From Vreelandella populi (GTDB taxonomy: Bacteria > Pseudomonadota > Gammaproteobacteria > Pseudomonadales > Halomonadaceae): a DNA stretch of 64,000 nucleotides. Of this stretch, positions 1-64,000 are shown in pieces (position 1 is the first letter of the stretch; each line of letters starts with the position of its first letter). Under the pieces are notes generated by a model. It was not told the DNA's origin and did not search any database. It saw nothing but the letters and a program-made list of their open reading frames with translations. The stretch spans positions 1 through 64,000 of the forward strand of contig NZ_RZHE01000002.1 in assembly GCF_003989825.1 (NCBI RefSeq), written 5' to 3'. A program made the position numbers and the translations under genes.

Positions 1-1520
1 GCCACGCGCTGGCGAAGCTGCGTGCTCAGCTGTGCCAGCGATTGTGTTGCGTGATTACTTTCCTGTACCAGGCTCGCATTTTGCTGGGTCATCTGATCCA
101 TCTGCGTGACCGCCAAGTTAACCTGTTCGATACCGCTACTCTGCTCACTAGTGGCTGCAGAGATTTCCTGTACCAGTGTGCTGAGTTGCTGTATATCGGT
201 CACGACGCTATTGATTATCTCGCCGGTATTACGCACTTGCTGACTGCCATTGGCAACCTTGGCGCCTGAGTTCTCAATCAGCTTTTTGATTTCTTGGGCG
301 GCAGCAGCAGAGCGGCTGGCAAGTTGGCGTACTTCGTTGGCCACGACAGCAAACCCCCGGCCCTGATCGCCTGCCCGCGCGGCTTCCACGGACGCATTGA
401 GCGCCAGGATATTGGTCTGGAAGGCAATGGCATCAATGGTGTTAACGATACTGCTCATTTGCGCCGAGCTCTCATTGATGTTCGTCATGGTATCAACCAC
501 GGCGGTCATGGCGTCGCTGCCGCGCCGGGCATTATCGGCAGTGGTGGTGGCCAGCTTGCGGGCATGATCAGCATGTTCGGCATTCTGCTTCACCGTTGCC
601 GTAAGCTCCTCCATGCTGGAAGCGGTTTCAGCAAGAGACGCGGCCTGCTGCTCGGTACGCGTTGAAAGCTCTTCATTAACGCCCACAATTTGCTCAACGC
701 CATTGTTGACCTGGTCAGCACCGTGATGGATATCACCGATAGTGCCAGCCAGTGATTCACGCATGCGGTTAATGTCATAAAGCAGGCTCTCTTGATCGGA
801 GTTTGAAAGCGTAGTGCTTCGGGTAAGGTCGCCGTCGGCAATATGGCGCACTACTGTTGCAGCGTAGCGTGGGTCTCCGCCCAGGCGGCGTGCCACATCA
901 CGAATGACCCAGCCCATTAACAAGGTAACGGGGATTCCAATGATCAAAAAAGCAATCAGCGAGCGAATCAGATTACTGATAAAGGCTTCGTTAATATCAT
1001 CAACATAGATGCCAGCACCAAAGGCCCAGCCCCATTCCGGCAAATAGGCAAAGTAGCTGATTTTAGGAAACTGTTCGTCACCTGATAAGCGGCGTGAGAA
1101 ATAGTCAACATGCCCGCCACCTGAGCGCGCAGCATCAAGAAACGCGCTATACAGATCCATGCCACTAGCATCTTTATAGTGGCTCATGTCCTCGCCAAGA
1201 GGGCGGTTTGGGTGCGACACGATACGCATGCGGTCATCAAAGGCGAAAATATATTCACCTTCGGCAAAATTAGCATTTGCAATGCTATCAATAGCGCGCT
1301 GTTGCGCTTCTTCGACCGTAATCTCTCCACGACTTGCCTGCGTTTGAAGTGCCTTTAACTGTGAGTTAAGGCTTTCCACGACGTATTGGATACTGGTGCG
1401 GCGCTCTTCTTCAATGGTTTGGCGAGTTTCCCAGGTTAGCCAGCCCACCAGCGTTAACATGGCAAGGCAGATGATTCCCAATATGCCCCAGAGTCGTTGA
1501 TTCATGGTCAATCGTGTCAT
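1..1520 (-). CDS. Methyl-accepting chemotaxis protein with Cache-type sensor (3' end outside window)
   Basis: Transmembrane chemoreceptor that passes ligand binding to CheA/CheW. The frame is open from an ATG at 1520 to the window edge, so only the last residues are missing. In order: a short N-terminal membrane segment (about residues 8-24); a periplasmic part of about 150 residues with a single-Cache look ([19 protein letters not shown], then [19 protein letters not shown]); a second membrane segment ([19 protein letters not shown]); a HAMP-like stretch; and the cytoplasmic signalling hairpin with the diagnostic tip [20 protein letters not shown]. The end reads [16 protein letters not shown], the usual close of the family. 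ATG 1505 is an alternative start five codons in; neither has a strong ribosome site. The ligand cannot be told; this Cache type often binds small organic acids. Confidence 0.9.
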
Positions 1521-1694
1521 GGTTTTCTGTTACAGCCTTTCAAGATATGAATGAAGCTTATATATCGGCCGGACTGGCTATGTGTTTAAGGGAACAGCTG
1601 CTTATTTTCTGCAGGAATGGCGCACATAAAAAACGCTTGATTTAAATACGTTAAAAAACAATTGCTTGAGTAAATTTTTAATAAAATTGCTATT

Positions 1695-2477
1695 TTATTT
1701 TGTATCCGGTGCTGGCCCACCCATCATCTCGATCAACTGCACTTCGTCTGGCATACCTTGGGTGCGATCAATACGCATATCTCCGTTAGGCGTTTCGCGC
1801 TGAAAGGCACTGGTAGGGGTTGCGTAGAGCCCCAAGCCTTCGAACAGTTGGTTATTGGCATACACCTGATCTTCAATATCGCGTGGCTGTGCACTTACCG
1901 TAATGGCTTCGCCCTTCTTATGGCGTTCAAACGCAGCGCTCGGGTCAGGAGCGCCCAGCAGCACGGCTGCCTTGGCGGGGCTGTCAGGGGCTAGTATGCC
2001 GACCATGATGTGGCGCAACTGCACTTCGCCAGTCTCTACCCAGGGACGCGTTTGTTCCCAAAACTGCTGGCAGTATGAGCAGTTGGCATCCGTAAAGGTA
2101 TAGATCAGCCGTGGGGCGTCAGGATTGCCATCCTGAATCCAATGGCTCTCCTCAAGAAGCTGCCAGGTTTCGGCTTCCAAGGCGGCGCGGACGTGTTGAT
2201 CAAGCTGTACCTCTGTCAGATTATTGCCTTGGCTATCCATCATTGTGCCGATAATGGCGTGCTCTCCGTCTGGCGTCAGGTAGATAGCTATTTCCTGACC
2301 TTGGGTACTGGCACCAAAGCCACGCAAGCCGCCCGGGGCGTCAAACTGTCCATGAATATCCCACCCCTGGTTGGCCAAGGCTTGAACAGGGGCGGGCAGC
2401 TCGTCTGCCTGGCTGGTCGTGCTAAGGCTGGTTATTAAAAGCAAGCTGCTAATAATGGCGTAAGGGCTAAAGGGCAT
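1695..2477 (-). CDS. dsbG: Thiol:disulfide interchange protein DsbG-like
   Basis: Periplasmic disulfide isomerase/reductase of the DsbC/DsbG family. The 260-residue product starts with a Sec signal peptide (hydrophobic core about residues 8-18, cleavage near TTSQA-DE). A dimerisation-like domain follows, then a thioredoxin fold with the active site CSYC at C133/C136 inside TFTDANCSYC. A cis-proline threonine pair is plausible at GLYATPTSAF. I chose the ATG at 2477 because AAGGA lies seven bases upstream; the GTG just before it has no proper spacing. The gene stands alone between the chemoreceptor and the glycosidase. CSYC differs from the CPYC of E. coli DsbG, which would shift the redox potential. 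DsbB, the oxidase of the pathway, lies at 28784, but DsbG is normally kept reduced by DsbD, not seen here. Confidence 0.82.
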   Translation of the reverse strand: MPFSPYAIISSLLLITSLSTTSQADELPAPVQALANQGWDIHGQFDAPGGLRGFGASTQGQEIAIYLTPDGEHAIIGTMMDSQGNNLTEVQLDQHVRAALEAETWQLLEESHWIQDGNPDAPRLIYTFTDANCSYCQQFWEQTRPWVETGEVQLRHIMVGILAPDSPAKAAVLLGAPDPSAAFERHKKGEAITVSAQPRDIEDQVYANNQLFEGLGLYATPTSAFQRETPNGDMRIDRTQGMPDEVQLIEMMGGPAPDTK

Positions 2478-2561
2478 CACATCATCCTTGTTTGATGCGC
2501 AAGCGCGCGAAGAGAACTATAAATTCGACATAATCTATCAGGCCTGGTGAGTAGCGCATAT

Positions 2562-2586
2562 AAAAACACCCCTGGCGGGGTGTTTT
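2562..2586 (-). terminator. Rho-independent terminator after the GH13 gene
   Basis: Perfect 10-bp inverted repeat (2563-2572 with 2577-2586) with a 4-base loop. Read on the minus strand it ends in a run of T. It lies about 20 bases after the stop of the phosphorylase gene. Confidence 0.8.
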
Positions 2587-2608
2587 GCAGGTCGTTACCA
2601 TTTTCAGA

Positions 2609-4372
2609 CTACGCCAGGGTGATTAACCAACGTACTGCGTAGGGGGGCAGGGTATCTTCCAGTTTTGGATTATCACTTTCAATGGCTTGCCAATCATGCT
2701 GTTCAAGCGCCTGGGTAACGGCATCGCCAGCGTCCGGAAGCGGCAGAGGCTTATCTGTCACGTTATAAAGTGCCAGTAGCCTGCGGCCATCGCGTAGTGG
2801 GCCGCGTTCAATGGCAAGCAGCTCGGGCGGTGATACAAGAACACGCTGTGCAGCGCTGGGGTGAAAGCATGGTTCCTGCTGGCGGCTTTCGAGCAAGTTA
2901 CAAAGCGACTGGAAAATATAATGAGTCGGGTTTGCCGTGTTATCGAGCAAAAGATCAAGTTCACTGCGCTGCCAGCGGCGGCGGTTAATGGAGCGCAAAC
3001 GGCCGCTACGTTCAACCCCTTCAACATCGTTAAGTGTGCTGGTCAGCGTGTGGATATATAAAGCGGGAATACCTTGTAGGCTCAGCATGATGGCCTGGCT
3101 GCATAAAAAACGCGCGACCTGCCAAGGGTCAGGGCCGCGGCGAGTGCCGCGCATTGCCTCAAACCAGGTAATATTGATTTCGTAAGGTGTATCGCTGCCA
3201 TCGGGGTTGCTGCGCATGCTGACAAAACCGCCAAAGCGATGCATCAGCTCCAAAAGCGCGTCGCGTTCATGGTTGGGTAGCAAGCCTTCTAAAGGGCGTA
3301 CGCCAATACCATCGTGGCTTGCCGTAAAGTTGAGGTACGTACAATGGTTAGGCAGTACCGGCAGGCTCGATAACCAGGTTTGCAGGGTTTCTGATTCACC
3401 TCGCGTCAAGGTGTGAAGCAATAACGGTGGCAGCGCGAACTGATAAACCATATGCGCTTCGTCGGGTGCACCCTCGGGTAACCGTTCCAAGCCGAAGTAG
3501 CTGATATTTTCCTCATGTGGCACGTTGGTTTCGGTAACCAGTAGGGTGCCTGGGGCAACATGGTCAACAATCGCCCGTAACAGGCGTACAACGGTGTGAG
3601 TTTCAGGTAAATGGATGCAGGAAGTCCCCAACCGCTTCCACAGAAACGCTACCGCATCCAGGCGAATGATTCGCGTACCTTGCTGCAGGTAAAACAGCAA
3701 AATGCCCACAAACTCAAGCAGTACGTCTGGGTTTTCAAAGTTCAGGTCGAGTTGGTCTTCAGAAAAGGTCGCCCATAGATGGCGTGTCCCGCGGCGTGTC
3801 GCTACCGGTACAAGGAGCGGGCTGCTACGTGGGCGAGTAACCTGGGAAACATCCGTTTCAGGATCCACTTCAATAAAATAATCGCGGCCAGGCGAACTGC
3901 CGCTCAAGTAATCGACAAACCACAGTGACTCTCTGGATACATGGTTAAGTACAAGGTCGGCCATTAAATCATAATGACGGGCCAGCGTTTGGATATGGGA
4001 CCAGTCGCCTAGCTCAGGATTGACCTCGCGATAGTGAATTACCGAAAAGCCGTCATCGCTACTCCAAGGAAAGAAGGGCAGAACATGGACGCCGCTAATG
4101 CGATCACCTAAACGCGCCTGCAAGAAGTCATCCAGTACTGCCAGTGGAGGCGAATCCGTATCAATAATGGAGTCGCCGTAACAGATCAGCCACTGGTCCT
4201 TTTCGCTCCATGTTGGTGCTGATTGAGAATAAGGCGCACCGCGGCGTGCAGTTGGCGTTAGCATTGGGCGAAAGTGATCGATGTGCTGTAGTAAACGGCG
4301 CTGGACTTCGTCTGCGCGTGGGCCATAAAGATGCGTTAAATAGCCGTAAAGCGTCTTTTCGAACTCAGGCAT
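2609..4372 (-). CDS. GH13_18-type sugar phosphorylase (sucrose / glucosylglycerate / glucosylglycerol phosphorylase family)
   Basis: Alpha-amylase-superfamily (beta/alpha)8 enzyme. Family members split an alpha-glucoside with phosphate, giving glucose 1-phosphate and the free acceptor. The three catalytic acids are visible: nucleophile D in RLDAVAFLWK, acid/base E in LLVTETNVPHEEN, and the transition-state stabiliser D in NFTASHDGIGVRP. Other marks are HVLPFFPWSSDDGFSV and MADLVLNHVS. The absence of a signal peptide fits a cytoplasmic enzyme. The start is the ATG at 4372, behind a clear AAGGAGA; the reading frame runs 30 codons further up without translational support. At 587 residues it is longer than classical sucrose phosphorylase (about 490-500) and nearer the YcjM-like glucosylglycerate and glucosylglycerol enzymes. 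Acceptor specificity cannot be read from sequence. No sugar transporter or kinase lies beside it. Confidence 0.75.
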   Translation of the reverse strand: MPEFEKTLYGYLTHLYGPRADEVQRRLLQHIDHFRPMLTPTARRGAPYSQSAPTWSEKDQWLICYGDSIIDTDSPPLAVLDDFLQARLGDRISGVHVLPFFPWSSDDGFSVIHYREVNPELGDWSHIQTLARHYDLMADLVLNHVSRESLWFVDYLSGSSPGRDYFIEVDPETDVSQVTRPRSSPLLVPVATRRGTRHLWATFSEDQLDLNFENPDVLLEFVGILLFYLQQGTRIIRLDAVAFLWKRLGTSCIHLPETHTVVRLLRAIVDHVAPGTLLVTETNVPHEENISYFGLERLPEGAPDEAHMVYQFALPPLLLHTLTRGESETLQTWLSSLPVLPNHCTYLNFTASHDGIGVRPLEGLLPNHERDALLELMHRFGGFVSMRSNPDGSDTPYEINITWFEAMRGTRRGPDPWQVARFLCSQAIMLSLQGIPALYIHTLTSTLNDVEGVERSGRLRSINRRRWQRSELDLLLDNTANPTHYIFQSLCNLLESRQQEPCFHPSAAQRVLVSPPELLAIERGPLRDGRRLLALYNVTDKPLPLPDAGDAVTQALEQHDWQAIESDNPKLEDTLPPYAVRWLITLA

Positions 4373-4600
4373 GCAGGTCTCCTTATACGCATCTGATTCC
4401 TGAATTAATCGATCAGATGTATTGAACCAATGCAGCTTGTGTGCCAAATCGTTACAATACAAGGTTAATACTGCGTTTAAACCATTAGAGCATCTAAACT
4501 TGTAGCTGATGGGTGGTTGGATGCGTTAGTGAGTGATAACAGGTTATAACATGCTTATTCGTGCGGCTTATAGCACGGGCTGACAACAGGGTTGACCGCT

Positions 4601-5101
4601 ATGCATTGCCCTTTTTGTGGTGCAAACGATACTCGAGTAACCGATTCGCGGCTGGTGGCAGAAGGCGATCAGGTACGTCGGCGTCGCCAGTGCGCCAATT
4701 GCCATGAGCGCTTTACTACCTATGAAACGGCTGAGCTGCTGATGCCCCGCGTGGTCAAGGCAGACGGTTCCCGGGAAAGTTTCAACGAAGCGAAATTACG
4801 CGATGGCATGGTGCGAGCATTGGAAAAGCGCCCGGTAAGTGCTGAAGCGATTGAAGCCGCTGTCGAACGGATCCGCCAAACGCTGCGTGCCCGAGGGGAT
4901 CGTGAGATCAACGCACGGGATATTGGCGAATCGGTGATGCAGGCACTGAAAAGTCTGGATCAGGTTGCCTATATTCGGTTTGCATCGGTGTATCGCAAGT
5001 TTCAGGACATAGACGAGTTCCGTGCTGAAATAGATCGGCTTTCTCAGGAGCCTTCTTACCTGCCATCAGGTGTAAAAAGTGAGCCGTCCAATGAGCAATA
5101 A
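4601..5101 (+). CDS. nrdR: Transcriptional repressor NrdR
   Basis: Represses ribonucleotide reductase operons by sensing dATP/ATP through an ATP-cone domain. The 166-residue product opens with the zinc ribbon [17 protein letters not shown], closed by [17 protein letters not shown], so all four cysteines are present. The ATP-cone follows ([20 protein letters not shown]), and the conserved [11 protein letters not shown] sits near the end. I chose the ATG at 4601 because the family begins MHCPFCG; a TTG three codons upstream is also open. It is the first gene of the nrdR-rib-nusB-thiL-pgpA run, an arrangement common in Gammaproteobacteria, and overlaps ribD by 11 bases. I did not find convincing NrdR boxes in this window. 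Confidence 0.95.
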
Positions 5102-6251
5102 GGTGCTTTTTAGCGAAGCTGACCACCACTATATGGCGCGCGCTTTGCAATTGGCAGGACAGGGACTTTATACCACTGACCCGAACCCACGAGTGGGCTG
5201 TGTCATTGTTCAGCAGCCACCCGGCCAACCTGAATGTATCGTAGGTGAAGGGTTTCACTTGCGAGCAGGTGAGCCCCATGCAGAAATTCATGCGCTTGAT
5301 GCCGCCGGCGAGCATGCCAAAGGCGCTACGGCGTACGTTACGCTGGAGCCCTGCTCGCACACTGGGCGAACGGGGCCGTGTGCAGTCGCACTCGCCAATG
5401 CTCAGGTAGCGCGAGTAGTGGTGGCCATGGTGGATCCTAACCCACAAGTAAGCGGGCGTGGGATCGAGCTGCTCAAGGCGGCCGGCATTGAAGTTGACGT
5501 TGGTCTTTTGGAGCCAGACGCCCGAGCCCTGAACCCGGGTTTTATCACCCGTATGCAGCACAAACGGCCCTTTGTGCGCCTCAAAATGGCCATGAGCCTG
5601 GATGGGCGTACCGCCATGGGGTCTGGCGAATCTCAGTGGATAACCGGGCCGGAGGCGCGCTGCCACGTACAGCGCTTGCGGGCACGCTCCAGCGCCATTT
5701 TAAGCGGCGTCGAGTCGATCATCATGGATGACTCGCGCCTGACCCTGCGCGCTGAGCAGTTGCAGTTGGATAACGCCGAAAGCGTTGTCCAGCGCCAACC
5801 GCTGCGGGTGATTTTGGATACCCGTTTACGGCTGCCGCTAGCGGCTGCCTGTTTGAGCGAGCCTGGCCGCACGTTGGTGATGACAACGCCTGCTCACTCG
5901 CCTGAAAAACGCGCCAAGTTAACGGCTGCGGGTGCCGAGGTGCACGTATTTGAGGCTGGCAGCGACGGGCGGCTTCCGCTGAATGAGCTGCTTGACTGGC
6001 TGGCGGAACACGAGCAGGTCAATGAGCTGCTGGTTGAAACCGGTGCCACGCTCGCGGGAGCGCTGCTGGATGCGAAGCTGGTAGACGAGCTGCAGCTTTT
6101 TGTTGCCCCTACGTTATTGGGCGGCGAAGCCAAGCCGCTTTTCGCGCTGCCAGGGCTTTCGCGCATGGCCGATCAGCGGCGGTTAAAGATTCACGATATA
6201 CGCGCAGTGGGCAGTGATTGGCGTATTATAGCCACCCCGCAACCTGACTAG
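5091..6251 (+). CDS. ribD: Bifunctional riboflavin biosynthesis deaminase/reductase RibD
   Basis: Second and third steps of riboflavin synthesis: deamination of the diamino-pyrimidinone ribosyl phosphate, then NADPH reduction of the ribose. The N-terminal deaminase has the zinc motif HAE (H63-E65 in GEPHAEIHA) and [11 protein letters not shown] (C88, C97). From about residue 150 the reductase domain reads [28 protein letters not shown]. Length 386 is normal (E. coli 367). The ATG at 5091 overlaps the nrdR end; a GTG four codons upstream (5079) is an alternative. The next rib gene is 168 bases away and is not ribE. Confidence 0.93.
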
Positions 6252-6277
6252 CGCATGCGGCGATAGCAAGGTACTCT

Positions 6278-6355
6278 GTCGTCCAAATGCAGGTCGTCTA
6301 AATGCAGTAATGACCAACGTCAGTGTTGGCCAAATGCGATGTCGATCAAATTTGG
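6278..6355. repeat. Degenerate tandem repeat, about 5 units of 15-16 bp
   Basis: Units GTCGTCCAAATGCAG (6278-6292) and GTCGTCTAAATGCAG (6293-6307) differ at one base. Three looser copies follow with the CAA(A/C) core near 6316, 6332 and 6348. The array fills most of the ribD-ribBA gap, where no riboswitch or ribE is seen. Confidence 0.6.
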
Positions 6356-6418
6356 TACCGTGCAATAACGACACTGCGCAAAATCGCATACCGTGTGAAC
6401 ACATATCAGGGAGATTTC

Positions 6419-7585
6419 ATGGCGCACTCCTCCTCTGGGGGCTTAGCCTCTATTGCCGAGCTGGTGGATGATATCCGTCAAGGCAAAATGGTGATTCTCA
6501 TGGACGATGAGGATCGCGAAAATGAAGGCGATATCATCATGGCGGCCGAAAAGGTTGAGGCCGAGCATATCAATTTCATGGCGCGTTTTGCCCGTGGTCT
6601 TATTTGCATGCCAATGACGAGAGAACGCTGTGAGCAGCTTAATCTACCTCTGATGGTGCGTAATAACGGCTCGGGTTTTGGTACCAAGTTCACGCTTTCC
6701 ATTGAAGCAACGCAGGGCGTAACCACCGGTATTTCAGCCGCCGACCGGGCGCGTACCGTTCAGGCAGCCTGCGCGCCTCACGCCAAGCCAACCGATATTG
6801 TTCAGCCTGGGCATATTTTTCCGCTAATGGCGGAGCCCGGCGGCGTATTGCGACGCGCCGGTCATACAGAAGCGGCCTGCGACCTGGCAGCACTGGCAGG
6901 CTGTGACCCTAGCGGCGTTATCTGTGAGATCATGAACGATGATGGCAGCATGGCGCGCAGGCCGGAGCTTGAGGCTTTTGCCCGCGAGCATGATATCAAG
7001 ATCGGCACCATTGCCGACCTGATCCATTACCGGATCATCAACGAGCAGACCGTAGATCACGTGGAAACCACCCAAGTTTCGACCTCCCACGGCGAGCTTG
7101 ATCTGCATGTGTTCCGTGACCGCATTCAGGGGGCGCACCACTTGGCGCTGGTCAAGGGCCAGCCCGCCCCCGAGCAGGTGACCACCGTGCGCGTTCATCT
7201 GGCCGATACGCTGCGCGATGTATTGGGCCTGAACAAGGGTGAACAGTGCCGCTGGAATGCCCAGCAGGCCTTGGAAGAAATCGCAGGCTCGCCTGCCGGT
7301 GTATTGGTGCTGATAGATGACGGGCGGCCGCATCAGGATTTCAAAAATCAGCTGGACGTGTTTCTGGATCGCGTGCATCAACCGCGCACCAGCGACTCAG
7401 ATGGCACAGGTAACTATTTAACGATTGGCACTGGCTCGCAGATTCTACGCCATTTGGGCGTAGGTAAAATGCGGCTACTAAGCTCTCCATGGAAGTTTTC
7501 AGCGCTTTCAGGCTTTGATCTCGAAGTCGTCGAGCTGGTAGGGCCTAATGACACGGCGTATGAGCCAAATTCTCAGCAGGAATAA
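6419..7585 (+). CDS. ribB: 3,4-dihydroxy-2-butanone 4-phosphate synthase with degenerate GTP cyclohydrolase II domain (RibBX type)
   Basis: Makes the four-carbon unit of riboflavin from ribulose 5-phosphate. The N-terminal half is a complete DHBP synthase: acidic loop [16 protein letters not shown] and the signature [17 protein letters not shown]. The C-terminal half (from about residue 205) aligns with GTP cyclohydrolase II but lacks its zinc cysteines (the HSEC...RCDC block); the only cysteine there is in KGEQCRWN. The second activity named in a RibBA call is therefore unlikely, as in the RibBX variant of many Proteobacteria. Start is ATG 6419 behind CAGGGAG; the frame is open 32 codons further up without support. 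Length 388. A separate ribA must lie elsewhere. Confidence 0.88.
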
Positions 7586-7589
7586 ATTG

Positions 7590-8078
7590 ATGCAATCCCT
7601 CTCTCAAGTTGAAGGTACGTTTGTCGACGTAGACGGTCGTTATGTGATCGTAGTTGGCCGTTTCAATCACCACGTGGTGGATAGCCTGGTAGAAGGCGCT
7701 ATCGACAGCTTGACGCGTCACGGTGTCGACGCTGAAAACATTCATATTGTTCACGTACCGGGTGCCTGGGAACTGCCACTGGCCGTGAAGCGCGTACTTA
7801 AAGTGATGAAGCCTGACGCCGTTATCGCCTTGGGCGCGGTTATCCGTGGTGGCACGCCACACTTTGAGTACGTGGCGGGCGGCTGTAACACGGCCATTAA
7901 CCATCTGCAGCTGGAGTTCGATACGCCGATCGCCAACGGCGTGCTTACCGTCGAATCCATCGAGCAGGCCATCGAACGCGCCGGTACCAAGGCTGGTAAT
8001 AAAGGTACTGAAGCCGCCATGGCAGCCATGGAAATGGTGTCGCTGCTTCGCGCGTTGCCCCTAGGAGAGTCACAATGA
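7590..8078 (+). CDS. ribH: 6,7-dimethyl-8-ribityllumazine synthase
   Basis: Condenses the RibD-derived pyrimidine with the RibB product to give lumazine, the penultimate riboflavin step, usually as a 60-mer or pentamer. The 162-residue protein has all family blocks: [17 protein letters not shown], the catalytic loop [14 protein letters not shown] with the active histidine, and [14 protein letters not shown]. Start is ATG 7590 behind AGGA, four bases after the ribB stop. An in-frame extension of 14 codons upstream overlaps ribB and is not supported. The stop overlaps the nusB start (ATGA), so the two are translationally coupled. Confidence 0.96.
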
Positions 8079-8578
8079 GCGAGCGCCGTGAGCGTAAGCC
8101 CTCTGCCGCACAGCAGAGTCGTCATGCCGCCCGTGAGCTGGCCGTCCAGGGACTTTATCAGTGGCAGATGACCGGTAAGTCGATTACCAGCGTTGAAGCT
8201 GAGTTTCGCAGTCAGGTCGCTGATGATGATCTTGAAGATCATGAAAACTGGGTCAAGGTGATGGAAATCGCCGATAAGGCGCTTTTTCATGAGCTTTTAC
8301 ACAATACGGTGCGCTTTAAAACCGAACTTGACCGTGAAATCTCTCCGCTACTGGACCGCCGCCTGGAAGATCTGGACGCGGTGGAACTGGCGATCCTGCG
8401 CCTGGGGGCTTACGAGCTTTCTCGCCGCCTGGAAGTACCCTACCGGGTAGTGATTAATGAAGGCGTTGAGCTGGCCAAGTCGTTTGGTGCAACCGACGGC
8501 CATAAATACGTAAACGGCATTCTCGACAAGTTGGCTAATCGCTTGAGAAGTGCTGAAGTCAGCGCCCGCCGCTTATAA
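8075..8578 (+). CDS. nusB: Transcription antitermination factor NusB
   Basis: Binds boxA RNA with S10/NusE to support rRNA antitermination. The 167-residue all-helical protein shows [16 protein letters not shown] at the start, then [16 protein letters not shown] and [31 protein letters not shown], the family core. Length is slightly above E. coli NusB (139) because of an N-terminal polar tail ([15 protein letters not shown]) and an insertion after the first helix. It overlaps ribH by four bases; the pairing of ribH with nusB is very widely conserved. Confidence 0.96.
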
Positions 8579-8612
8579 CGGCGCCGTCTGATGCTGCGTT
8601 TAAGGGGCCTGT

Positions 8613-9590
8613 GTGCTTGCTGAATTTGATCTGATTCGCCGTTATCTGATGCCATCGCAAAAGCGACTCGCAACAGATGGGGTCGCACTGGGCAGCGGCG
8701 ATGACGCTGCCCTGTTAATACCTCAAGCGGGTCATCAGCTAGCGGTTAGCGTGGATACCTCTGTCGTTAACGTTCATTTTCCCCACGATGCCCCCTCCTT
8801 TGCGATAGGGCATCGGGCGCTTGCCGTTGCATTAAGCGATCTGGCAGCCATGGGAGCTGATGCACGCTGGTGCTTTATGGCGCTAACGCTTGACCAGCGA
8901 ACTTTTAGCAATGACACCGCCATCCATTCATGGATGGCGGGCTTTGGCCAAGGGTTTCATGGGCTATGTCAGCGCCATGCAGCCATACTCGCTGGTGGCG
9001 ATGTTACCTCAGGGGAGCTTGCTGTCGGCGTTACGGTGATGGGGGAGCTGCCCGCTGGGCGTGCCTTGACCCGAGCCGGGGCCAGGCCAGGTGACGTCAT
9101 TGCGGTCACCGGCGAGCTGGGTGGGGGCGGCGGCGGGCTGGCGCTCTGGAAGCGCGGCGAGCGTGATCTAGAGCATCCGCTGCTACGCCGCTATTTGCTA
9201 CCCGAGCCTCGGCTGGCCGCCGGCGTGGCGCTTCGAGGTCTTGCCAGCGCCGCGATGGATATTTCGGATGGTTTGTTGGCGGATCTTGGTCATCTGCGTG
9301 AGGCATCTGGCGTAGGCGCGATACTTGATAAAGAAGCGTTACCGCTTGCCGAGGGGCTTGAGGGCGCGCTTGGGCGTGAGGATGCCCAACAAGCGGCGCT
9401 TTCAGGCGGCGATGACTACGAACTTCTGGTGACACTGGCACCAGGTGATGTGGCGCATGCTCAGCACCAGCTGAGTGAGCAGGGGCTGGCCTTAACGGTG
9501 ATTGGCCAATGCACTGAAGCGCTGGGTGTGCAAGGTATTGCACCGGCACATCACGCTGGTTGGCAGCATTTTAACGAGGGAACGCCATGA
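8613..9590 (+). CDS. thiL: Thiamine-monophosphate kinase
   Basis: Phosphorylates thiamine monophosphate to the active cofactor thiamine pyrophosphate. A PurM-like protein of 325 residues: EFDLIRRYLMP at the start, the metal site GSGDDAALL, VSVDTSVVNVHF, then LAVALSDLAAMGA and SAAMDISDGLLADLGHL. GTG at 8613 is the start, behind AAGGGG. The stop overlaps pgpA by four bases (ATGA). No THI-box riboswitch precedes it; expression probably comes from the upstream operon. Confidence 0.94.
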   Translation: MLAEFDLIRRYLMPSQKRLATDGVALGSGDDAALLIPQAGHQLAVSVDTSVVNVHFPHDAPSFAIGHRALAVALSDLAAMGADARWCFMALTLDQRTFSNDTAIHSWMAGFGQGFHGLCQRHAAILAGGDVTSGELAVGVTVMGELPAGRALTRAGARPGDVIAVTGELGGGGGGLALWKRGERDLEHPLLRRYLLPEPRLAAGVALRGLASAAMDISDGLLADLGHLREASGVGAILDKEALPLAEGLEGALGREDAQQAALSGGDDYELLVTLAPGDVAHAQHQLSEQGLALTVIGQCTEALGVQGIAPAHHAGWQHFNEGTP

Positions 9591-10060
9591 ACCGTGCACC
9601 ATCAAGTGTGTGGCGTCGCCCAACGCATTTTTTTGCGTTTGGTTTAGGCAGCGGTACCGTGCCCTGGGCGCCCGGTACCTTCGGAACGCTTGCCGCCATT
9701 CCATTTTATTGGATGATGGCCGATTTACCGCTAGGGTGGTATCTAGGCATTGTGCTCGCGGCATTTATCGTGGGCGTCTGGCTGTGCGATAAAACCTCTC
9801 ATGATCTGGGCGTACACGATCACTCGGGTATTGTCTGGGATGAGTTCGTGGGCTACTGGATTACCATGGCCGCTGTGCCGTTCTCGTGGGAGGCCGCCCT
9901 GTGGGGTTTTATTGTGTTTCGTATTTTCGATGTGTTTAAACCCTGGCCCATTCGCTGGGCAGACCGGCGGGTCGCCGGTGGCTTTGGCATCATGATTGAT
10001 GATGTAATGGCCGGGGTCTACGCCTGGAGCACGATGCACTTGTGGTATTGGCTGCACTGA
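9587..10060 (+). CDS. pgpA: Phosphatidylglycerophosphatase A
   Basis: Inner-membrane phosphatase that removes the phosphate from phosphatidylglycerophosphate to give phosphatidylglycerol. The 157-residue protein has hydrophobic segments at about residues 28-60, 90-115 and 137-155, and the family signatures GSGTVPWAPGTFGTLAAIP, HDHSGIVWDEFVGYWI and IRWADRRVAGGFGIMIDDVMAGVYA. It overlaps thiL by four bases and closes the nrdR-rib operon; thiL-pgpA is a common pair. Confidence 0.95.
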   Translation: MNRAPSSVWRRPTHFFAFGLGSGTVPWAPGTFGTLAAIPFYWMMADLPLGWYLGIVLAAFIVGVWLCDKTSHDLGVHDHSGIVWDEFVGYWITMAAVPFSWEAALWGFIVFRIFDVFKPWPIRWADRRVAGGFGIMIDDVMAGVYAWSTMHLWYWLH

Positions 10061-10070
10061 TAATTTGGTG

Positions 10071-10155
10071 CAAAGTGCTTAGTTCAGTACTAAATACTTG
10101 GTTAAGCAAAAGCGCTTAGCTCAGCCCAAAGTACTTAGATTAGTCCAAAGTACCG
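10071..10155. repeat. Degenerate tandem repeat, about 5 units of 18-19 bp
   Basis: The motif CAAAGTACTTAG and variants recur with the CTT/ACC core at 10078, 10097, 10115, 10134 and 10153, a period of 19, 18, 19 and 19. The array fills half of the pgpA-DUF945 gap. No gene, promoter or hairpin explains it. Confidence 0.6.
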
Positions 10156-10224
10156 CTGCACAGACGCAACCGATAATGCCGACGAAAATCACTCCCTATT
10201 GGTGCGGTTGCTCAAGGAGAAGGC

Positions 10225-11481
10225 ATGCGCAAGGAACGTTTAATCGTCCCTATTCTAGTGGCGATAGCCGTTATCTGGATGGCAGGCCAACTGCTGTCCA
10301 GTGTGCTATTTGAGCGCAGCCTTCGTCAGGCGCTTGAAGATCTGGAAGCGCGGGGGGAGTGGCGCGTAACGCGCCCCGAGAGTAGCCGGGGGTGGTTAAG
10401 CTCTCAGGGACGCTTATTGCTTTCGCCGTTATTGGGTCGCCCATGGCGATTGGAGCTTACCTATAGCGCACGCCACGGCATTTTAAGCACCGATGTCGAA
10501 GGCGCTTTCCTGCCCCGTCTGGATACCGCCTTGCAGCGCGCCGTTGGCGAGGTAACGGCGGCTTCCGCACCGCGCTGGAAGGGCCGCTACCACACGTTGA
10601 GTGGGCGCAGCGAACTTCAACTGGCCCTGGCGCCGTTTATTATCCAGCAAAGCGGGCGTGAGCTTGAGGTGCGCGGCGCAAGGCTGCGTCTTGAGGGCGT
10701 GTTTGGTGACTGGCGCCTACGAGTTCGCCTCGACCAGCTTTCCTTGATAGATGGCATGGCACAGCTGACCCTGGGGCCTGCTTCTCTGGAAAGTCGCTAC
10801 ACCTATATTGACGATGCCTACCATTTTGCCCAGCGCGATCATCTGCAAATCGATGCGCTGGCACTACGCTACCCCTCTTATGAGATACAGCTGGCACCGT
10901 TGAATCTGCACAGCCATATGGTGCTGGATGAAACGGAGCTGCGTCTTAAAGGCGAGCTGGTCATGGGGGATATGATGGTGCCCACGGAGGCGCCGGATAC
11001 GCCGCTACTCAGTGGTCGTATCGAAATGGAGCTTTCGCGGTTAAATGCCGACGCCATACGCCAGGCCATTAGTCGGCTGCGTCAAGAGGCCGCCTGGGGA
11101 GATACCAGTCTGCCCATGGCAGAAGGCTTGTTGTCCCGCCTTGAGCCTGACCTGTTGCAGATATTGAGCGACTCACCCCGCCTGGATGTTTCTACCGTGG
11201 CGCTGAATAGCCCGCTACTGGGGATTCAGCTAGACGCCGACGGCGCGCTGTTCTTTGATGCTCGCAAGCTCGATCAACTTAACGTGACCACGCTGAATAA
11301 ACCTGAAGAGCGCGCCCGCTGGCTTGAGCGCCTGGATGGCGACTTTGTCTGGCATGACGCACCGACTGTCGCGGCGCTGTGGCTGGGATTACCGCTGGGT
11401 ACCCGCGAGCTGCAGTTCGATGTTATCCGTGGCGATTGGCGCGTCAATGGCCGACCCATGCCGGACCTCTGGTCGCAATAG
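10225..11481 (+). CDS. DUF945 family protein (YdgA-like)
   Basis: Function not known. The 418-residue protein has one N-terminal membrane segment (about residues 6-25) and a long, beta-rich, soluble remainder expected in the periplasm, with repeated amphipathic stretches such as RLEGVFGDWRLRVRLDQLSLIDGMAQLTLGP. These, and the late stretch RIEMELSRLNADAI, recall the DUF945/YdgA family and more remotely AsmA-like proteins. The start is ATG 10225 behind GGAGA. It stands between pgpA and lon, about 90 bases before lon, and may be read with either. I can say nothing about a partner. Confidence 0.7.
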   Translation: MRKERLIVPILVAIAVIWMAGQLLSSVLFERSLRQALEDLEARGEWRVTRPESSRGWLSSQGRLLLSPLLGRPWRLELTYSARHGILSTDVEGAFLPRLDTALQRAVGEVTAASAPRWKGRYHTLSGRSELQLALAPFIIQQSGRELEVRGARLRLEGVFGDWRLRVRLDQLSLIDGMAQLTLGPASLESRYTYIDDAYHFAQRDHLQIDALALRYPSYEIQLAPLNLHSHMVLDETELRLKGELVMGDMMVPTEAPDTPLLSGRIEMELSRLNADAIRQAISRLRQEAAWGDTSLPMAEGLLSRLEPDLLQILSDSPRLDVSTVALNSPLLGIQLDADGALFFDARKLDQLNVTTLNKPEERARWLERLDGDFVWHDAPTVAALWLGLPLGTRELQFDVIRGDWRVNGRPMPDLWSQ

Positions 11482-11574
11482 CACGCCACAAGGGTTGAAG
11501 TTTTAGCGCTGTGCCCGCATTCCATAAGCAATCACAGGCGGTGTAGCCGCCAATATCTGTTTATGGGAGGGCGC

Positions 11575-14037
11575 ATGAGCGACCAGGATTACGACCGCGA
11601 TCACGATAATCTCGACTGGCTAGCTGAAGATGAACACTCGTCCAATGCGTCAAGCGATCCAGGTGAAGAGGGGCATCGCTCAGACGGCGAGCGGGTAAAC
11701 TCGCTGGTGCCTGCCAGCGATATGCTGCCTGAACGCATCTATCTGCTGCCTATTCATAACCGTCCCTTTTTCCCCGCCCAGGTACAGCCGCTGGTCATCA
11801 ATCGCGAGCGCTGGGAAGAAACCATGCGTCGTGTAGGCAATACGCCGCATAAGACTCTCGGCGTTGCCTTTGTAGGCGAGGGCGGTGTCGAATCGCTTGA
11901 TCACGAAGATTTCCCGGCTATCGGTACCGCCGTCAAAGTGCATAAGCTGAAAGGCGAAGACCAGCAGATTCAGTTTATTGCCCAAGGGGTTCAGCGTTTT
12001 CAGATCAAGCGCTGGCTTTCCAAAGAGCCACCGTACCTGGTCGAGGTGACTTATCCCAAAGAGCCTGTTGATGCGGAAAATGAAGAAACCCGCGCTTACG
12101 CCATGGCGATTATCAACGGCATTAAGGAGCTGTTGCCGATCAATCCGCTGTATGGCGAAGAATTAAAGCACTACCTGAACCGCTTCAGCCCCCACCAGCC
12201 CGGCCCCTTGACCGATTTTGCCGCCGCGATTACCTCCGCTAAAGGTCCTGTACTTCAGGATGTACTGGCCACGCTGCCGGTGGCTGAGCGTATGCACAAG
12301 GTGCTGCCGCTGTTGCGCAAGGAAATCGACGTTGCCCAGCTGCAAAGCGAGATCAGTGAGCAGGTCAATGCACAAATGCAGGACCGCCAGCGCGAGTTTT
12401 TCCTGCGTGAGCAGTTAAAGGTTATTCAGCGCGAGCTGGGCATCTCCAAGGATGATCGCGAAAATGATGTTGATACCTTTAGAAACCGTCTTGAGTCTCT
12501 GGTAGTACCTGAGCGTGTTCAAAGCCGTATTGATGACGAACTCAACAAGCTAAGCGTGCTAGAAACCGGCTCCCCCGAGTACGGCACTACGCGCAATTAT
12601 CTGGATTGGCTGACGTCACTGCCCTGGGGTGTTACCAGTCAGGACAAGTTGGATTTGAGCCATGCTCGCGATGTCCTGAACCGCGATCACGACGGCTTGC
12701 AGGATGTAAAAGAAAGGATTGTTGAGTTTCTCGCCGAAGGCACGTTTAAAGGCGATGTGGGTGGCTCGATTGTTCTGCTGGTTGGCCCGCCAGGGGTGGG
12801 TAAAACGTCCATCGGTCGTTCCATTGCTGAAGCCCTAGGGCGCGAATTCTATCGCTTTTCTGTCGGCGGGATGCGTGACGAGGCGGAAATAAAAGGCCAC
12901 CGGCGTACCTATGTCGGCGCCATGCCCGGCAAACTGGTGCAGGCGTTTAAAGAGGTTGAAGTCGAAAACCCGGTTATCATGCTGGATGAGATCGATAAGC
13001 TCGGGCAGTCGTTCCAGGGCGATCCAGCTTCGGCACTGCTTGAAGTGCTCGACCCCGAGCAGAACGTGGATTTTCTTGACCACTACCTTGATGTGCGGAT
13101 GGATCTTTCCAAAGTGCTGTTCATCTGCACCGCCAACACGTTGGACTCAATCCCGGGCCCATTGCTGGACCGCATGGAGCAGATTCGACTCTCGGGCTAT
13201 ATCGCTGAGGAAAAGCTCGCGATCGCCAAGAATCACTTATGGCCGAAGCTACTTAAACGTAACAACCTGTCGAAAAAGCGCATCAACTTATCCGATGCGG
13301 CGTTAAAACAGGTGATTGAAGGCTACGCCCGGGAAGCCGGGGTACGTCAGCTTGAAAAGCAGCTGCATCGTATCGTGCGCAAGGCGGCCGTAAAGCTTCT
13401 TGAAGAGGAGCCTGAAACCGTCAAGATTTCGGTCAAGAACCTGGAAGAGTTTTTGGGCGCGCCAATTTTCCGCAAGGAAAAAGTACTCAAGGGTGAAGGC
13501 GTGGTGACAGGACTTGCCTGGACCTCCATGGGCGGGGCGACGCTACCCATTGAAGCAGGAAAGGTGCACTCACTGGATCGTGGGTTCAAGCTAACCGGCA
13601 AACTTGGCGATGTAATGAAAGAGTCGGCCAATATTGCTTACAGCTATACCCTGGGTCATTTACAGGAGTACGGAGCGGATACTGACTTCTTTGATTCCGC
13701 GTTTGTTCACCTTCACGTGCCTGAAGGCGCGACACCCAAAGATGGTCCGTCTGCTGGCGTAACCATGACCACAGCGCTACTTTCCCTTGCCAAGCATCAG
13801 GCGATTAATCGCCCCCTGGCAATGACCGGCGAGCTAACGCTGACCGGGCAGGTGCTGCCAGTAGGGGGGATTCGTGAAAAGGTCATTGCTGCCCGCCGTA
13901 GCGATATCTTTGAAGTGATCTTGCCCGAAGCGAACCGTCGCGATTATGAAGAGCTGCCGGATTACCTGAAAGAAGGCATGACGGTACATTTTGCCAATCG
14001 CTATAAAGACGTGGCCAAGGTGGTCTTCAAGGATTAA
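11575..14037 (+). CDS. lon: ATP-dependent protease Lon (serine peptidase S16)
   Basis: Hexameric cytoplasmic protease that unfolds and degrades misfolded and regulatory proteins. The 820-residue protein has the N-terminal substrate domain ([16 protein letters not shown]), a helical linker, an AAA+ module with Walker A GPPGVGKT (about residue 404) and Walker [11 protein letters not shown], and the protease domain with the catalytic dyad S726 (PKDGPSAG) and K769 (GGIREKV), 43 residues apart as in E. coli. ATG 11575 follows GGGAGGG; a second ATG four codons upstream lies within that site. The N-terminus carries an acidic extension of about 45 residues ([21 protein letters not shown]), unusual for Lon. 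The N-terminal domain keeps only a partial match, so it may be one of two Lon proteins in this group. A strong terminator follows. Confidence 0.96.
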
Positions 14038-14079
14038 TGGCCTGCTAGTTTTGAAACCGTTTCATCAAACTGTAATGCA

Positions 14080-14107
14080 ACGCCGTATGGAAGTACGGCG
14101 TTTTTTT
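14080..14107 (+). terminator. Rho-independent terminator after lon
   Basis: Perfect 8-bp stem (14080-14087 with 14094-14101), 6-base loop, then seven T. It starts 43 bases after the lon stop. Confidence 0.88.
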
Positions 14108-14189
14108 ATGGCTATTCCCTAATTTAATTTGAAGGTAGAAGGCGAGAATGAAGCTAGTAAAGAAGTATTAAAATTATCCCGGAGCCCCT

Positions 14190-16352
14190 ATGCGCAATAA
14201 TCAGCCTGTTACCCAGCGCGAATATGTAGTGAACGACGAAGCTGTGTTGATTTCGCGCTCAGATTTAAAAGGGCGAGTAACGTTTGCCAATTCGACCTTT
14301 GTTGAGGTAAGCGGTTATACCCGTGACGAGCTGCTGGGAGCGGGACACAACCTATTGCGGCATCCTGACATGCCTGAAGCTGCTTACGCGGATTTCTGGA
14401 AGACCATTCAGTCGGGCGCCACCTGGCAGGGAATCGTCAAGAATCGACGTAAAAATGGGGATTACTACTGGGTCAGTGCCACGGTTGCGCCACTTAAAGA
14501 TGGCGACCGGGTGGTGGGTTACACGTCGGTGCGCCGCAAGGTTTCCCCCGAGGCTGTTGCTCAGGCGGCACCTGTTTATGCAGAAATGCGTGAAAAAGGC
14601 AGCTCGCGACGCTTTAGGCTTGCCCAAGGCGCTTTAAAGCGTAAAGGGCTAGCTGGCCTCTGGTCACGATTTAACCTAACCAGCTTGCGGGCCAAACTGG
14701 TCACGATGGCCGCTGTTGCCTTGACACTGCTGTGCCTAGCTGGGGGCCTGGGTATTTATGGCCTGATTGAGTCAGGGGAGCGCTTGAACACCCTCAATCA
14801 TTCAGGCCTTGAATCGATTGCTAATCTGCAGCGTATTGAGCGCCATCTGGGGCAGACGTTTGAAGCCCTTGAGCCTGCAGTGCGCAATCCCCGTCGTGCA
14901 GATATGGACGTACTGAACGTTGAGGTAGAGCAGCATCTCTCATCAATGAACGCGCTATGGCAGACCTTCAAAGCAGGGAAGTCAAGTAGCGAACGGTTGA
15001 TGGCCTTTGATACAACGCTTGGTGAGTGGAGGGCAAGTGTTGGGGTAACGCTGGAAGCACTTCAAGCGGGAAATGGTTTTGCCGCCTTTGAAGCGTTCAA
15101 TGACATTATCCAACCCAATACAGAAGCGCTACGCGAAATGAGTGGCCAATTGGTCGCCAATGAGCGACTGGAAGCCCAGGCATTGATTGAGGCCGCGCAT
15201 AACAGTCGTCAGCAGATGCTGCTCGCCCAGCTGGTGCTGATAGGTATTGGCCTCCTGGTACTTATCGGGTTAAGCACGGTTATTTTACGCAGCGTATTTC
15301 GCAGCTTGGCGGGTGCGCGACATCTCACTTTTCAGATTGCCGCCGGCAACCTCGCCGCCAACGAGCGTCAAACGGCCAATGATGAACTGGGTGAGCTGCT
15401 CTATTCACTGGATACCATGCGCTTCAGCCTAGCCAGCATCGTGAATGACTTGGATGGTCGTGTTTCCGTGGTAACGCCGGCGATCCGGGAGATTGCCGCT
15501 GAAAACGAAGAGCTCGCTTCGCGCACCGAGCAGCAGGCGTCATCGCTTCAGCAAACGGCCGCCAGCATGGAAGAGATGACATCAACCGTGCAGCAAAATA
15601 CGGAAAACGCTCGTCAGGCGACCGATCTTGCCATGCAAAATGCAACCAGCACGCGAGATACCGGCAAGCAGATGGAAGCGCTGGTTGAGCGTATGCAGCG
15701 GATTGCGCAAAGTGCCGAGAAAATGACTGAAATGATCAGCGTCATCGACGGAATCGCCTTTCAGACCAATATCCTGGCGCTGAATGCCTCGGTCGAAGCT
15801 GCACGCGCCGGTGAGCACGGCCGCGGCTTTGCCGTTGTAGCAAGTGAAGTGCGCAATCTGGCCGGGCGTAGTGCCGATGCCGCTCAGGAAATTCGCCGGA
15901 TGATCGACAGTACCACCCAGGAAGTAAGCGGCGGGCGTAGCGCGGTAGAGCAGGCCGAACGGGCCATTGAAAATGTCATGCAGCAGGTAAGCCGTGTGAG
16001 TACGCTGATGGAATCCATCAGTACCGCATCCAGCGAGCAGAACAGCGGCATCGGGCAGATAAACGCCGCCGTGGCCGAGATGGACCATGTTACCCAGCAG
16101 AATGCATCCAAGGTGCAATCCATTGCGGCATCGGCCGATAACCTGGCGCTGGAAGCCTTTGAACTGGCTAATGTGGTAGATGCCTTCCGTCTTAAAGGCG
16201 CGCATGAAGAAAACATCCAGGCTGCGCGTGAAAAGCTGCAGCATATCCAACATATTCAGCAGAAAACGGTTAAGGCTCCGCCCCCCGTTAACCTGCCGTC
16301 GCACAAAAGTCTGATCACGCGCCCTCACCAGGAAGAGTGGGAAGCATTTTGA
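14190..16352 (+). CDS. Aer-like chemoreceptor: PAS sensor, periplasmic domain and MCP signalling domain
   Basis: Energy or redox taxis receptor. Residues 8-118 form an Aer-type PAS domain ([37 protein letters not shown], then [15 protein letters not shown]), the kind that binds FAD in E. coli Aer. Membrane segments follow at about 167-193 and 343-366, with a periplasmic four-helix-like domain of about 150 residues between them, absent from enteric Aer. Then come a HAMP region and the signalling domain with its tip at 518-545 ([20 protein letters not shown]). The last residues, EEWEAF, resemble the CheR/CheB tether xWxxF. RBS CGGAG precedes ATG 14190. It stands alone between the lon terminator and ilvD. 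Confidence 0.9.
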
Positions 16353-16493
16353 GTAGCCCATAAGGCTTAATGCCTTCCTCGTGCCCTACATCTGGTCTGA
16401 TGAAGGCGCTCATGCCACAATCATGGGCGCTGGATTCACTTACCCATCGTTGAGCAGGCGATGGGCCAAAAAAAAGATGTAGTAGAGGACACC

Positions 16494-18338
16494 ATGCCCG
16501 AGTATCGCTCCCGTACGACCACTGCTGGCCGCAATATGGCTGGCGCCCGCGCTTTATGGCGCGCAACCGGCATGAAGGACGACGATTTTCATAAGCCGAT
16601 TATCGCGGTCGCCAACTCATTCACCCAGTTTGTGCCGGGCCATGTTCATCTGAAAGACATGGGACAGCTGGTCGCGCGTGAAATTGAAAAAGCCGGTGGT
16701 GTGGCCAAAGAGTTCAACACCATCGCCGTCGATGACGGTATCGCCATGGGCCACGATGGCATGCTCTATTCGCTGCCCAGCCGCGATATCATCGCCGATA
16801 GCGTCGAGTACATGTGTAACGCCCACTGCGCCGATGCGCTGGTGTGTATTTCCAACTGCGACAAGATCACTCCTGGCATGCTGATGGCTGCCATGCGCCT
16901 TAACATTCCGGTTATTTTTGTATCCGGTGGCCCCATGGAAGCGGGTAAGACCAAGCTTCTGGATCACGGGCTGGATCTGGTCGACGCCATGGTCATGGCT
17001 GCCGACGACAGCGTGGATGATGAGCTGCTGGCCGAAGTGGAACGCAGCGCTTGCCCCACCTGCGGCAGCTGTTCAGGCATGTTCACCGCCAACTCCATGA
17101 ATTGCCTGACGGAAGCACTAGGTCTGGCGCTGCCGGGTAACGGCACGGTATTGGCAACCCATTCTGATCGCCGCCGCCTGTTTGAAAACGCGGGTCACAA
17201 GATTGTCGAACTGGCCAAGCGCTACTATGAAGGCGATGAAGCGCATCTTCTGCCCCGTGCGATTGGTTCGAAAGCCGCGTTCAGAAACGCCATGACGCTG
17301 GATATCGCCATGGGCGGTTCCACCAATACCATTTTGCACCTGCTGGCGGCAGCACAGGAAGCCGAAGTCGATTTCACCATGTCGGATATCGACCGCCTCT
17401 CTCGCGAGGTGCCCCAGCTTTGTAAGGTGGCGCCCAATACGCAGAAGTACCATATCGAAGACGTGCACCGTGCCGGCGGTATTATGGCGATTCTGGGCGA
17501 GCTTGACCGAGCGGGTGTGCTGAATACCTCAGTGCCCACCGTGTATGGCGATACCCTCAAGGACGCGTTGAAAGAGTGGGACATCATGCGCTCGCCCAGT
17601 GCTGAAGTGGTCGAGTTCTTCAAAGCAGGTCCCGGCGGTGTCCCCACCCAAACGGCCTTTTCACAAAGTGCTCGTTGGCCAAGCCTGGATGGCGACCGTG
17701 CGACCGGCTGTATCCGTGATCTTGAGCACGCGTTCTCGACCGAAGGCGGCCTGGCTGTGCTTTATGGCAACATCGCGCTGGATGGCTGCGTGGTCAAAAC
17801 TGCAGGCGTTGATGACTCCATTCTGCTGTTTGAAGGCACGGCTCACGTGGTGGAGTCTCAGGATCAGGCAGTCGCCAACGTGCTGGATGGCAAGGTAAAA
17901 GAAGGCGATGTCGTGGTGATTCGCTACGAAGGCCCCAAAGGCGGCCCCGGTATGCAGGAAATGCTGTACCCGACTTCGTACCTGAAATCGAAAGGGCTGG
18001 GCAAAGCATGTGCATTGCTCACCGACGGGCGTTTCTCAGGCGGCACCTCAGGGCTCTCCATTGGTCATGTTTCACCGGAAGCGGCAGCGGGCGGCGCGAT
18101 CGGTCTGGTAGAGCAGGATGATACCATCATTATCGATATCCCTAACCGCACAATTAACGTGAAACTTTCTGACGCTGAGCTGGCTGCCCGCCGCGAAGCG
18201 ATGGACGCCAAGGGCAAAGACGCCTGGAAGCCTGTTGAGCAGCGGCCGCGCAAGGTAACGCCTGCGCTCAAAGCCTATGCACTATTGGCTACTTCCGCTG
18301 ATAAAGGGGCGGTGCGCGATCTTTCAAAACTCGATTAA
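16494..18338 (+). CDS. ilvD: Dihydroxy-acid dehydratase
   Basis: Third common step of isoleucine and valine synthesis: dehydration of dihydroxy acids to 2-oxo acids using an Fe-S cluster. The 614-residue protein starts [27 protein letters not shown] and has the cluster cysteines in [12 protein letters not shown] and [17 protein letters not shown], plus [20 protein letters not shown] near the end. ATG 16494 is preceded by AGAGGA; an in-frame ATG 11 codons upstream has no ribosome site. The next gene starts 18 bases later on the same strand, so they may share a transcript, but there is no obvious functional link. Confidence 0.97.
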
Positions 18339-18356
18339 ACTTTCGCAAGGAGCATT

Positions 18357-19412
18357 ATGAAAGCAACGATCAATGTAGCCCTGGTAGGCTACGGATTCGC
18401 GAGCAAAACGTTTCATGTACCGCTCATTCAGGCCACGGAAGGCCTGAATCTGGTGGCTGTATCTTCAAGTGATGTAGCCAAAGTACGGGCAGACCTGCCT
18501 GAAGTAGAAGTTGAGAGCGAAGCGCGGGCATTATGTCAGCGTTACGATATTGACCTTATTGTAATTCCCACCCCCAACGATACCCACTTCCCGCTTGCTA
18601 AAATGGCACTTTCTGCGGGCAAGCATGTGGTGGTGGATAAGCCGTTTACCGTGACGCTGTCAGAAGCCAAGCAGTTGAAATCGCTGGCCGTGGTGAAGGA
18701 GCGTTTGATCTCGGTGTTTCATAATCGCCGTTGGGATAGCGACTTTTTAACCGTTAAGGCTTTGCTGGATGCAGGCACGCTAGGGCGTGTGACCGGTTTC
18801 GAATCGCGTTTTGATAGATTTAAACCAGAAGTACGCGACCGCTGGCGCGAGAAAGCCGCGGCGGGTGGCGGCCTTTGGTTTGATTTGGGTCCGCATCTGC
18901 TTGACCAAGCATGCGAACTGTTCGGGACGCCCAACGCCATTTTACTGGAGTTGGGTACGCGCCGCGATGGCGCCCAAGCCGATGATGATTTTCTCGCACT
19001 GCTCGCCTACGATGACCGTCGTGTTCAGTTGAGCGCCAGTGCGCTAGTGGCCGAAGCGACGCCACGTTTTCGGATACATGGCACGCAAGGCAGCTATGTA
19101 AAATACGGCCTGGATCCTCAAGAAGACCGCCTGAAGGCAGGAGAAGTGCCCGCTGTTAACTGGGGAGAAGATACCCCAGGGACGTTAACACTGCAGGATG
19201 GGCAGGGTGAAGAGGCATCACTGACAAGCCGTGAACATCCTACTCAGCCGGGTAACTACCTGGCCTATTACCAAGGAATCGTTGAGGCTATTCAAGGTCA
19301 CGCCGCGCTCCCGGTAGATATTGATGCGGCGCTGCGCTCCATGACGCTTTTGGAAGCAGGGCAGGATAGCCATCGCCAACGTCGCTGGATAGCACTAAAG
19401 CCCAATTTCTAA
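18357..19412 (+). CDS. Gfo/Idh/MocA family oxidoreductase (YdgJ-like)
   Basis: NAD(P)-dependent dehydrogenase of unknown substrate. The N-terminal Rossmann fold begins VALVGYGFASKTFHVPLI. The family motif EKP appears as DKP in HVVVDKPFTVTLSEAK, and the C-terminal domain reads GGGLWFDLGPHLLDQACELFG, with the catalytic histidine likely in that helix. Length 351. It follows ilvD by 18 bases with AAGGAG upstream. The ending DALRSMTLLEAGQDSHRQRRWI fits the YdgJ/YhhX branch (here DAALRSMTLLEAG). Downstream lies the first cluster of palindromic repeats. Confidence 0.85.
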   Translation: MKATINVALVGYGFASKTFHVPLIQATEGLNLVAVSSSDVAKVRADLPEVEVESEARALCQRYDIDLIVIPTPNDTHFPLAKMALSAGKHVVVDKPFTVTLSEAKQLKSLAVVKERLISVFHNRRWDSDFLTVKALLDAGTLGRVTGFESRFDRFKPEVRDRWREKAAAGGGLWFDLGPHLLDQACELFGTPNAILLELGTRRDGAQADDDFLALLAYDDRRVQLSASALVAEATPRFRIHGTQGSYVKYGLDPQEDRLKAGEVPAVNWGEDTPGTLTLQDGQGEEASLTSREHPTQPGNYLAYYQGIVEAIQGHAALPVDIDAALRSMTLLEAGQDSHRQRRWIALKPNF

Positions 19413-19465
19413 GGCTGATATAGGAATGTGTTGCGGGTTTTCCGAAGTAGGTGGCGCAAAAGCAT

Positions 19466-19556
19466 GCGTTGGGTGGCAAAGCTGAGGCGGCTAGGCGCCG
19501 CCCATTCGCGGGTGCCTCATTTGCTCGTGCCTCGCAGATTCGTTACCACACGCTAC
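19466..19556 (+). repeat. Palindromic element, right half (copy A1)
   Basis: Runs from GCGTTGGGTGGC through a GGCGGC...GCCGCC hairpin and GCGGGTGCCTCATTTGCTCG to the inverted end TTACCACACGCTAC. The left arm is missing. Confidence 0.7.
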
Positions 19557-19591
19557 GAATTTATCGCCGAAGCTTGATATGGCGCATACCC

Positions 19592-19750
19592 GTAGCGTGT
19601 GGTAAGCCGGTAGGCGCACCCGCGGAAGCAGCGCGGTGAGCGCTGCCGGGATTGGGGCATACCTTTGGTGACACAGCCAGGGCGGCTTGCAGCCGCCTCC
19701 CGCGGGTGCCTTATTTGCTCGTATCCTCGCAAAACGTTACCACGCGCTAC
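19592..19750 (+). repeat. Palindromic element, full length (copy A2, 159 bp)
   Basis: Ends GTAGCGTGTGGTAA and TTACCACGCGCTAC are inverted repeats. Inside are CACCCGCGG, a GCGC...GCGC hairpin with CTGCCGGG, a GGCGGCTTGCAGCCGCC hairpin and CCCGCGGGTGCCTTATTTGC. Confidence 0.8.
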
Positions 19751-19785
19751 GGGTTTATCACCGATATTTGATGTGGTGCATACCC

Positions 19786-19846
19786 GTAGCGCGTGGTAAG
19801 CCTCTAGGCGCAACCCCGGCAGCGCGTCCAGCGCTGCCGGGGTTGA
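19786..19846 (+). repeat. Palindromic element, left half (copy A3)
   Basis: Begins with the perfect end GTAGCGCGTGGTAA and stops after a CCCCGGCAGCGC...GCGCTGCCGGGG hairpin. Confidence 0.7.
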
Positions 19847-19875
19847 TTGAAACGGTGCAAAAGCCTGAGACTAGC

Positions 19876-20475
19876 TCACAACAAATCCGCGCTGTTCTGC
19901 CGCTTCTCGTCACGCAGCCTGTCGCGGGCAATATACAGAGCGGCAATGGCACGGGCTTCGTGAAAATCGTCGCGCAGCAGCAGGGCGGGCAGGTCTTCGA
20001 TCGGGTGGGTTTCCACAATCAGCGGTTCTGGCTCATCGCCGGGGAGGCGCTTGGGGTACAGGTCAGTCGCTATCAGCACCTGCATGCGGTGGCGCATATA
20101 GTTCGGCGCCAGCGAAAGCTCAACCAGCGGCTCGATGCGGTGGGCGCCAAAGCCGCACTCTTCCATCAACTCGCGGTTAGCAGCGGTCACGATATCCTCA
20201 CCTGGATCCACCAGGCCCTTGGGTAGCGTTAACACATAATCTTCAAAGCCTGCGGCGTACTCTCGAATCAGCAATACGTGATCAGGGTCGGGCATGGCCA
20301 CAATCATTACCGCGCCGCGGTCGGCACCGGTCAGGCGCTCAAACTGGCGCTCCTCGCCGTTGGAGAAACGCAGATCCAGCGACTCCACATGAAACAGGCG
20401 GCTTTTTGCCACGCTCTCCCGGGCCAGAATCTGTGGCTTGCGCGGGTAGCTGGATGAAGTGTCTGCTGTTGACAT
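19876..20475 (-). CDS. nudE: ADP-ribose / ADP compounds hydrolase NudE
   Basis: Nudix hydrolase that cleaves ADP-ribose, Ap3A and NADH to AMP plus the other half. The 199-residue protein has the full Nudix box GLVDPGEDIVTAANRELMEE and the NudE-like context LPKGLVDPGED, AANRELMEECGFGA, LAPNYMRHRMQVLIATDLYP. GGAGG lies six bases before ATG 20475. It diverges from yrfG across 72 bases; nudE next to yrfG-hslR-hslO is also the enteric order, which supports the name. Confidence 0.92.
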   Translation of the reverse strand: MSTADTSSSYPRKPQILARESVAKSRLFHVESLDLRFSNGEERQFERLTGADRGAVMIVAMPDPDHVLLIREYAAGFEDYVLTLPKGLVDPGEDIVTAANRELMEECGFGAHRIEPLVELSLAPNYMRHRMQVLIATDLYPKRLPGDEPEPLIVETHPIEDLPALLLRDDFHEARAIAALYIARDRLRDEKRQNSADLL

Positions 20476-20547
20476 AGAGCGCCTCCATGGCTGCTAAAAA
20501 AGGGTTAAGCTACAATAGCACGCTTACTCTTTCAGACTGGAGCGGCA

Positions 20548-21225
20548 ATGATCGACTGGCGCGAAATTGATACCGTCCTGCTGGACATGGACGGCACGCT
20601 TTTGGACCTGCACTTTGATAGCCACTTCTGGCTGGAGCACCTTCCCCGGCGCTATAGAGAGCTGCATCAGCTGGATGAAGCATCGCAGGATGCATTGCGT
20701 GATCGGATCATGGGGGAGCAGGGGACGCTTAACTGGTACAGCCTTGCGTACTGGAGTCGAGAGCTTGACGTGGATGTCGTGGCGCTAAAGCGTGAAGTGC
20801 AGCACCTGATTGGTCTACGTGGCGATGCGCTGGATTTTCTGACATGGCTCAAGCAGGCGCATCCACGTATCGTATTGGCCACTAACGCCGATAGAGCCAG
20901 TCTATCGCTTAAATTACCGCTAACGGGGTTGGAAAAATACCTGGATGCCATCATCTCATCAGAAGATGTGGGGGCGGCAAAAGAGGAGCAGGCGTTCTGG
21001 TTCGCACTGCAGGACATAGAGCCCTTTGACCCGGCCCGCACCCTGTTCATTGACGATAATGTCCGCGTGCTGGAAAGCGCCCGTGAATTTGGTATTCGCC
21101 ATCTGCTCGGCATTAAACAGCCCGATAGTCAGCGCCCTGAAAAAGAGCTACAGGAATTTATCGCCTTGGATCGATTTGCCCAACTGCTGCCAGAAAACTT
21201 ACCTGGGCAGCAAGGAGAGCGTTAA
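20548..21225 (+). CDS. yrfG: GMP/IMP nucleotidase YrfG (HAD superfamily)
   Basis: HAD phosphatase dephosphorylating purine mononucleotides in the cytoplasm. The 225-residue protein shows motif I VLLDMDGTLLDLHFD (nucleophile DxD), motif II VLATNAD, and motif IV TLFIDDNVRVLESA. The family-specific block DSHFWLEHLPRRY is present. Its stop shares one base with the hslR start, so the two are coupled. Confidence 0.93.
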   Translation: MIDWREIDTVLLDMDGTLLDLHFDSHFWLEHLPRRYRELHQLDEASQDALRDRIMGEQGTLNWYSLAYWSRELDVDVVALKREVQHLIGLRGDALDFLTWLKQAHPRIVLATNADRASLSLKLPLTGLEKYLDAIISSEDVGAAKEEQAFWFALQDIEPFDPARTLFIDDNVRVLESAREFGIRHLLGIKQPDSQRPEKELQEFIALDRFAQLLPENLPGQQGER

Positions 21226-21614
21226 TGAGCGACAGCGTTCGCTTGGATAAGTGGTTATGGGCCGCACGGTTTTTCAAAACCCGGGCGCTCGCCAAAAAAG
21301 CTATTGAAGGTGGCAAGGTGCACTACGACGGTGCGCGTGTCAAAACCAGTAAAAACGTCGAGCTGGGGGCGCTGATTCGTGTGCCTCAAGGTTGGGATAT
21401 TTATGAAGTCGAAGTGATCGAGCTTTCTGACCAGCGTCGTGGTGCGCCTGAAGCACGCAAACTCTACGCAGAAACGACAGAGAGTGCCGAGCGCCGTGCC
21501 CGAGAGACCGAAGCACGCAGGCTTACCAATGAAGCCATGCAGCACCCCCTCAAGCGGCCTGATAAAAAGCAGCGCCGCGATATACAGCGCTTTCAGCGTC
21601 AGCCAGGCGAGTAG
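21225..21614 (+). CDS. hslR: Heat-shock ribosome-associated S4 protein Hsp15
   Basis: Binds free 50S subunits carrying stalled nascent chains and helps recycle them. The 129-residue basic protein opens with the S4 RNA-binding domain (VRLDKWLWAARFFKTRALAKKAIEGGKVHYDG) and ends with a long Arg/Lys-rich helix (KRPDKKQRRDIQRFQRQ). It sits between yrfG and hslO, the classic arrangement. It overlaps the yrfG stop as TAATG. Confidence 0.95.
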   Translation: MSDSVRLDKWLWAARFFKTRALAKKAIEGGKVHYDGARVKTSKNVELGALIRVPQGWDIYEVEVIELSDQRRGAPEARKLYAETTESAERRARETEARRLTNEAMQHPLKRPDKKQRRDIQRFQRQPGE

Positions 21615-21699
21615 CCGATAAACCCAACGCCTGACGGGGTGCCAATGGCCCCTGATAGGTGAATCCGCCAGGTACACTTTTCATCTTAAGGCCTTAGTT

Positions 21700-22575
21700 A
21701 TGTCTGATCAGATTCAGCGGTTCATGTTTGACCAAACCAATGTACGTGGCGAAATCGTAACGTTGGCCACAGCCTACCACGAAGTGCTCACGCGCCATGC
21801 TTACCCGCCAGCGGTCAATGAGCTGCTGGGCGAACTGCTGGCCGCCGTTGCGCTGCTGACCGATACCATCAAGCTTGACGGCACGTTAAGCATCGAAGTG
21901 CGTGGCCAAGGCGTGCTGTCGCTATTGATGGCAGAATCCAATCCTGGCGGCGAGCTACGCGCGATTGCCCGTATTGCCGAAGACAGCCACTTACCCAGCG
22001 AGCGGACGAGCTTTCGCGAATTGGTCGGAGAAGGGCAAATTGTCATCACGCTCGACCCGCGCGAAGGCAACCGCTATCAAGGGATCGTCGCACTGGACCA
22101 TGAAACGCTTAGCGGCTGTCTGGAAGCCTACTTTGGCCAATCCGAGCAGTTGCCTACCCGGTTGTGGTTAGCCGCTAACGGTGAGCGCGCCGGAGGCCTA
22201 TTGCTGCAGCGCCTGCCTGATGCCTCGCAAAATCAGGATACTGATGCCTGGGAGCGCAGCGTAGCTCTGGCCGAGACGATCAAAACCGAGGAGCTCCTAG
22301 GGTTGGAACAACGCGAAGTGCTTTACCGTCTCTACCATGAGGAAACCGTTCGGGTCTTTGAGCCCAAGGCACTACGCTTTGGCTGTACCTGTTCGCGGGA
22401 GCGGATGGCGAACGCATTGGTCACTTTAGGAGCCGATGAGCTGCGCGATATTTTGCGTGAACAGGGTGCTATTGATACACAATGTCACTTTTGCCACACG
22501 AAATATCACTACACAGCAGCCGATATTGAAGCTTTATTGGAAAACCCCGACGCACCATCTCCCGTTATTCACTAA
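21700..22575 (+). CDS. hslO: Redox-regulated chaperone Hsp33
   Basis: Holdase activated by oxidative unfolding; in the reduced state zinc is held by four cysteines. Those are seen near the C-terminus as CTC in [11 protein letters not shown] and CHFC in [13 protein letters not shown], the expected CxC...CxxC. The N-terminal domain has [20 protein letters not shown] and GRGVL-type turns. Length 291 is typical. ATG 21700 follows AAGG. The gene is 85 bases after hslR and probably the last of the yrfG-hslR-hslO unit. Confidence 0.96.
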
Positions 22576-22886
22576 ATCTGTAGTCAGGGTTGTCAGCGTG
22601 GTGAAAAGACTTAATGAGGCTAAGAGCCAGTAGCTACAACGCATCCGGCTCATCCATTAAACAATTGTTTGAAACTTTACTGCGCTGCAACACAAAATAT
22701 TGTGTCCTTGTAGTAGTTTAACTACAAGATGTTTGATTAAAGCCCCCGTTTCCCGGGGGCTTTCTTTTTGCAATAATGCGCCTGACTTCAACACACCCAG
22801 CGAATTTTTTATCGCTGGGATGACTTTTTTGGTGGCGTCAGTGACGCCCGGTAACGAGAGAATGGCCGCAAGGCCCAGGAATCGAC
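22576..22886 (+). other. hslO-pckA intergenic region with five inverted repeats
   Basis: No gene. In order: an ACACAA/TTGTGT hairpin (22690-22705), CTTGTAGT/ACTACAAG (22707-22728), the GC-rich terminator (22739-22763), CCCAGCGA/TCGCTGGG with an AT loop (22796-22819), and GGCGTCA-G-TGACGCC (22834-22848). The last two lie in the expected pckA leader. The pckA ribosome site is AGGA just before 22887. Confidence 0.65.
22739..22769 (+). terminator. Rho-independent terminator between hslO and pckA
   Basis: Perfect 10-bp stem (22739-22748 with 22754-22763), 5-base loop, then a T-rich tail TTTCTTTTT. It lies about 165 bases after hslO, so it may end hslO or a short RNA made from the hairpins just upstream. 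Confidence 0.85.
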
Positions 22887-24443
22887 ATGACCACGACTCA
22901 AGCCGCTCCCCAAGCTCACGTTAATCTCAGCAGCGCCGAACTGATCGAGCGCGCCGTGGCCGGTGGTGAAGGCCGCTTGTCGGCTGATGGTGCTCTGGTA
23001 GTCAATACCGGCGTACGCACAGGGCGTTCACCGAAAGACCGTTTTATCGTCGATGAGCCTTCCACCAGCGAAAGCATCGACTGGGGCAGTGTCAACCGTC
23101 CGTTTGAAGCCGCCAAGTTCGATGCCCTATGGGCGCGGGTGGAAGACTACCTGGGTAGCCGTGAGTATTTCGTGTCCGAGCTGCACGTGGGCAGCGATTC
23201 CACCCATTATCTACCGGTGCGCGTCAATACCGAAACTGCTTGGCAAAACCTCTTTGGCCGCACCATGTTTGTGCGTCCGACGGCTTACAACCCGGCGGCC
23301 AAGGATGAGTGGATCATCCTTAACGCGGCGAATTTTGAGTGCGACCCGAGCCGCGACGGTACCAACTCTGACGGCTGTGTCATCATCAACTTTGCCGAGA
23401 AGAAGGTGCTGATTGCCGGCATGCGCTATGCGGGCGAAATGAAAAAAGCCATGTTCTCCGTGCAGAACTTCCTGTTGCCGGCTTCTGATGTGCTGCCCAT
23501 GCACTGCTCGGCCAACGTGGGAGAAGATGGCGAAACCTGCCTGTTCTTTGGTCTTTCCGGCACCGGTAAAACCACACTGTCCGCTGACCAGGCCCGCTAC
23601 CTGATTGGCGATGACGAGCACGCCTGGGGTGACGGTATCGTCTTCAACATGGAAGGTGGCTGCTACGCCAAGTGTATCGACCTTTCCGAGAAGAACGAGC
23701 CGGTTATTTGGAACGCCATCAAGTTTGGCACCGTGCTTGAAAACGTGGTGTTGAACGACCGCCGCGAACCCGATTACGCCGACGACAGCCTGACGCAAAA
23801 CTCCCGCGCTGCGTACCCCCTTGAGCACGTTGAAAAGCGTGTGCCGGAAAACCTAGCCGGTGAACCGAACGCCATCGTTTTCTTGACCTGCGACATGTCA
23901 GGCGTACTGCCGCCGGTCTCCGTGCTTTCCAAGGAAGCCGCCGCGTACCACTTCCTGTCAGGCTACACCGCCAAAGTGGGTTCGACCGAAATGGGCTCGT
24001 CTGAAGGCCTGGCTGCGACGTTCTCTACCTGCTTTGGTGCGCCGTTCTTCCCGCGCCCGGCACGTGAATACGCCGATCTTTTGATCAAGCGTGTGGACAA
24101 GAAGGACGCCCAGGTTTACCTGGTGAACACCGGCTGGACGGGCGGCGCGTTTGGAGAAGGCGGCTCGCGCTTCTCTATCCCGACCACCCGCGCCATCATC
24201 AGCGCAATTCAGTCAGGCGTGCTGCGCGATGTGGAAACCAAGCACATTGAAGGCTTGAATTTGAAAGTGCCGGTTGCCGTACCGGGCGTTGATTCAAGCC
24301 TGCTCGACCCGCGCGACACTTGGGAAGATCGCGACGCTTATGATCGTCACCTGAAAGAGCTGGCCACCAAATTCGTGGACAACTTCAAGAAATTTGAAGG
24401 TGTTAACGAGGCGATCATCAAGGCGGGTCCGCAGCTGACCTAA
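22887..24443 (+). CDS. pckA: Phosphoenolpyruvate carboxykinase (ATP)
   Basis: Gluconeogenic enzyme turning oxaloacetate and ATP into phosphoenolpyruvate, CO2 and ADP. The 518-residue protein has the PEPCK P-loop [13 protein letters not shown], the metal/substrate segment [36 protein letters not shown], and the nucleotide segment [17 protein letters not shown] precedes ATG 22887. It follows hslO as in enterics. The leader hairpins suggest post-transcriptional or repressor control. Codon use looks biased to favoured codons, as expected for a strongly expressed gene. Confidence 0.97.
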
Positions 24444-24472
24444 TGACGTATTGCTAGGAACGCACGTTATGC

Positions 24473-24500
24473 CAGAAGGCCGCCTACGGGCGGTCTTCTG
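24473..24500 (+). terminator. Stem-loop after pckA, weak terminator candidate
   Basis: 12-bp stem with one G-T wobble (24473-24484 with 24489-24500) and loop TACG. No T-run follows, so Rho-independent termination is doubtful; it may protect the 3' end. Confidence 0.45.
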
Positions 24501-24609
24501 CTATGTGGATGTTTGAACGGCTTTTGCGTCGCGTCCAGATAAAGCGGTAATAGATCGATTGTGATACCTTGTGAGCACTTAAAAATGCTGCATGAGTTAG
24601 TTGCAATTT

Positions 24610-26949
24610 ATGGATGTCAATCAGCGAATTATTTCCCGTTTAGCCGATGAGCTAGGCGTGCGTATACAGCAAGTGGCGGCCACGGTAGAGTTACTGGATG
24701 GTGGCGCTACAGTGCCTTTTATCGCCCGTTACCGTAAAGAGATCACCGGAGCGCTGGACGATACGCAACTGCGCCAGTTGGATGAACGGCTGCGCTACCT
24801 GCGCGAGCTTGAAGAGCGCCGTGAAGCCGTGCTGCTCGCGATCGATGAGCAGGGTAAGCTGGATGCGCCGCTGAAGGCTGCTATCCAGTCAGCCGAAACC
24901 AAGCAGCGTCTGGAAGACCTGTACCTGCCGTTCAAGAAAAAGCGCCGCACCAAGGCGCAGATTGCCCGTGAAGCCGGCCTCGAGCCCCTGGCTGACGCGC
25001 TGCTTGCCAACCCTACACTTGACCCCGAAGCCGAAGCGGCCAGCTACCTGCGCCCGGCCGAGGGTGACATTCCCGCGATTGAAGACGCCAAGGCGGCGCT
25101 GGATGGTGCCAAGCAGATCCTCATGGAGCGCTTTGCCGAAGATCCGGAGCTGATCGGTCGGCTGCGCGAGCGCCTGTGGCAAGAAGGCGAGCTGAGCGCC
25201 CGCGTGCTTGAAGGCAAGCAGCAGGAGGGCGCCAAGTTCTCCGACTATTTCGAGCACGATGAAAAGCTGGCCAAGGTGCCTTCACACCGTGCCCTTGCTA
25301 TGTTCCGCGGGCGTAACGAGGGCGTGTTGGGCCTCTCCATTCGCCTGCCAGGTGAAGATGAGGCCCCCGTTCACCCGGCCCAGGTCGCCATTGCCCGCCA
25401 GGTAGGCATTAGCGATGAAGGCCGCGCCGCCGATAAGTGGTTAGGCGAGGTTGTCCGCTGGACCTGGCGGGTAAAACTGTATACGGCGCTTGAAACTGAA
25501 CTGCTGGGTCGCCTGCGTGAACAGGCGGAGCTAACGGCTATTGAGGTTTTCGCCGCCAACCTGAAAGATCTTCTACTGGCTGCACCTGCGGGGCAGAAGG
25601 TAACGCTCGCTCTCGACCCTGGGCTGCGTACCGGCTGCAAAGTGGCGGTCGTGGATGCTACCGGACAGTTTGTCGATCAGGCCACCATCTACCCCCACGC
25701 ACCGCAAAACCGCTGGGATGAGTCGCTGGCAGTGCTTGCCAAGCTTGTTAAGCAGTACGGTGTCGAGCTCATCGCGGTGGGCAACGGTACCGCGAGCCGG
25801 GAAACCGACAAACTTGCAGGCGAGCTGCTTAAAGCGCTGGCGCCTGGATACCGGTTAAGCAAGGTGATGGTATCTGAAGCGGGCGCTTCGGTGTACTCCG
25901 CCTCAGAGTATGCCTCTCGCGAGTTGCCGGATCTGGATGTCACGATTCGCGGCGCGGTATCTATCGCTCGTCGCCTGCAGGACCCGCTGGCCGAGCTGGT
26001 CAAAATTGAACCCAAATCCATTGGTGTGGGCCAGTATCAGCACGATGTCTCTCAGGTTCAGCTTTCTCGCAGTCTGGAAGCGGTTATCGAGGATTGCGTA
26101 AACGCCGTGGGCGTTGACCTCAACACCGCGTCAAGCGCGCTGCTTTCTCGGGTAGCGGGTTTGAGTACTGCCCTGGCGGACAACATCGTAGCCCAGCGCA
26201 ACGTTCACGGTGCATTTAAAAGCCGCAAGGCCCTGCTGGAAGTCAGCCGCTTGGGCCCCAAGACCTTTGAGCAGTGCGCGGGCTTCTTGCGTATTCACAA
26301 TGCCGATAACCCCTTGGATGCCAGCGCCGTCCACCCCGAGGCCTATACCCTGGTTGAGCGTATCGCCAAGCAGAGCGGGCGTGAAGTGAAAGGTCTGATT
26401 GGTGATAGCGCCGCGCTGAAAGCCTTAAAGCCAGCTGATTTCGCCGACGAGCGCTTCGGGATCCCCACGGTCAGCGACATACTCAGCGAGCTTGATAAGC
26501 CCGGCCGTGACCCGCGCCCGGAGTTCAAGGCGGCAGAGTTTCGTGAAGGCGTGGAAACCCTCAAGGATCTCAAGCTCGGGATGGTGTTGGAAGGCACGGT
26601 AACCAACGTGACCCCCTTTGGCGCTTTTGTGGATATTGGGGTGCACCAGGATGGCCTGGTGCATATTTCAGCGCTGTCCGATCGCTTTATCGATGACCCG
26701 CGCACCGTGGTGAAAGCCGGGGATATCGTGTCGGTAAAAGTCATGAGTGTAGATATTGCCCGTAAGCGGGTAGGGCTTTCCATGCGTCTGGATGACGAGC
26801 CGCAGCGAGAAGAAAGTACTCCCGCGCCGGCAGGTCAAGGGGCACAAAAGCCACCACGTAGTAAACGCGCTACCCAAAAGTCTGCTGAAACGGCGGCGCC
26901 CATGGGGGCGCTCGGTGCGGCATTGCTCAAGGCGCGCAAGAGTAAATAG
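24610..26949 (+). CDS. tex: Transcription accessory protein Tex (S1 RNA-binding)
   Basis: Conserved nucleic-acid-binding protein linked to transcription and RNA turnover. The 779-residue protein has the N-terminal helical part (RLADELGVRIQQVAATVELLDGGATVPFIARYRKE), a YqgF-like RNase H fold (VTLALDPGLRTGCKVAVVDATG), a helix-hairpin-helix segment (DLNTASSALLSRVAGLSTALADNIVAQR) and a C-terminal S1 domain (GMVLEGTVTNVTPFGAFVDIGVHQDGLVHIS). The tail is basic and low-complexity. I use ATG 24610; a TTG three codons upstream is open, and neither has a clear ribosome site. Confidence 0.95.
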   Translation: MDVNQRIISRLADELGVRIQQVAATVELLDGGATVPFIARYRKEITGALDDTQLRQLDERLRYLRELEERREAVLLAIDEQGKLDAPLKAAIQSAETKQRLEDLYLPFKKKRRTKAQIAREAGLEPLADALLANPTLDPEAEAASYLRPAEGDIPAIEDAKAALDGAKQILMERFAEDPELIGRLRERLWQEGELSARVLEGKQQEGAKFSDYFEHDEKLAKVPSHRALAMFRGRNEGVLGLSIRLPGEDEAPVHPAQVAIARQVGISDEGRAADKWLGEVVRWTWRVKLYTALETELLGRLREQAELTAIEVFAANLKDLLLAAPAGQKVTLALDPGLRTGCKVAVVDATGQFVDQATIYPHAPQNRWDESLAVLAKLVKQYGVELIAVGNGTASRETDKLAGELLKALAPGYRLSKVMVSEAGASVYSASEYASRELPDLDVTIRGAVSIARRLQDPLAELVKIEPKSIGVGQYQHDVSQVQLSRSLEAVIEDCVNAVGVDLNTASSALLSRVAGLSTALADNIVAQRNVHGAFKSRKALLEVSRLGPKTFEQCAGFLRIHNADNPLDASAVHPEAYTLVERIAKQSGREVKGLIGDSAALKALKPADFADERFGIPTVSDILSELDKPGRDPRPEFKAAEFREGVETLKDLKLGMVLEGTVTNVTPFGAFVDIGVHQDGLVHISALSDRFIDDPRTVVKAGDIVSVKVMSVDIARKRVGLSMRLDDEPQREESTPAPAGQGAQKPPRSKRATQKSAETAAPMGALGAALLKARKSK

Positions 26950-26999
26950 TTGCCCGATGCGAAGACTTAAGTGCTCGGATGGGCCGACTGTTCTCAATG

Positions 27000-27033
27000 C
27001 CTGGATATCCTGAAGACCTGGATGTCTTGAATA
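27000..27033. repeat. Short tandem repeat, two 17-bp units
   Basis: GCCTGGATATCCTGAA and GACCTGGATGTCTTGAA lie head to tail in the tex-gshA gap. Flanking sequence holds weaker traces of further units. Confidence 0.4.
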
Positions 27034-27146
27034 TTTAATGGTTGCCGCCATATCCTGTCTTCTATTTTCGAGACAGCGACGATGGCGATGCCACCGGATT
27101 TCACCAAGGCCTGCATGGCGGGCCTTACTGACAAGGAGTGTTCACC

Positions 27147-28787
27147 TTGCCTGAACCACTCACTGTACCTGCCCAACTAACCGCCCAAATCGAGCGGCTA
27201 CTGCCCAGTGCCCGTCTGGGGCGCCTGGGACGCTTGCGGCGAGGGCTGGAAAAAGAGGGGCTGCGGGTAGATGCAAAGGGGCATATTGCACAAACGCCGC
27301 ATCCCGCCGCCCTAGGCTCCAAGCTCACGCATCCGCATATCACCACCGATTATTCAGAAGCGCTGGTCGAGTATATTACCCCGGTCTATTCGCAGCCTCG
27401 CGAAGCGTTAGAGTTTTTGTCCGACCTGCATACGTTTACCTACCACCACCTTGACCAGGAGTGGATCTGGCCGGGTAGCATGCCGTCACGGCTTTCGGGT
27501 AACGATAGCGTGCCTATCGCCGACTACGGCACGTCTAACGTGGGTACCATGAAGCATGTCTACCGCAAAGGACTGGATGTGCGCTACGGGCGTATTATGC
27601 AAGCGATTGCCGGCGTGCATTACAACGTCTCGCTACCGGAAGACATGTGGCATGCCCTGCGCGAGCTGGAAGGGGCGGTCAATATTCCGTTCAATGACTA
27701 TCGCTCCACCCGCTATTTCGGCCTTATCCGTAATTTCCGCCGTCATAGCTGGCTGCTGCTGTACCTGTTTGGCGCATCACCCGCGATAGATAAAAGCTTT
27801 CTGCCCGAAGGCAACGTGCCGGAAAAGTTGAAGCCGCTTAACGACGACACCTTTTATGCACCGTTCGCCACAACGCTTCGCATGTCGGATCTGGGCTATC
27901 AGAACAAGGTTCAGTCGCAGCTCAAGATCTGCTTCAATTCGTTGTCGAACTACGTCAACACGTTGCGTCATGCCATCTCAACGCCCTGGCCCGACTATGA
28001 AAAGCTCGGCGTTAATGTAGAGGGTAACTGGCAGCAGCTAAATGCCAATATCCTGCAGATCGAAAACGAGTACTACAGCGATATACGCCCCAAGCGAGTG
28101 GCCAAGCACAACGAAACGCCCAGCCAGGCGCTTGAAGCACGTGGCGTTGAATATATCGAAGTGCGCTGCTTGGACCTGAACCCGTTTGACCCACTAGGCG
28201 TTACCGAAACCCAGATGCGCTTTGTAGATACCTTTTTGATGTGGTGTCTGCTCAGCGAAAGCCCGTGGATCTCGGATGACGAGTGTGACCGCCTAGACGA
28301 CAATCGTCGCTGGGTCGTCGAGCGGGGGCGTGACCCTGAGCTTAAGCTGATTCGTAACGGTCAGGCCACCTCGGTGCACGAGTGGGGCGAACAGATCTTT
28401 GCCGAGCTCAAAGAAGTCGCCCGTCTTCTCGATGCCGTGGAAGACAACGCTCCTCACGTTGCTGCATTGGATGAACTGGCGCCGCGGCTGAAAGATCCAT
28501 CGCTCACTCCGTCAGCACAGCTACTGGCGCGTATCCAGGAAGGCAACGGCTCGCTTAGTGATACGCTTTTGGTACTTGCCAAAGAACAAGGTGAAAAGCT
28601 TAAGCAAACCCCCATGCTGCGCTCGCGCGAAGCGTTGCTGGCCCAGCTGATCGAAACATCACACCAGCAACAGCGGGATATTGAAGCGGCCGATCAGGAA
28701 AGCTTCGCTGCCTTTCTGGAAACCTACTTTACCAAGGCGCGTGAGTCCCGCGCTCTGTCGGCGTTACTTCCTGAGGATAGGCAATGA
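27147..28787 (+). CDS. gshA: Glutamate-cysteine ligase (E. coli type), TTG start
   Basis: First step of glutathione synthesis. The 546-residue protein has the family opening RRGLEKEGLRVDAKG, then KLTHPHITTDYSEALVEYITPV and GTSNVGTMKHVYRKGLDVRYG, all typical of the gammaproteobacterial ligase. The start is most likely TTG 27147, because AAGGAG ends eight bases before it. The GTG at 27138 in the same frame lies inside that site. A rare start codon may keep translation low. The stop overlaps dsbB by four bases, tying glutathione synthesis to envelope disulfide oxidation in one transcript. Confidence 0.94.
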   Translation: MPEPLTVPAQLTAQIERLLPSARLGRLGRLRRGLEKEGLRVDAKGHIAQTPHPAALGSKLTHPHITTDYSEALVEYITPVYSQPREALEFLSDLHTFTYHHLDQEWIWPGSMPSRLSGNDSVPIADYGTSNVGTMKHVYRKGLDVRYGRIMQAIAGVHYNVSLPEDMWHALRELEGAVNIPFNDYRSTRYFGLIRNFRRHSWLLLYLFGASPAIDKSFLPEGNVPEKLKPLNDDTFYAPFATTLRMSDLGYQNKVQSQLKICFNSLSNYVNTLRHAISTPWPDYEKLGVNVEGNWQQLNANILQIENEYYSDIRPKRVAKHNETPSQALEARGVEYIEVRCLDLNPFDPLGVTETQMRFVDTFLMWCLLSESPWISDDECDRLDDNRRWVVERGRDPELKLIRNGQATSVHEWGEQIFAELKEVARLLDAVEDNAPHVAALDELAPRLKDPSLTPSAQLLARIQEGNGSLSDTLLVLAKEQGEKLKQTPMLRSREALLAQLIETSHQQQRDIEAADQESFAAFLETYFTKARESRALSALLPEDRQ

Positions 28788-29284
28788 ACCAGGCAGCACT
28801 TCGTCCAGTAGCGCTCGCAGGCCTGGCATTTTGTGTGTTGATGATGGCGGTAGCGCTCGGTCTTGAACATATTGGCGGGTTTGAACCTTGTCCGTTATGT
28901 GTTTTTCAGCGCGTAGCGGTGATCGCCGCAGGGGTAATCTTTGCCGTTGCGGCCATCCATAACCCAGGTGGCAAGGTAGGTGCAGGTATTTACGGTGTGC
29001 TAGGGCTCGCGGCGGTGGGAACAGGTGCCTTTATTGCCGGGCGCCATGTCTGGCTACAAAGCCTGCCCGCCGATCAAGTACCTTCCTGCGGCCCTGGCCT
29101 GGATTACATGATGGATGTGCTGCCCATGAGGGATGTCATTTCCATGGTGCTGAATAGCTCAGGTGAGTGTGCGGAGATTGATTTCACGCTTCTGGGCTTC
29201 TCACTGCCCGCCTGGACACTGCTTGGTTTCGCGATACTGGCACTCGTGCCGCTGCGTATGGTGTGGTTAGCTATCAAACGGTAG
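28784..29284 (+). CDS. dsbB: Disulfide bond formation protein B
   Basis: Inner-membrane quinone reductase that reoxidises DsbA. The 166-residue protein has four membrane segments, the first periplasmic loop with C36-P-L-C39, and the second with C102 and C129, so all four redox cysteines are present. It overlaps gshA (ATGA). No dsbA is in this window; a DsbG-like protein is at 1695. Confidence 0.94.
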   Translation: MNQAALRPVALAGLAFCVLMMAVALGLEHIGGFEPCPLCVFQRVAVIAAGVIFAVAAIHNPGGKVGAGIYGVLGLAAVGTGAFIAGRHVWLQSLPADQVPSCGPGLDYMMDVLPMRDVISMVLNSSGECAEIDFTLLGFSLPAWTLLGFAILALVPLRMVWLAIKR

Positions 29285-29330
29285 AACTTTAAGCTGTCGG
29301 TCATTATCCAAGAATAACAAGGAGAGCGGC

Positions 29331-30182
29331 GTGCTTTATCGACACTTCGCCACACAAGAAGAGATCGACCGGGCCTACAATCCAATGCTCGGTCGAGACC
29401 CTCAGGTATTAGTGAAGGATTGGCAACAGCGTAGTGAAGCGTCACGTGCCCGGCACCGCGTGACGCTGGATCTTGCCTATGGTCCTTCCACTGCCGAGCG
29501 CATGGATATCTTCCATGCGCAAAGTTCAGATGCTCCCGTGCATGTCTTCTATCATGGCGGTTATTGGCGCTCATTAAGTCATCGTGAGTTCAGCTTTATT
29601 GTCGATGGTCTCGTCAAGGCAGGTATTACGGTAGCAGTAGTCAATTACGCCTTGTGCCCCCAGGTGCGCTTTAGCGAGCTGGTTCGGCAAAGCCAGGCAG
29701 CAGTTGCTTATGTCTATCGGCATGCAAAGGCGTTAGGTGTCGATCCTGAACAACTGAGCATTTCAGGCCATTCAGCGGGCGGACATTTATCGGCCATGCT
29801 CGTTTCGACCGACTGGGAAGGCAGCTTTGGCTTGCCCAACCAGCTGATTCGTGGTGCTCTTTGTATTAGTGGCCTATACGATCTGCGGCCTTTCCCCTGG
29901 TCGTGGCTGCAGCCCAAGCTGCAGTTAAGCGGGCGAGATGTTCAGGAATTCAGCCCGCTATGGCTGCCGTGCCGGGTGACGGCGCCCATGCAGTTAGCCG
30001 TGGGTGGCCAAGAGCCTGAAGAGTTTGAACGGCAAATGACGACTTACGGCGAGCAATTGCAGCAGAACGGCCAGCAGGTAGAGCAGCATTTATTCAAGGA
30101 AGCCGACCACTTTTCAATTCTTGAGCACTACCTTGAAGGGGGCTGTTTTGTTGAGTGGATCAAGGCGTTTCACAAGGTTTAG
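29331..30182 (+). CDS. Alpha/beta hydrolase, kynurenine-formamidase/arylformamidase-like
   Basis: Serine hydrolase of 283 residues. Visible are the oxyanion motif HGGYW (in VFYHGGYWRSLSHREFSF), the nucleophile elbow GHSAGGH, and a late acid/histidine pair (KEADHFSILEH). HGGxW and the overall order match the arylformamidase branch, which hydrolyses N-formylkynurenine to kynurenine, but related esterases look the same. GTG 29331 is the start, behind GGAGA. It follows dsbB by 46 bases and converges on the aromatic operon. If it is a formamidase its product feeds anthranilate, the probable substrate of that operon; this is inference from context. Confidence 0.65.
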   Translation: MLYRHFATQEEIDRAYNPMLGRDPQVLVKDWQQRSEASRARHRVTLDLAYGPSTAERMDIFHAQSSDAPVHVFYHGGYWRSLSHREFSFIVDGLVKAGITVAVVNYALCPQVRFSELVRQSQAAVAYVYRHAKALGVDPEQLSISGHSAGGHLSAMLVSTDWEGSFGLPNQLIRGALCISGLYDLRPFPWSWLQPKLQLSGRDVQEFSPLWLPCRVTAPMQLAVGGQEPEEFERQMTTYGEQLQQNGQQVEQHLFKEADHFSILEHYLEGGCFVEWIKAFHKV

Positions 30183-30212
30183 CAGCGCCCCGCCCGGGGC
30201 GCTGTCATTTTT
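30183..30212 (+). terminator. Rho-independent terminator after the hydrolase gene
   Basis: GC-rich stem CAGCGCCCC with GGGGCGCTG (30183-30191, 30196-30204), 4-base loop, then TCATTTTT. It separates the convergent hydrolase and Rid genes. Confidence 0.75.
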
Positions 30213-30222
30213 CAGATAGGGC

Positions 30223-30636
30223 CTAGGCTTCGGGGATCACCGCTGTCGCTTCAATCTCCACCTTGGCCTGGTCTTCGACAAGGCCTGCCACCTGCACCAT
30301 GGTCATCGCCGGGAAGTGTTTGCCCAGCACTTCGCGATAGGCCGCACCTACCTCTTTAAGCCTTGCCAGATACTCCCGTTTGTCCGTCACATACCAGGTC
30401 AAACGCACAAGATGCTCAGGGCCTGCGTTAGCCTCTTTTAAGACGGTTACGATATTCTGCAGCGCCTGGTTCACTTGAACGACAAAATCATCGCTTTCAA
30501 ACAATTGATCGGCATTCCAGCCAATCTGCCCGCCTACAAAAACAGTCTGGCCGGAAGCCAATACGCCGTTAGCGTAGCCTGCTGCGGCTTTCCAGTGAGC
30601 AGGATGAAGAAGCTGGTGAAAGGTGGCGTCACTCAT
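30223..30636 (-). CDS. Rid family protein (YjgF/YER057c/UK114), non-canonical
   Basis: Small trimeric protein family; archetypal RidA hydrolyses reactive enamines and imines. The 137-residue protein has the fold (GVLASGQTVFVGGQIGWNADQLF at the N-terminal half, then HLVRLTWYVTDKREYL and VAGLVEDQAKVEIEATAVIPE). At the position of the catalytic arginine of RidA (PARxxV), this protein reads PAMTMVQV, so the arginine is methionine and the usual deaminase chemistry is doubtful. It is the last gene of the aromatic operon, 11 bases after the thioesterase. The pathway forms an amino-cyclohexenone-type CoA ester, an enamine, which gives a plausible role. AGGAT precedes the ATG. Confidence 0.8.
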   Translation of the reverse strand: MSDATFHQLLHPAHWKAAAGYANGVLASGQTVFVGGQIGWNADQLFESDDFVVQVNQALQNIVTVLKEANAGPEHLVRLTWYVTDKREYLARLKEVGAAYREVLGKHFPAMTMVQVAGLVEDQAKVEIEATAVIPEA

Positions 30637-30647
30637 GAGGGCTATCC

Positions 30648-31055
30648 TTATAGGTTATCGACGATAAAATGTTGGCGCATTGTATCGGTCCATGGCATTG
30701 ACTTACCGCTATGCAAATTCATAAATACCAAAGTCAAACGACTTGTTAGACGTTTCTGATCAGCGCAATACGCATTTATCTGCAGTGTTAGACTGCTGTG
30801 CCCAACGGCTTGAACAGCCAGTTCGAAGGTTAATATTTCCCCTAACCGGCTCGGCGCACAAAACTGGGTGTTTATTGAAACCGTGGGTACTCCCGCCCCG
30901 CTTTCAACATGCAGATAGTTGAAATCCTGCTGCACAATTTCCTCAAACCAGTCTTCAACCACGGAATTGATCATCTCGAAATAACGCGGGTAAAAAACAA
31001 TGCCTGCCGGGTCACAATGCTGAAAACGCACCTTTCGCTGTGTCGTAAACGTCAT
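30648..31055 (-). CDS. Hotdog-fold acyl-CoA thioesterase (4HBT family)
   Basis: The 135-residue protein begins RKVRFQHCDPAGIVFYPRYFEMINSVVEDWFEE, the 4-hydroxybenzoyl-CoA thioesterase signature with the catalytic aspartate in CDPAG. It probably releases aromatic or ring-reduced acids from CoA, either as an exit from dead-end intermediates or to recycle CoA. AGGAG precedes ATG 31055. It sits between livF and the Rid gene in the aromatic operon. Substrate not known. Confidence 0.82.
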   Translation of the reverse strand: MTFTTQRKVRFQHCDPAGIVFYPRYFEMINSVVEDWFEEIVQQDFNYLHVESGAGVPTVSINTQFCAPSRLGEILTFELAVQAVGHSSLTLQINAYCADQKRLTSRLTLVFMNLHSGKSMPWTDTMRQHFIVDNL

Positions 31056-31064
31056 GATTTGCTC

Positions 31065-31751
31065 CTAAACGCCCAGGTACCGGTCACGAATGGTGTTATC
31101 CAGCGCGGCCGGTTTGCCATTCCATACGGTACAACCCTTTTCCAGAATGGTGCAGCGATCAGCAATGGGAAGAATCTCGCTTAATGACTTATCCACTAGC
31201 AGCGTGGCCTGCCCCTGCTTCTTGAGAAGTCGAATAGCCTGCCATATCTCCTGGCGAATAACCGGGGCTAAGCCTTCCGTGGCTTCGTCCAGTACCAGTA
31301 GCCTTGGGTTCGTCATCAAGGCGCGTCCAATGGCCAGCATCTGCTGCTCTCCACCAGAAAGCGTTTTGGCCATTTGCGAGCGACGTTCCTCCAGGCGGGG
31401 AAATAAGGCTTCCACTTTGCCCAAGGTCCATTCACCTGGACGCGCCGTTACCATGAGGTTTTCACGAACGGACAGGTTAGGAAAGCAGCGGCGCCCCTCA
31501 GGCACCAAGCCCAGCCCGGCTTTGGCAATACGGTATGAGGGGAGGCGAATAAGACTCTGGGAGTCAAATTCAATGGCACCGCGCCGGGGCGGCGTAAGCC
31601 CGAATATGGAGCGAATGGTGGTGGTTTTACCCATGCCGTTGCGTCCCATCAATGCGACCATTTCACCGGCGTTGACTTCCAGGTTGACGCCAAAGAGCGC
31701 CTGGGAAGGCCCGTAGAATGTTTCAATATCCGCAACTTTAAGCATCATCAT
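31065..31751 (-). CDS. Branched-chain-type ABC importer ATPase LivF
   Basis: Second ATPase of a HAAT-family importer. Walker A is GRNGMGKTT, the signature LSGGEQQ, and Walker B LLVLDEATEGLAP. Length about 228. Three ATG codons in a row (31751, 31748, 31745) overlap the end of livG; the last is best spaced from GGGGA. As the importer sits within the aromatic catabolic operon, the load is more likely an aromatic acid than leucine. Confidence 0.9.
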   Translation of the reverse strand: MMMLKVADIETFYGPSQALFGVNLEVNAGEMVALMGRNGMGKTTTIRSIFGLTPPRRGAIEFDSQSLIRLPSYRIAKAGLGLVPEGRRCFPNLSVRENLMVTARPGEWTLGKVEALFPRLEERRSQMAKTLSGGEQQMLAIGRALMTNPRLLVLDEATEGLAPVIRQEIWQAIRLLKKQGQATLLVDKSLSEILPIADRCTILEKGCTVWNGKPAALDNTIRDRYLGV

Positions 31752-32490
31752 TCCCCAGGTAAGCTTCCCGAACGCGCGGATCCTGTTTGATCGCGTGACT
31801 ATCTCCCTGCGCTATAACGCTACCCGATACCAGCACTGAAATACGGTCAGCCAGCCGGAAGACAGCTTCCATGTCGTGCTCAATCAACAAGATGGGGACT
31901 TCGGCTTTCAGGGCTTCAAGCAGCTCGGTAAGCTTGGCTGAACCTTCCGGCCCCAGGCCCGCCATGGGCTCATCGAGCAGTAGGGCGCGCGGTTTGAGTG
32001 CCAGAGCGCAGGCGACCTCCACTTGGCGTCGTTCACCATGAGAAAGCTCCGATACAGGCGTCCAGGCACGGTGGCTAAGCTGCATGCGTTCCAACGCCTC
32101 ATAGGCTGGTTCAAGCAGCTCCTTATCGCGGGCGACGGGTTTCCAGAAGCGAAAGCTATGGCTTTGCAATGCCTGAACACCCATCATCACGTTGCGCATT
32201 ACTGATAACGGTTCGGCAAGGGATGAAACCTGAAAGCTGCGCCCGAGGCCTAGCCGGGCGCGCTGAGCAATGCTCATGCGGGTGATGTCGGTGCCTGCCA
32301 GGAAAACACTGCCTTCATCAGGGCGTATGTTGCCGGCAATCTGCCCGATAAGGGTGGATTTACCTGCACCATTAGGGCCGATCAAGGCATGAATTTCGCC
32401 TTGGTGCAGTTCCAGAGATACGTCATTGGTTGCCTGTAAGGCACCAAAGCGCTTGTGCAGTTGGTGCAGCGAAAGGACGACATCACTCAT
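31738..32490 (-). CDS. Branched-chain-type ABC importer ATPase LivG
   Basis: First ATPase of the importer. Walker A is GPNGAGKSTL, the signature LSHGERRQVE, and Walker B LLLDEPMAGLGPE. The tail ITRM...GLGRSFQVSSL matches the LivG branch. ATG 32490 follows GGGAGAG; the frame is open 36 codons further up inside livM and not used. Length 250. It overlaps livM by 8 bases and livF by up to 14. Confidence 0.9.
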   Translation of the reverse strand: MSDVVLSLHQLHKRFGALQATNDVSLELHQGEIHALIGPNGAGKSTLIGQIAGNIRPDEGSVFLAGTDITRMSIAQRARLGLGRSFQVSSLAEPLSVMRNVMMGVQALQSHSFRFWKPVARDKELLEPAYEALERMQLSHRAWTPVSELSHGERRQVEVACALALKPRALLLDEPMAGLGPEGSAKLTELLEALKAEVPILLIEHDMEAVFRLADRISVLVSGSVIAQGDSHAIKQDPRVREAYLGNDDA

Positions 32491-33526
32491 TGCGCTCTCT
32501 CCCGGCAAGCCAGCCCATGACGCCGTGCTTGGCAAACAGAACCACGCCCAGCAGTACCAACCCAAGGAAGAGCTGCCAGTATTGGGTAATGCCCCCAAGT
32601 AGTGTTTCCATCATGACAAACAGAATGGCACCAGCAAGCGGACCATAAAGACGTCCAACGCCACCCAAAATGACAATCACCATCAGCTCGCCGGAAAAGT
32701 GCCAGCTAAGCATCGTAGGGCTGACAAAGCCGTTCAGATCAGCATACAGCGCACCTGCAAGCCCGGTAATAACGGCAGAGATAACAAACGCAATCAGGCG
32801 AATGGGGTAGGGGCTGATGCCCGCTGTTGCAAGTCGCACGTCGTTGAGGCGTGCCATCGTTAGTGCAGCGCCAAAGCGCGATTTCATCAGACGTGACGTA
32901 ATCGCCATGGCCAGCACAAGGCCCGCGAAACAAATCAGAAAATAGCTGAGTGTGTTGGTGGTATCGACAAGCGGAAGGCCGTTGCGCAGGTAGATAGGCA
33001 GGCCATCCTCGCCGCCGTATGTGGGCCAGGAGTTGGCAAAGTAGTAAATCATCTGGGCAAAGGCGAGGGTGATCATAATGAAATACACCCCGGTGGTGCG
33101 CAGCGAAATAGCCCCGATAGCCAGCGCCAGCAGCCCGCATAGTACGGCCGCGGCCAGCCATACGACCAGCAGGTTATCGCTGCCTGGCACACTAAAGGGC
33201 CAGGTCATGAACGGCGTAAAATCAAAGGCGTGATAGGCGCTAATGCCTGCTACATAACCGCCTAGGCCAAAATAGGCCGCGTGACCGAAACTCACCATGC
33301 CGCCGTAACCAATCGCCAAGTTCAAGCCCACAGCGGCCATGGCAATAATCGTGATACGTGATGCCAGGTTTACATAATAGATGTGACCCAGAAAGTAAGC
33401 CGTTACAGGCAATAGGAGCAGCAGGCCGAGCAGAGTGAGCTGTACAAGCCCTTTACGGCTAAAATGGCTGTCAGCGCTAGGTGCCAGAGAAGCTTCGGCA
33501 ACCCCTGAGGAAGTAGGATTAGTCAT
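32483..33526 (-). CDS. Branched-chain-type ABC importer permease LivM
   Basis: Inner-membrane permease of 347 residues with about ten hydrophobic segments. The motif GYGGMVSFGHAAYFGLGGYVAG is the family signature, and GVGRLYGPLAGA lies near the end. ATG 33526 is preferred; a TTG three codons up is an alternative. The gene overlaps livH by 8 bases and livG by 8. Confidence 0.9.
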   Translation of the reverse strand: MTNPTSSGVAEASLAPSADSHFSRKGLVQLTLLGLLLLLPVTAYFLGHIYYVNLASRITIIAMAAVGLNLAIGYGGMVSFGHAAYFGLGGYVAGISAYHAFDFTPFMTWPFSVPGSDNLLVVWLAAAVLCGLLALAIGAISLRTTGVYFIMITLAFAQMIYYFANSWPTYGGEDGLPIYLRNGLPLVDTTNTLSYFLICFAGLVLAMAITSRLMKSRFGAALTMARLNDVRLATAGISPYPIRLIAFVISAVITGLAGALYADLNGFVSPTMLSWHFSGELMVIVILGGVGRLYGPLAGAILFVMMETLLGGITQYWQLFLGLVLLGVVLFAKHGVMGWLAGRERNE

Positions 33527-34439
33527 GAGCGGCAAACAGTCCCTTAGGCTTGAACGCGAGGATAACGGCCATGAGGATATAGATGAGCATCGCGGCTAAT
33601 GCCGCGCCGACGCCCGTTGCCTCAGAGGGTGGCATGAAGGCACGAAAGAAAATCGGTAGGTAAACACGGCCAAGCGTGTCCACGATACCCACCAGCAAAG
33701 CACCGAAGAGCGCGCCCTTGATTGAGCCAATGCCGCCGATCACGATCACGACAAAGGCGAGTATCAAGACCGGCTCGCCCATACCCACCTGTACCGACTG
33801 CAGCGCGCCCACAAGCGCACCGGCAAGTCCCGCCAAGCCGGCACCTAGCGCAAATACCAAGGTGTAGAGCTTTGAAATATTCACCCCTAGCGCGCCAATC
33901 ATTTCCCGGTCGCTTTCCCCTGCTCGAATACGCATGCCTAGCCGCGTTCGAGAAATAAGCAGGTAAAGCCCAATGGAAATGGCAACTCCCACGCCAATCA
34001 GTACCAAGCGATAAATGGGATAGCGGGTATCGCCCGGCAGCGTGACAAAACCGGTTAGCCAGGAGGGTGGGCTTAGCCGTAAAGGAGACGAACCGAAGAT
34101 CAAGCGCGTCCCTTCTGAGAAAATCAATATAAGCGCAAAGGTTGCCAGTACCTGATCAAGGTGAGGGCGATGATACAGGCGGCGAATAACAATCAGCTCA
34201 ACCAGCGCGCCGGCCAGAGCGGCCGCTACGATGCCTGCGCCCAGCCCAATTAAAAAGGAACCTGTCGAGGCGGTAATCGCCGCCGTCGCGTAGGCGCCCA
34301 CCATATAAAAGGAGCCGTGAGCGAGATTGATAAGTCCCATCACCCCAAATATTAGCGTAAGGCCGCTGGCCATCAGAAACAGCATGGTGCCAAGCTGTAC
34401 GCCGTTGAGTAATTGTTCAATGAGTAGAGTAACGGACAC
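33519..34439 (-). CDS. Branched-chain-type ABC importer permease LivH
   Basis: Inner-membrane permease of 306 residues, with the family blocks QLLNGVQLGTMLFLMASGLTLIFG and MGLINLAHGSFYMVGAY near the N-terminus and IGGIGSIKGALFGALLVG later. The start is GTG 34439, with AGGGA nine bases before it. A hairpin lies between the binding-protein gene and this one, which may lower its expression compared with the binding protein. Confidence 0.9.
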   Translation of the reverse strand: MSVTLLIEQLLNGVQLGTMLFLMASGLTLIFGVMGLINLAHGSFYMVGAYATAAITASTGSFLIGLGAGIVAAALAGALVELIVIRRLYHRPHLDQVLATFALILIFSEGTRLIFGSSPLRLSPPSWLTGFVTLPGDTRYPIYRLVLIGVGVAISIGLYLLISRTRLGMRIRAGESDREMIGALGVNISKLYTLVFALGAGLAGLAGALVGALQSVQVGMGEPVLILAFVVIVIGGIGSIKGALFGALLVGIVDTLGRVYLPIFFRAFMPPSEATGVGAALAAMLIYILMAVILAFKPKGLFAAHD

Positions 34440-34468
34440 GTTGGGTATCCCTTAAAGAAATGGAGATA

Positions 34469-34490
34469 GGCTGGGTGATAGCACCCAGCC
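34469..34490 (-). promoter_or_regulatory. Stem-loop between binding-protein gene and livH
   Basis: Perfect 9-bp stem (34469-34477 with 34482-34490), loop of 4, starting 10 bases after the binding-protein stop. No T-run follows on the minus strand, so it more likely shields the upstream mRNA than terminates it. Confidence 0.6.
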
Positions 34491-34499
34491 ACGCTGATC

Positions 34500-35642
34500 T
34501 CACATCTGGCACTGTTCGTAATAAATGTCTTGAATATCTTCGATAGCGATACCCAGCAGGCGGTTGGTCGGCTGGCCGTCATCACCTTCTACCACTTCAC
34601 GGACGTAGATATCCTGAATGGGGTGATGATTGGGGCCGAAACGGAACTCGCCACGTACGCTATCAAAGTCGGCAGCACGTAGCGCTTCACGGAAGGCGTC
34701 TTGATCATCAGGGTGGGCCACTTCAAGGGCGCTTAAGATTAGGTTGGCGGTGTCGAACCCTTGTGCGGCATACAGCGTCGGTGTGCGTCCGTACGCTTCC
34801 CGGAAGCTCTCTACAAAGCGGTGGTTGGTTTCATTATCCAGATCATAAGCCCAGAGTGACGTATTTCGAGCGCCAATGGCTGCGCTGCCCACTGCTTTGA
34901 TCAGAATCTCATCAAACGAGAAAGCAGCCCCGAAAATGGGAATATCCACCCCCGAGCTTTCCCACTGCTTCATAAACGAGATACCCATACCGCCGGGTAA
35001 GAAGAAGAACAGGCTATCGGCATCACTGGCCCGAATCTGGGCAATTTCAGCGGCGTAGTCGGTTTGCCCCATCTGGGTATAAAGCTCGTCGATCACGTCC
35101 CCTTCATAAAGGTGCTTGAAGCCTGCTAGCGCATCAGTACCCGCTGGGTAGTTCGGGGCCAAGATAATGGGCTTCTCATAGCCTTCCTCCCGCATGTAGG
35201 CACCCATGGCCCCGTGCAGGTTGTCATTCTGGTACGCTACGTTGAAGTAGTTCTCGTGGCACATACGCCCGGCCAGGTCAGAAGGACCTGCATTAGGAGA
35301 CAGGTAAAAGGTCCCCTGACGAACCACAGCAGGTACGACCGCCATGGCAAGGTTGGACCAGATAATACCGGTAAGGATGTCAACGTCATCACGCTGCATA
35401 AACTCATTGGCCAGGCTGCGGGCCAGGTCAGGTCGGTTGGCATCATCCTGAATGAGTACGTCAATATCATCCTTTCCCGACTGCTCCATCGCCAGCATAA
35501 AGCCATCGCGCACATCGACACCCAGGTGAGAGCCGCCCCCTGAAAGTGTCGTGATCATGCCGATTTTAACGTCCTCAGCATGGGCCATCGCGACGCTTGA
35601 AGAGAGCAGAAGGCCAAGGCCTAAGCGAGTCATGTTTTTCAT
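34500..35642 (-). CDS. ABC importer substrate-binding protein (LivJ-like, probably aromatic acid)
   Basis: Periplasmic type-I binding protein of 380 residues. A Sec signal peptide is clear (MKNMTRLGLGLLLSSSVAMAHA), then DVKIGMITTLSGGGSHLGVDVRDGFMLAME, the family opening. The start is ATG 35642, with GAGGGA six bases before; the ATG two codons earlier touches that site. It lies directly after the aryl-CoA ligase gene and before the permeases. By context it binds the aromatic acid that the ligase activates; direct evidence for the ligand is missing. Confidence 0.87.
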   Translation of the reverse strand: MKNMTRLGLGLLLSSSVAMAHAEDVKIGMITTLSGGGSHLGVDVRDGFMLAMEQSGKDDIDVLIQDDANRPDLARSLANEFMQRDDVDILTGIIWSNLAMAVVPAVVRQGTFYLSPNAGPSDLAGRMCHENYFNVAYQNDNLHGAMGAYMREEGYEKPIILAPNYPAGTDALAGFKHLYEGDVIDELYTQMGQTDYAAEIAQIRASDADSLFFFLPGGMGISFMKQWESSGVDIPIFGAAFSFDEILIKAVGSAAIGARNTSLWAYDLDNETNHRFVESFREAYGRTPTLYAAQGFDTANLILSALEVAHPDDQDAFREALRAADFDSVRGEFRFGPNHHPIQDIYVREVVEGDDGQPTNRLLGIAIEDIQDIYYEQCQM

Positions 35643-35675
35643 AATCATTCCCTCAATGTATTTATGGCGTTGTTA

Positions 35676-37355
35676 TCACTTAGAGGTAGGTAAGTTAGTG
35701 ACAGGTACGTTAGTGCCAGGAAGGCCGTTATCTGCGTAATACGCCTGATTCAATCGAAAACGTTGGACCTTACCGGTGGTGGTTTTGGGCAGCGTATCGA
35801 TAAAGCGTATTGAACGAGGATATTTATACGGCGCAATCGTTTGCTTAACAAAATCTTGCAGCATTTGTCGGCAAACATCATCTTCCTCAAATCCATCGTT
35901 TAAAACCACAAATGCCTCAACAATTTGGCCCCGCTCCTGGTGCGGCGCGCCAATCACGGCACACTCCTTGACGGCGGGATGGGCAAGCAATGCCGACTCC
36001 ACCTCAGGTCCGGCAATGTTGTAGCCCGCTGAGATAATCATGTCGTCATTGCGGGCGGCGAAATGAAAGTAGCCTTCATCATCCTGATAAAAGGCATCGC
36101 CGGTAATGTTCCAACCATCGGCGACGTAATTGCGTTGGCGCTTATCGGCTAAATAACGGCAGCCAGTAGGACCGCGCACCGCGAGCCGGCCGACCGTACC
36201 ACACGGCACATCGCCCATGGCGTTATCCACAATACGCGCTTGATAGCCAGCCACTGGTTTGCCCGTACAGTTAGGGCGGTGATCATCCAGACGGTTAGTG
36301 ATAAAAATGTGCAGCATTTCAGTAGCCCCGATACCGTCGAGTATCGGGACTCCCGTTTGTTTGATCCAGTCGTGATAGATAGGTGCTGGCAGCGTTTCGC
36401 CTGCGGAAACTGCAATGCGCAAGCTGCTCAGGTCAGTACGGCTAGTGGGTGCGGACAGCATAGCGCGATAGGCGGTAGGCGCAGTAAACACCACCGTTGC
36501 CTGATATTCGCGAATGATTTCCATCATGTTGGGCGGGGAGGCGTGCTCAAGCAGTACCGCTGTTGCGCCAAAACGTAAAGGAAAGATGGCAAGCCCACCC
36601 AAGCCAAAGGTAAACGCCAGCGGAGGGGAGCCGACAAAGACATCGTCCGGTGTTACCTGCAGCACTTCCTGGGCATAACCATCGGCAATGATCAGTAAGT
36701 CACGATGAAAATGCATGGTCGCTTTAGGTAAACCGGTGGTGCCGGAAGTAAAACCCAGCAGTGCCACGTCATCGGCCGCGGTATCAACAGGGTCAAAGGT
36801 GGCAGGCTTGCCTAGTGCCAGGCGGTCCAGCTCCGCATCATGGTTCGCTGTGCCATCAAAGCCAACCACTCGCTTGAGAAATTGGCTTTGGGCTTGGCTA
36901 TCCATGAGTTCTTCAAGCAGGCGGGTATCGCATAAGGCTAAACTGATTTCCGCCTTATCAATTACCTGATTCAATTCCTTGCTGCGCAGCATGGGCATGG
37001 TGTTCACCACCACCGCACCCGCCTTGGTCGCCGCTATCCAGCAGGCCACCATTGCAGGGTTGTTGGCGGAGCGAATCAGCACCCGCTGGCCAGGAATCAC
37101 GCCTAAATCGTCTACCAAGACATTGGCAAGGCGATTGGTCCACTCGGTGAGCTCGCGGTAAGTGCGGCGACGTCCGTTGCCTGCCAGGGCAATGCGCTCG
37201 CCGAAGCCGTTGGCGACCAAACGGTCACAGAGTTCCACACCCGCGTTTAGCCGCTCGGGGTAATCGTAGTCTGAAAGCAGAAATTCTGGCTGTCCATCAG
37301 TGGGTGGCAGGTTATCCCGCGCAAACGTGTCCACATGGGCCGACTGAAAGTACAT
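35676..37355 (-). CDS. Aryl-CoA ligase, benzoate/2-aminobenzoate-CoA ligase family
   Basis: ANL-superfamily enzyme activating an aromatic acid to its CoA thioester through an adenylate. The 559-residue protein shows the P-loop-like GFTSGTTGLPKATMHFH, GWNITGDAFYQDDEGYFHFAARNDDMIISAGYNIAG, and the C-terminal lysine in PKTTTGKVQRF. The N-terminal ARDNLPP and these blocks fit the 2-aminobenzoate-CoA ligase branch best. GGAGG precedes ATG 37355. It would supply the substrate of the flavoprotein at 40723. Benzoate or salicylate remain possible substrates. Confidence 0.8.
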   Translation of the reverse strand: MYFQSAHVDTFARDNLPPTDGQPEFLLSDYDYPERLNAGVELCDRLVANGFGERIALAGNGRRRTYRELTEWTNRLANVLVDDLGVIPGQRVLIRSANNPAMVACWIAATKAGAVVVNTMPMLRSKELNQVIDKAEISLALCDTRLLEELMDSQAQSQFLKRVVGFDGTANHDAELDRLALGKPATFDPVDTAADDVALLGFTSGTTGLPKATMHFHRDLLIIADGYAQEVLQVTPDDVFVGSPPLAFTFGLGGLAIFPLRFGATAVLLEHASPPNMMEIIREYQATVVFTAPTAYRAMLSAPTSRTDLSSLRIAVSAGETLPAPIYHDWIKQTGVPILDGIGATEMLHIFITNRLDDHRPNCTGKPVAGYQARIVDNAMGDVPCGTVGRLAVRGPTGCRYLADKRQRNYVADGWNITGDAFYQDDEGYFHFAARNDDMIISAGYNIAGPEVESALLAHPAVKECAVIGAPHQERGQIVEAFVVLNDGFEEDDVCRQMLQDFVKQTIAPYKYPRSIRFIDTLPKTTTGKVQRFRLNQAYYADNGLPGTNVPVTNLPTSK

Positions 37356-37456
37356 ACCAACCTCCGTATTTAGTGTCGTTGTTTATTCCTGACGACGTCT
37401 CAACGAAGGCGCTGTCAGGGATACGGTGTCTGGCGTTATGGGTTATTTTTATTCTT

Positions 37457-37516
37457 GGCAATGTAGCGTTTAGCAATGTCGTATTGAGCAAAATCGTGTT
37501 GAGCAATGTACGGCGT
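37457..37516. repeat. Tandem repeat, four 15-bp units
   Basis: Units GGCAATGTAGCGTTT, AGCAATGTCGTATTG, AGCAAAATCGTGTTG and AGCAATGTACGGCGT lie head to tail with exact 15-bp period, inside the operon between the acyl-CoA dehydrogenase and ligase genes. Confidence 0.75.
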
Positions 37517-37525
37517 TTACCTGTG

Positions 37526-38662
37526 TCAGCTCACCTCGGAAAGCAGGCTGCGGGCGATCACCACCTTTTGTACATCTGATGCGCCTTCATAAATACGTAG
37601 CGCGCGGATTTCACGATAAAGGCTTTCAATAATATGGCCTTTGCGCACCCCGTCGCCGCCGTGTAGCTGCACGGCCTGATCAATGACCTCTTGCGCCTTG
37701 TCTGTGGCAAATAGCTTGGCCATGGCCGCTTCCCGGGTAACGCGCGCAGCACCCTGATCCTTGGTCCAGGCCGCGCGGTAAACCAATAAAGCGGCGGCAT
37801 CCACATTCAGCGCCATATCGGCCAGGTGGCCCTGAACCATTTGTAGATCAGAAAGCGAAGCGCCAAATAGCTCGCGAGAGCGGCTGCGGGATAATGATTC
37901 ATCCAGCGCCCGGCGAGCGAAACCCAGTGCCGCCGCCCCGACGGTTGAACGAAAGACATCCAGTACCGCCATGGCAATACGAAACCCCTGGCCTGGCTTG
38001 CCGATTAGCGCGCTTTCGGGTAACCACATATCGTTGAAGCCCAGGCGAGCCAGCGGGTGAGGGGCAACCGTTTCCAGGCGTTCTAAAATCTCCAGCCCAG
38101 GCGTTGTGGCAGGCACTAAAAAAGCAGACAACCCTTTGGCGCCCGGACCTTCGCCGGTGCGGGCGAAAACCGTATAGATATCGGCAATACCGCCGTTAGA
38201 GATCCATGTTTTTTCGCCATTCAAACGGTAGCCGTCGCCCTCGCGCTTGGCCGTGGTATCCAGCTGTGCCACATCAGAGCCTGAGCGTGGCTCGCTAAGC
38301 GCAAACGCCGAAAGCGCTTCACCGCGGCGGGTTTTATCCAGCCACTGCTTTTGTTCATCGCTGCCAAACAGGCTGATCGCACCGGTACCCAGCCCCTGCA
38401 TGGCAAACGCAAAATCCGCCAGGCCATCATGACGGGCGAGAGTCTCGCGGATCAGGCACAAACTGCGTACATCGATATGTTCGCCAGCCGTGCCTTTTAA
38501 GAAACCCGCCTTACCCAGGTCGCGGACGAGCTGAACGCAGGTCGCATCCACATCGGCGTGCTCGCGAGGCAGTTCTGCGTTGCACCACGCTTCCAGGCGC
38601 GCTGAAAGATCACGATGCTGGTCCTCAAAGAAGGGCCACTCAAGAAATTGCTGGTCGCTCAT
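37526..38662 (-). CDS. Acyl-CoA dehydrogenase
   Basis: FAD enzyme of 378 residues that introduces a double bond into an acyl-CoA, passing electrons to ETF. The signatures are [18 protein letters not shown] (FAD/substrate contact), [20 protein letters not shown], and [34 protein letters not shown] near the end, where the catalytic glutamate is expected (YEGAS). It starts at the ATG sharing a base with the hydratase stop. In the operon it likely acts on ring-reduced CoA esters formed after the monooxygenase. Exact substrate unknown. Confidence 0.87.
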
Positions 38663-39474
38663 CAGTCCCCCTTGAACTCGGGTTTTTGTTTGGCTACGAA
38701 GGCGTGGTAGGCACGTGCAAAGTCGTTGGTCTGCATGCAGATGGCTTGCGCCTGGGCTTCTGATTCAATGGCCTGCTCAAGGCTCATCGACCACTCCTGG
38801 TTCAGCTGTGTCTTGGTAATGCTGTGCGCAAAGGTGGGGCCCTGAGCCAGCCGGGTAGCGTAGGCGATAGCGTCTTCTTCAAGGGATTCAGGTTCGACCA
38901 CACGGTTATAAAAGCCCCATTGCAGGCCTTCTTCGGCGCTCATGCTGCGGCCGCTGTAGAGCAGGTCTGCCGCACGCCCCTGGCCAATGATGCGCGGTAA
39001 CATCGCACAGGCGCCCATATCGCAACCGGCTAGCCCCACGCGGGTAAACAGAAACGCCGTGCTGGTGCGAGGCGTGGCAAAGCGAATATCCGAGGACATG
39101 GCGATAATCGCTCCCGCGCCTACGCAAATACCGTCGATGGCGGTAATAATCGGTTTGCCACAGTTCAGCATGGCTTTTACCAGATCCCCCGTCATGCGGG
39201 TGAATTCCAGTAAGCCCTTCATGTCGCGGCCTACCAGCGGGCCGATAATTTCATGCACGTCACCGCCGGAGCAGAAGTTTTCGCCGTTGGACGTAAATAC
39301 CACCGCGCTTACATCGGTGGCGTACACCAAATCGCGAAAGGTATTGCGCAGTTCGGCATAGCTTTCAAAGGTCAGCGGGTTTTTGCGTTCCGGGCGATTC
39401 AACCGAATAACGGCGACAGTGCCTCTCATTTCCCAGATAAAATGTTCAGGGGCTAATTCAGCCATGCTTGTCAT
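38662..39474 (-). CDS. Enoyl-CoA hydratase/isomerase family protein
   Basis: Crotonase-fold enzyme of 270 residues. The oxyanion-hole segments are seen as [15 protein letters not shown] and [21 protein letters not shown], followed by [20 protein letters not shown]. The glutamate pair of classical hydratases is not obvious at the second site, where GCDMGA is found, so ring opening or another crotonase reaction is possible. It overlaps the acyl-CoA dehydrogenase start by one base, implying coupled translation. The ribosome site is weak. Confidence 0.85.
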
Positions 39475-39521
39475 CTTATTGTTCTCGTCGGTCGGTGGTT
39501 AATTGGAGGCAAATGGCGTGG

Positions 39522-39974
39522 TTAGGTCACGTCGCTAAGCGGCGTGGGGAGCCGGTGGAGCAGCTCACCGATATGGTGGGCATCCTCTTCAGCCACCCCT
39601 TCAAACAGCGCGTTGATCCAGCGCTCATGTTCAGAAGCCATTTTGCTAAAGCTTGCGCGGCCCGCGTCTGTCAGGCATACCCGGGTGGCACGCCGGTCAC
39701 CCTCAATGGCGATACGCTCAACGCAGCCATCCTCTACCAGGCGATCAATAATGCCGGTAACGTTGCCATTGGATACCCGCAGGCGACGGGATAGCTCATT
39801 CATCTTCAGGCCATCCCTATCGGCATACAGCGCCGCCATGACGTCAAAACGCGGTAGCGTGGTGTCATGCTCTGTCCGCAGGCGCTCGCGCAGCGTGGAC
39901 TCCACTTGGCGAGTAACCCGCAACATGCGCAGCCATAGCCGCAGGCGTTCTTTGCTCAAGCGCTCTGCCGTCAT
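39522..39974 (-). CDS. MarR family transcriptional regulator
   Basis: Winged-helix regulator of 150 residues, with the recognition helix in LKMNELSRRLRVSNGNVTGIIDRLVEDGCVERI and the wing in EGDRRATRVCLTDAGR. Regulators of this type control aromatic-CoA pathways by releasing DNA on binding an aryl-CoA or free acid. It is encoded inside the operon it probably controls, between the SDR and hydratase genes. AGGAGG precedes ATG 39974. An AT-rich dyad overlapping the operon promoter near 43.06 kb is the likely target, by inference. Confidence 0.85.
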   Translation of the reverse strand: MTAERLSKERLRLWLRMLRVTRQVESTLRERLRTEHDTTLPRFDVMAALYADRDGLKMNELSRRLRVSNGNVTGIIDRLVEDGCVERIAIEGDRRATRVCLTDAGRASFSKMASEHERWINALFEGVAEEDAHHIGELLHRLPTPLSDVT

Positions 39975-40726
39975 ACTTCGCCTCCTGAAATCGAGATCGC
40001 CTGACCATTGATGGCGCCGCTATGCGAGCCGCATAACCACATGGCGGTCGCGGTTACTTCTGAAGGCGTTATCAGGCGGCCTGTTGGGTTCGTGGATTTA
40101 AAGTGTGTGCTTGCCTGCTCGGCAGACTGTCCTGTCTTGGTCACAATGGTCTCAATGCTGGCCGCTAAGAGTGGCGTGTCGGTAAAACCAGGGCATAGCG
40201 CATTAACGGTAATATTGCGGGTGGCCGTCTCGGCTGCGAGTGAACGCACTAGCCCGACCACCCCATGTTTTGCCGCGCAGTAAGCGCCTACGTAGGCGTA
40301 GCCTTTAAGGCCCGCAGTTGATGCAACGGCAATCAATCGACCGCCGTCATTTAACTGCTTTAAGCCCTCGCGCAGGGTCAAAAACACCCCGCTCAGGTTC
40401 ACGTTCAGCATGCGCTGCCACTGATCAAACGACGTTTTAGCGAACGGCGCGCTTTCGGCAGCACCGGCATTGGCAATCACAATATCAACGCTACCCAGCT
40501 GCTCGAACAGCGCCACCATAGCGGCTTCGTCGGTGACGTCGACTACCGCGCAATGGATGCTTGCATGCTGCTCGGCGATGGCTTGAAGCGCGGCTTCTCG
40601 GCGCCCGGTAATCGTCACTTCTGCACCAGCTTTCGCAAAGGCCAAGGCCATATCCGCACCGATACCGCTGCCACCGCCGGTAATCACTACCCGCTTGCCT
40701 GCCATGTTTTTGTCTACCAGGCTCAT
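39971..40726 (-). CDS. Short-chain dehydrogenase/reductase
   Basis: Rossmann-fold NAD(P) enzyme of 251 residues. Visible are the cofactor motif [22 protein letters not shown] in [10 protein letters not shown], the catalytic S in [10 protein letters not shown] and Y-x-x-x-K in [11 protein letters not shown]. In the operon it could serve as the 3-hydroxyacyl-CoA dehydrogenase that is otherwise missing, or reduce the ring ketone. It overlaps the monooxygenase stop and the marR start by four bases each. Confidence 0.88.
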
Positions 40727-43008
40727 ACCCAGCCCTCACCACGTTCTGCCAGGCGCTGTAGCTGATCGGCGCCTGCCCGATAGGGCACCGGCCATTCAAC
40801 GTCGCGATCGCCAAGCTTAGCCGCAACATGCAACAACCAGTAAGGGTCGGCGAGGTGAGGGCGGGCAATACATACCAGATCAGCGCGGCCAGCGATTAAA
40901 ATTGAGTTCACATGGTCGGCTTGATAGATATTGCCCACCGCCATGGTGGCGATAGGCGTCTCATTACGGATGCGGTCAGAAAAAGGTGTTTGGAACATGC
41001 GCCCATACACCGGTTTGGCCTGTGTCGAGGTTTGCCCGGCAGATACATCAATGATATCCACGTCTGCTGCGCGAAGACGCTTGGCGATTTCCACCGCATC
41101 ATCGGGCGTGATGCCTTCATCACCGCGCCAGTCATTGGCTGATATGCGCACCGCCAGCGGTTTGTGAGCAGGCCAAACGCTGCGCACGGCACGAATAACC
41201 TCAAGCGGGTAGCGCAGGCGGTTATCTAAAGAGCCGCCATACTCGTCGTCACGGTGGTTGGTCAGTGGGGTAATAAAGGATGAGAGCAAATAGCCATGGG
41301 CGGCATGAATCTCGATCATGTCAAAACCGGCACGGTCAGCCATTTGTGCGGCGCTGACAAATTCATCGCGTACGCGGTTCATATCGTCTTGAGTCATGGC
41401 TTTAGGCACTTGATTGGGCTCAGACCAGGATACGGCAGAGGCTGCCATGATGGGCCAGTTGCCATCGACAAGGGGAGCGTCCATCTCCTGCCAGCCAAGT
41501 TGAGTTGAGCCTTTAGGGCCTGAATGCCCAAGCTGGGCGCATAGCTTGGCGGAGGTTTCTGCATGCACGAAATCGCATAGGCGCTTCCAGGCGGCTTCAT
41601 GCTCGGGGGCATACAATCCTGGGCATCCCGGCGTGATACGCCCGGTTGGGCTGACACAGGTCATCTCGGTGTACACCAAACCGGCGCCACCTTTGGCACG
41701 CTCCGCGTAGTGGGTAAAGTGCCAATCGGTGGGGCAGCCATCCACTGCCTTGTATTGCGCCATGGGGGATACCACCACCCGGTTAGCCAAGCGCATATCG
41801 CGGAGCTGATAGGGCGCAAACATCGGCGCACGGGAACTATCAGGGCTGCCCGCCTGAGCCTGAAACCAACGCTCAGCACTTTGCAGCCACTGTGGATCAC
41901 GCATCCGCAGATTTTCATGACTAATGCGTTGGGACCGGGTCAATAACGAGTAGTTGAACTGAACCGGGTCCAGGTCCAGGTAGCGTTCTACCTGCTCGAA
42001 CCATTCGGTCGAGTTGCGCGCGGCTGATTGCAAACGCAGCACTTCAAAACGGCGCTCCTCTTCATAGCGAGCAAATGCATCGCTCATGCTGCTTTCGCTA
42101 TGTAAATACTCAGCGAGGGCAATGGCACTTTCCAGAGCAAGCTTTGAACCCGAACCAATCGAGAAGTGGGCGGTGGCGGCTGCATCACCCATCAGGACTA
42201 CATTCTCAAAACTCCACTTCTCGCAGAGTACCCGTGGGAAGTTGATCCAGGCTGAGCCACGCACGTGGTTGGCATTGGTCATCAATGAGTGGCCGCCAAG
42301 ATGTTTGGCAAAGATCCGCTCGCAGATCGCAATCGATTCCTGTTGGCTAAGCTCTCCAAAACCAAACGCCTGCCAGGTGGCTTCGCTACACTCAACAATA
42401 AAGGTCGCGGTGTCGTTATCGAACTGATACGCATGCGCCCACACCCAGCCATGCTCGGTCTTTTCGAAAATAAACGTGAAGGCGTCGTTGAAGGTTTGAT
42501 GTGTACCCAGCCAGACAAATTTGCAGGCACGCACGTCAATGTCGGGTTTGAAATGCTCGGCATAAATTTGGCGGGTGCGGGAATTGAGGCCGTCGGCGGC
42601 GAGTACCATGTCAAATTCGCGCCGGTACTCATCGATGCTGGTTTCGGTTATATCGGTCTCAAAGCGCATCTCTACGTCCAGCTCACGAGCACGCTCTTGC
42701 AGCAAGAGAAGTAATTGGCGGCGGCCAATGCCACAAAACCCATGGCCGGTTGAAACGGTTTTAACACCTTTATGGATAACCGCAACGTCATCCCAATACG
42801 CGAAATGTTCACGAATACGCGTGGCACTTACCGGGTCATTAGCCGCCAGATTGTCCAGGGTTTCGTCGGATAAAACGACGCCCCAGCCAAAGGTATCGTC
42901 TGCACGGTTACGCTCGATAACCACAATTTCATGGGCGGGATCGCGTAGTTTCATACTGATAGCAAAATAAAGACCAGCAGGCCCTCCACCCATGCAGGCG
43001 ATTTTCAT
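40723..43008 (-). CDS. abmA: Bifunctional flavin monooxygenase/reductase, 2-aminobenzoyl-CoA monooxygenase/reductase-like
   Basis: Two fused flavoproteins, 761 residues. Residues 1 to about 385 form an FAD aromatic hydroxylase ([20 protein letters not shown] with GxGxxG, then [20 protein letters not shown]). From about 395 there is an Old-Yellow-Enzyme FMN domain ([62 protein letters not shown]). This fusion is known for 2-aminobenzoyl-CoA monooxygenase/reductase and salicylyl-CoA 5-hydroxylase. The former hydroxylates and then reduces the ring to an amino-oxo-cyclohexene carboxyl-CoA. The neighbouring dehydrogenase, hydratase, Rid protein and ligase favour it. ATG 43008 follows GGGGAGAA; 66 upstream in-frame codons are AT-rich leader. 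First gene of the operon. Confidence 0.78.
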
Positions 43009-43041
43009 TATTGTTCTCCCCGTAGATGCTCGTTCTTTTTG

Positions 43042-43070
43042 AAGATAGGGAAATGACTTTAAAAATTCAA
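43042..43070 (-). promoter_or_regulatory. Candidate promoter of the aromatic operon
   Basis: Read on the minus strand: TTGAAT (43065-43070), 17 bases, TATCTT (43042-43047), with the start codon 34 bases on. A dyad with arms ACTTTAA and TTAAAGT (about 43056-43095) covers the -35 side and is a candidate MarR site. Confidence 0.4.
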
Positions 43071-43159
43071 GATTAAAATTTTTAAGCTTAAAGTATTTTT
43101 TGAGAATCCGATTTATCAGTTGCTTATCGCACTCGTAATTACGCCCATAAGGTGAGAGC

Positions 43160-43243
43160 ATGAAAGAACGGCACTGCACCAAGGTAGAGATGATATTTAT
43201 GATCATTCCGCTGAGAAGGGTGCGGCTATTGATGGGCGTTTAG
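43160..43243 (+). CDS. Possible 27-residue small protein
   Basis: ATG behind AAGGTGAG, then [20 protein letters not shown] and a short tail to a TAG stop. It has a good ribosome site and a hydrophobic middle, but no known family. It may be chance in a regulatory gap, or a leader peptide for rsd. Confidence 0.18.
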
Positions 43244-43336
43244 TACTAAGGAAACCGCCCCTGATGGGATTGACAGAGCAAGATGAAAAGGTGAGTCTAG
43301 CTTTGTTATCGGTGGCTATTAGCAAGGAGAAGCTCC

Positions 43337-43825
43337 ATGCTCGAAGATTGCAAAAATGCCCAGGAGCGCTGGGGAGGCGTTCACAATCTGATTGATCGAT
43401 GGCTTGAGCAGCGCCGCTCGCTGTTGATCAGTTTTATTGAGCTGAAGGAAGCGTGCGATAGCGAGCTTGAGGCTGTCAGTAAAGCGCGCATTGATACTTT
43501 CAGCGAAACGCTGATGGATTATATCAGCGCCGGTCACTTTGAGATTTACCCCCAGTTGGCCGAAGAGGCACGGGCATTCAATGATGAAAGTGCCCTGCAG
43601 ATTGCCTCTCAGCTTCTAGAGCGGCTGGAAATGTCTACCCAGATGGTGCTCGAGTTCGATACTGACTACGCATCGCCAGTTCGCTGCCAGCAGCACTTGG
43701 TAAGGCTGCCCGCCTGGATTGACCGCCTTGCAAAAGGCTTGACCGAACGCTTCGCGTTAGAAGATCAACTGATTGCCCGCATGCATGCGGCGCATACGCC
43801 TCTGCATACTAAAACCTCCGCATAA
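43337..43825 (+). CDS. rsd: Anti-sigma 70 factor Rsd/AlgQ family
   Basis: Binds sigma 70 region 4 and shifts RNA polymerase towards alternative sigma factors in stationary phase; in pseudomonads the homologue AlgQ also affects alginate. The 162-residue helical protein starts MLEDCKNAQERWGGVHNLIDRWLEQRRSLL, nearly the AlgQ signature, and has DYISAGHFEIYPQL. AAGGAG precedes the ATG. It is a single-gene unit; palindromic repeats follow. Confidence 0.92.
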   Translation: MLEDCKNAQERWGGVHNLIDRWLEQRRSLLISFIELKEACDSELEAVSKARIDTFSETLMDYISAGHFEIYPQLAEEARAFNDESALQIASQLLERLEMSTQMVLEFDTDYASPVRCQQHLVRLPAWIDRLAKGLTERFALEDQLIARMHAAHTPLHTKTSA

Positions 43826-43930
43826 TATTGCCCCTACAGAAGCATCGTTAAGCGGTGCTCCCGTTTGTTTAGCCCTGCCCATTTCCATGCCTAGCTATCG
43901 CGGGAAAGCAGATATGTACCACGGCATATT

Positions 43931-44103
43931 GTAGCGCGTGGTAACGTTTTGCGAGGCAACGAGCAAATAAGGCACCCGCGGGTGGCGGCTGCCAAGCCGC
44001 CCAGGCCGTGCCACCTATGACATGCACTTGTGCCGCATTACCCAACCCCGGCAGCGCTTGGCGCGCTGCTCCCGCGGGTGCGCTGGCGCTTACCACGCGC
44101 TAC
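43931..44103 (-). repeat. Palindromic element, full length (copy D1, 173 bp)
   Basis: Perfect inverted ends GTAGCGCGTGGTAA and TTACCACGCGCTAC. Orientation is opposite to copies A, E and F. The middle holds GGCACCCGCGGGTGG, a GGCGGC...GCCGCC hairpin, and AACCCCGGCAGCGC. Confidence 0.85.
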
Positions 44104-44119
44104 AAGTCTGCCAGCAACC

Positions 44120-44205
44120 GTAGCGCGTGGTAACGTTTTGCGAGGCACGAGCAAATAAGGCACCCGCGGGTGGCGGCGTTAAGCCGCCTTGGTTGTTCCA
44201 TATAG
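44120..44205 (-). repeat. Palindromic element, half (copy D2)
   Basis: Starts GTAGCGCGTGGTAACG and runs through GCACCCGCGGGTGGCGGC to a GCCGCC hairpin, then stops. The other half is missing. Confidence 0.75.
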
Positions 44206-44226
44206 GTCAGTCATTGCTCTCACTGT

Positions 44227-47200
44227 TCACTGCTTGATACGATGAAGCTTTCCACCCAGTACCAGCATGCAGGGGGTGAGCAGTAGGGTAAGGGCGGTAG
44301 CGAACGTTAAGCCGCCGGCGATAGCGCTGGACATCTGGGTCCACCACTGCGCTGAAGGCGCGTTGAAACCCAGCGACGGCGCGAACAAATTGACGTTCAT
44401 GCCCAGCACCATCGGCATCAGGCCGAGAACCGTCGTGATAGCCGTCAACAGTACCGGGCGCAGGCGCAAGCAGCCGGCTTCCAACGCGGCTTCGCCGGGT
44501 GCCAATCCATCGCGGCGCAGCTCGTTGTAAGTATCGATCAATACGATGTTGTTGTTCACCACGATACCTGCCAGGGCGATGACCCCCATGCCCACCATCA
44601 CGATGCCAAATGCCTGGCCCGTTATCAGCAGGCCTATCAGAATGCCCGCGGTTGAGAAAACGATGGCCGACAGCACCAACATGGCTTGATAGAAGCTGTT
44701 GAATTGGGTGACCAGGATCAGCGACATCAACCCAATGGCCACAAAGAACGCGCTGATCAAGAACTGCATCGCTTCCAGCTGGTCTTCCTGCTCGCCGGCA
44801 ACGTTAACCATCAAACCATCCGGCAAACGGTCTTGTGCTGCCTGAAACAGCGCGCTCAAACGTTCATCCGCCAGGTATCCAGGCGCCAGATCGGCGTCAA
44901 TGGTAATCGCCCGGCGCCCGTCAATGCGGTTAAGCGTGCCCACTTTGGGCGCCGGGGTAATCTCCACGAAATGTGAAATCGGCACCTGCCCACGGGGGGT
45001 GTTAATCGTCATGCGGCCCAGCTGGTCAAGCGAGCGCCAACCTTCGGGTAAACGGACGCGAATATCCACCTCATCGCTGACTTCAGGAGGACGGTAGCTA
45101 GCCACCTGCAGGCCGGTTGTGAGCAGTTGCACGGCGCTACCGATGGTGGTGATATCGGTACCCATGCGCGCAGCCGCCTCACGATCCACATTGATGCGCC
45201 ACTCCACCCCAGGCAGGCTGCGGTTATCCTGAATGGCCACGAACCCTCCCAGCTCACGCATGATGGCCTGCAGCTGATCAACTCCTGCGTCGGCAACGCT
45301 CGGATTCAGGGCGCTCACTTCCAGAACAATTGGCTTGCCGCCCCCGGGGCCCATTTCCTGCTCCTGAAAATCCAGGCGAATACCTGGAATGTCGCTTGCG
45401 CGTTCGGCCATGTCCGCCAATATTTCCCGTGAGGGCCGACGCTCATACCACTCGATAAACTGGAACTGGAGCATACCGATCACATCGTTACCCATCTGCT
45501 CGTTGGGCGAAGCAAATGAACGGGCGTAGAGCGCCTGTACTTCGCTCATGCCAGACAGCCGCGCTTCAACGCGCTGCACGATGGCGTCTGTTTCCTGGGC
45601 GGAGAAGTCGCCCCGAGCACGCACCAACACCTGGGCGCTGTCCGGCTCAACATTGGGGAAGAAATCCACGCCGTGGTTGAAGCGTCCGTAAGCCGTGTAA
45701 ATTAACGCCAGAAGCAGCACGGCAATCACCAATACCCAGCCTGGGCGGGCCAACAAGCGGGAAAGCAGGCGCCGATAGCCGCGGCCCATTCGGGTGGTTT
45801 GGTCGGGGCGGGCGTCTTCTTGGGTCGGCACCGCTGCCGTGCGGGTAAACAGTCGGCCAAGCGTGGGCAAGAAAATCAGCGCCATGGCGAGCGATGCCAA
45901 TAAGCAAAGAATCACTGTCGCCGGCAGGTATTTCATGAACTGGCCGACCATACCGGGCCAGAACAGCAGGGGCAAAAACACCGCAAGGGTGGTGGCGGTG
46001 GAAGCGATCACCGGCCAGCTCATGCGAGAGGCCGCATTCAGCCACGCCTGGTGGGGCGATTGACCCTCACGCAGATGGCGATCCGCCAGCTCGCTGACCA
46101 CAATCGCGCCATCCACCAGCATGCCCGCCACCAAAATCAGGGCGAATAGCACCACGATATTGAGTGTGAACCCAAATGCCCAAACCAGCAGAATGCCGGT
46201 CAAAAAAGCACCGGGGATAGTCAGGCCTACCAGCAGTGCCATGCGTAGGCCCATTACGGCTACCACCACGATCAACACCAGGACTACCGCGGTCAGCACG
46301 TTATTAAGAAGCTCTGAAAGCATATCCTCGACAGTGACCGACTGGTCGAGAATCGTGGTGACGTTCAACTGTTCGGGCAGAAGGTCGCTTGCCTGATCCA
46401 AGGTTTCACGTACGGCGGCAATGGTGGCAATGATGTTGGCACCTGCGCGTTTGGAAATTTCCAATACCACGGCCGGCTGATCATCGATGCGTGCAAAGCC
46501 TTCGGGGTCTTTAAAGGTAGGATGAATCCAGGCGACATCGCCAAACGTCACGACGCGATCCTCGTCCACCTTGACCGGCATGCTCATAACGTCTTCAAGC
46601 GATTCGATAACGCCGGGCACCTTCAAGGCCATTCGACCCGCACCGGTATCCAGGCTGCCTGCGGCCACCAGCCGGTTGTTGTTGGAGACCATGTTGAACA
46701 GTTCATTGAAATCAATGCCGTAGCTGTTCAGTACCAGCGGGTCGACCACAATCTCCAGAAGATCCTCCTGCTCGCCACCGATATCGACTTCCAGCACGTC
46801 AGCAATGCCTTCAATCTCTTCTTTCAACCGGCGCGCCACGGTAATCCGTTCGCGGGTGTCCAGCTGCCCGGAAAGGCCAATACTGAGTACCGGAAACTCC
46901 GAAACATTGACCTCCATGACACGTGGCTCATCCGCCTCCGAAGGCAACTCGTTACGCGCGATATCGACCCGGTCGCGAACGTCGGAAAGCGCCATGTCAG
47001 GATCGAAGCCAGGGTCGAACTCCAATGAGATGGAGGCGTGGCCTTCACTTGATTGGGCCGTGAACTTGCGCAGCCCTTCAATACCCCGCAGCTCCTGCTC
47101 CATGGGGCGAATCAACAAACGCTCGCCATCTTCCGGGCTAACGCCTTCCAATGTCAGCGACACATAGATCAGCGGGATCGTGACATCGGGGTTGGCTTCC

Positions 47201-47304
47201 TTGGGAATGACCTGCCAAGCAACAACTCCGGCGAGTAACAGGCTGACCAACAGAAACAGCGTAGTGCGCGTATGGTGAAGCGCGGCATCGATCAACTGGC
47301 GCAT
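44227..47304 (-). CDS. RND-family efflux transporter, inner-membrane pump
   Basis: Proton-driven multidrug-type pump (HAE1-like) of 1025 residues with 12 expected membrane segments and two large periplasmic loops. The N-terminus (HTRTTLFLLVSLLLAGVVAWQVIPKEANPDVTIPLI) and FDPGFDPDMALSDVRDRVDIARNELP are typical. In TM4 the usual pair of aspartates (VDDAI) reads VDGAI near residue 398, so only one is kept. It starts at the base where the fusion-protein gene stops, so the two form one unit. No outer-membrane channel gene is adjacent; a TolC from elsewhere is presumed. Substrates unknown. Confidence 0.9.
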   Translation of the reverse strand: MRQLIDAALHHTRTTLFLLVSLLLAGVVAWQVIPKEANPDVTIPLIYVSLTLEGVSPEDGERLLIRPMEQELRGIEGLRKFTAQSSEGHASISLEFDPGFDPDMALSDVRDRVDIARNELPSEADEPRVMEVNVSEFPVLSIGLSGQLDTRERITVARRLKEEIEGIADVLEVDIGGEQEDLLEIVVDPLVLNSYGIDFNELFNMVSNNNRLVAAGSLDTGAGRMALKVPGVIESLEDVMSMPVKVDEDRVVTFGDVAWIHPTFKDPEGFARIDDQPAVVLEISKRAGANIIATIAAVRETLDQASDLLPEQLNVTTILDQSVTVEDMLSELLNNVLTAVVLVLIVVVAVMGLRMALLVGLTIPGAFLTGILLVWAFGFTLNIVVLFALILVAGMLVDGAIVVSELADRHLREGQSPHQAWLNAASRMSWPVIASTATTLAVFLPLLFWPGMVGQFMKYLPATVILCLLASLAMALIFLPTLGRLFTRTAAVPTQEDARPDQTTRMGRGYRRLLSRLLARPGWVLVIAVLLLALIYTAYGRFNHGVDFFPNVEPDSAQVLVRARGDFSAQETDAIVQRVEARLSGMSEVQALYARSFASPNEQMGNDVIGMLQFQFIEWYERRPSREILADMAERASDIPGIRLDFQEQEMGPGGGKPIVLEVSALNPSVADAGVDQLQAIMRELGGFVAIQDNRSLPGVEWRINVDREAAARMGTDITTIGSAVQLLTTGLQVASYRPPEVSDEVDIRVRLPEGWRSLDQLGRMTINTPRGQVPISHFVEITPAPKVGTLNRIDGRRAITIDADLAPGYLADERLSALFQAAQDRLPDGLMVNVAGEQEDQLEAMQFLISAFFVAIGLMSLILVTQFNSFYQAMLVLSAIVFSTAGILIGLLITGQAFGIVMVGMGVIALAGIVVNNNIVLIDTYNELRRDGLAPGEAALEAGCLRLRPVLLTAITTVLGLMPMVLGMNVNLFAPSLGFNAPSAQWWTQMSSAIAGGLTFATALTLLLTPCMLVLGGKLHRIKQ

Positions 47305-48389
47305 CAGCGGGCCTCGGATGCAGCGTCAACAGTGACCGGGTCGACGACCTCGCCCGGGTTAACCAGACCAGCACCCAGCGTGATCAGACGCACCTGGTCG
47401 GGCAGGCCGCTGACGTAGGCGCTTTCAATCGTCGCGCTGACCAGCTCTACAGGTGTCTGAACCACTTCATTGTCGGTGTTGATATGCTTGATGGTTAACT
47501 GGTTTTCATGGTCAAGCGACAGCAACGCAGGGGAGAGCCGATGTACCGAACGAGGTGGCAGCGTGATGGTAAGCTCCGCACTGCCGCCCGCCATGGGCAA
47601 TTGGAGGGGATTATTCAGCGTGGCTTCGATATAGAACGTACGCGTCGCCTCATCCGCGCGACGACTGATGAAGCTCAGTTCGCCCTCCAGACGCGCACCG
47701 TTGAGCAAGCGTGCGGTGACGGGTAGGCCAACGCTAAGCTCGCCCACTTGCTGCTGAGCTACCCAGGCCGCACCGGTCAAACGGCTATCATCTACCAGGC
47801 GGCCCCACTCCTCACCGGGCTGTACAAGGTCACCCAGTTCTACTTGCACCCGGTCAAGTGTTCCGCTAAACGGCGCTCGCGGGCGTGAATCGGCAAGCTG
47901 CTTTTCAAGCTGGGCCACTTGCGCCACACTCGCACTCAACGAGGCTTGCAAGCGCAGGAGCTCCGGCTGGGAGATCAGCTGGCGCTGGCGCAAGCTCTGG
48001 GCGCCAGAATATTCGGCCTGAGCAAGAGATAGCTCATCGCGAGCCTGCTGCAAACGCTCAGGTAACGTATCGTTATCCAGCACCAGCAACGTATCGCCCG
48101 CCTCAACGGGGCTGCCTTGGGCAATGGGTTTTTCCACCACAAATCCGCCTACGTTGGCGCGTAGTGTTACTTCACGATCGGCAGTTAACTGGCCTTGAAT
48201 CAACTGCTGAGGAATGAACAGCGTACTGGTGAGCGGGGTGATTTCGACGCGAGGGCCGCTTACCTGCCCGGAGCTATCCGCTTCGGGCGGGGCCGGCTGA
48301 AAACGCTGAAAGTCGCCCAGCACTAACCAGACAACCAGGCCGAGTACCAGCAGGCTGGCCAAGGCGTAAGAAGAGGGGAGCTTGCGCAT
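47304..48389 (-). CDS. RND efflux periplasmic membrane-fusion protein
   Basis: Adaptor linking pump and outer-membrane channel; 361 residues. An N-terminal membrane anchor (LASLLVLGLVVWLVLGDF) is followed by the lipoyl/hairpin core (TLRANVGGFVVEKPIAQGSPVEAGDTLLVLDND, then RARPPFSGTL-like RPRAPFSGTLDRVQVELGDLVQPGEEW). ATG 48389 fits the protein start but has no good Shine-Dalgarno; the AAGGAGG seen there is on the other strand. Upstream in-frame codons look non-coding. Low translation, a leaderless message or a different start are possible. Confidence 0.85.
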   Translation of the reverse strand: MRKLPSSYALASLLVLGLVVWLVLGDFQRFQPAPPEADSSGQVSGPRVEITPLTSTLFIPQQLIQGQLTADREVTLRANVGGFVVEKPIAQGSPVEAGDTLLVLDNDTLPERLQQARDELSLAQAEYSGAQSLRQRQLISQPELLRLQASLSASVAQVAQLEKQLADSRPRAPFSGTLDRVQVELGDLVQPGEEWGRLVDDSRLTGAAWVAQQQVGELSVGLPVTARLLNGARLEGELSFISRRADEATRTFYIEATLNNPLQLPMAGGSAELTITLPPRSVHRLSPALLSLDHENQLTIKHINTDNEVVQTPVELVSATIESAYVSGLPDQVRLITLGAGLVNPGEVVDPVTVDAASEAR

Positions 48390-48416
48390 ATAAGGAGGCC
48401 TGTATCCCTGGCAACG

Positions 48417-48430
48417 GTGTTGCACAACAC
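48417..48430. promoter_or_regulatory. Palindrome upstream of the RND operon
   Basis: GTGTTG-CA-CAACAC, a 6-bp dyad about 28 bases before the fusion-protein start, in the gap divergent from mdh. Operator-like; no regulator gene adjoins. Confidence 0.35.
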
Positions 48431-48612
48431 ATGAACGAGAAAAAAAGCGCTGCGATACAATAGCGCAACTAATGGCTAGCAGCGAGTACCTGGCGGGCAG
48501 GCGAAAGGGAAGTCGCCGTATGTATGATTGAGTTTTTACATGACTGAGCATACCATCTTGGCATCTTGAGTTCTGTCGACCCACCCTAAGGCGAACCAAC
48601 CAAGGAGCAATG

Positions 48613-49587
48613 ATGAAAGATCCCGTACGTATTGCGATTACCGGCGGTGCCGGCCAGATCAGCTACTCTCTTATTTTCCGCATCGCCGCTGGCGACATGC
48701 TGGGCGCGGATCAGCCGGTTATTCTTCAACTGCTCGAAATTCCTCAGGCAATGGATGCGCTGAACGGCGTGGTGATGGAAGTCAACGACTGTGCCTTCCC
48801 GCTGGTGCAGGACATTGTTGCCACAGACGATCCGAACGTCGCGTTCAAAGACGCTGATTTCGCTCTGCTGGTAGGTGCGCGTCCGCGCGGTCCGGGTATG
48901 GAGCGTAAAGATCTGCTGGAAGCCAACGCCGCGATCTTCTCTGTACAAGGCAAGGCGCTGAACGATCACGCCAGCCGCGATGTAAAAGTACTGGTTGTCG
49001 GCAACCCGGCCAACACCAACGCGCTGATTGCTTCCTGCAACGCGCCGGATCTCGACAAAGGTCAGTTCACCGCGATGACGCGTCTGGACCACAACCGTGC
49101 GTTGACTCAGCTGGCACAAAAAACCGGCAAGCATGTTAACGACGTTGAGAACATGATCATCTGGGGTAACCACAGCGCCACTCAGTACCCGGATATTGCG
49201 CAGTGCAAGGTTGACGGTAAAGCCGCATCTGACCTAGTTGAGCGTGACTGGTACGAAAACGACTTTATCCCCACTGTTCAACAGCGCGGTGCGGCCATCA
49301 TCAAAGCACGCGGAGCCTCTTCCGCAGCATCCGCGGCGTCTTCTGCCATTGATCACATGCGTGATTGGGCGCTGGGCACTGACGGCATCGTCAGCATGGC
49401 GATTCCTTCTGACGGCAGCTACGGCATCGAAGAAGGCATCATCTACTCCTACCCGGTTCGTTGCCAGGGCGGCAAGTACGAAATCGTTCAAGGCTTTGAG
49501 CTTGACGAATTCAGCCAAGAGAAGATGAAAGCCACCGAGAAAGAACTGCGTGAAGAGCGCGCAGCGGTTGAGCATCTGCTCGGCTAA
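48613..49587 (+). CDS. mdh: Malate dehydrogenase
   Basis: NAD-dependent TCA-cycle enzyme, malate to oxaloacetate. The 324-residue protein has the Rossmann motif ITGGAGQIS, substrate loop [24 protein letters not shown], and the active histidine in [13 protein letters not shown]. It belongs to the dimeric, cytosolic-like branch, not the enteric type. The second of two ATG codons (48613) is better spaced from AAGGAG. Codon choice is strongly biased, as expected for a highly expressed gene. A perfect 14-bp terminator follows. Confidence 0.96.
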
Positions 49588-49614
49588 ACGCGCCGCTGGC
49601 CCTGCCAGTAACGT

Positions 49615-49646
49615 AAAACCCCGCAAGCAAGCTTGCGGGGTTTTTT
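49615..49646 (+). terminator. Rho-independent terminator after mdh
   Basis: Perfect 14-bp stem (49615-49628 with 49631-49644), AA loop, then a T-run. Confidence 0.92.
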
Positions 49647-49704
49647 ATTGCCAGCACCGAATGTAGCGCCATACCCAATGGGTGATTGCCGTAACGCCAT
49701 ACCC

Positions 49705-49854
49705 GTAGCGCGTGGTAAGCGCCAGCGCACCCGCGGGAGCGGCGCGCCAAGCGCTGCCGGGGTTGGGTTTAGTAGCACGGCCAAGGCGGCTTGATGCCGC
49801 CACCCGCGGGTGCCTCATTTGCTCGTATCCTCGCAAAACGTTACCACGCGCTAC
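49705..49854 (+). repeat. Palindromic element, full length (copy E1, 150 bp)
   Basis: Perfect inverted ends GTAGCGCGTGGTAA and TTACCACGCGCTAC. Interior as in A2, with GGCGGCTTGATGCCGCC and CACCCGCGGGTGCC. Confidence 0.88.
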
Positions 49855-49870
49855 GGGTGTTCAAACCCTT

Positions 49871-49975
49871 GTGCCAAGCGCTGCCGGCGTTGGGTGGCAC
49901 GGCCGGGGCGGCTTGGCGCCGCCATTCGCGGGTGCCTTATTTGCTCGTTCCTCGCAAAACGTTACCACGCGCTAC
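49871..49975 (+). repeat. Palindromic element, right half (copy E2)
   Basis: From GTGCCAAGCGCTGCCGGCG to the inverted end TTACCACGCGCTAC. The left arm is missing. Confidence 0.75.
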
Positions 49976-50008
49976 GGGTGTTCGAACCCTTGTGTCATGT
50001 GCTGACAT

Positions 50009-50070
50009 GTAGCGCGTGGTAAGCGCCAGCGCACCCGCGGGAGCAGCGCGGCGAGCGCTGCCGGGGTTGG
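50009..50070 (+). repeat. Palindromic element, left half (copy E3)
   Basis: Begins GTAGCGCGTGGTAAGCGCC and ends after the GCTGCCGGGGTTGGG block, about 45 bases before the GGDEF gene end. Confidence 0.75.
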
Positions 50071-50114
50071 GTGATGGCGTGTAAGAAGCGAGATATGGTA
50101 GCGCTGCCGGGCTT

Positions 50115-51263
50115 TCATCCGTTCATTCGCACTTCAAGCCGGTCGCGGCCATTGCGTTTTGCTTCATAGAGGGCGCGGTCACTCTGCTCCAACAAGGCGT
50201 TGAGATCCTTAGGAGGCTGGTTAAACAAGGTGGCACCGAGACTTAAAGTGACTGGATAGGGCGTATTGAAGGTTTTCGCCGCTGTTTCATAAAAGCGTAC
50301 GCGTAGTTCTTCACCGAAATGTTCAATCTGCTGGGCGGACGTATCGCTAAGGAGAAAGGCGAACTCATCGCCGCCCAGGCGCGCTTTCAATGCTTCTTCG
50401 GGTAAAATTTGGCGGGTGAGATCGCTTAGGGTTACCAGCAGGAAATCACCCGCCGCGTGGCCGTGAAGATCATTGGCAAGTTTGAAATGATCGATATCGA
50501 TCAACAAAAGCGCCCCTGGATGCGCCGCAGACACATTCGCCAGATTGCGGCGAGTCCGCGCTTCGAAACCGCGACGGTTATAGAGTGACGTCAGCGGGTC
50601 ACGTTCTGCCAAACGCTTGATCATGCTTTCACGCCGGTAGCGTACCGTGCCGGTCATTGAAAGGGCGATCAACATGATGGCCATGACGCCTTCAACCAAC
50701 GAAACGCGAATGATGGTCCCACGGAAAACCGTTAGATCAATCAGCGTGCCGGGCAGTAGGGTAACGGTGGCCTTGGCGATATAAAACACGCCATGAACGA
50801 GCAGCACGTAGTGCAGCTGCCGAGTGCCGACGGTAGCAGTATCAGGCGCAAGCCTTAACAAGGCACTGGCTCTGAGCGATATGAACCCCACCAGCAGCGA
50901 ATTGACAATCAAATAAAACTTTGAGCTTTCAGGGCCATCTGGCAGCAGTAGAAGTAAGCTCCACGCGGCGGGCAACAACGCCCATGAGCGGGACGGGCGC
51001 CCACCCACAAAGCGGATAACGCCAAACAGGAACATCCAATGGGCGAAAATCAATAAACCGTTGGCCAACCAGACGCCCACGAAAAAGTAGCCGTCAACAC
51101 GCAACAGGGAAAGGCTGGAACCAACGGTAATCGTGGCAAAGCCTGCCGACCAGCAGAGAAGGGAACCATCACGAGCGCTGCGCCACTCTAGAAGTAAATA
51201 GACCGCAGCGGCGGCCGCGATCGCAATGGTCAGAGTCAGCATGGTGGCTGGATCGAAGGCCAT
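50115..51263 (-). CDS. Membrane diguanylate cyclase (GGDEF domain)
   Basis: Makes cyclic di-GMP from two GTP. The 382-residue protein has about six hydrophobic segments in residues 1-205, an unrecognised integral sensor. The GGDEF domain follows: RDPLTSLYNRRGFE, LLLIDIDHFKLANDLHGHAAGD, and the active loop GGDEF at 297-301. The usual inhibitory RxxD site five residues before GGDEF is absent, so product feedback at this site is not expected. No EAL domain. It stands between repeats and a HAD phosphatase gene on the same strand. Confidence 0.92.
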   Translation of the reverse strand: MAFDPATMLTLTIAIAAAAAVYLLLEWRSARDGSLLCWSAGFATITVGSSLSLLRVDGYFFVGVWLANGLLIFAHWMFLFGVIRFVGGRPSRSWALLPAAWSLLLLLPDGPESSKFYLIVNSLLVGFISLRASALLRLAPDTATVGTRQLHYVLLVHGVFYIAKATVTLLPGTLIDLTVFRGTIIRVSLVEGVMAIMLIALSMTGTVRYRRESMIKRLAERDPLTSLYNRRGFEARTRRNLANVSAAHPGALLLIDIDHFKLANDLHGHAAGDFLLVTLSDLTRQILPEEALKARLGGDEFAFLLSDTSAQQIEHFGEELRVRFYETAAKTFNTPYPVTLSLGATLFNQPPKDLNALLEQSDRALYEAKRNGRDRLEVRMNG

Positions 51264-51315
51264 GTCGGATCAATTCGCCTCGCTAACGGTTAAAGCGAAC
51301 ATTGCTCATGGCTGT

Positions 51316-51975
51316 TCATGCGTCGCGCAAGCTCATAATCCGCCATTGGCGCTCTTCGGCTATCTGACGAAGGGTGGCGTCAGGGTCAACGGCTACCGGG
51401 TGGTCAACTTCTTCAAGCAGCGGCAGGTCGTTATGCGAATCGCTGTAGAACCAGGCGCCGTCCAGAGTGAAGTCTTTATCCTCAAGCCAGGCATGCAGAC
51501 GAGTCACCTTGCCTTCACGATAACTGGGAATGCCGGATACGCGCCCGGTATAGCGGCCGCTCTCTACTTCCGGATTGACGGCGATCAAGTAGTCAACGCC
51601 CAGGCGTTCCGCTATCGGCGCGGTGATAAAGCGATTCGTTGCGGTAATAATCAGCAGCGTATCGCCCCGGGTGCGGTGACGGGCCAGAAGGTCTTCGGCC
51701 TTAGGCAGAATATGCGGCTCAATTTTGCTGGCCATAAACTGCTGGTGCCAGGCGGCCAGCTGTTCGGGCGTGTTTTCTGCCAGCGGTTTCAGCGCCATTT
51801 CCAGAAAGGCTGCCATATCCAGCGTGCCTGCATTGTAGTCGGCCATAAAGCGCTCATTGGCTTCGCGGTAGGCAACCGGGTCCACCGCTCCCTGTTCGAG
51901 CAGGAACTCACCCCATGCGTGATCGCTGTCGGTGGATATCAGCGTATTATCCAGGTCGAAAATGGCCAGACTCAC
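51316..51975 (-). CDS. HAD-superfamily hydrolase, SerB-like subfamily IB
   Basis: Cytoplasmic phosphatase of 219 residues. Motif I is LAIFDLDNTLISTDSDHAWGEFLLEQG, motif II LLIITATNRFI, and motif IV FYSDSHNDLPLLEEVDHPVAVDPD. These match the IB group that includes phosphoserine phosphatase-like and CicA-like enzymes; the substrate is not known. GTG 51975 is the start, with AAGGGGAG four bases before it; the frame is open 22 codons further up without support. It diverges from rppH. Confidence 0.87.
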   Translation of the reverse strand: MSLAIFDLDNTLISTDSDHAWGEFLLEQGAVDPVAYREANERFMADYNAGTLDMAAFLEMALKPLAENTPEQLAAWHQQFMASKIEPHILPKAEDLLARHRTRGDTLLIITATNRFITAPIAERLGVDYLIAVNPEVESGRYTGRVSGIPSYREGKVTRLHAWLEDKDFTLDGAWFYSDSHNDLPLLEEVDHPVAVDPDATLRQIAEERQWRIMSLRDA

Positions 51976-52014
51976 GGCGCTCCCCTTATGGTCAGTCTTT
52001 GTATGTGATGTATT

Positions 52015-52042
52015 GGTATAAATCGCTAGGTATAAATGCAAA
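52015..52042. repeat. Short tandem repeat, two 14-bp units
   Basis: GGTATAAATCGCTA and GGTATAAATGCAAA lie head to tail in the gap between the HAD gene and rppH. It may be chance. Confidence 0.35.
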
Positions 52043-52198
52043 ACAAAGGGGCGGATTATCGCAGAGTCATCAGTTCTTGCCCAACCTCTTTCCTACCCGA
52101 TAAGGCAGCCATTAGTCAGTTAGCGTTATATTGTATTGATACGCTTGTCGCCCTTGTGGAAAAATGGGGACAACTGAAAATTTATTAAGGTGACGTCC

Positions 52199-52693
52199 GT
52201 GATCGACGCTGACGGCTTTCGTCCCAATGTTGGTATTATCATTACCAACAGCCAGGGGCAGCTGCTATGGGCGCGTCGTGTAGGGCAAAATGCGTGGCAA
52301 TTTCCTCAGGGAGGCATTAAAGCAAGCGAGACACCACAACAAGCCCTCTTCCGTGAGCTTTTTGAGGAGATCGGCCTGACCGCCGACGATGTCGATATTA
52401 TCGCCTGCACCCGGGGTTGGCTACGCTACCGTCTGCCACGACGCATGATTCGCACAAACTCACGGCCAGTGTGTATTGGCCAGAAGCAAAAATGGTACCT
52501 GCTGAAAATTCGCTGTCAGGAAAATCGTATCAGCATGACGGCAACGCCCAAACCTGAGTTCGATGGATGGCGGTGGGTAAGCTATTGGTATCCGCTAGGG
52601 CAAGTGGTACCGTTCAAACGAGAGGTGTATCGGCGTGCGCTAAGAGAGCTTTCTCCCCGCGTTCAGCGTCTGGCACAAAATGACGAAGGATAA
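52199..52693 (+). CDS. rppH: RNA pyrophosphohydrolase RppH
   Basis: Removes pyrophosphate from the 5' triphosphate of mRNA and so starts decay. The 164-residue protein begins [17 protein letters not shown] and has the Nudix box [20 protein letters not shown] in the context WQFPQGGIK. The start is GTG 52199, six bases after AAGGTG; a GTG three codons up overlaps that site. ptsP follows within 68 bases, as in many Gammaproteobacteria. Confidence 0.95.
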
Positions 52694-52761
52694 CGCGTGC
52701 TCCACAGCTCTGGATGAGCGGTGAAAGTCTGTCGGAAAGATCCTCAGCGAGGCAAATAACA

Positions 52762-55041
52762 GTGAAAAGTAAAACGTCCATGCTTGAGGTACTGCGTCGT
52801 GTGATTCAGGAGGTCAACGGCGCGCGCAACCTAGACGCTGCGCTTTCGACGATGGTGCGCCGCATCCGCAAAGCGATGCAAACCGACGTCTGCTCGTTCT
52901 ATCTTTATGATAAAACCCTAGAATCACTGGTGCTGATGGAAACCATCGGGTTGCGCACTCAGGCGGTCGGGCGTGTGGTGCTGCCGCTGGGTGAAGGGTT
53001 GGTGGGGATGGTCGCCAAGCGCAGTGAGCCCTTGAATCTGGAAGATGCCCGGTCGCATCCGCACTTTCGCTATTTTGAAGCCACCGGGGAGGAGCGCTAC
53101 TCCAGTTTCCTCGGTGTGCCGATTATTCACCAACGCCACATGTTGGGCGTGCTGGTGGTTCAGCAGGCGGAAAAGCGTAGCTACGACGACGAAGATGAAG
53201 CCTTCCTGGTGACCATGGCGGCCCAGTTGGCGGGCGTGTTGGCCCACGCGCTGGCAACCGGTAACCTGACTCGCCCGGCGTTGCCCGGCGGGCAGGCCAT
53301 GTTCAAGGGGGTAGCGGCATCGCCAGGCGTTGCCATGGGGGAGGCCGTGGTAATTACGCCACCCGCCGATCTCAACAGTGTGCCGGATCTGATTCCCAGC
53401 AACGAAGCCTATGAAATTGCGCGTCTGAAAGAGGCGATTGGCAAAACCCGCGATGAGATTCGTGCAGCGGGCGAGCGTCTGGCAAGCCGCATATCTTCCC
53501 AGGAACTGGCGCTTTTTGATGTCTACCAGCAAATGCTGGGGGAGGCCGCGCTCTCGGAAGAGGTTGAAAAACGTATTCGTGAAGGGCAGTGGGCGCCCGG
53601 CGCGTTGGCCGATGTAGTAAGGCGCCACGTTCAATACCTGGAGCGGGTAGATGATGACTACCTGCGCGAGCGCGCAGCCGATATCCGCGACCTTGGGCGC
53701 CGCGTGCTTGGCCATCTGCAAGAAGGTACACCCTCAACGCCGGAAACTTACCCGGACAATGCCATTCTGGTAGGCGATGAAATTAGTGTGGCCATGCTTG
53801 GCGAGGTGCCTCGGGATAAGCTCAAGGGGCTTGTGTCGGTGCGAGGGTCAAGCACCTCGCACGTTGCCATCGTCGCCCGCGCCATGGGCATACCGACCGT
53901 GTTGGGGATGATGGATTTACCCTTGCCACGCCTGAATGGCGCGCCCCTTGTGCTGGATGGCCATCGGGGGCGACTGTTTGTTCGCCCAACCGCCGACCTG
54001 ACACTGCGTTATGAAAGCCTGATCGCTGAGGAGAAGGTGCTTAGCGAACTGCTGGAACACGAGCAGGATCTTCCCAGTACTACCCAGGACGGCCATGAAA
54101 TGCCGTTGATGGTGAATACGGGACTGGCCGTTGATGCAACGGCGCTGCTGAAAAGCCGTATTGCCGGGGTAGGCCTCTATCGTACCGAAGTGCCGTTTAT
54201 GATTACCGAGCGCTTTCCGGGCGAAAAAGAGCAGATGCGCATGTACCGCGAGCAGCTTGAAGGATTCGCGCCGCTGCCGGTAGTCATGCGCACCCTGGAT
54301 ATTGGTGGCGATAAAGACCTGCCGTACTTCCCGATTGAAGAAGCCAACCCTTTTCTGGGCTGGCGCGGCATGCGGGTAACGCTTGACCACCCGGAAGTGC
54401 TGATGGTGCAGCTGCGCGCCATGTTGAAGGCCTCCCATGGGCTGAATAACCTTTACGTTCTTTTCCCGATGATTACCAATGTCGAGGAAGTCGATGAAGC
54501 GTTAAGGCTACTGGATCGCGCGATCATCGAGCTGGGTGAGGAAGGCATTACTATAGAGCGCCCCAAAGTGGGCGTGATGATCGAAGTCCCGGCGACCATT
54601 TATCAGATGGATGCGTTGGCAAAACGGGTCGACTTCTTCTCGGTCGGTAGTAACGACCTGACCCAATACCTGCTTGCAGTTGACCGTAATAATCCTCGGG
54701 TATCCAGCCTTTATGATGCGCTTCACCCGGCGTTGTTAGGAGCGCTTCAGGAGCTCGCCCAGGATGCCAAGCGCCTGAATAAACCGATCTCGCTGTGCGG
54801 AGAACTGGCGGGCGACCCGGCCGGTGCGTTACTACTGATGGCCATGGGCTTTACCGCACTTTCCATGAATGCGCCCAGCCTACCCAAGGTGCGTGCCGCC
54901 ATTCGCCGGGTAACGCTACATGATGCCAAGGCGCTGCTGGCAGAAATCATGCGCCTGGATACGCCGGCTCAGGTACACGAGCACCTGAATAAACGCCTGG
55001 ACGAGTGGCAACTTTCTCACCTGTTACCCCCGCGAGATTAA
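52762..55041 (+). CDS. ptsP: Phosphoenolpyruvate-protein phosphotransferase PtsP (nitrogen PTS EI)
   Basis: Enzyme I of the nitrogen-related PTS; passes phosphate from phosphoenolpyruvate to NPr and EIIA-Ntr. The 759-residue protein has an N-terminal GAF domain (DVCSFYLYDKTLESLVLMETIGL, then FLGVPIIHQRHMLGVLVVQQ), then EI with the phosphohistidine in RGSSTSHVAIVARAMGIPTVLG and the PEP site SVGSNDLTQYLLAVDRNN. I prefer GTG 52762, preceded by GAGG; ATG 52780 matches the enteric start and ATG 52714 is also open. The GAF domain senses glutamine or 2-oxoglutarate in relatives. Confidence 0.94.
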   Translation: MKSKTSMLEVLRRVIQEVNGARNLDAALSTMVRRIRKAMQTDVCSFYLYDKTLESLVLMETIGLRTQAVGRVVLPLGEGLVGMVAKRSEPLNLEDARSHPHFRYFEATGEERYSSFLGVPIIHQRHMLGVLVVQQAEKRSYDDEDEAFLVTMAAQLAGVLAHALATGNLTRPALPGGQAMFKGVAASPGVAMGEAVVITPPADLNSVPDLIPSNEAYEIARLKEAIGKTRDEIRAAGERLASRISSQELALFDVYQQMLGEAALSEEVEKRIREGQWAPGALADVVRRHVQYLERVDDDYLRERAADIRDLGRRVLGHLQEGTPSTPETYPDNAILVGDEISVAMLGEVPRDKLKGLVSVRGSSTSHVAIVARAMGIPTVLGMMDLPLPRLNGAPLVLDGHRGRLFVRPTADLTLRYESLIAEEKVLSELLEHEQDLPSTTQDGHEMPLMVNTGLAVDATALLKSRIAGVGLYRTEVPFMITERFPGEKEQMRMYREQLEGFAPLPVVMRTLDIGGDKDLPYFPIEEANPFLGWRGMRVTLDHPEVLMVQLRAMLKASHGLNNLYVLFPMITNVEEVDEALRLLDRAIIELGEEGITIERPKVGVMIEVPATIYQMDALAKRVDFFSVGSNDLTQYLLAVDRNNPRVSSLYDALHPALLGALQELAQDAKRLNKPISLCGELAGDPAGALLLMAMGFTALSMNAPSLPKVRAAIRRVTLHDAKALLAEIMRLDTPAQVHEHLNKRLDEWQLSHLLPPRD

Positions 55042-55059
55042 CCTTGCAACAGAAGCTCA

Positions 55060-55818
55060 TTAAATGCTCAGCGTCGTTTCACCTTCGAAACGGCCTAGCG
55101 GGCCAAAGCGCTGTTCGGTTATTTCCGCATGGCCTTGGCTATCGAGCGTAAGCCACGTTGTTGCGCGCGTGCCGTAGGTTTCGCCCATGATAAACGCAGC
55201 CGAGAGCTGACGCTCAAGCGCTAACCCCACGCCTGTGTTGGGCAGCTGTGTGTCAGGCGCTTGATGAGAATCATGCAATGCCTGGCCTGCGGCGTGGCGC
55301 CAGTTACCCATCGCGTTTTGTTGAAGAGCATCGCGTACCGCGCAGAGTTTGGGCCAGGGCGTATTCAAATCAGCGTTGGAAAGTCCGTGCACACCGGGTG
55401 CCACGTTAGTCAGTGTTACCTCATGCTGGCCGCGGTGCAGGTGCCAAAGGCGCTCTGGCGTAGCCACCAGTAAATTGAAGCCCGCGTAGCCGTAAGCCTT
55501 ATGCTCGGTAAGCTGTGCTAACCATTCATCAATATCGTTACATTGCAGCGCCTGCGCAACAAGCTCCCCACGGCTAGGTGCATCGGCGGGTGTCAGGATA
55601 GCCAAGTCGCGTACATTGGTAAGCGCGGCGACTCTTCCCCTACGCGCTGCCGCAAGCCAAGAACCGCCCGCTTCAAGGTCACGCCCACCCAACAAGGCAG
55701 GGTTATCCTCCCAGTAGTGCAAGGGGGCGGTCGGCCGGTCGTGGCGCTCATCGCGGTTACCCGCTAGACGTAGTGGCACAGCCGAACCGGGCTGCCAGGC
55801 AAATGCCATCAAGCACAT
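55060..55818 (-). CDS. NRDE (TANGO2-like) family protein
   Basis: Family defined by an N-terminal NRDE motif, here LAGNRDERHDRPTAPLHYW at about residues 19-37, after MCLMAFAW. The second cysteine of the protein is a possible N-terminal nucleophile (Ntn-like fold). Also conserved are LGGRDLEAGGSWLAA and GRVAALTNVRD. The 252-residue protein has no membrane segment. Function in bacteria is unknown; the eukaryotic relative is tied to membrane and haem handling. It is inserted, on the opposite strand, into the usual ptsP-lgt neighbourhood. Confidence 0.85.
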   Translation of the reverse strand: MCLMAFAWQPGSAVPLRLAGNRDERHDRPTAPLHYWEDNPALLGGRDLEAGGSWLAAARRGRVAALTNVRDLAILTPADAPSRGELVAQALQCNDIDEWLAQLTEHKAYGYAGFNLLVATPERLWHLHRGQHEVTLTNVAPGVHGLSNADLNTPWPKLCAVRDALQQNAMGNWRHAAGQALHDSHQAPDTQLPNTGVGLALERQLSAAFIMGETYGTRATTWLTLDSQGHAEITEQRFGPLGRFEGETTLSI

Positions 55819-55913
55819 TGTTATTCCTCAAAGTTATCTTTAAAACGGCCAACCATCTTTATAAACGCTAAGCACAGCATGACAGCTTCAGAGCATAGTC
55901 GTACACTTGTGCA

Positions 55914-55944
55914 GGTAACGTTACCGACATCACCTGACCGGTGA
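55914..55944. promoter_or_regulatory. Two adjacent palindromes before the receiver protein gene
   Basis: GGTAACGTTACC (55914-55925) is a perfect 12-bp palindrome; TCACC/GGTGA with a 5-base centre (55930-55944) follows. They lie in the gap between the NRDE gene (minus) and the receiver gene (plus), 35 bases before its start. Operator-like. Confidence 0.4.
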
Positions 55945-55978
55945 AATTGATTCAAGCCAATTGGGAAGGCGCGAACTC

Positions 55979-57157
55979 ATGCAACGCGATCGCGAAGAGC
56001 ATATCTGGCATGCCATCATTTGGCCGATTCTGTGGCCAATGTTACTTATCCAAGCAACATTAATCGTGCTATGCCTTTTAGTCGGCCTCGCCGTCTGGTG
56101 GATGTCGCCAAGCCAGGTGTCATGGAGCACCACCTTGTGGCTGTCGTTGGCGCTGCTGTTAGGTAGCTCCATGAATATGTGTGCCTTCCTGATGCTGGTT
56201 AAAACGCGTGCCCGGCAAAAAGACTCGCACTTTATGCAGGAACTTGCCGAGCTGGAACGCAACAGCGAGTCCCTGCGCTTTGCAGCAATACAACTATTAC
56301 CGGATAAAACATTTTCATCACCTGCGATAAGCCAAACGCCCGCCCGGCCACTCAAGCGTCTGGCACGGGTAAATGAAAAGCTTTCAGGCCTTGAGCACTA
56401 TATTAGGACCGCCCAACAGCTGAACCCTGCGCCAGATCACTCGAAAGAGGGGCAGGAGCAGGCGTTGTTGGATGACCTTCATCATCAACAGCAACAACTT
56501 AAACACCTGATGGCCGGACGCGACCGTGCCCGGGAAGAGTCGCGTTTGAAGACAGGCTATTTATCGCTACTGCAGCGGGAAACGGATGATTTGAACAACC
56601 ATCTGGGCCGCATCCTGGAAAGCGATGAGTGTCGACACTGCCGTCAGCAGATCGTGGATACTCGTGAGCGCCTGGCCGATGCGCGTGCACTGTTGGCCAA
56701 CCTGGTCTACCAAAGTGTGAATGATGACGCGGCGCCTACTAACATGGCGCCGAACCCGGCACTACGTGTACTGGTCGTTGACGATGGCCCAGTTAATCTT
56801 ATGTTGGCGCGTCAGATGCTGGAAGCTCAAGGGTTACATGTTGAAGGGGTCAGCAGCGGCGAGCAGGCGCTCGAACGACAGCAGTCCATTCAGTTTGATT
56901 TAGTCTTCATGGATATCTTTATGCCCACTCTGGATGGCCTGGAAACTACCCGGCGCTGGCGCGCCTTTGAACAGGCCAGTGGCAAGCACCGCAGTATCCT
57001 CATCGCCTTGACGGCCAATGCCGACAACGCCGGTATTACCGAATGCAAGGAAGCGGGAATGGATGACCTGCTCACCAAGCCGTACCAACCTGAAAAACTG
57101 CTGGGTATGATCAGCAAGTGGCTACCCAATACTGAAGGAAAGGCATCAACATCATGA
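55979..57157 (+). CDS. Membrane response-regulator protein, degenerate hybrid sensor without kinase domain
   Basis: 392 residues. Two membrane segments (about 12-42 and 52-74), a coiled-coil region (83-245), then a C-terminal receiver domain with acidic pair D268/D269, phosphoacceptor D312 (LVFMDIFMP), T345 and K367 (LTKPY). Residues 187-207 (SRLKTGYLSLLQRETDDLNN) resemble a dimerisation helix of histidine kinases, but where the phosphorylated histidine should be there is arginine (R200), and no ATP-binding domain follows. So this is probably a former BarA-like hybrid that now only receives phosphate. AAGG precedes ATG 55979. It overlaps the TauE gene by four bases. A cognate kinase is not nearby. 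Confidence 0.8.
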   Translation: MQRDREEHIWHAIIWPILWPMLLIQATLIVLCLLVGLAVWWMSPSQVSWSTTLWLSLALLLGSSMNMCAFLMLVKTRARQKDSHFMQELAELERNSESLRFAAIQLLPDKTFSSPAISQTPARPLKRLARVNEKLSGLEHYIRTAQQLNPAPDHSKEGQEQALLDDLHHQQQQLKHLMAGRDRAREESRLKTGYLSLLQRETDDLNNHLGRILESDECRHCRQQIVDTRERLADARALLANLVYQSVNDDAAPTNMAPNPALRVLVVDDGPVNLMLARQMLEAQGLHVEGVSSGEQALERQQSIQFDLVFMDIFMPTLDGLETTRRWRAFEQASGKHRSILIALTANADNAGITECKEAGMDDLLTKPYQPEKLLGMISKWLPNTEGKASTS

Positions 57158-57951
57158 GCGTACTGGTAACTCTGCTTGGCTATCTCGGGTTGGGCGCTGC
57201 CGCAGGCACCATGGCAGGGCTTTTTGGAGTCGGCGGCGGATTAATTATCGTGCCTGTGCTGGTATTTGCCTTTGGACTACAGAACGTTCCCTCTGAAATC
57301 ACCATGCACCTTGCCGTTGGTACATCACTTGCCACTATTGTGGTAACTGGTGCATCGTCCGCGTTAGGGCATTTCCGTAAAGGCAGTATCCATCGCCCCT
57401 GGTTTCTGGCCCTGTTACCGGGGCTGATGCTGGGTGCCATCGGTGGCGTGTTCATTGCAGGCAACCTTTCCGGCACCGTGCTGGGCACACTGTTTGGCAT
57501 TTTTGTTTTGCTGCTGGCAGCTAAAATGGTGTTTGGCCTTTCTCCCAGGCCGGGGGCCATGGTGCCGGGCAAATTCGCCATGCTGGTAGCCGGCGGAGTG
57601 GTGGGCGCCATTTCAGCGCTGTTTGGGATTGGCGGCGGCGCCATGACCGTGCCCTGGCTCTCCCGCTGCGGTGCCACCATGACTCAAGCCGTGGGTACGT
57701 CTGCTGCCTGTGGGTTACCTATTGCCGCTGTTGGCGCCATCACCTTCATCATCATGGGGTGGGGTAACCCGCTTCTACCGGCCTGGGCTACGGGGTTTGT
57801 CATGTGGCCCGCGTTTTTCGCTATCGTGCTTACCAGCGTTCCCTTTGCTCGCGTGGGCGTAAGGCTGGCTCACGTTTTATCTGCCCGCGTCCTCAGGCTA
57901 TGCTTTGCGCTTCTGTTGACAGTGGTAGGTTTGCGCTTCGTTTTGGCCTAA
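57154..57951 (+). CDS. TauE/SafE family sulfite/anion exporter
   Basis: Integral membrane protein of 265 residues with about eight hydrophobic segments. The inverted repeats of the family are seen in LGLGAAAGTMAGLFGVGGGLIIVPVL and AGGVVGAISALFGIGGGAMTVPWL. Substrates in the family are sulfite, sulfoacetate and related anions. It overlaps the receiver gene (ATGA), which may mean shared regulation. The specific anion is not deducible. Confidence 0.88.
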   Translation: MSVLVTLLGYLGLGAAAGTMAGLFGVGGGLIIVPVLVFAFGLQNVPSEITMHLAVGTSLATIVVTGASSALGHFRKGSIHRPWFLALLPGLMLGAIGGVFIAGNLSGTVLGTLFGIFVLLLAAKMVFGLSPRPGAMVPGKFAMLVAGGVVGAISALFGIGGGAMTVPWLSRCGATMTQAVGTSAACGLPIAAVGAITFIIMGWGNPLLPAWATGFVMWPAFFAIVLTSVPFARVGVRLAHVLSARVLRLCFALLLTVVGLRFVLA

Positions 57952-57994
57952 TCCGCAGCATCGCGTTTTCTTCTTCAGCAATTAGAGTATTTTC

Positions 57995-58783
57995 ATGATC
58001 AATTATCCGGTAATCGACCCTGTGGTGTTTTCCCTCGGGCCACTGCAAGTGCATTGGTATGGCCTTATGTATGTCATAGGGTTTGTCGCCGCCTGGTGGT
58101 TGGGTTGTAAGCGCGCCCACCAGGTAGGGCTTACCAAGGATGATATTAGCGACCTTTTATTTTACTGCGCGATAGGGGTCGTGGCGGGCGGCCGCCTGGG
58201 CTATGCACTTTTTTACGGTCTGGGGCAATGGTCCGCCGATCCGCTCTGGGTATTCAAAGTGTGGGACGGCGGTATGAGCTTCCACGGTGGCTTGCTGGGC
58301 GTCTTGCTGGCCGCTTGGTGGTTTGCACGCCGCAAGCAGCTGGCCTTCTTCACCCTTACCGATTTTATTGCCCCGCTAGTACCTATTGGCCTGGGCGCCG
58401 GGCGCATTGGTAACTTCATCAATCACGAACTGCCGGGGCGTGTTACCTCACTACCCTGGGGCATGCCTTTTCCCGGCATGGGGCCGGAACCTCGCCATCC
58501 TTCCGCACTTTATGAAGCTGTGCTTGAAGGTTTGGTGCTGTTTGTCATTCTTTGGTGGGTATCTTCCAAGCCGCGCGCCCGTGGCTTCATCTCCGGCCTT
58601 TTCCTGCTCTTCTACGGCATCTTCCGCTTCATGGTCGAATTTGTACGTATGCCGGATGCACATATCGGCTTTATCGCATTTGGCTGGGTCACCATGGGTA
58701 TGTTGCTCACGCTCCCCATGATCGCGCTAGGCCTACTGCTCATGGCATGGTCACGCTCCCAGCCGGTAGATGCTAAACAGTAA
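57995..58783 (+). CDS. lgt: Prolipoprotein diacylglyceryl transferase
   Basis: Transfers diacylglycerol from phosphatidylglycerol to the lipobox cysteine, the first step of lipoprotein maturation. The 262-residue protein has seven or so membrane segments and the Lgt signature [18 protein letters not shown], plus [13 protein letters not shown] and [16 protein letters not shown]. It is a usual neighbour of thyA, but here a repeat element of about 150 bp lies between. PgpA, at 9587, helps supply the lipid substrate. Confidence 0.95.
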
Positions 58784-59116
58784 GATTTTTAATACCCAAA
58801 CCCCGATTTAACGCGAGGTCATGTAGCGCGTGGTAAGCGCCAGCGCACCCGCGGGAGCAGCGCGGCGAGCGCTGCCGGGGGTTGGGTGGCACAGCCAAGG
58901 CGGCTCGACGCCGCCATCCGCGGGTGCCGTATTCGTTCGTCCCACACAAATGCGTTACCACGCGCTACGGGGTGAGGGTGCATCAACTACCCGCAGGTAT
59001 TCGTTACCACATACCATAGAGTATGAAGCTCGTAAGCCATTGCCCCCTTACGCTAGACCCTCGCTGCATGGAGGCCTAGAATACAGCCCTATATCGCCTG
59101 AAATTTTGGAAACCTT
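58784..59116. other. lgt-thyA gap with one palindromic repeat
   Basis: Holds element F (58823-58968). A weaker trace TTACCACATACCATAG near 59005 may be an eroded end. The thyA start region follows; its ribosome site (GGA) is weak. Confidence 0.75.
58823..58968 (+). repeat. Palindromic element, full length (copy F, 146 bp)
   Basis: Perfect inverted ends GTAGCGCGTGGTAA and TTACCACGCGCTAC. Interior has CACCCGCGGGAGCAGCGCGG, CTGCCGGGGGTTGGG, and GCCGCCATCCGCGGGTGCC. Confidence 0.88.
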
Positions 59117-59971
59117 GTGACCGTTACAACGCCTACGTCAAACATGACGATGAACGTCGACGCCCAGCCCGCGCTTGAACAGCCGTATTTGGACCTAATG
59201 CGCAACGTCCTGGAACATGGCGTTGACCGCAACGACCGCACCGGGGTGGGCACGCGGTCTGTGTTTGGTCACCAAATGCGTTTTGACCTATCGCGCGGTT
59301 TCCCACTCCTGACCACCAAAAAACTGCATTTGCGCTCGATTATTCATGAGCTTTTGTGGTTTCTGAAAGGTGATACCAATATTGCCTATTTGAAGGAAAA
59401 TGGCGTGCGCATTTGGGATGAGTGGGCTGACGAAAGTGGCAACTTGGGCCCGGTGTATGGCTACCAATGGCGCAGCTGGCCGGACCCCAAAGGCGGAAGT
59501 GTCGATCAGATCACCAAGGTGCTGGAGCAGATACGTACAAGTCCCCAATCTCGTCGTCTGATAGTGTCAGCCTGGAACCCGGCTCAGGTCGATGAAATGC
59601 AGCTACCGCCTTGCCACTGCTTGTTCCAGTTCTATGTAGCGAATGGCCGGCTTTCCTGCCAGCTTTATCAGCGCAGCGCCGATATTTTTCTCGGTGTGCC
59701 GTTCAATATCGCAAGTTATGCCTTGCTATTACATATGGTGGCCCAGGTAACGGGGCTTGAGCCAGGCGAATTTATTCATACGCTGGGCGATGCGCACCTT
59801 TATAGCAACCACTTTGAGCAAGCGCAGGAACAGCTCTTGCGCGAGCCAAAGGCCCCGCCCAAGCTAGTGCTTAACCCGCAGGTAAGTGATTTATTCGATT
59901 TTAGCTTCGACGATATCCAGATCGAAGGATATGAAGCTCACCCCCATATCAAAGCCAAGGTAGCGGTATGA
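59117..59971 (+). CDS. thyA: Thymidylate synthase
   Basis: Methylates dUMP to dTMP using methylene-tetrahydrofolate. The 284-residue protein shows [35 protein letters not shown], the catalytic cysteine in [12 protein letters not shown], and [22 protein letters not shown]. The start is uncertain: GTG 59117 has a weak GGA, while internal ATGs at 59144 and 59150 would leave a shorter tail and are also plausible; E. coli ThyA begins about 20 residues later. It overlaps folA by four bases, so dTMP synthesis and dihydrofolate recycling are coupled. Confidence 0.94.
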
Positions 59972-60504
59972 GTAATAGCAACGAGATTGAACCCCTGGTA
60001 CCCGTTGCCATGATCGTGGCCATGTCGAAAAACCGTATTATCGGCGTAGAGGGCAATCTGCCCTGGCATTTGCCTGAAGACCTTAAGTTCTTCAAGCGCA
60101 TGACCCAGGCCAAACCGCTGGTCATGGGGCGTAAAACATATACCTCTATTGGCAAACCCTTGCCTAATCGGCTTAATATTGTGGTAACGCACAATAAAGA
60201 ATTTGCACCTGAAGGTGTTAGAGTCTGTCATGACTTGCCTGCCGCTCTGACGTTGGCAGACCAGCAGGCCACTATTGATGCGGCCGAAGAAATCATGGTG
60301 ATGGGTGGGGGAGAGATCTATCGCCAAGCGCTGCCGTATGCGCAACGGCTTTATATCACCGAAGTCGATATTGAAGTAGAGGGCGATGCTGCCTTCCCAG
60401 AATTGGCGGTAGATGAATGGCGGGAAGTACAGCGTGTGGCTGGAACACCCACCGAAGGCAAGCCATCGTATGACTTTGTGGTTTATGAGCGCGCTGCTGA
60501 CTGA
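59968..60504 (+). CDS. folA: Dihydrofolate reductase
   Basis: Reduces dihydrofolate, the by-product of ThyA, to tetrahydrofolate with NADPH. The 178-residue protein has [34 protein letters not shown], then [25 protein letters not shown] and [28 protein letters not shown]. It carries about 12 extra N-terminal residues before the fold. It follows thyA with a 4-base overlap. Many residues used for trimethoprim binding are present, so chromosomal sensitivity is expected. Confidence 0.95.
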
Positions 60505-60523
60505 AGAGGTCTAAGGAGAGGGT

Positions 60524-61381
60524 ATGACCGCTAGTGTAATGCATCTATTAGATAGCCTAGAGTCACGCCTAGAGCAGGCTCAAGCGGAGTTACATGCCCT
60601 GCGTAAGGAAAACACGCAGTTAAAACAACAGTTGGTAGAGCAGGCCGTATCGCTGCACGAAACGCTCAATCAGCCCAGTGCAAGCGCTCAGCAAGTATCT
60701 GATACAGAAAGACATGATACAAAAGAGCATAGAACAGAAGTGCCTAAGACAGCAGCACACGAGCCAGAAGCATCAGAAACCGAAATGCCTAAGGCCGCGG
60801 CAGCTGGGCAGGAGGCGGAGGCGGAGGTGCAGCATGCCACTGAGTCGGAACGTACGCCTAGGCCTGAAAATGTCGCATCAGCCGAGAAACAGTCACCTCC
60901 ATCACCGCATAGCCTTTTAAAAGAGTGGTATCAGCGCTACCCTCAGGCCTTTTTTAAAGGTCATACCAAGCCCTTGAAAGTAGGCATTCACCAGGATCTG
61001 GCAGCACGCGAACCATGGTCGGGGAAGCTGATTCGCCGCGCTTTGGCCAACTACGTTAACCTGCCGAGGTATTTGAAGTCAGTGCATGAAGGGGTGGACC
61101 GCGTTGATTTGGACGGCCAGCCTGCCGGAAAGGTTGATAAAGAAGCCTCTCTGCATGCCAATAAAAAACGCAACGAAAAACAAGGTGAGGTGCCCCCAAA
61201 AGGGGCAAAGAAAGTGGTTAAGAAAGAACCACCAAAAGAAAAGGCTCGTTTAGCCAAACCGCCTGAAAAACCCGAGCCCGCTGAGTCAGAGCGCAAAGCA
61301 ATTAAAAAAACTGAACAGGAAAAGTCGCTTAGCCTGGAAGATAAATTAAAAGGGTTGCAGCAAAAATTTAAAAGCCGCTGA
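60524..61381 (+). CDS. proQ: ProQ/FinO-domain RNA chaperone with N-terminal coiled coil
   Basis: RNA-binding protein that stabilises small RNAs and mRNA 3' ends. The 285-residue protein has an N-terminal leucine-rich coiled coil (about 5-48, LLDSLESRLEQAQAELHAL), then an acidic linker of about 75 residues. The ProQ domain lies at about 125-215 (LLKEWYQRYPQAFFKG, PLKVGIHQDLAAREP, LIRRALANYVNLPRYLKSV), and a Lys/Pro-rich tail ends SLSLEDKLKGLQQKFKSR. Enteric ProQ begins with the RNA domain, so the coiled coil and linker are unusual. It is 20 bases from folA. Confidence 0.86.
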   Translation: MTASVMHLLDSLESRLEQAQAELHALRKENTQLKQQLVEQAVSLHETLNQPSASAQQVSDTERHDTKEHRTEVPKTAAHEPEASETEMPKAAAAGQEAEAEVQHATESERTPRPENVASAEKQSPPSPHSLLKEWYQRYPQAFFKGHTKPLKVGIHQDLAAREPWSGKLIRRALANYVNLPRYLKSVHEGVDRVDLDGQPAGKVDKEASLHANKKRNEKQGEVPPKGAKKVVKKEPPKEKARLAKPPEKPEPAESERKAIKKTEQEKSLSLEDKLKGLQQKFKSR

Positions 61382-61425
61382 GACCTAACTGACTACAATG
61401 GGTTCCATAAAAAAGCTGAAATTGT

Positions 61426-61445
61426 AAAAAAACACTGTTTTTTTT
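61426..61445. terminator. AT-only stem-loop after proQ, weak terminator
   Basis: Seven A and C, loop ACT, then G and eight T (61426-61445), 45 bases after the stop. No GC-rich stem, so only a weak or bidirectional candidate. Confidence 0.35.
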
Positions 61446-61475
61446 ATTGCGTTCCCTAGAATCCCAGTATAGAGT

Positions 61476-61501
61476 TTGACGTGCGAGCATTGGACTATAA
61501 C
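61476..61501 (+). promoter_or_regulatory. Possible porin promoter with short spacer
   Basis: TTGACG (61476-61481) and TATAAC (61496-61501) with 14 bases between. The spacing is short for sigma 70, so low confidence. The first porin starts at 61648 with AAAGGAAC upstream. Confidence 0.25.
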
Positions 61502-61647
61502 AAGGTTTGACTGAGGACGTGCCACATACTGTTGGGAAAAACCAATAGATGGAAAAAAGAGCATGGCCCGCAAGCCAACTGCTGAAGGTTTTTTAAAAAG
61601 CCCGGCAGCAACGATCGAAACAGTAAGCTAGTAAAGGAACCTACATC

Positions 61648-62706
61648 ATGAAAAAGACACTTTTAGCGACTGCTATCATTGGTGCCCTTGGCGCCTCTGC
61701 TGCCGCTCAAGCAGCCACTGTATATGACCAGGACGGCACCAAGCTGGACGTCTATGGCCGTATCGCCATGGGTATCGCCGGTGGTGGCCCTGAGTACAAC
61801 AGTGATGGCGAAGAAATTGATGATGGCGTTGAATTCGTAGACGTTTTCTCTCGTCTTGGCCTGCGCATGAGCCAGGAAGTAACTAGCGACCTGACCGCTT
61901 TCGGTCGTCTTGAGTGGCGCTTCCGTGCTGACGAGCGTCGTTCTGGCGAAGCGTTCCGTGAAACGCGTCAGAGCTACATCGGTCTGCAAAGCAACCAGTT
62001 CGGTACTTTCCAAGCGGGTAACTTCGACAGCTTCTACAACCAGTTCGTTTCTCTGCCGTTCGATGTTTACATCGACCAAGGCCTGGAGTTCGCTGGTCAT
62101 CCGAAACAGTCGCGTGGCGACTCTATCGGTTACTACACTCCCGATCTTGAAGGTTTCACTGCCTTCCTACAGCTGAAACACTACAGCGAGCGCGGCCTGA
62201 CAGAAGGCGAGCAATCGTCTGAAGGTTCCGTAGTTGCACCGCAAGGTGGTGTTCGTTACGCACAGGGCCCGGTTACTGTAGGTCTGGGTTTTGTTGAAGA
62301 CGTACAGCGTGGCGGTGGTAACGGCGAAATGCTGTACGGCCTAATCGGTCAGTACCAGTTCACCGACCAGTTCTCTGCACGTCTGGGTTACGAATTCCGT
62401 GGCAACGACAGCGGCTACGATCTGCGTGGCGCTAATGACGAAAACGGCTATGACAAAGTTGGTCTGGGTGCTACCTATACCACTGGTCCTTGGGCGTTCA
62501 CCGGTGATTTCTACAACATCGAGCGTGATGATGCAGAAACTAGCCGTTCTTGGGCACTGGGTAGCTACTACAAAGTTTCCAGCGCATTCGACGTATTCGT
62601 AGAAGTTGCTGATGCTGACGCAGTTAGCCGCATCGACAGCGACACTCGTCTGGGCGACCTGACTGACGACGTATACTGGCTGACAGGCGCTCGTTACCAC
62701 TTCTAA
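61648..62706 (+). CDS. General outer-membrane porin (Gram-negative trimeric porin type)
   Basis: Beta-barrel channel for small hydrophilic solutes. The 352-residue precursor has a signal peptide (MKKTLLATAIIGALGASAAAQA), then TVYDQDGTKLDVYGRIAMGIAGG, the usual first strand of porins. Alternating hydrophobic strands run to the C-terminal aromatic F in LTGARYHF, needed for BAM assembly. Short acidic loops such as NSDGEEIDDGVE fit a halophile. Codon use is strongly biased to favoured codons, so it is probably abundant. A strong terminator follows, then a paralogue of the same type. Confidence 0.92.
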   Translation: MKKTLLATAIIGALGASAAAQAATVYDQDGTKLDVYGRIAMGIAGGGPEYNSDGEEIDDGVEFVDVFSRLGLRMSQEVTSDLTAFGRLEWRFRADERRSGEAFRETRQSYIGLQSNQFGTFQAGNFDSFYNQFVSLPFDVYIDQGLEFAGHPKQSRGDSIGYYTPDLEGFTAFLQLKHYSERGLTEGEQSSEGSVVAPQGGVRYAQGPVTVGLGFVEDVQRGGGNGEMLYGLIGQYQFTDQFSARLGYEFRGNDSGYDLRGANDENGYDKVGLGATYTTGPWAFTGDFYNIERDDAETSRSWALGSYYKVSSAFDVFVEVADADAVSRIDSDTRLGDLTDDVYWLTGARYHF

Positions 62707-62758
62707 GCCTGGCTTAACTGTCACGCTTTAAAGGTAACCTGCCTAGCAGACCTAATAG

Positions 62759-62788
62759 AACCGGCCTCTTTTTGAGGCCGGTTTTTTT
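62759..62788 (+). terminator. Rho-independent terminator after the first porin
   Basis: Perfect 10-bp stem (62759-62768 with 62774-62783), loop of five T, then seven T. Confidence 0.92.
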
Positions 62789-62848
62789 GTGGTTTTTTAT
62801 TATCTTTCTCAATGAAGTAGCACTTAATAGAAGGTATTTCCCAATAAT

Positions 62849-62868
62849 TATGTCAACTTGATGACATA
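62849..62868. promoter_or_regulatory. Dyad operator candidate before the second porin
   Basis: Arms TATGTCA and TGACATA with a 6-base centre (62849-62868), about 145 bases before the ATG, absent upstream of the first porin. Confidence 0.35.
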
Positions 62869-63011
62869 TTTCTTTTCATTCTTATTGTTATTTTATAACA
62901 TTCTTGGCGCTTATGTTGCTTAACCGATTTTCGTTAACGGGTTGGTGTAAGCAAACTATACAGCGTAGCGCTTTCCAGTTGCTGCGCCATTAAAGTACTT
63001 AAGGGACCAAG

Positions 63012-64000
63012 ATGAAAAAAACGCTACTCGCAACTGCCGTCACAAGCGCTTTATGGGCAGGCGCTGCCCAGGCAACCACCGTGTATGACCAGGAAGGTAC
63101 AAAGCTGGATATCTATGGGCGTATCTCCATGGGCATTACAGGCGGTGGCGCCGACTTTGATAGCAATGGCGATAAAGTAGATGACGGCGTTGAGTTCGTA
63201 GATGTGTATTCACGCCTGGGCTTTCGTATGAGCCAAGAGGTGTCCTCTGACTTAACTGCATTCGGCCGGTTGGAATGGCGCTTTTCCGGAGATGAGCGGC
63301 GTACAGATCGCGGCTTTAACGAGCTTCGCCAAAGCTATATAGGGCTTGCCAGCCAGCAGTACGGAACATTCCAGGCAGGCAATTTTGATAGCTTCTATGC
63401 CCAGTTCGTATCCTTGCCGTTTGACGTCTACCTGGACCGTGGGCTGCTGTTTAAATCCTCGGGCATACAGTCGCGTGGCGACTCTATTGGTTACTACACG
63501 CCAGAACTCAACGGCTTCACAACGTTTGTGCAGCTAAAGCACTACAGCGAGCGTGGTTTAACAGCTGAAGAGCAAAGCCGCGAAGGCAGCATAGTTGCCG
63601 CCCAGGGCGGCGTACGCTATCAGCAAGGCCCGCTAAGCATAGGGCTAGGTGCAGTTGAAGACGTTGTGCGCGGCGGCGGCAATGGCGAAATGCTGTATGG
63701 CCTAATAGGCAATTACGAGATCACAGATCAGTTGTCGACGCGTTTGGGGTATGAAACCCAAGATGAAAGCGATGTTTATGGTGGAGGTTTTGACACCGTA
63801 GGGCTAGGGGGTACTTACTCCACCGGGCCGTGGACCTTTACCGCAGACTATTACAATGTTGAACGCGACAGCCAGGATAATAGCAACGCCTGGGCAGCCG
63901 GCACTTACTACAAGGTGTCATCCGCGTTTGATGTGTTTGTAGAGGTGGCCGATGGTGATGCGCCTAGCGTTAACCGTGATGCTCATCTGGGTGAGCTGAC
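63012..64000 (+). CDS. Second general porin, tandem paralogue (3' end outside window)
   Basis: Begins MKKTLLATAVTSALWAGAAQA, then TTVYDQEGTKLDIYGRISMGITGGGADFDSNGDKVDDGVEFVDVYSRLGFRMSQEV, close to the first porin throughout (for example GRLEWRF, FQAGNFDSFY, YYKVSSAFDVFVEVADGD). The frame stays open to the window edge; only a few residues (up to the last aromatic strand) are missing. AAGGGA precedes ATG 63012. Its codons are less biased than those of the first porin and it has its own upstream dyad, so it is probably expressed less or under other conditions. Tandem duplication is the simplest origin. Confidence 0.9.
   Translation, partial: MKKTLLATAVTSALWAGAAQATTVYDQEGTKLDIYGRISMGITGGGADFDSNGDKVDDGVEFVDVYSRLGFRMSQEVSSDLTAFGRLEWRFSGDERRTDRGFNELRQSYIGLASQQYGTFQAGNFDSFYAQFVSLPFDVYLDRGLLFKSSGIQSRGDSIGYYTPELNGFTTFVQLKHYSERGLTAEEQSREGSIVAAQGGVRYQQGPLSIGLGAVEDVVRGGGNGEMLYGLIGNYEITDQLSTRLGYETQDESDVYGGGFDTVGLGGTYSTGPWTFTADYYNVERDSQDNSNAWAAGTYYKVSSAFDVFVEVADGDAPSVNRDAHLGEL

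Follow-up and report, generated by a model that had tools for sequence, protein, structure and literature searches.

What are the palindromic repeats that recur between the genes of the 64-kb stretch of DNA analysed here (the window), which enzyme would copy them, and why do they lie so close together? REPs are cut by RAYTs in vitro, and their copying in cells has been inferred from genomes. Here we place these elements among the REP/REPIN-type (BIME-like) palindromes, as a set belonging to the genus Halomonas/Vreelandella, and describe a RAYT encoded beside one of their arrays.

Results

Copies in the window

A search with the 14-bp end GTAGCGCGTGGTAA confirmed a sequence-only reading of this DNA, which had counted nine copies, four whole (146-173 bp) and five partial, at four intergenic sites only (Table 1). 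The end occurs exactly 11 times in the window; a form with one mismatch, GTAGCGTGTGGTAA, occurs twice, as the end of A1 and the left end of A2, so that the shared ends earlier described as fixed hold exactly at 11 places and depart by one base at two. Exact and one-mismatch ends are confined to 19.5-19.8, 43.9-44.1, 49.7-50.0 and 58.8-59.0 kb of the window. With up to three mismatches allowed, GTAGCGCGTGGTAA matches at 19 places, where 100 shuffles average 6.3 and reach 12 at most, and both CACCCGCGGG (25 against 7.6 expected) and GCTGCCGGGGTTGGG (14 against 3.5) are over-represented in the window. Linkers within one site are alike, as had also been claimed, sharing 27 of 35 bases at site A and 19 of 21 at site E, and the proposal of a BIME-like palindromic intergenic family occurring in arrays is supported. 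Two of the whole copies, E1 and F, were folded, and none of 200 shuffles was equally stable in either case (z -6.4 and -5.3, respectively).

Table 1. Element copies in the window, with their ends and covariance-model matches (window coordinates).
Copy	Description	Position	Strand	Ends and matches
A1	Partial: R arm and 14-bp end (one mismatch)	19466..19556	+	end 19543-19556; covariance-model match 19430-19556, E 9.1e-5
A2	Whole: L arm then R arm, 159 bp	19592..19750	+	ends 19592 (one mismatch), 19737; model match E 7.4e-24
A3	Lone L arm with hairpin block	19786..19847	+	end 19786-19799; GCTGCCGGGGTT block up to 19847
D1	Whole, 173 bp, convergent genes either side	43931..44103	-	ends 43931, 44090; model match E 9.9e-26
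D2	Lone R arm	44120..44188	+	end 44120-44133; CACCCGCGGG at 44161; model match E 7.6e-9
E1	Whole, 150 bp, convergent genes either side	49705..49854	+	ends 49705, 49841; best model match, E 1.7e-26
E2	Element without left end	49877..49975	+	end 49962-49975; block at 49880; model match 49856-49966, E 1.7e-5
E3	Lone L arm with hairpin block	50009..50071	+	end 50009-50022; block 50057-50071; model match E 4.5e-4
F	Whole, 146 bp, between lgt and thyA	58823..58968	+	ends 58823, 58955; model match E 4.1e-26

Structure of the element

The unit pairs a short L arm with a longer, inverted R arm, and all 79 whole copies (in 9 of the 11 stretches searched) combine these two different arms. Whole copies measure 138-192 bp across the stretches searched, and lone arms are frequent: of the 221 ends in the 11 stretches, 61 lie outside any whole copy. 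Barring rare single changes such as GCAG, the ends start with GTAG; the presence of this tag at the 5' end of the arms is partly by construction, because the arms were found via that end. Each arm could form the stem CGCG-T-GG / CC-CGCG, with one bulged base. An unpaired GTAG and a bulged stem are predicted in six of six trimmed arms, with a stability mostly within the shuffled range (z +0.7 to -2.4), and when the arms carry more flank the bulged hairpin is the best fold in just one of three. Double changes are seen at four of the five pairs of the R-arm hairpin. Of 25 sequences, 12 break one pair of the L hairpin, and doubly changed pairs are no more numerous than in shuffles (110/500). The largest arrays in the own genome reach up to five units (C8:117289-118237).

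A RAYT at the end of an array

An element without a gene of its own had been expected to depend on an enzyme encoded elsewhere, a RAYT being the kind named, and such a gene was found: a 169-aa RAYT (REP-associated tyrosine transposase) lies at C8:114437-114943 of the own genome (G000), ~50 kb past the window, where a further array of the element ends. The protein scores 188.7 bits against NCBIfam NF047646.1 (REP_Tyr_transpos equivalog; cut-off 80, E 5e-56), and its sole PDB match is the E. coli TnpA_REP structure 4er8 (phmmer E 2.9e-46), with HUH and Tyr aligned. H60, H62 and Y120 are invariant in 27 orthologues, and the median dN/dS of the orthologues is 0.08 (112 pairs scorable). The RAYT of the own genome did not appear in a PF01797 search at E <= 0.001, nor did a Pfam scan at E <= 1e-5 assign it a family; the first PF01797 pointer, a frame-split IS200-like gene at C4:254.8 kb, was rejected as cognate enzyme. 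A close orthologue (>=65% identity) is present in 32 of 82 genomes, one per genome, three of these 32 genes being split into two pieces and two carrying a stop, and the RAYT neighbourhood is common to the four genomes compared. On plasmids, element E1 had no match, and the RAYT matches, in 27 records, are all below 60% identity. The RAYT is a single-copy, domesticated (host-kept) single-strand transposase that is not itself mobile.

At 26 of 30 RAYT loci an element end (main type or either of two variants) is present no farther than 1.5 kb from the gene, compared with none of 25 loci of other Y1-transposase matches; the remaining four RAYT loci have no end inside that distance. At least three exact ends are carried by 27 of the 32 genomes with a RAYT versus 8 of the 50 without (Fisher P 6e-10, kinship not corrected for), those eight genomes without a close RAYT carrying 3-18 exact ends and the other five RAYT-bearing genomes 0-2. 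No clear match between end type and the RAYT tree was found (25/500 and 162/500 shuffles as low). Judged by its physical association with the ends, the RAYT is probably the cognate enzyme that copies the elements.

Distribution in the genome

Four whole copies in 64 kb had been taken to suggest a large genome-wide family, an expectation that fails because 33 of the 40 exact ends in the own genome (3.8 Mb) lie near the RAYT (<=95 kb away) in one 98-kb stretch, C8:19.7-118.2 kb, and the other seven at two loci (five in C12, two in C4). By covariance model, with 150 of 2781 candidates scored, at least 24 distinct whole or partial places are found in this genome, at least 20 of them in that C8 segment, and the window falls in its dense zone. 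Related species also show crowding at the same syntenic segment, which surrounds a polysaccharide locus. For this comparison a 110-kb radius was chosen after the positions had been seen, three genome sizes were rounded, and two RAYT carriers assembled in one or two contigs were excluded: G028, with one exact end, and G007, with two, one of them 3 kb from a split RAYT. Among complete genomes the crowded segment lies ~0.95-1.6 Mb from the first or last base of the record, a base assumed to be near the origin. Integron attC sites and replication-terminus sites were considered as readings of the elements and set aside.

Discussion

Comparison with known REP systems

The REP/BIME sequences of E. 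coli and their TnpA_REP (group 2 REPtron) resemble the present system in the related enzyme and the arrays, and also in the pairing of unlike REP types within an element, the 5' GTAG and the bulge-interrupted stem (predicted for the present arms), as described in PMC8266576. The Halomonas/Vreelandella arms are longer, however, with an inner hairpin, within a whole element of 138-192 bp, and whereas the E. coli sequences are spread genome-wide, the element here amounts to a few tens of copies in one segment. By the account of PMC3116915, the REPINs of Pseudomonas fluorescens SBW25 likewise have an inverted REP pair as their unit, tandem arrays that include flanking sequence, and a REPIN cluster adjoining each RAYT; their doublets, of 71 or 110 bp, number hundreds and fit random spread over extragenic space (PMC3116915), in contrast to the longer, asymmetric and regional unit described here. 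The GTAG tag and an intergenic, mostly co-directional or convergent placement are shared with GTAG REP families 1-24 (PMC3733652), in whose describing text Halomonas is not mentioned, the families being compared by description and not by consensus sequence. The literature searched yielded no prior cataloguing of the element for Halomonas/Vreelandella. For local crowding there is precedent in Thauera, where more than a third of REPs are described near a rayt gene (PMC2817692), and GTAG-23 of T. roseum is described as clustered in large blocks (PMC3733652); those are other families, and the crowding in Halomonas/Vreelandella falls at one syntenic segment in several species. In these two accounts genome-wide spread of REPs is typical, with exceptions, and is no requirement (PMC2817692, PMC3733652).

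Origin of the elements and of their crowding

We consider it very probable that the elements form a new REP family of Halomonas/Vreelandella, as REPINs (BIMEs) that are hetero-dimers of inverted L and R arms, with the RAYT as the likely cognate enzyme that seeds copies. We infer that the RAYT binds, cleaves and mobilises the elements: the arms would fold wherever DNA turns single-stranded, GTAG and the bulged hairpin would be recognised by the RAYT, adjacent DNA would be nicked and rejoined, and copies would be seeded mostly close to its own gene. Slippage or recombination may be the route by which seeded copies grow into arrays and leave lone arms behind, and shared sites between genes would stay filled in different species through vertical descent. 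We saw no movement, and neither lgt-thyA nor ilvD offered a clean empty site in the genomes compared. Fixed inverted ends and the length of the element do resemble those of a MITE derived from a conventional (DDE) transposon, in which case its 14-bp terminal inverted repeats would be cut as double-stranded DNA by the transposase of an insertion sequence with the same ends; such an origin is highly improbable, as the ends start with GTAG and adjoin the RAYT, single arms are frequent, and the two halves are different, conserved arms. No donor transposon was noticed among the loci analysed.

On a further reading, which we judge unlikely, the elements now serve mainly as devices at the ends of genes, in RNA or DNA form (for transcript 3' ends or mRNA protection, or as gyrase or nucleoid-protein sites), and owe their persistence at the same places to selection for such a function and not to the RAYT. 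It accords with the scarcity of sites between divergent genes (0 of 30, 3.9 expected) and their excess between convergent ones (9 of 30, 3.75 expected), with the recurrence of ends at the same sites in different species (19 of 30 thyA loci, 14 of 30 ilvD loci), with the plain hairpin that several relatives without the element have at lgt-thyA, and with the co-variation in the R-arm hairpin. Such placement is usual for REPs, though, and may be mere tolerance; copies per site range between species from a single element to more than 10 ends, and the role concerns persistence, which is compatible with spread by the RAYT. As for the crowding, we hold it possible, short of probable, that the region and not the enzyme is responsible, the polysaccharide locus being exchanged between strains by recombination and the arrays gained, kept or useful there as crossover points. 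Genomes share the borders of the locus, which carry arrays, but not its inner genes, and G050, in which no close RAYT was found, is still crowded (12 of 16 ends in 950-1043 kb). Yet arrays also stand beyond the variable genes, at mdh, rsd and lgt-thyA, and some at ilvD, 0.2 Mb from thyA in several genomes, and crowding near rayt genes is reported in other systems (PMC2817692).

Significance

The unusual trait of the new REPIN/RAYT family is its confinement to the neighbourhood of the transposase. Tentatively, and with some doubt, we suggest that the RAYT acts short-range, with new copies arising preferentially within ~100-200 kb of its own gene, such that the repeats form a chromosomal neighbourhood rather than a genome-wide family; the polysaccharide locus that this neighbourhood surrounds changes fast, and the arrays may promote its exchange. 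The repeat, which reaches at least three exact ends in 35 of 82 genomes from the genus, now has a name. Copies that stay near the enzyme gene in several species, within one culturable genus, together with RAYT-less relatives, make a natural test of local RAYT action, and the same comparison offers a test of REP persistence once the RAYT is lost.

Structure of the elements

The family of palindromic elements proposed in the sequence-only reading is indeed present in the window, as four whole and five partial copies at four intergenic sites (A, D, E and F). These hold 13 ends, the fixed 14-bp sequence starting GTAG, of which 11 are exact and 2 carry one mismatch. The scanned genes on either side are of ordinary kinds, and no Rfam family reached its gathering score anywhere in the window. 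Across 11 stretches (3 from the Vreelandella populi genome and 8 from five relatives), 79 whole copies of 138-192 bp were present in 9, every one of them an inverted pair of one L arm (GTAGCGCGTGGTAAG...) and one R arm (GTAGCGCGTGGTAAC...); in 71 copies the base that follows the end identified the arms, and the other 8, with a different base there, were typed by eye. Setting aside the 158 ends in whole copies, 63 of 221 stood outside them.

Folded as single strands against shuffles, the whole elements E1 and F gave z of -6.4 and -5.3. All six arms folded after trimming, the variants GTAGCGCGGCGTAA and GTAGCGCGGTGTAA among them, are predicted to leave GTAG unpaired before a one-bulge stem and an inner hairpin, with stability mostly within the shuffled range (z +0.7 to -2.4); given longer flank, this form was the best fold in only one of three arms. 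For the named structure, 96% of the cells in an alignment of 25 selected elements are paired; sliding it by 1-3 columns lowers this to 24-50%. The covariation score exceeded 500 of 500 shuffles, and the count of doubly changed pairs was not above chance (110 of 500 shuffles equally high). Double changes fall in four of the five pairs of the R-arm inner hairpin, 12 of the 25 sequences cannot form one pair of the L hairpin, and the outer 14-bp stem is nearly invariant and so gives little information on its pairing. A 16-nt insert, AGCGGCGGCCCGGCGC or a relative, recurs between CACCCGC and GGG in some arms in more than one genome, and is possibly a nested mini-palindrome.

Features located in this analysis (C, contig; G, genus genome, G000 being V. 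populi; L, fetched stretch)
Feature	Location	Details
Site A	window	GFO/IDH/MocA oxidoreductase and NUDIX protein flank it (gene scan)
Site D	window	Rsd/AlgQ and AcrB-type pump flank it (gene scan)
Site E	window	lactate/malate dehydrogenase and GGDEF protein flank it (gene scan)
Site F	window	lgt and thymidylate synthase flank it (gene scan)
RAYT gene	G000 C8:114437-114943	minus strand; encodes 169 aa
Polysaccharide locus	G000 C8:64-113 kb (L161-L163)	right of window
Arms with 16-nt insert	G000 C12:85674-85864; C8:87210-87401	also several copies in L173, L176
Sister elements, GTAGCGCGGCGTAA ends	G000 C7:77735-77914; C9:147098 and 147284
Short-element arrays	G042 C1:2617190-2617675 and 2696650-2699412
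Second RAYT-like clade	L200, L201, L206, L208	G065, G034, G054, G073

Regional crowding and placement

The elements are a clear case of regional confinement. Of 40 exact ends in the V. populi genome, 33 lie in C8:19.7-118.2 kb, 5 in C12:85.4-86.1 kb and 2 in C4:66.4-67.3 kb, with no occurrence of the reversed pattern; allowing one mismatch added seven places, one at a new locus (C7:301.6 kb). A covariance model found at least 24 distinct places (20 on C8, 3 on C12 and 1, with variant ends, on C7) among 150 scored of 2781 candidates, so that decayed copies elsewhere may have been missed. Crowding recurs in the same segment of V. neptunia, the Go_Leine MAG and H. olivaria, where orthologous genes keep their order, and sites are common to species, ends occurring in 19 of 30 fetched thyA loci and 14 of 30 fetched ilvD loci. 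The crowded segment contains a polysaccharide locus (sugar transferase, O-antigen ligase-type protein, Rml enzymes, glycosyltransferases, PGI, nucleotidyltransferase and sulphate-activation genes), whose borders are common to related genomes and whose inner genes differ.

Stretches of V. populi, V. neptunia and the Go_Leine MAG hold 30 sites, 21 between co-directional genes, 9 between convergent and none between divergent ones; the 152 gaps in all comprise 113, 19 and 20 of these kinds. The P values (0.003 and 0.009) are optimistic, since genes were called mechanically, five ends within called ORFs were excluded and orthologous sites are not independent. This placement matches the pattern that passages of PMC3733652 give for REPs in general.

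The associated transposase

A search for a REP-type transposase, as the sequence-only reading had proposed, led to a gene in the same genome about 120 bp from the final 14-bp end of the array C8:113700-114313. Its predicted product is a REP-associated tyrosine transposase (RAYT), with an NCBIfam equivalog match and E. coli TnpA_REP as sole PDB match. All 27 orthologues compared keep the HUH histidines and the tyrosine, and median dN/dS is 0.08 over the 112 of 351 pairs that were neither saturated nor otherwise not computable. Close orthologues (at least 65% identity) occur in 32 of 82 genus genomes; the gene carries a stop in two of these and is divided into two pieces in three. V. populi also has, at C4:254839-255184, a Y1 transposase gene of IS200-like type that is split across two frames and was rejected as the cognate enzyme.

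Ends of the main or two variant types occur in 26 of 30 fetched RAYT loci, those of G033, G005, G028 and G014 having none. A comparison set of 29 loci of other Y1 matches included four that proved to be the same RAYT (three with ends), and the remaining 25 had no ends. Exact ends per genome have a median of 20 with the RAYT versus 0 without. For six genomes whose RAYT is on a single main contig, 7/14, 7/12, 6/11, 5/9, 2/3 and 1/4 sites lie within 110 kb of it versus 0.2-0.7 expected, an excess that is strong in four genomes, weak in one and not significant in one (P 0.21). The crowding might reflect an enzyme acting at short range or a region that keeps copies; in the genomes with positions compared, RAYT and thyA are never more than about 75 kb apart, which makes the two readings indistinguishable there. 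G050 has no close RAYT, yet 12 of its 16 ends fall in 950-1043 kb, adjoining thyA. On the strength of the association between gene and repeats, movement of these elements by the RAYT is the best, though putative, explanation.

Sister elements in V. populi have GTAGCGCGGCGTAA ends in place of GTAGCGCGTGGTAA, and the same end variants adjoin the RAYT in G023, G004 and G070. Arrays of much shorter elements (about 85-105 bp by the covariance model) flank the RAYT gene on both sides in G042. The genus also holds a second RAYT-like clade, at ~30-35% identity to the first, surrounded by direct repeats of another GTAG/GTGG-tagged palindrome (e.g. GTAGGAGCCCAATTCATTGGGCGATCAG) in tandem spacing of 137-142 bp at two of four loci; a similar repeat lies in the lgt-thyA gap of G004.

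Relation to known REP systems

REPs tagged with GTAG, REPINs and RAYTs are all well described (PMC3733652, PMC3116915, PMC8049555, PMC8266576 and PMC2817692); passages of these papers note REP crowding near a rayt gene in Thauera (PMC2817692) and REPs in blocks in T. roseum (PMC3733652). The novelty claimed for the present family is limited to the open-access literature searched: among the best-ranked Halomonas/Vreelandella matches, no paper is on this repeat family by title or abstract, leaving aside two Halomonas papers that each matched 'rayt' once (PMC10122347, PMC7163023). The feature is real and well defined, and is a new member of the REP/REPIN-RAYT systems.
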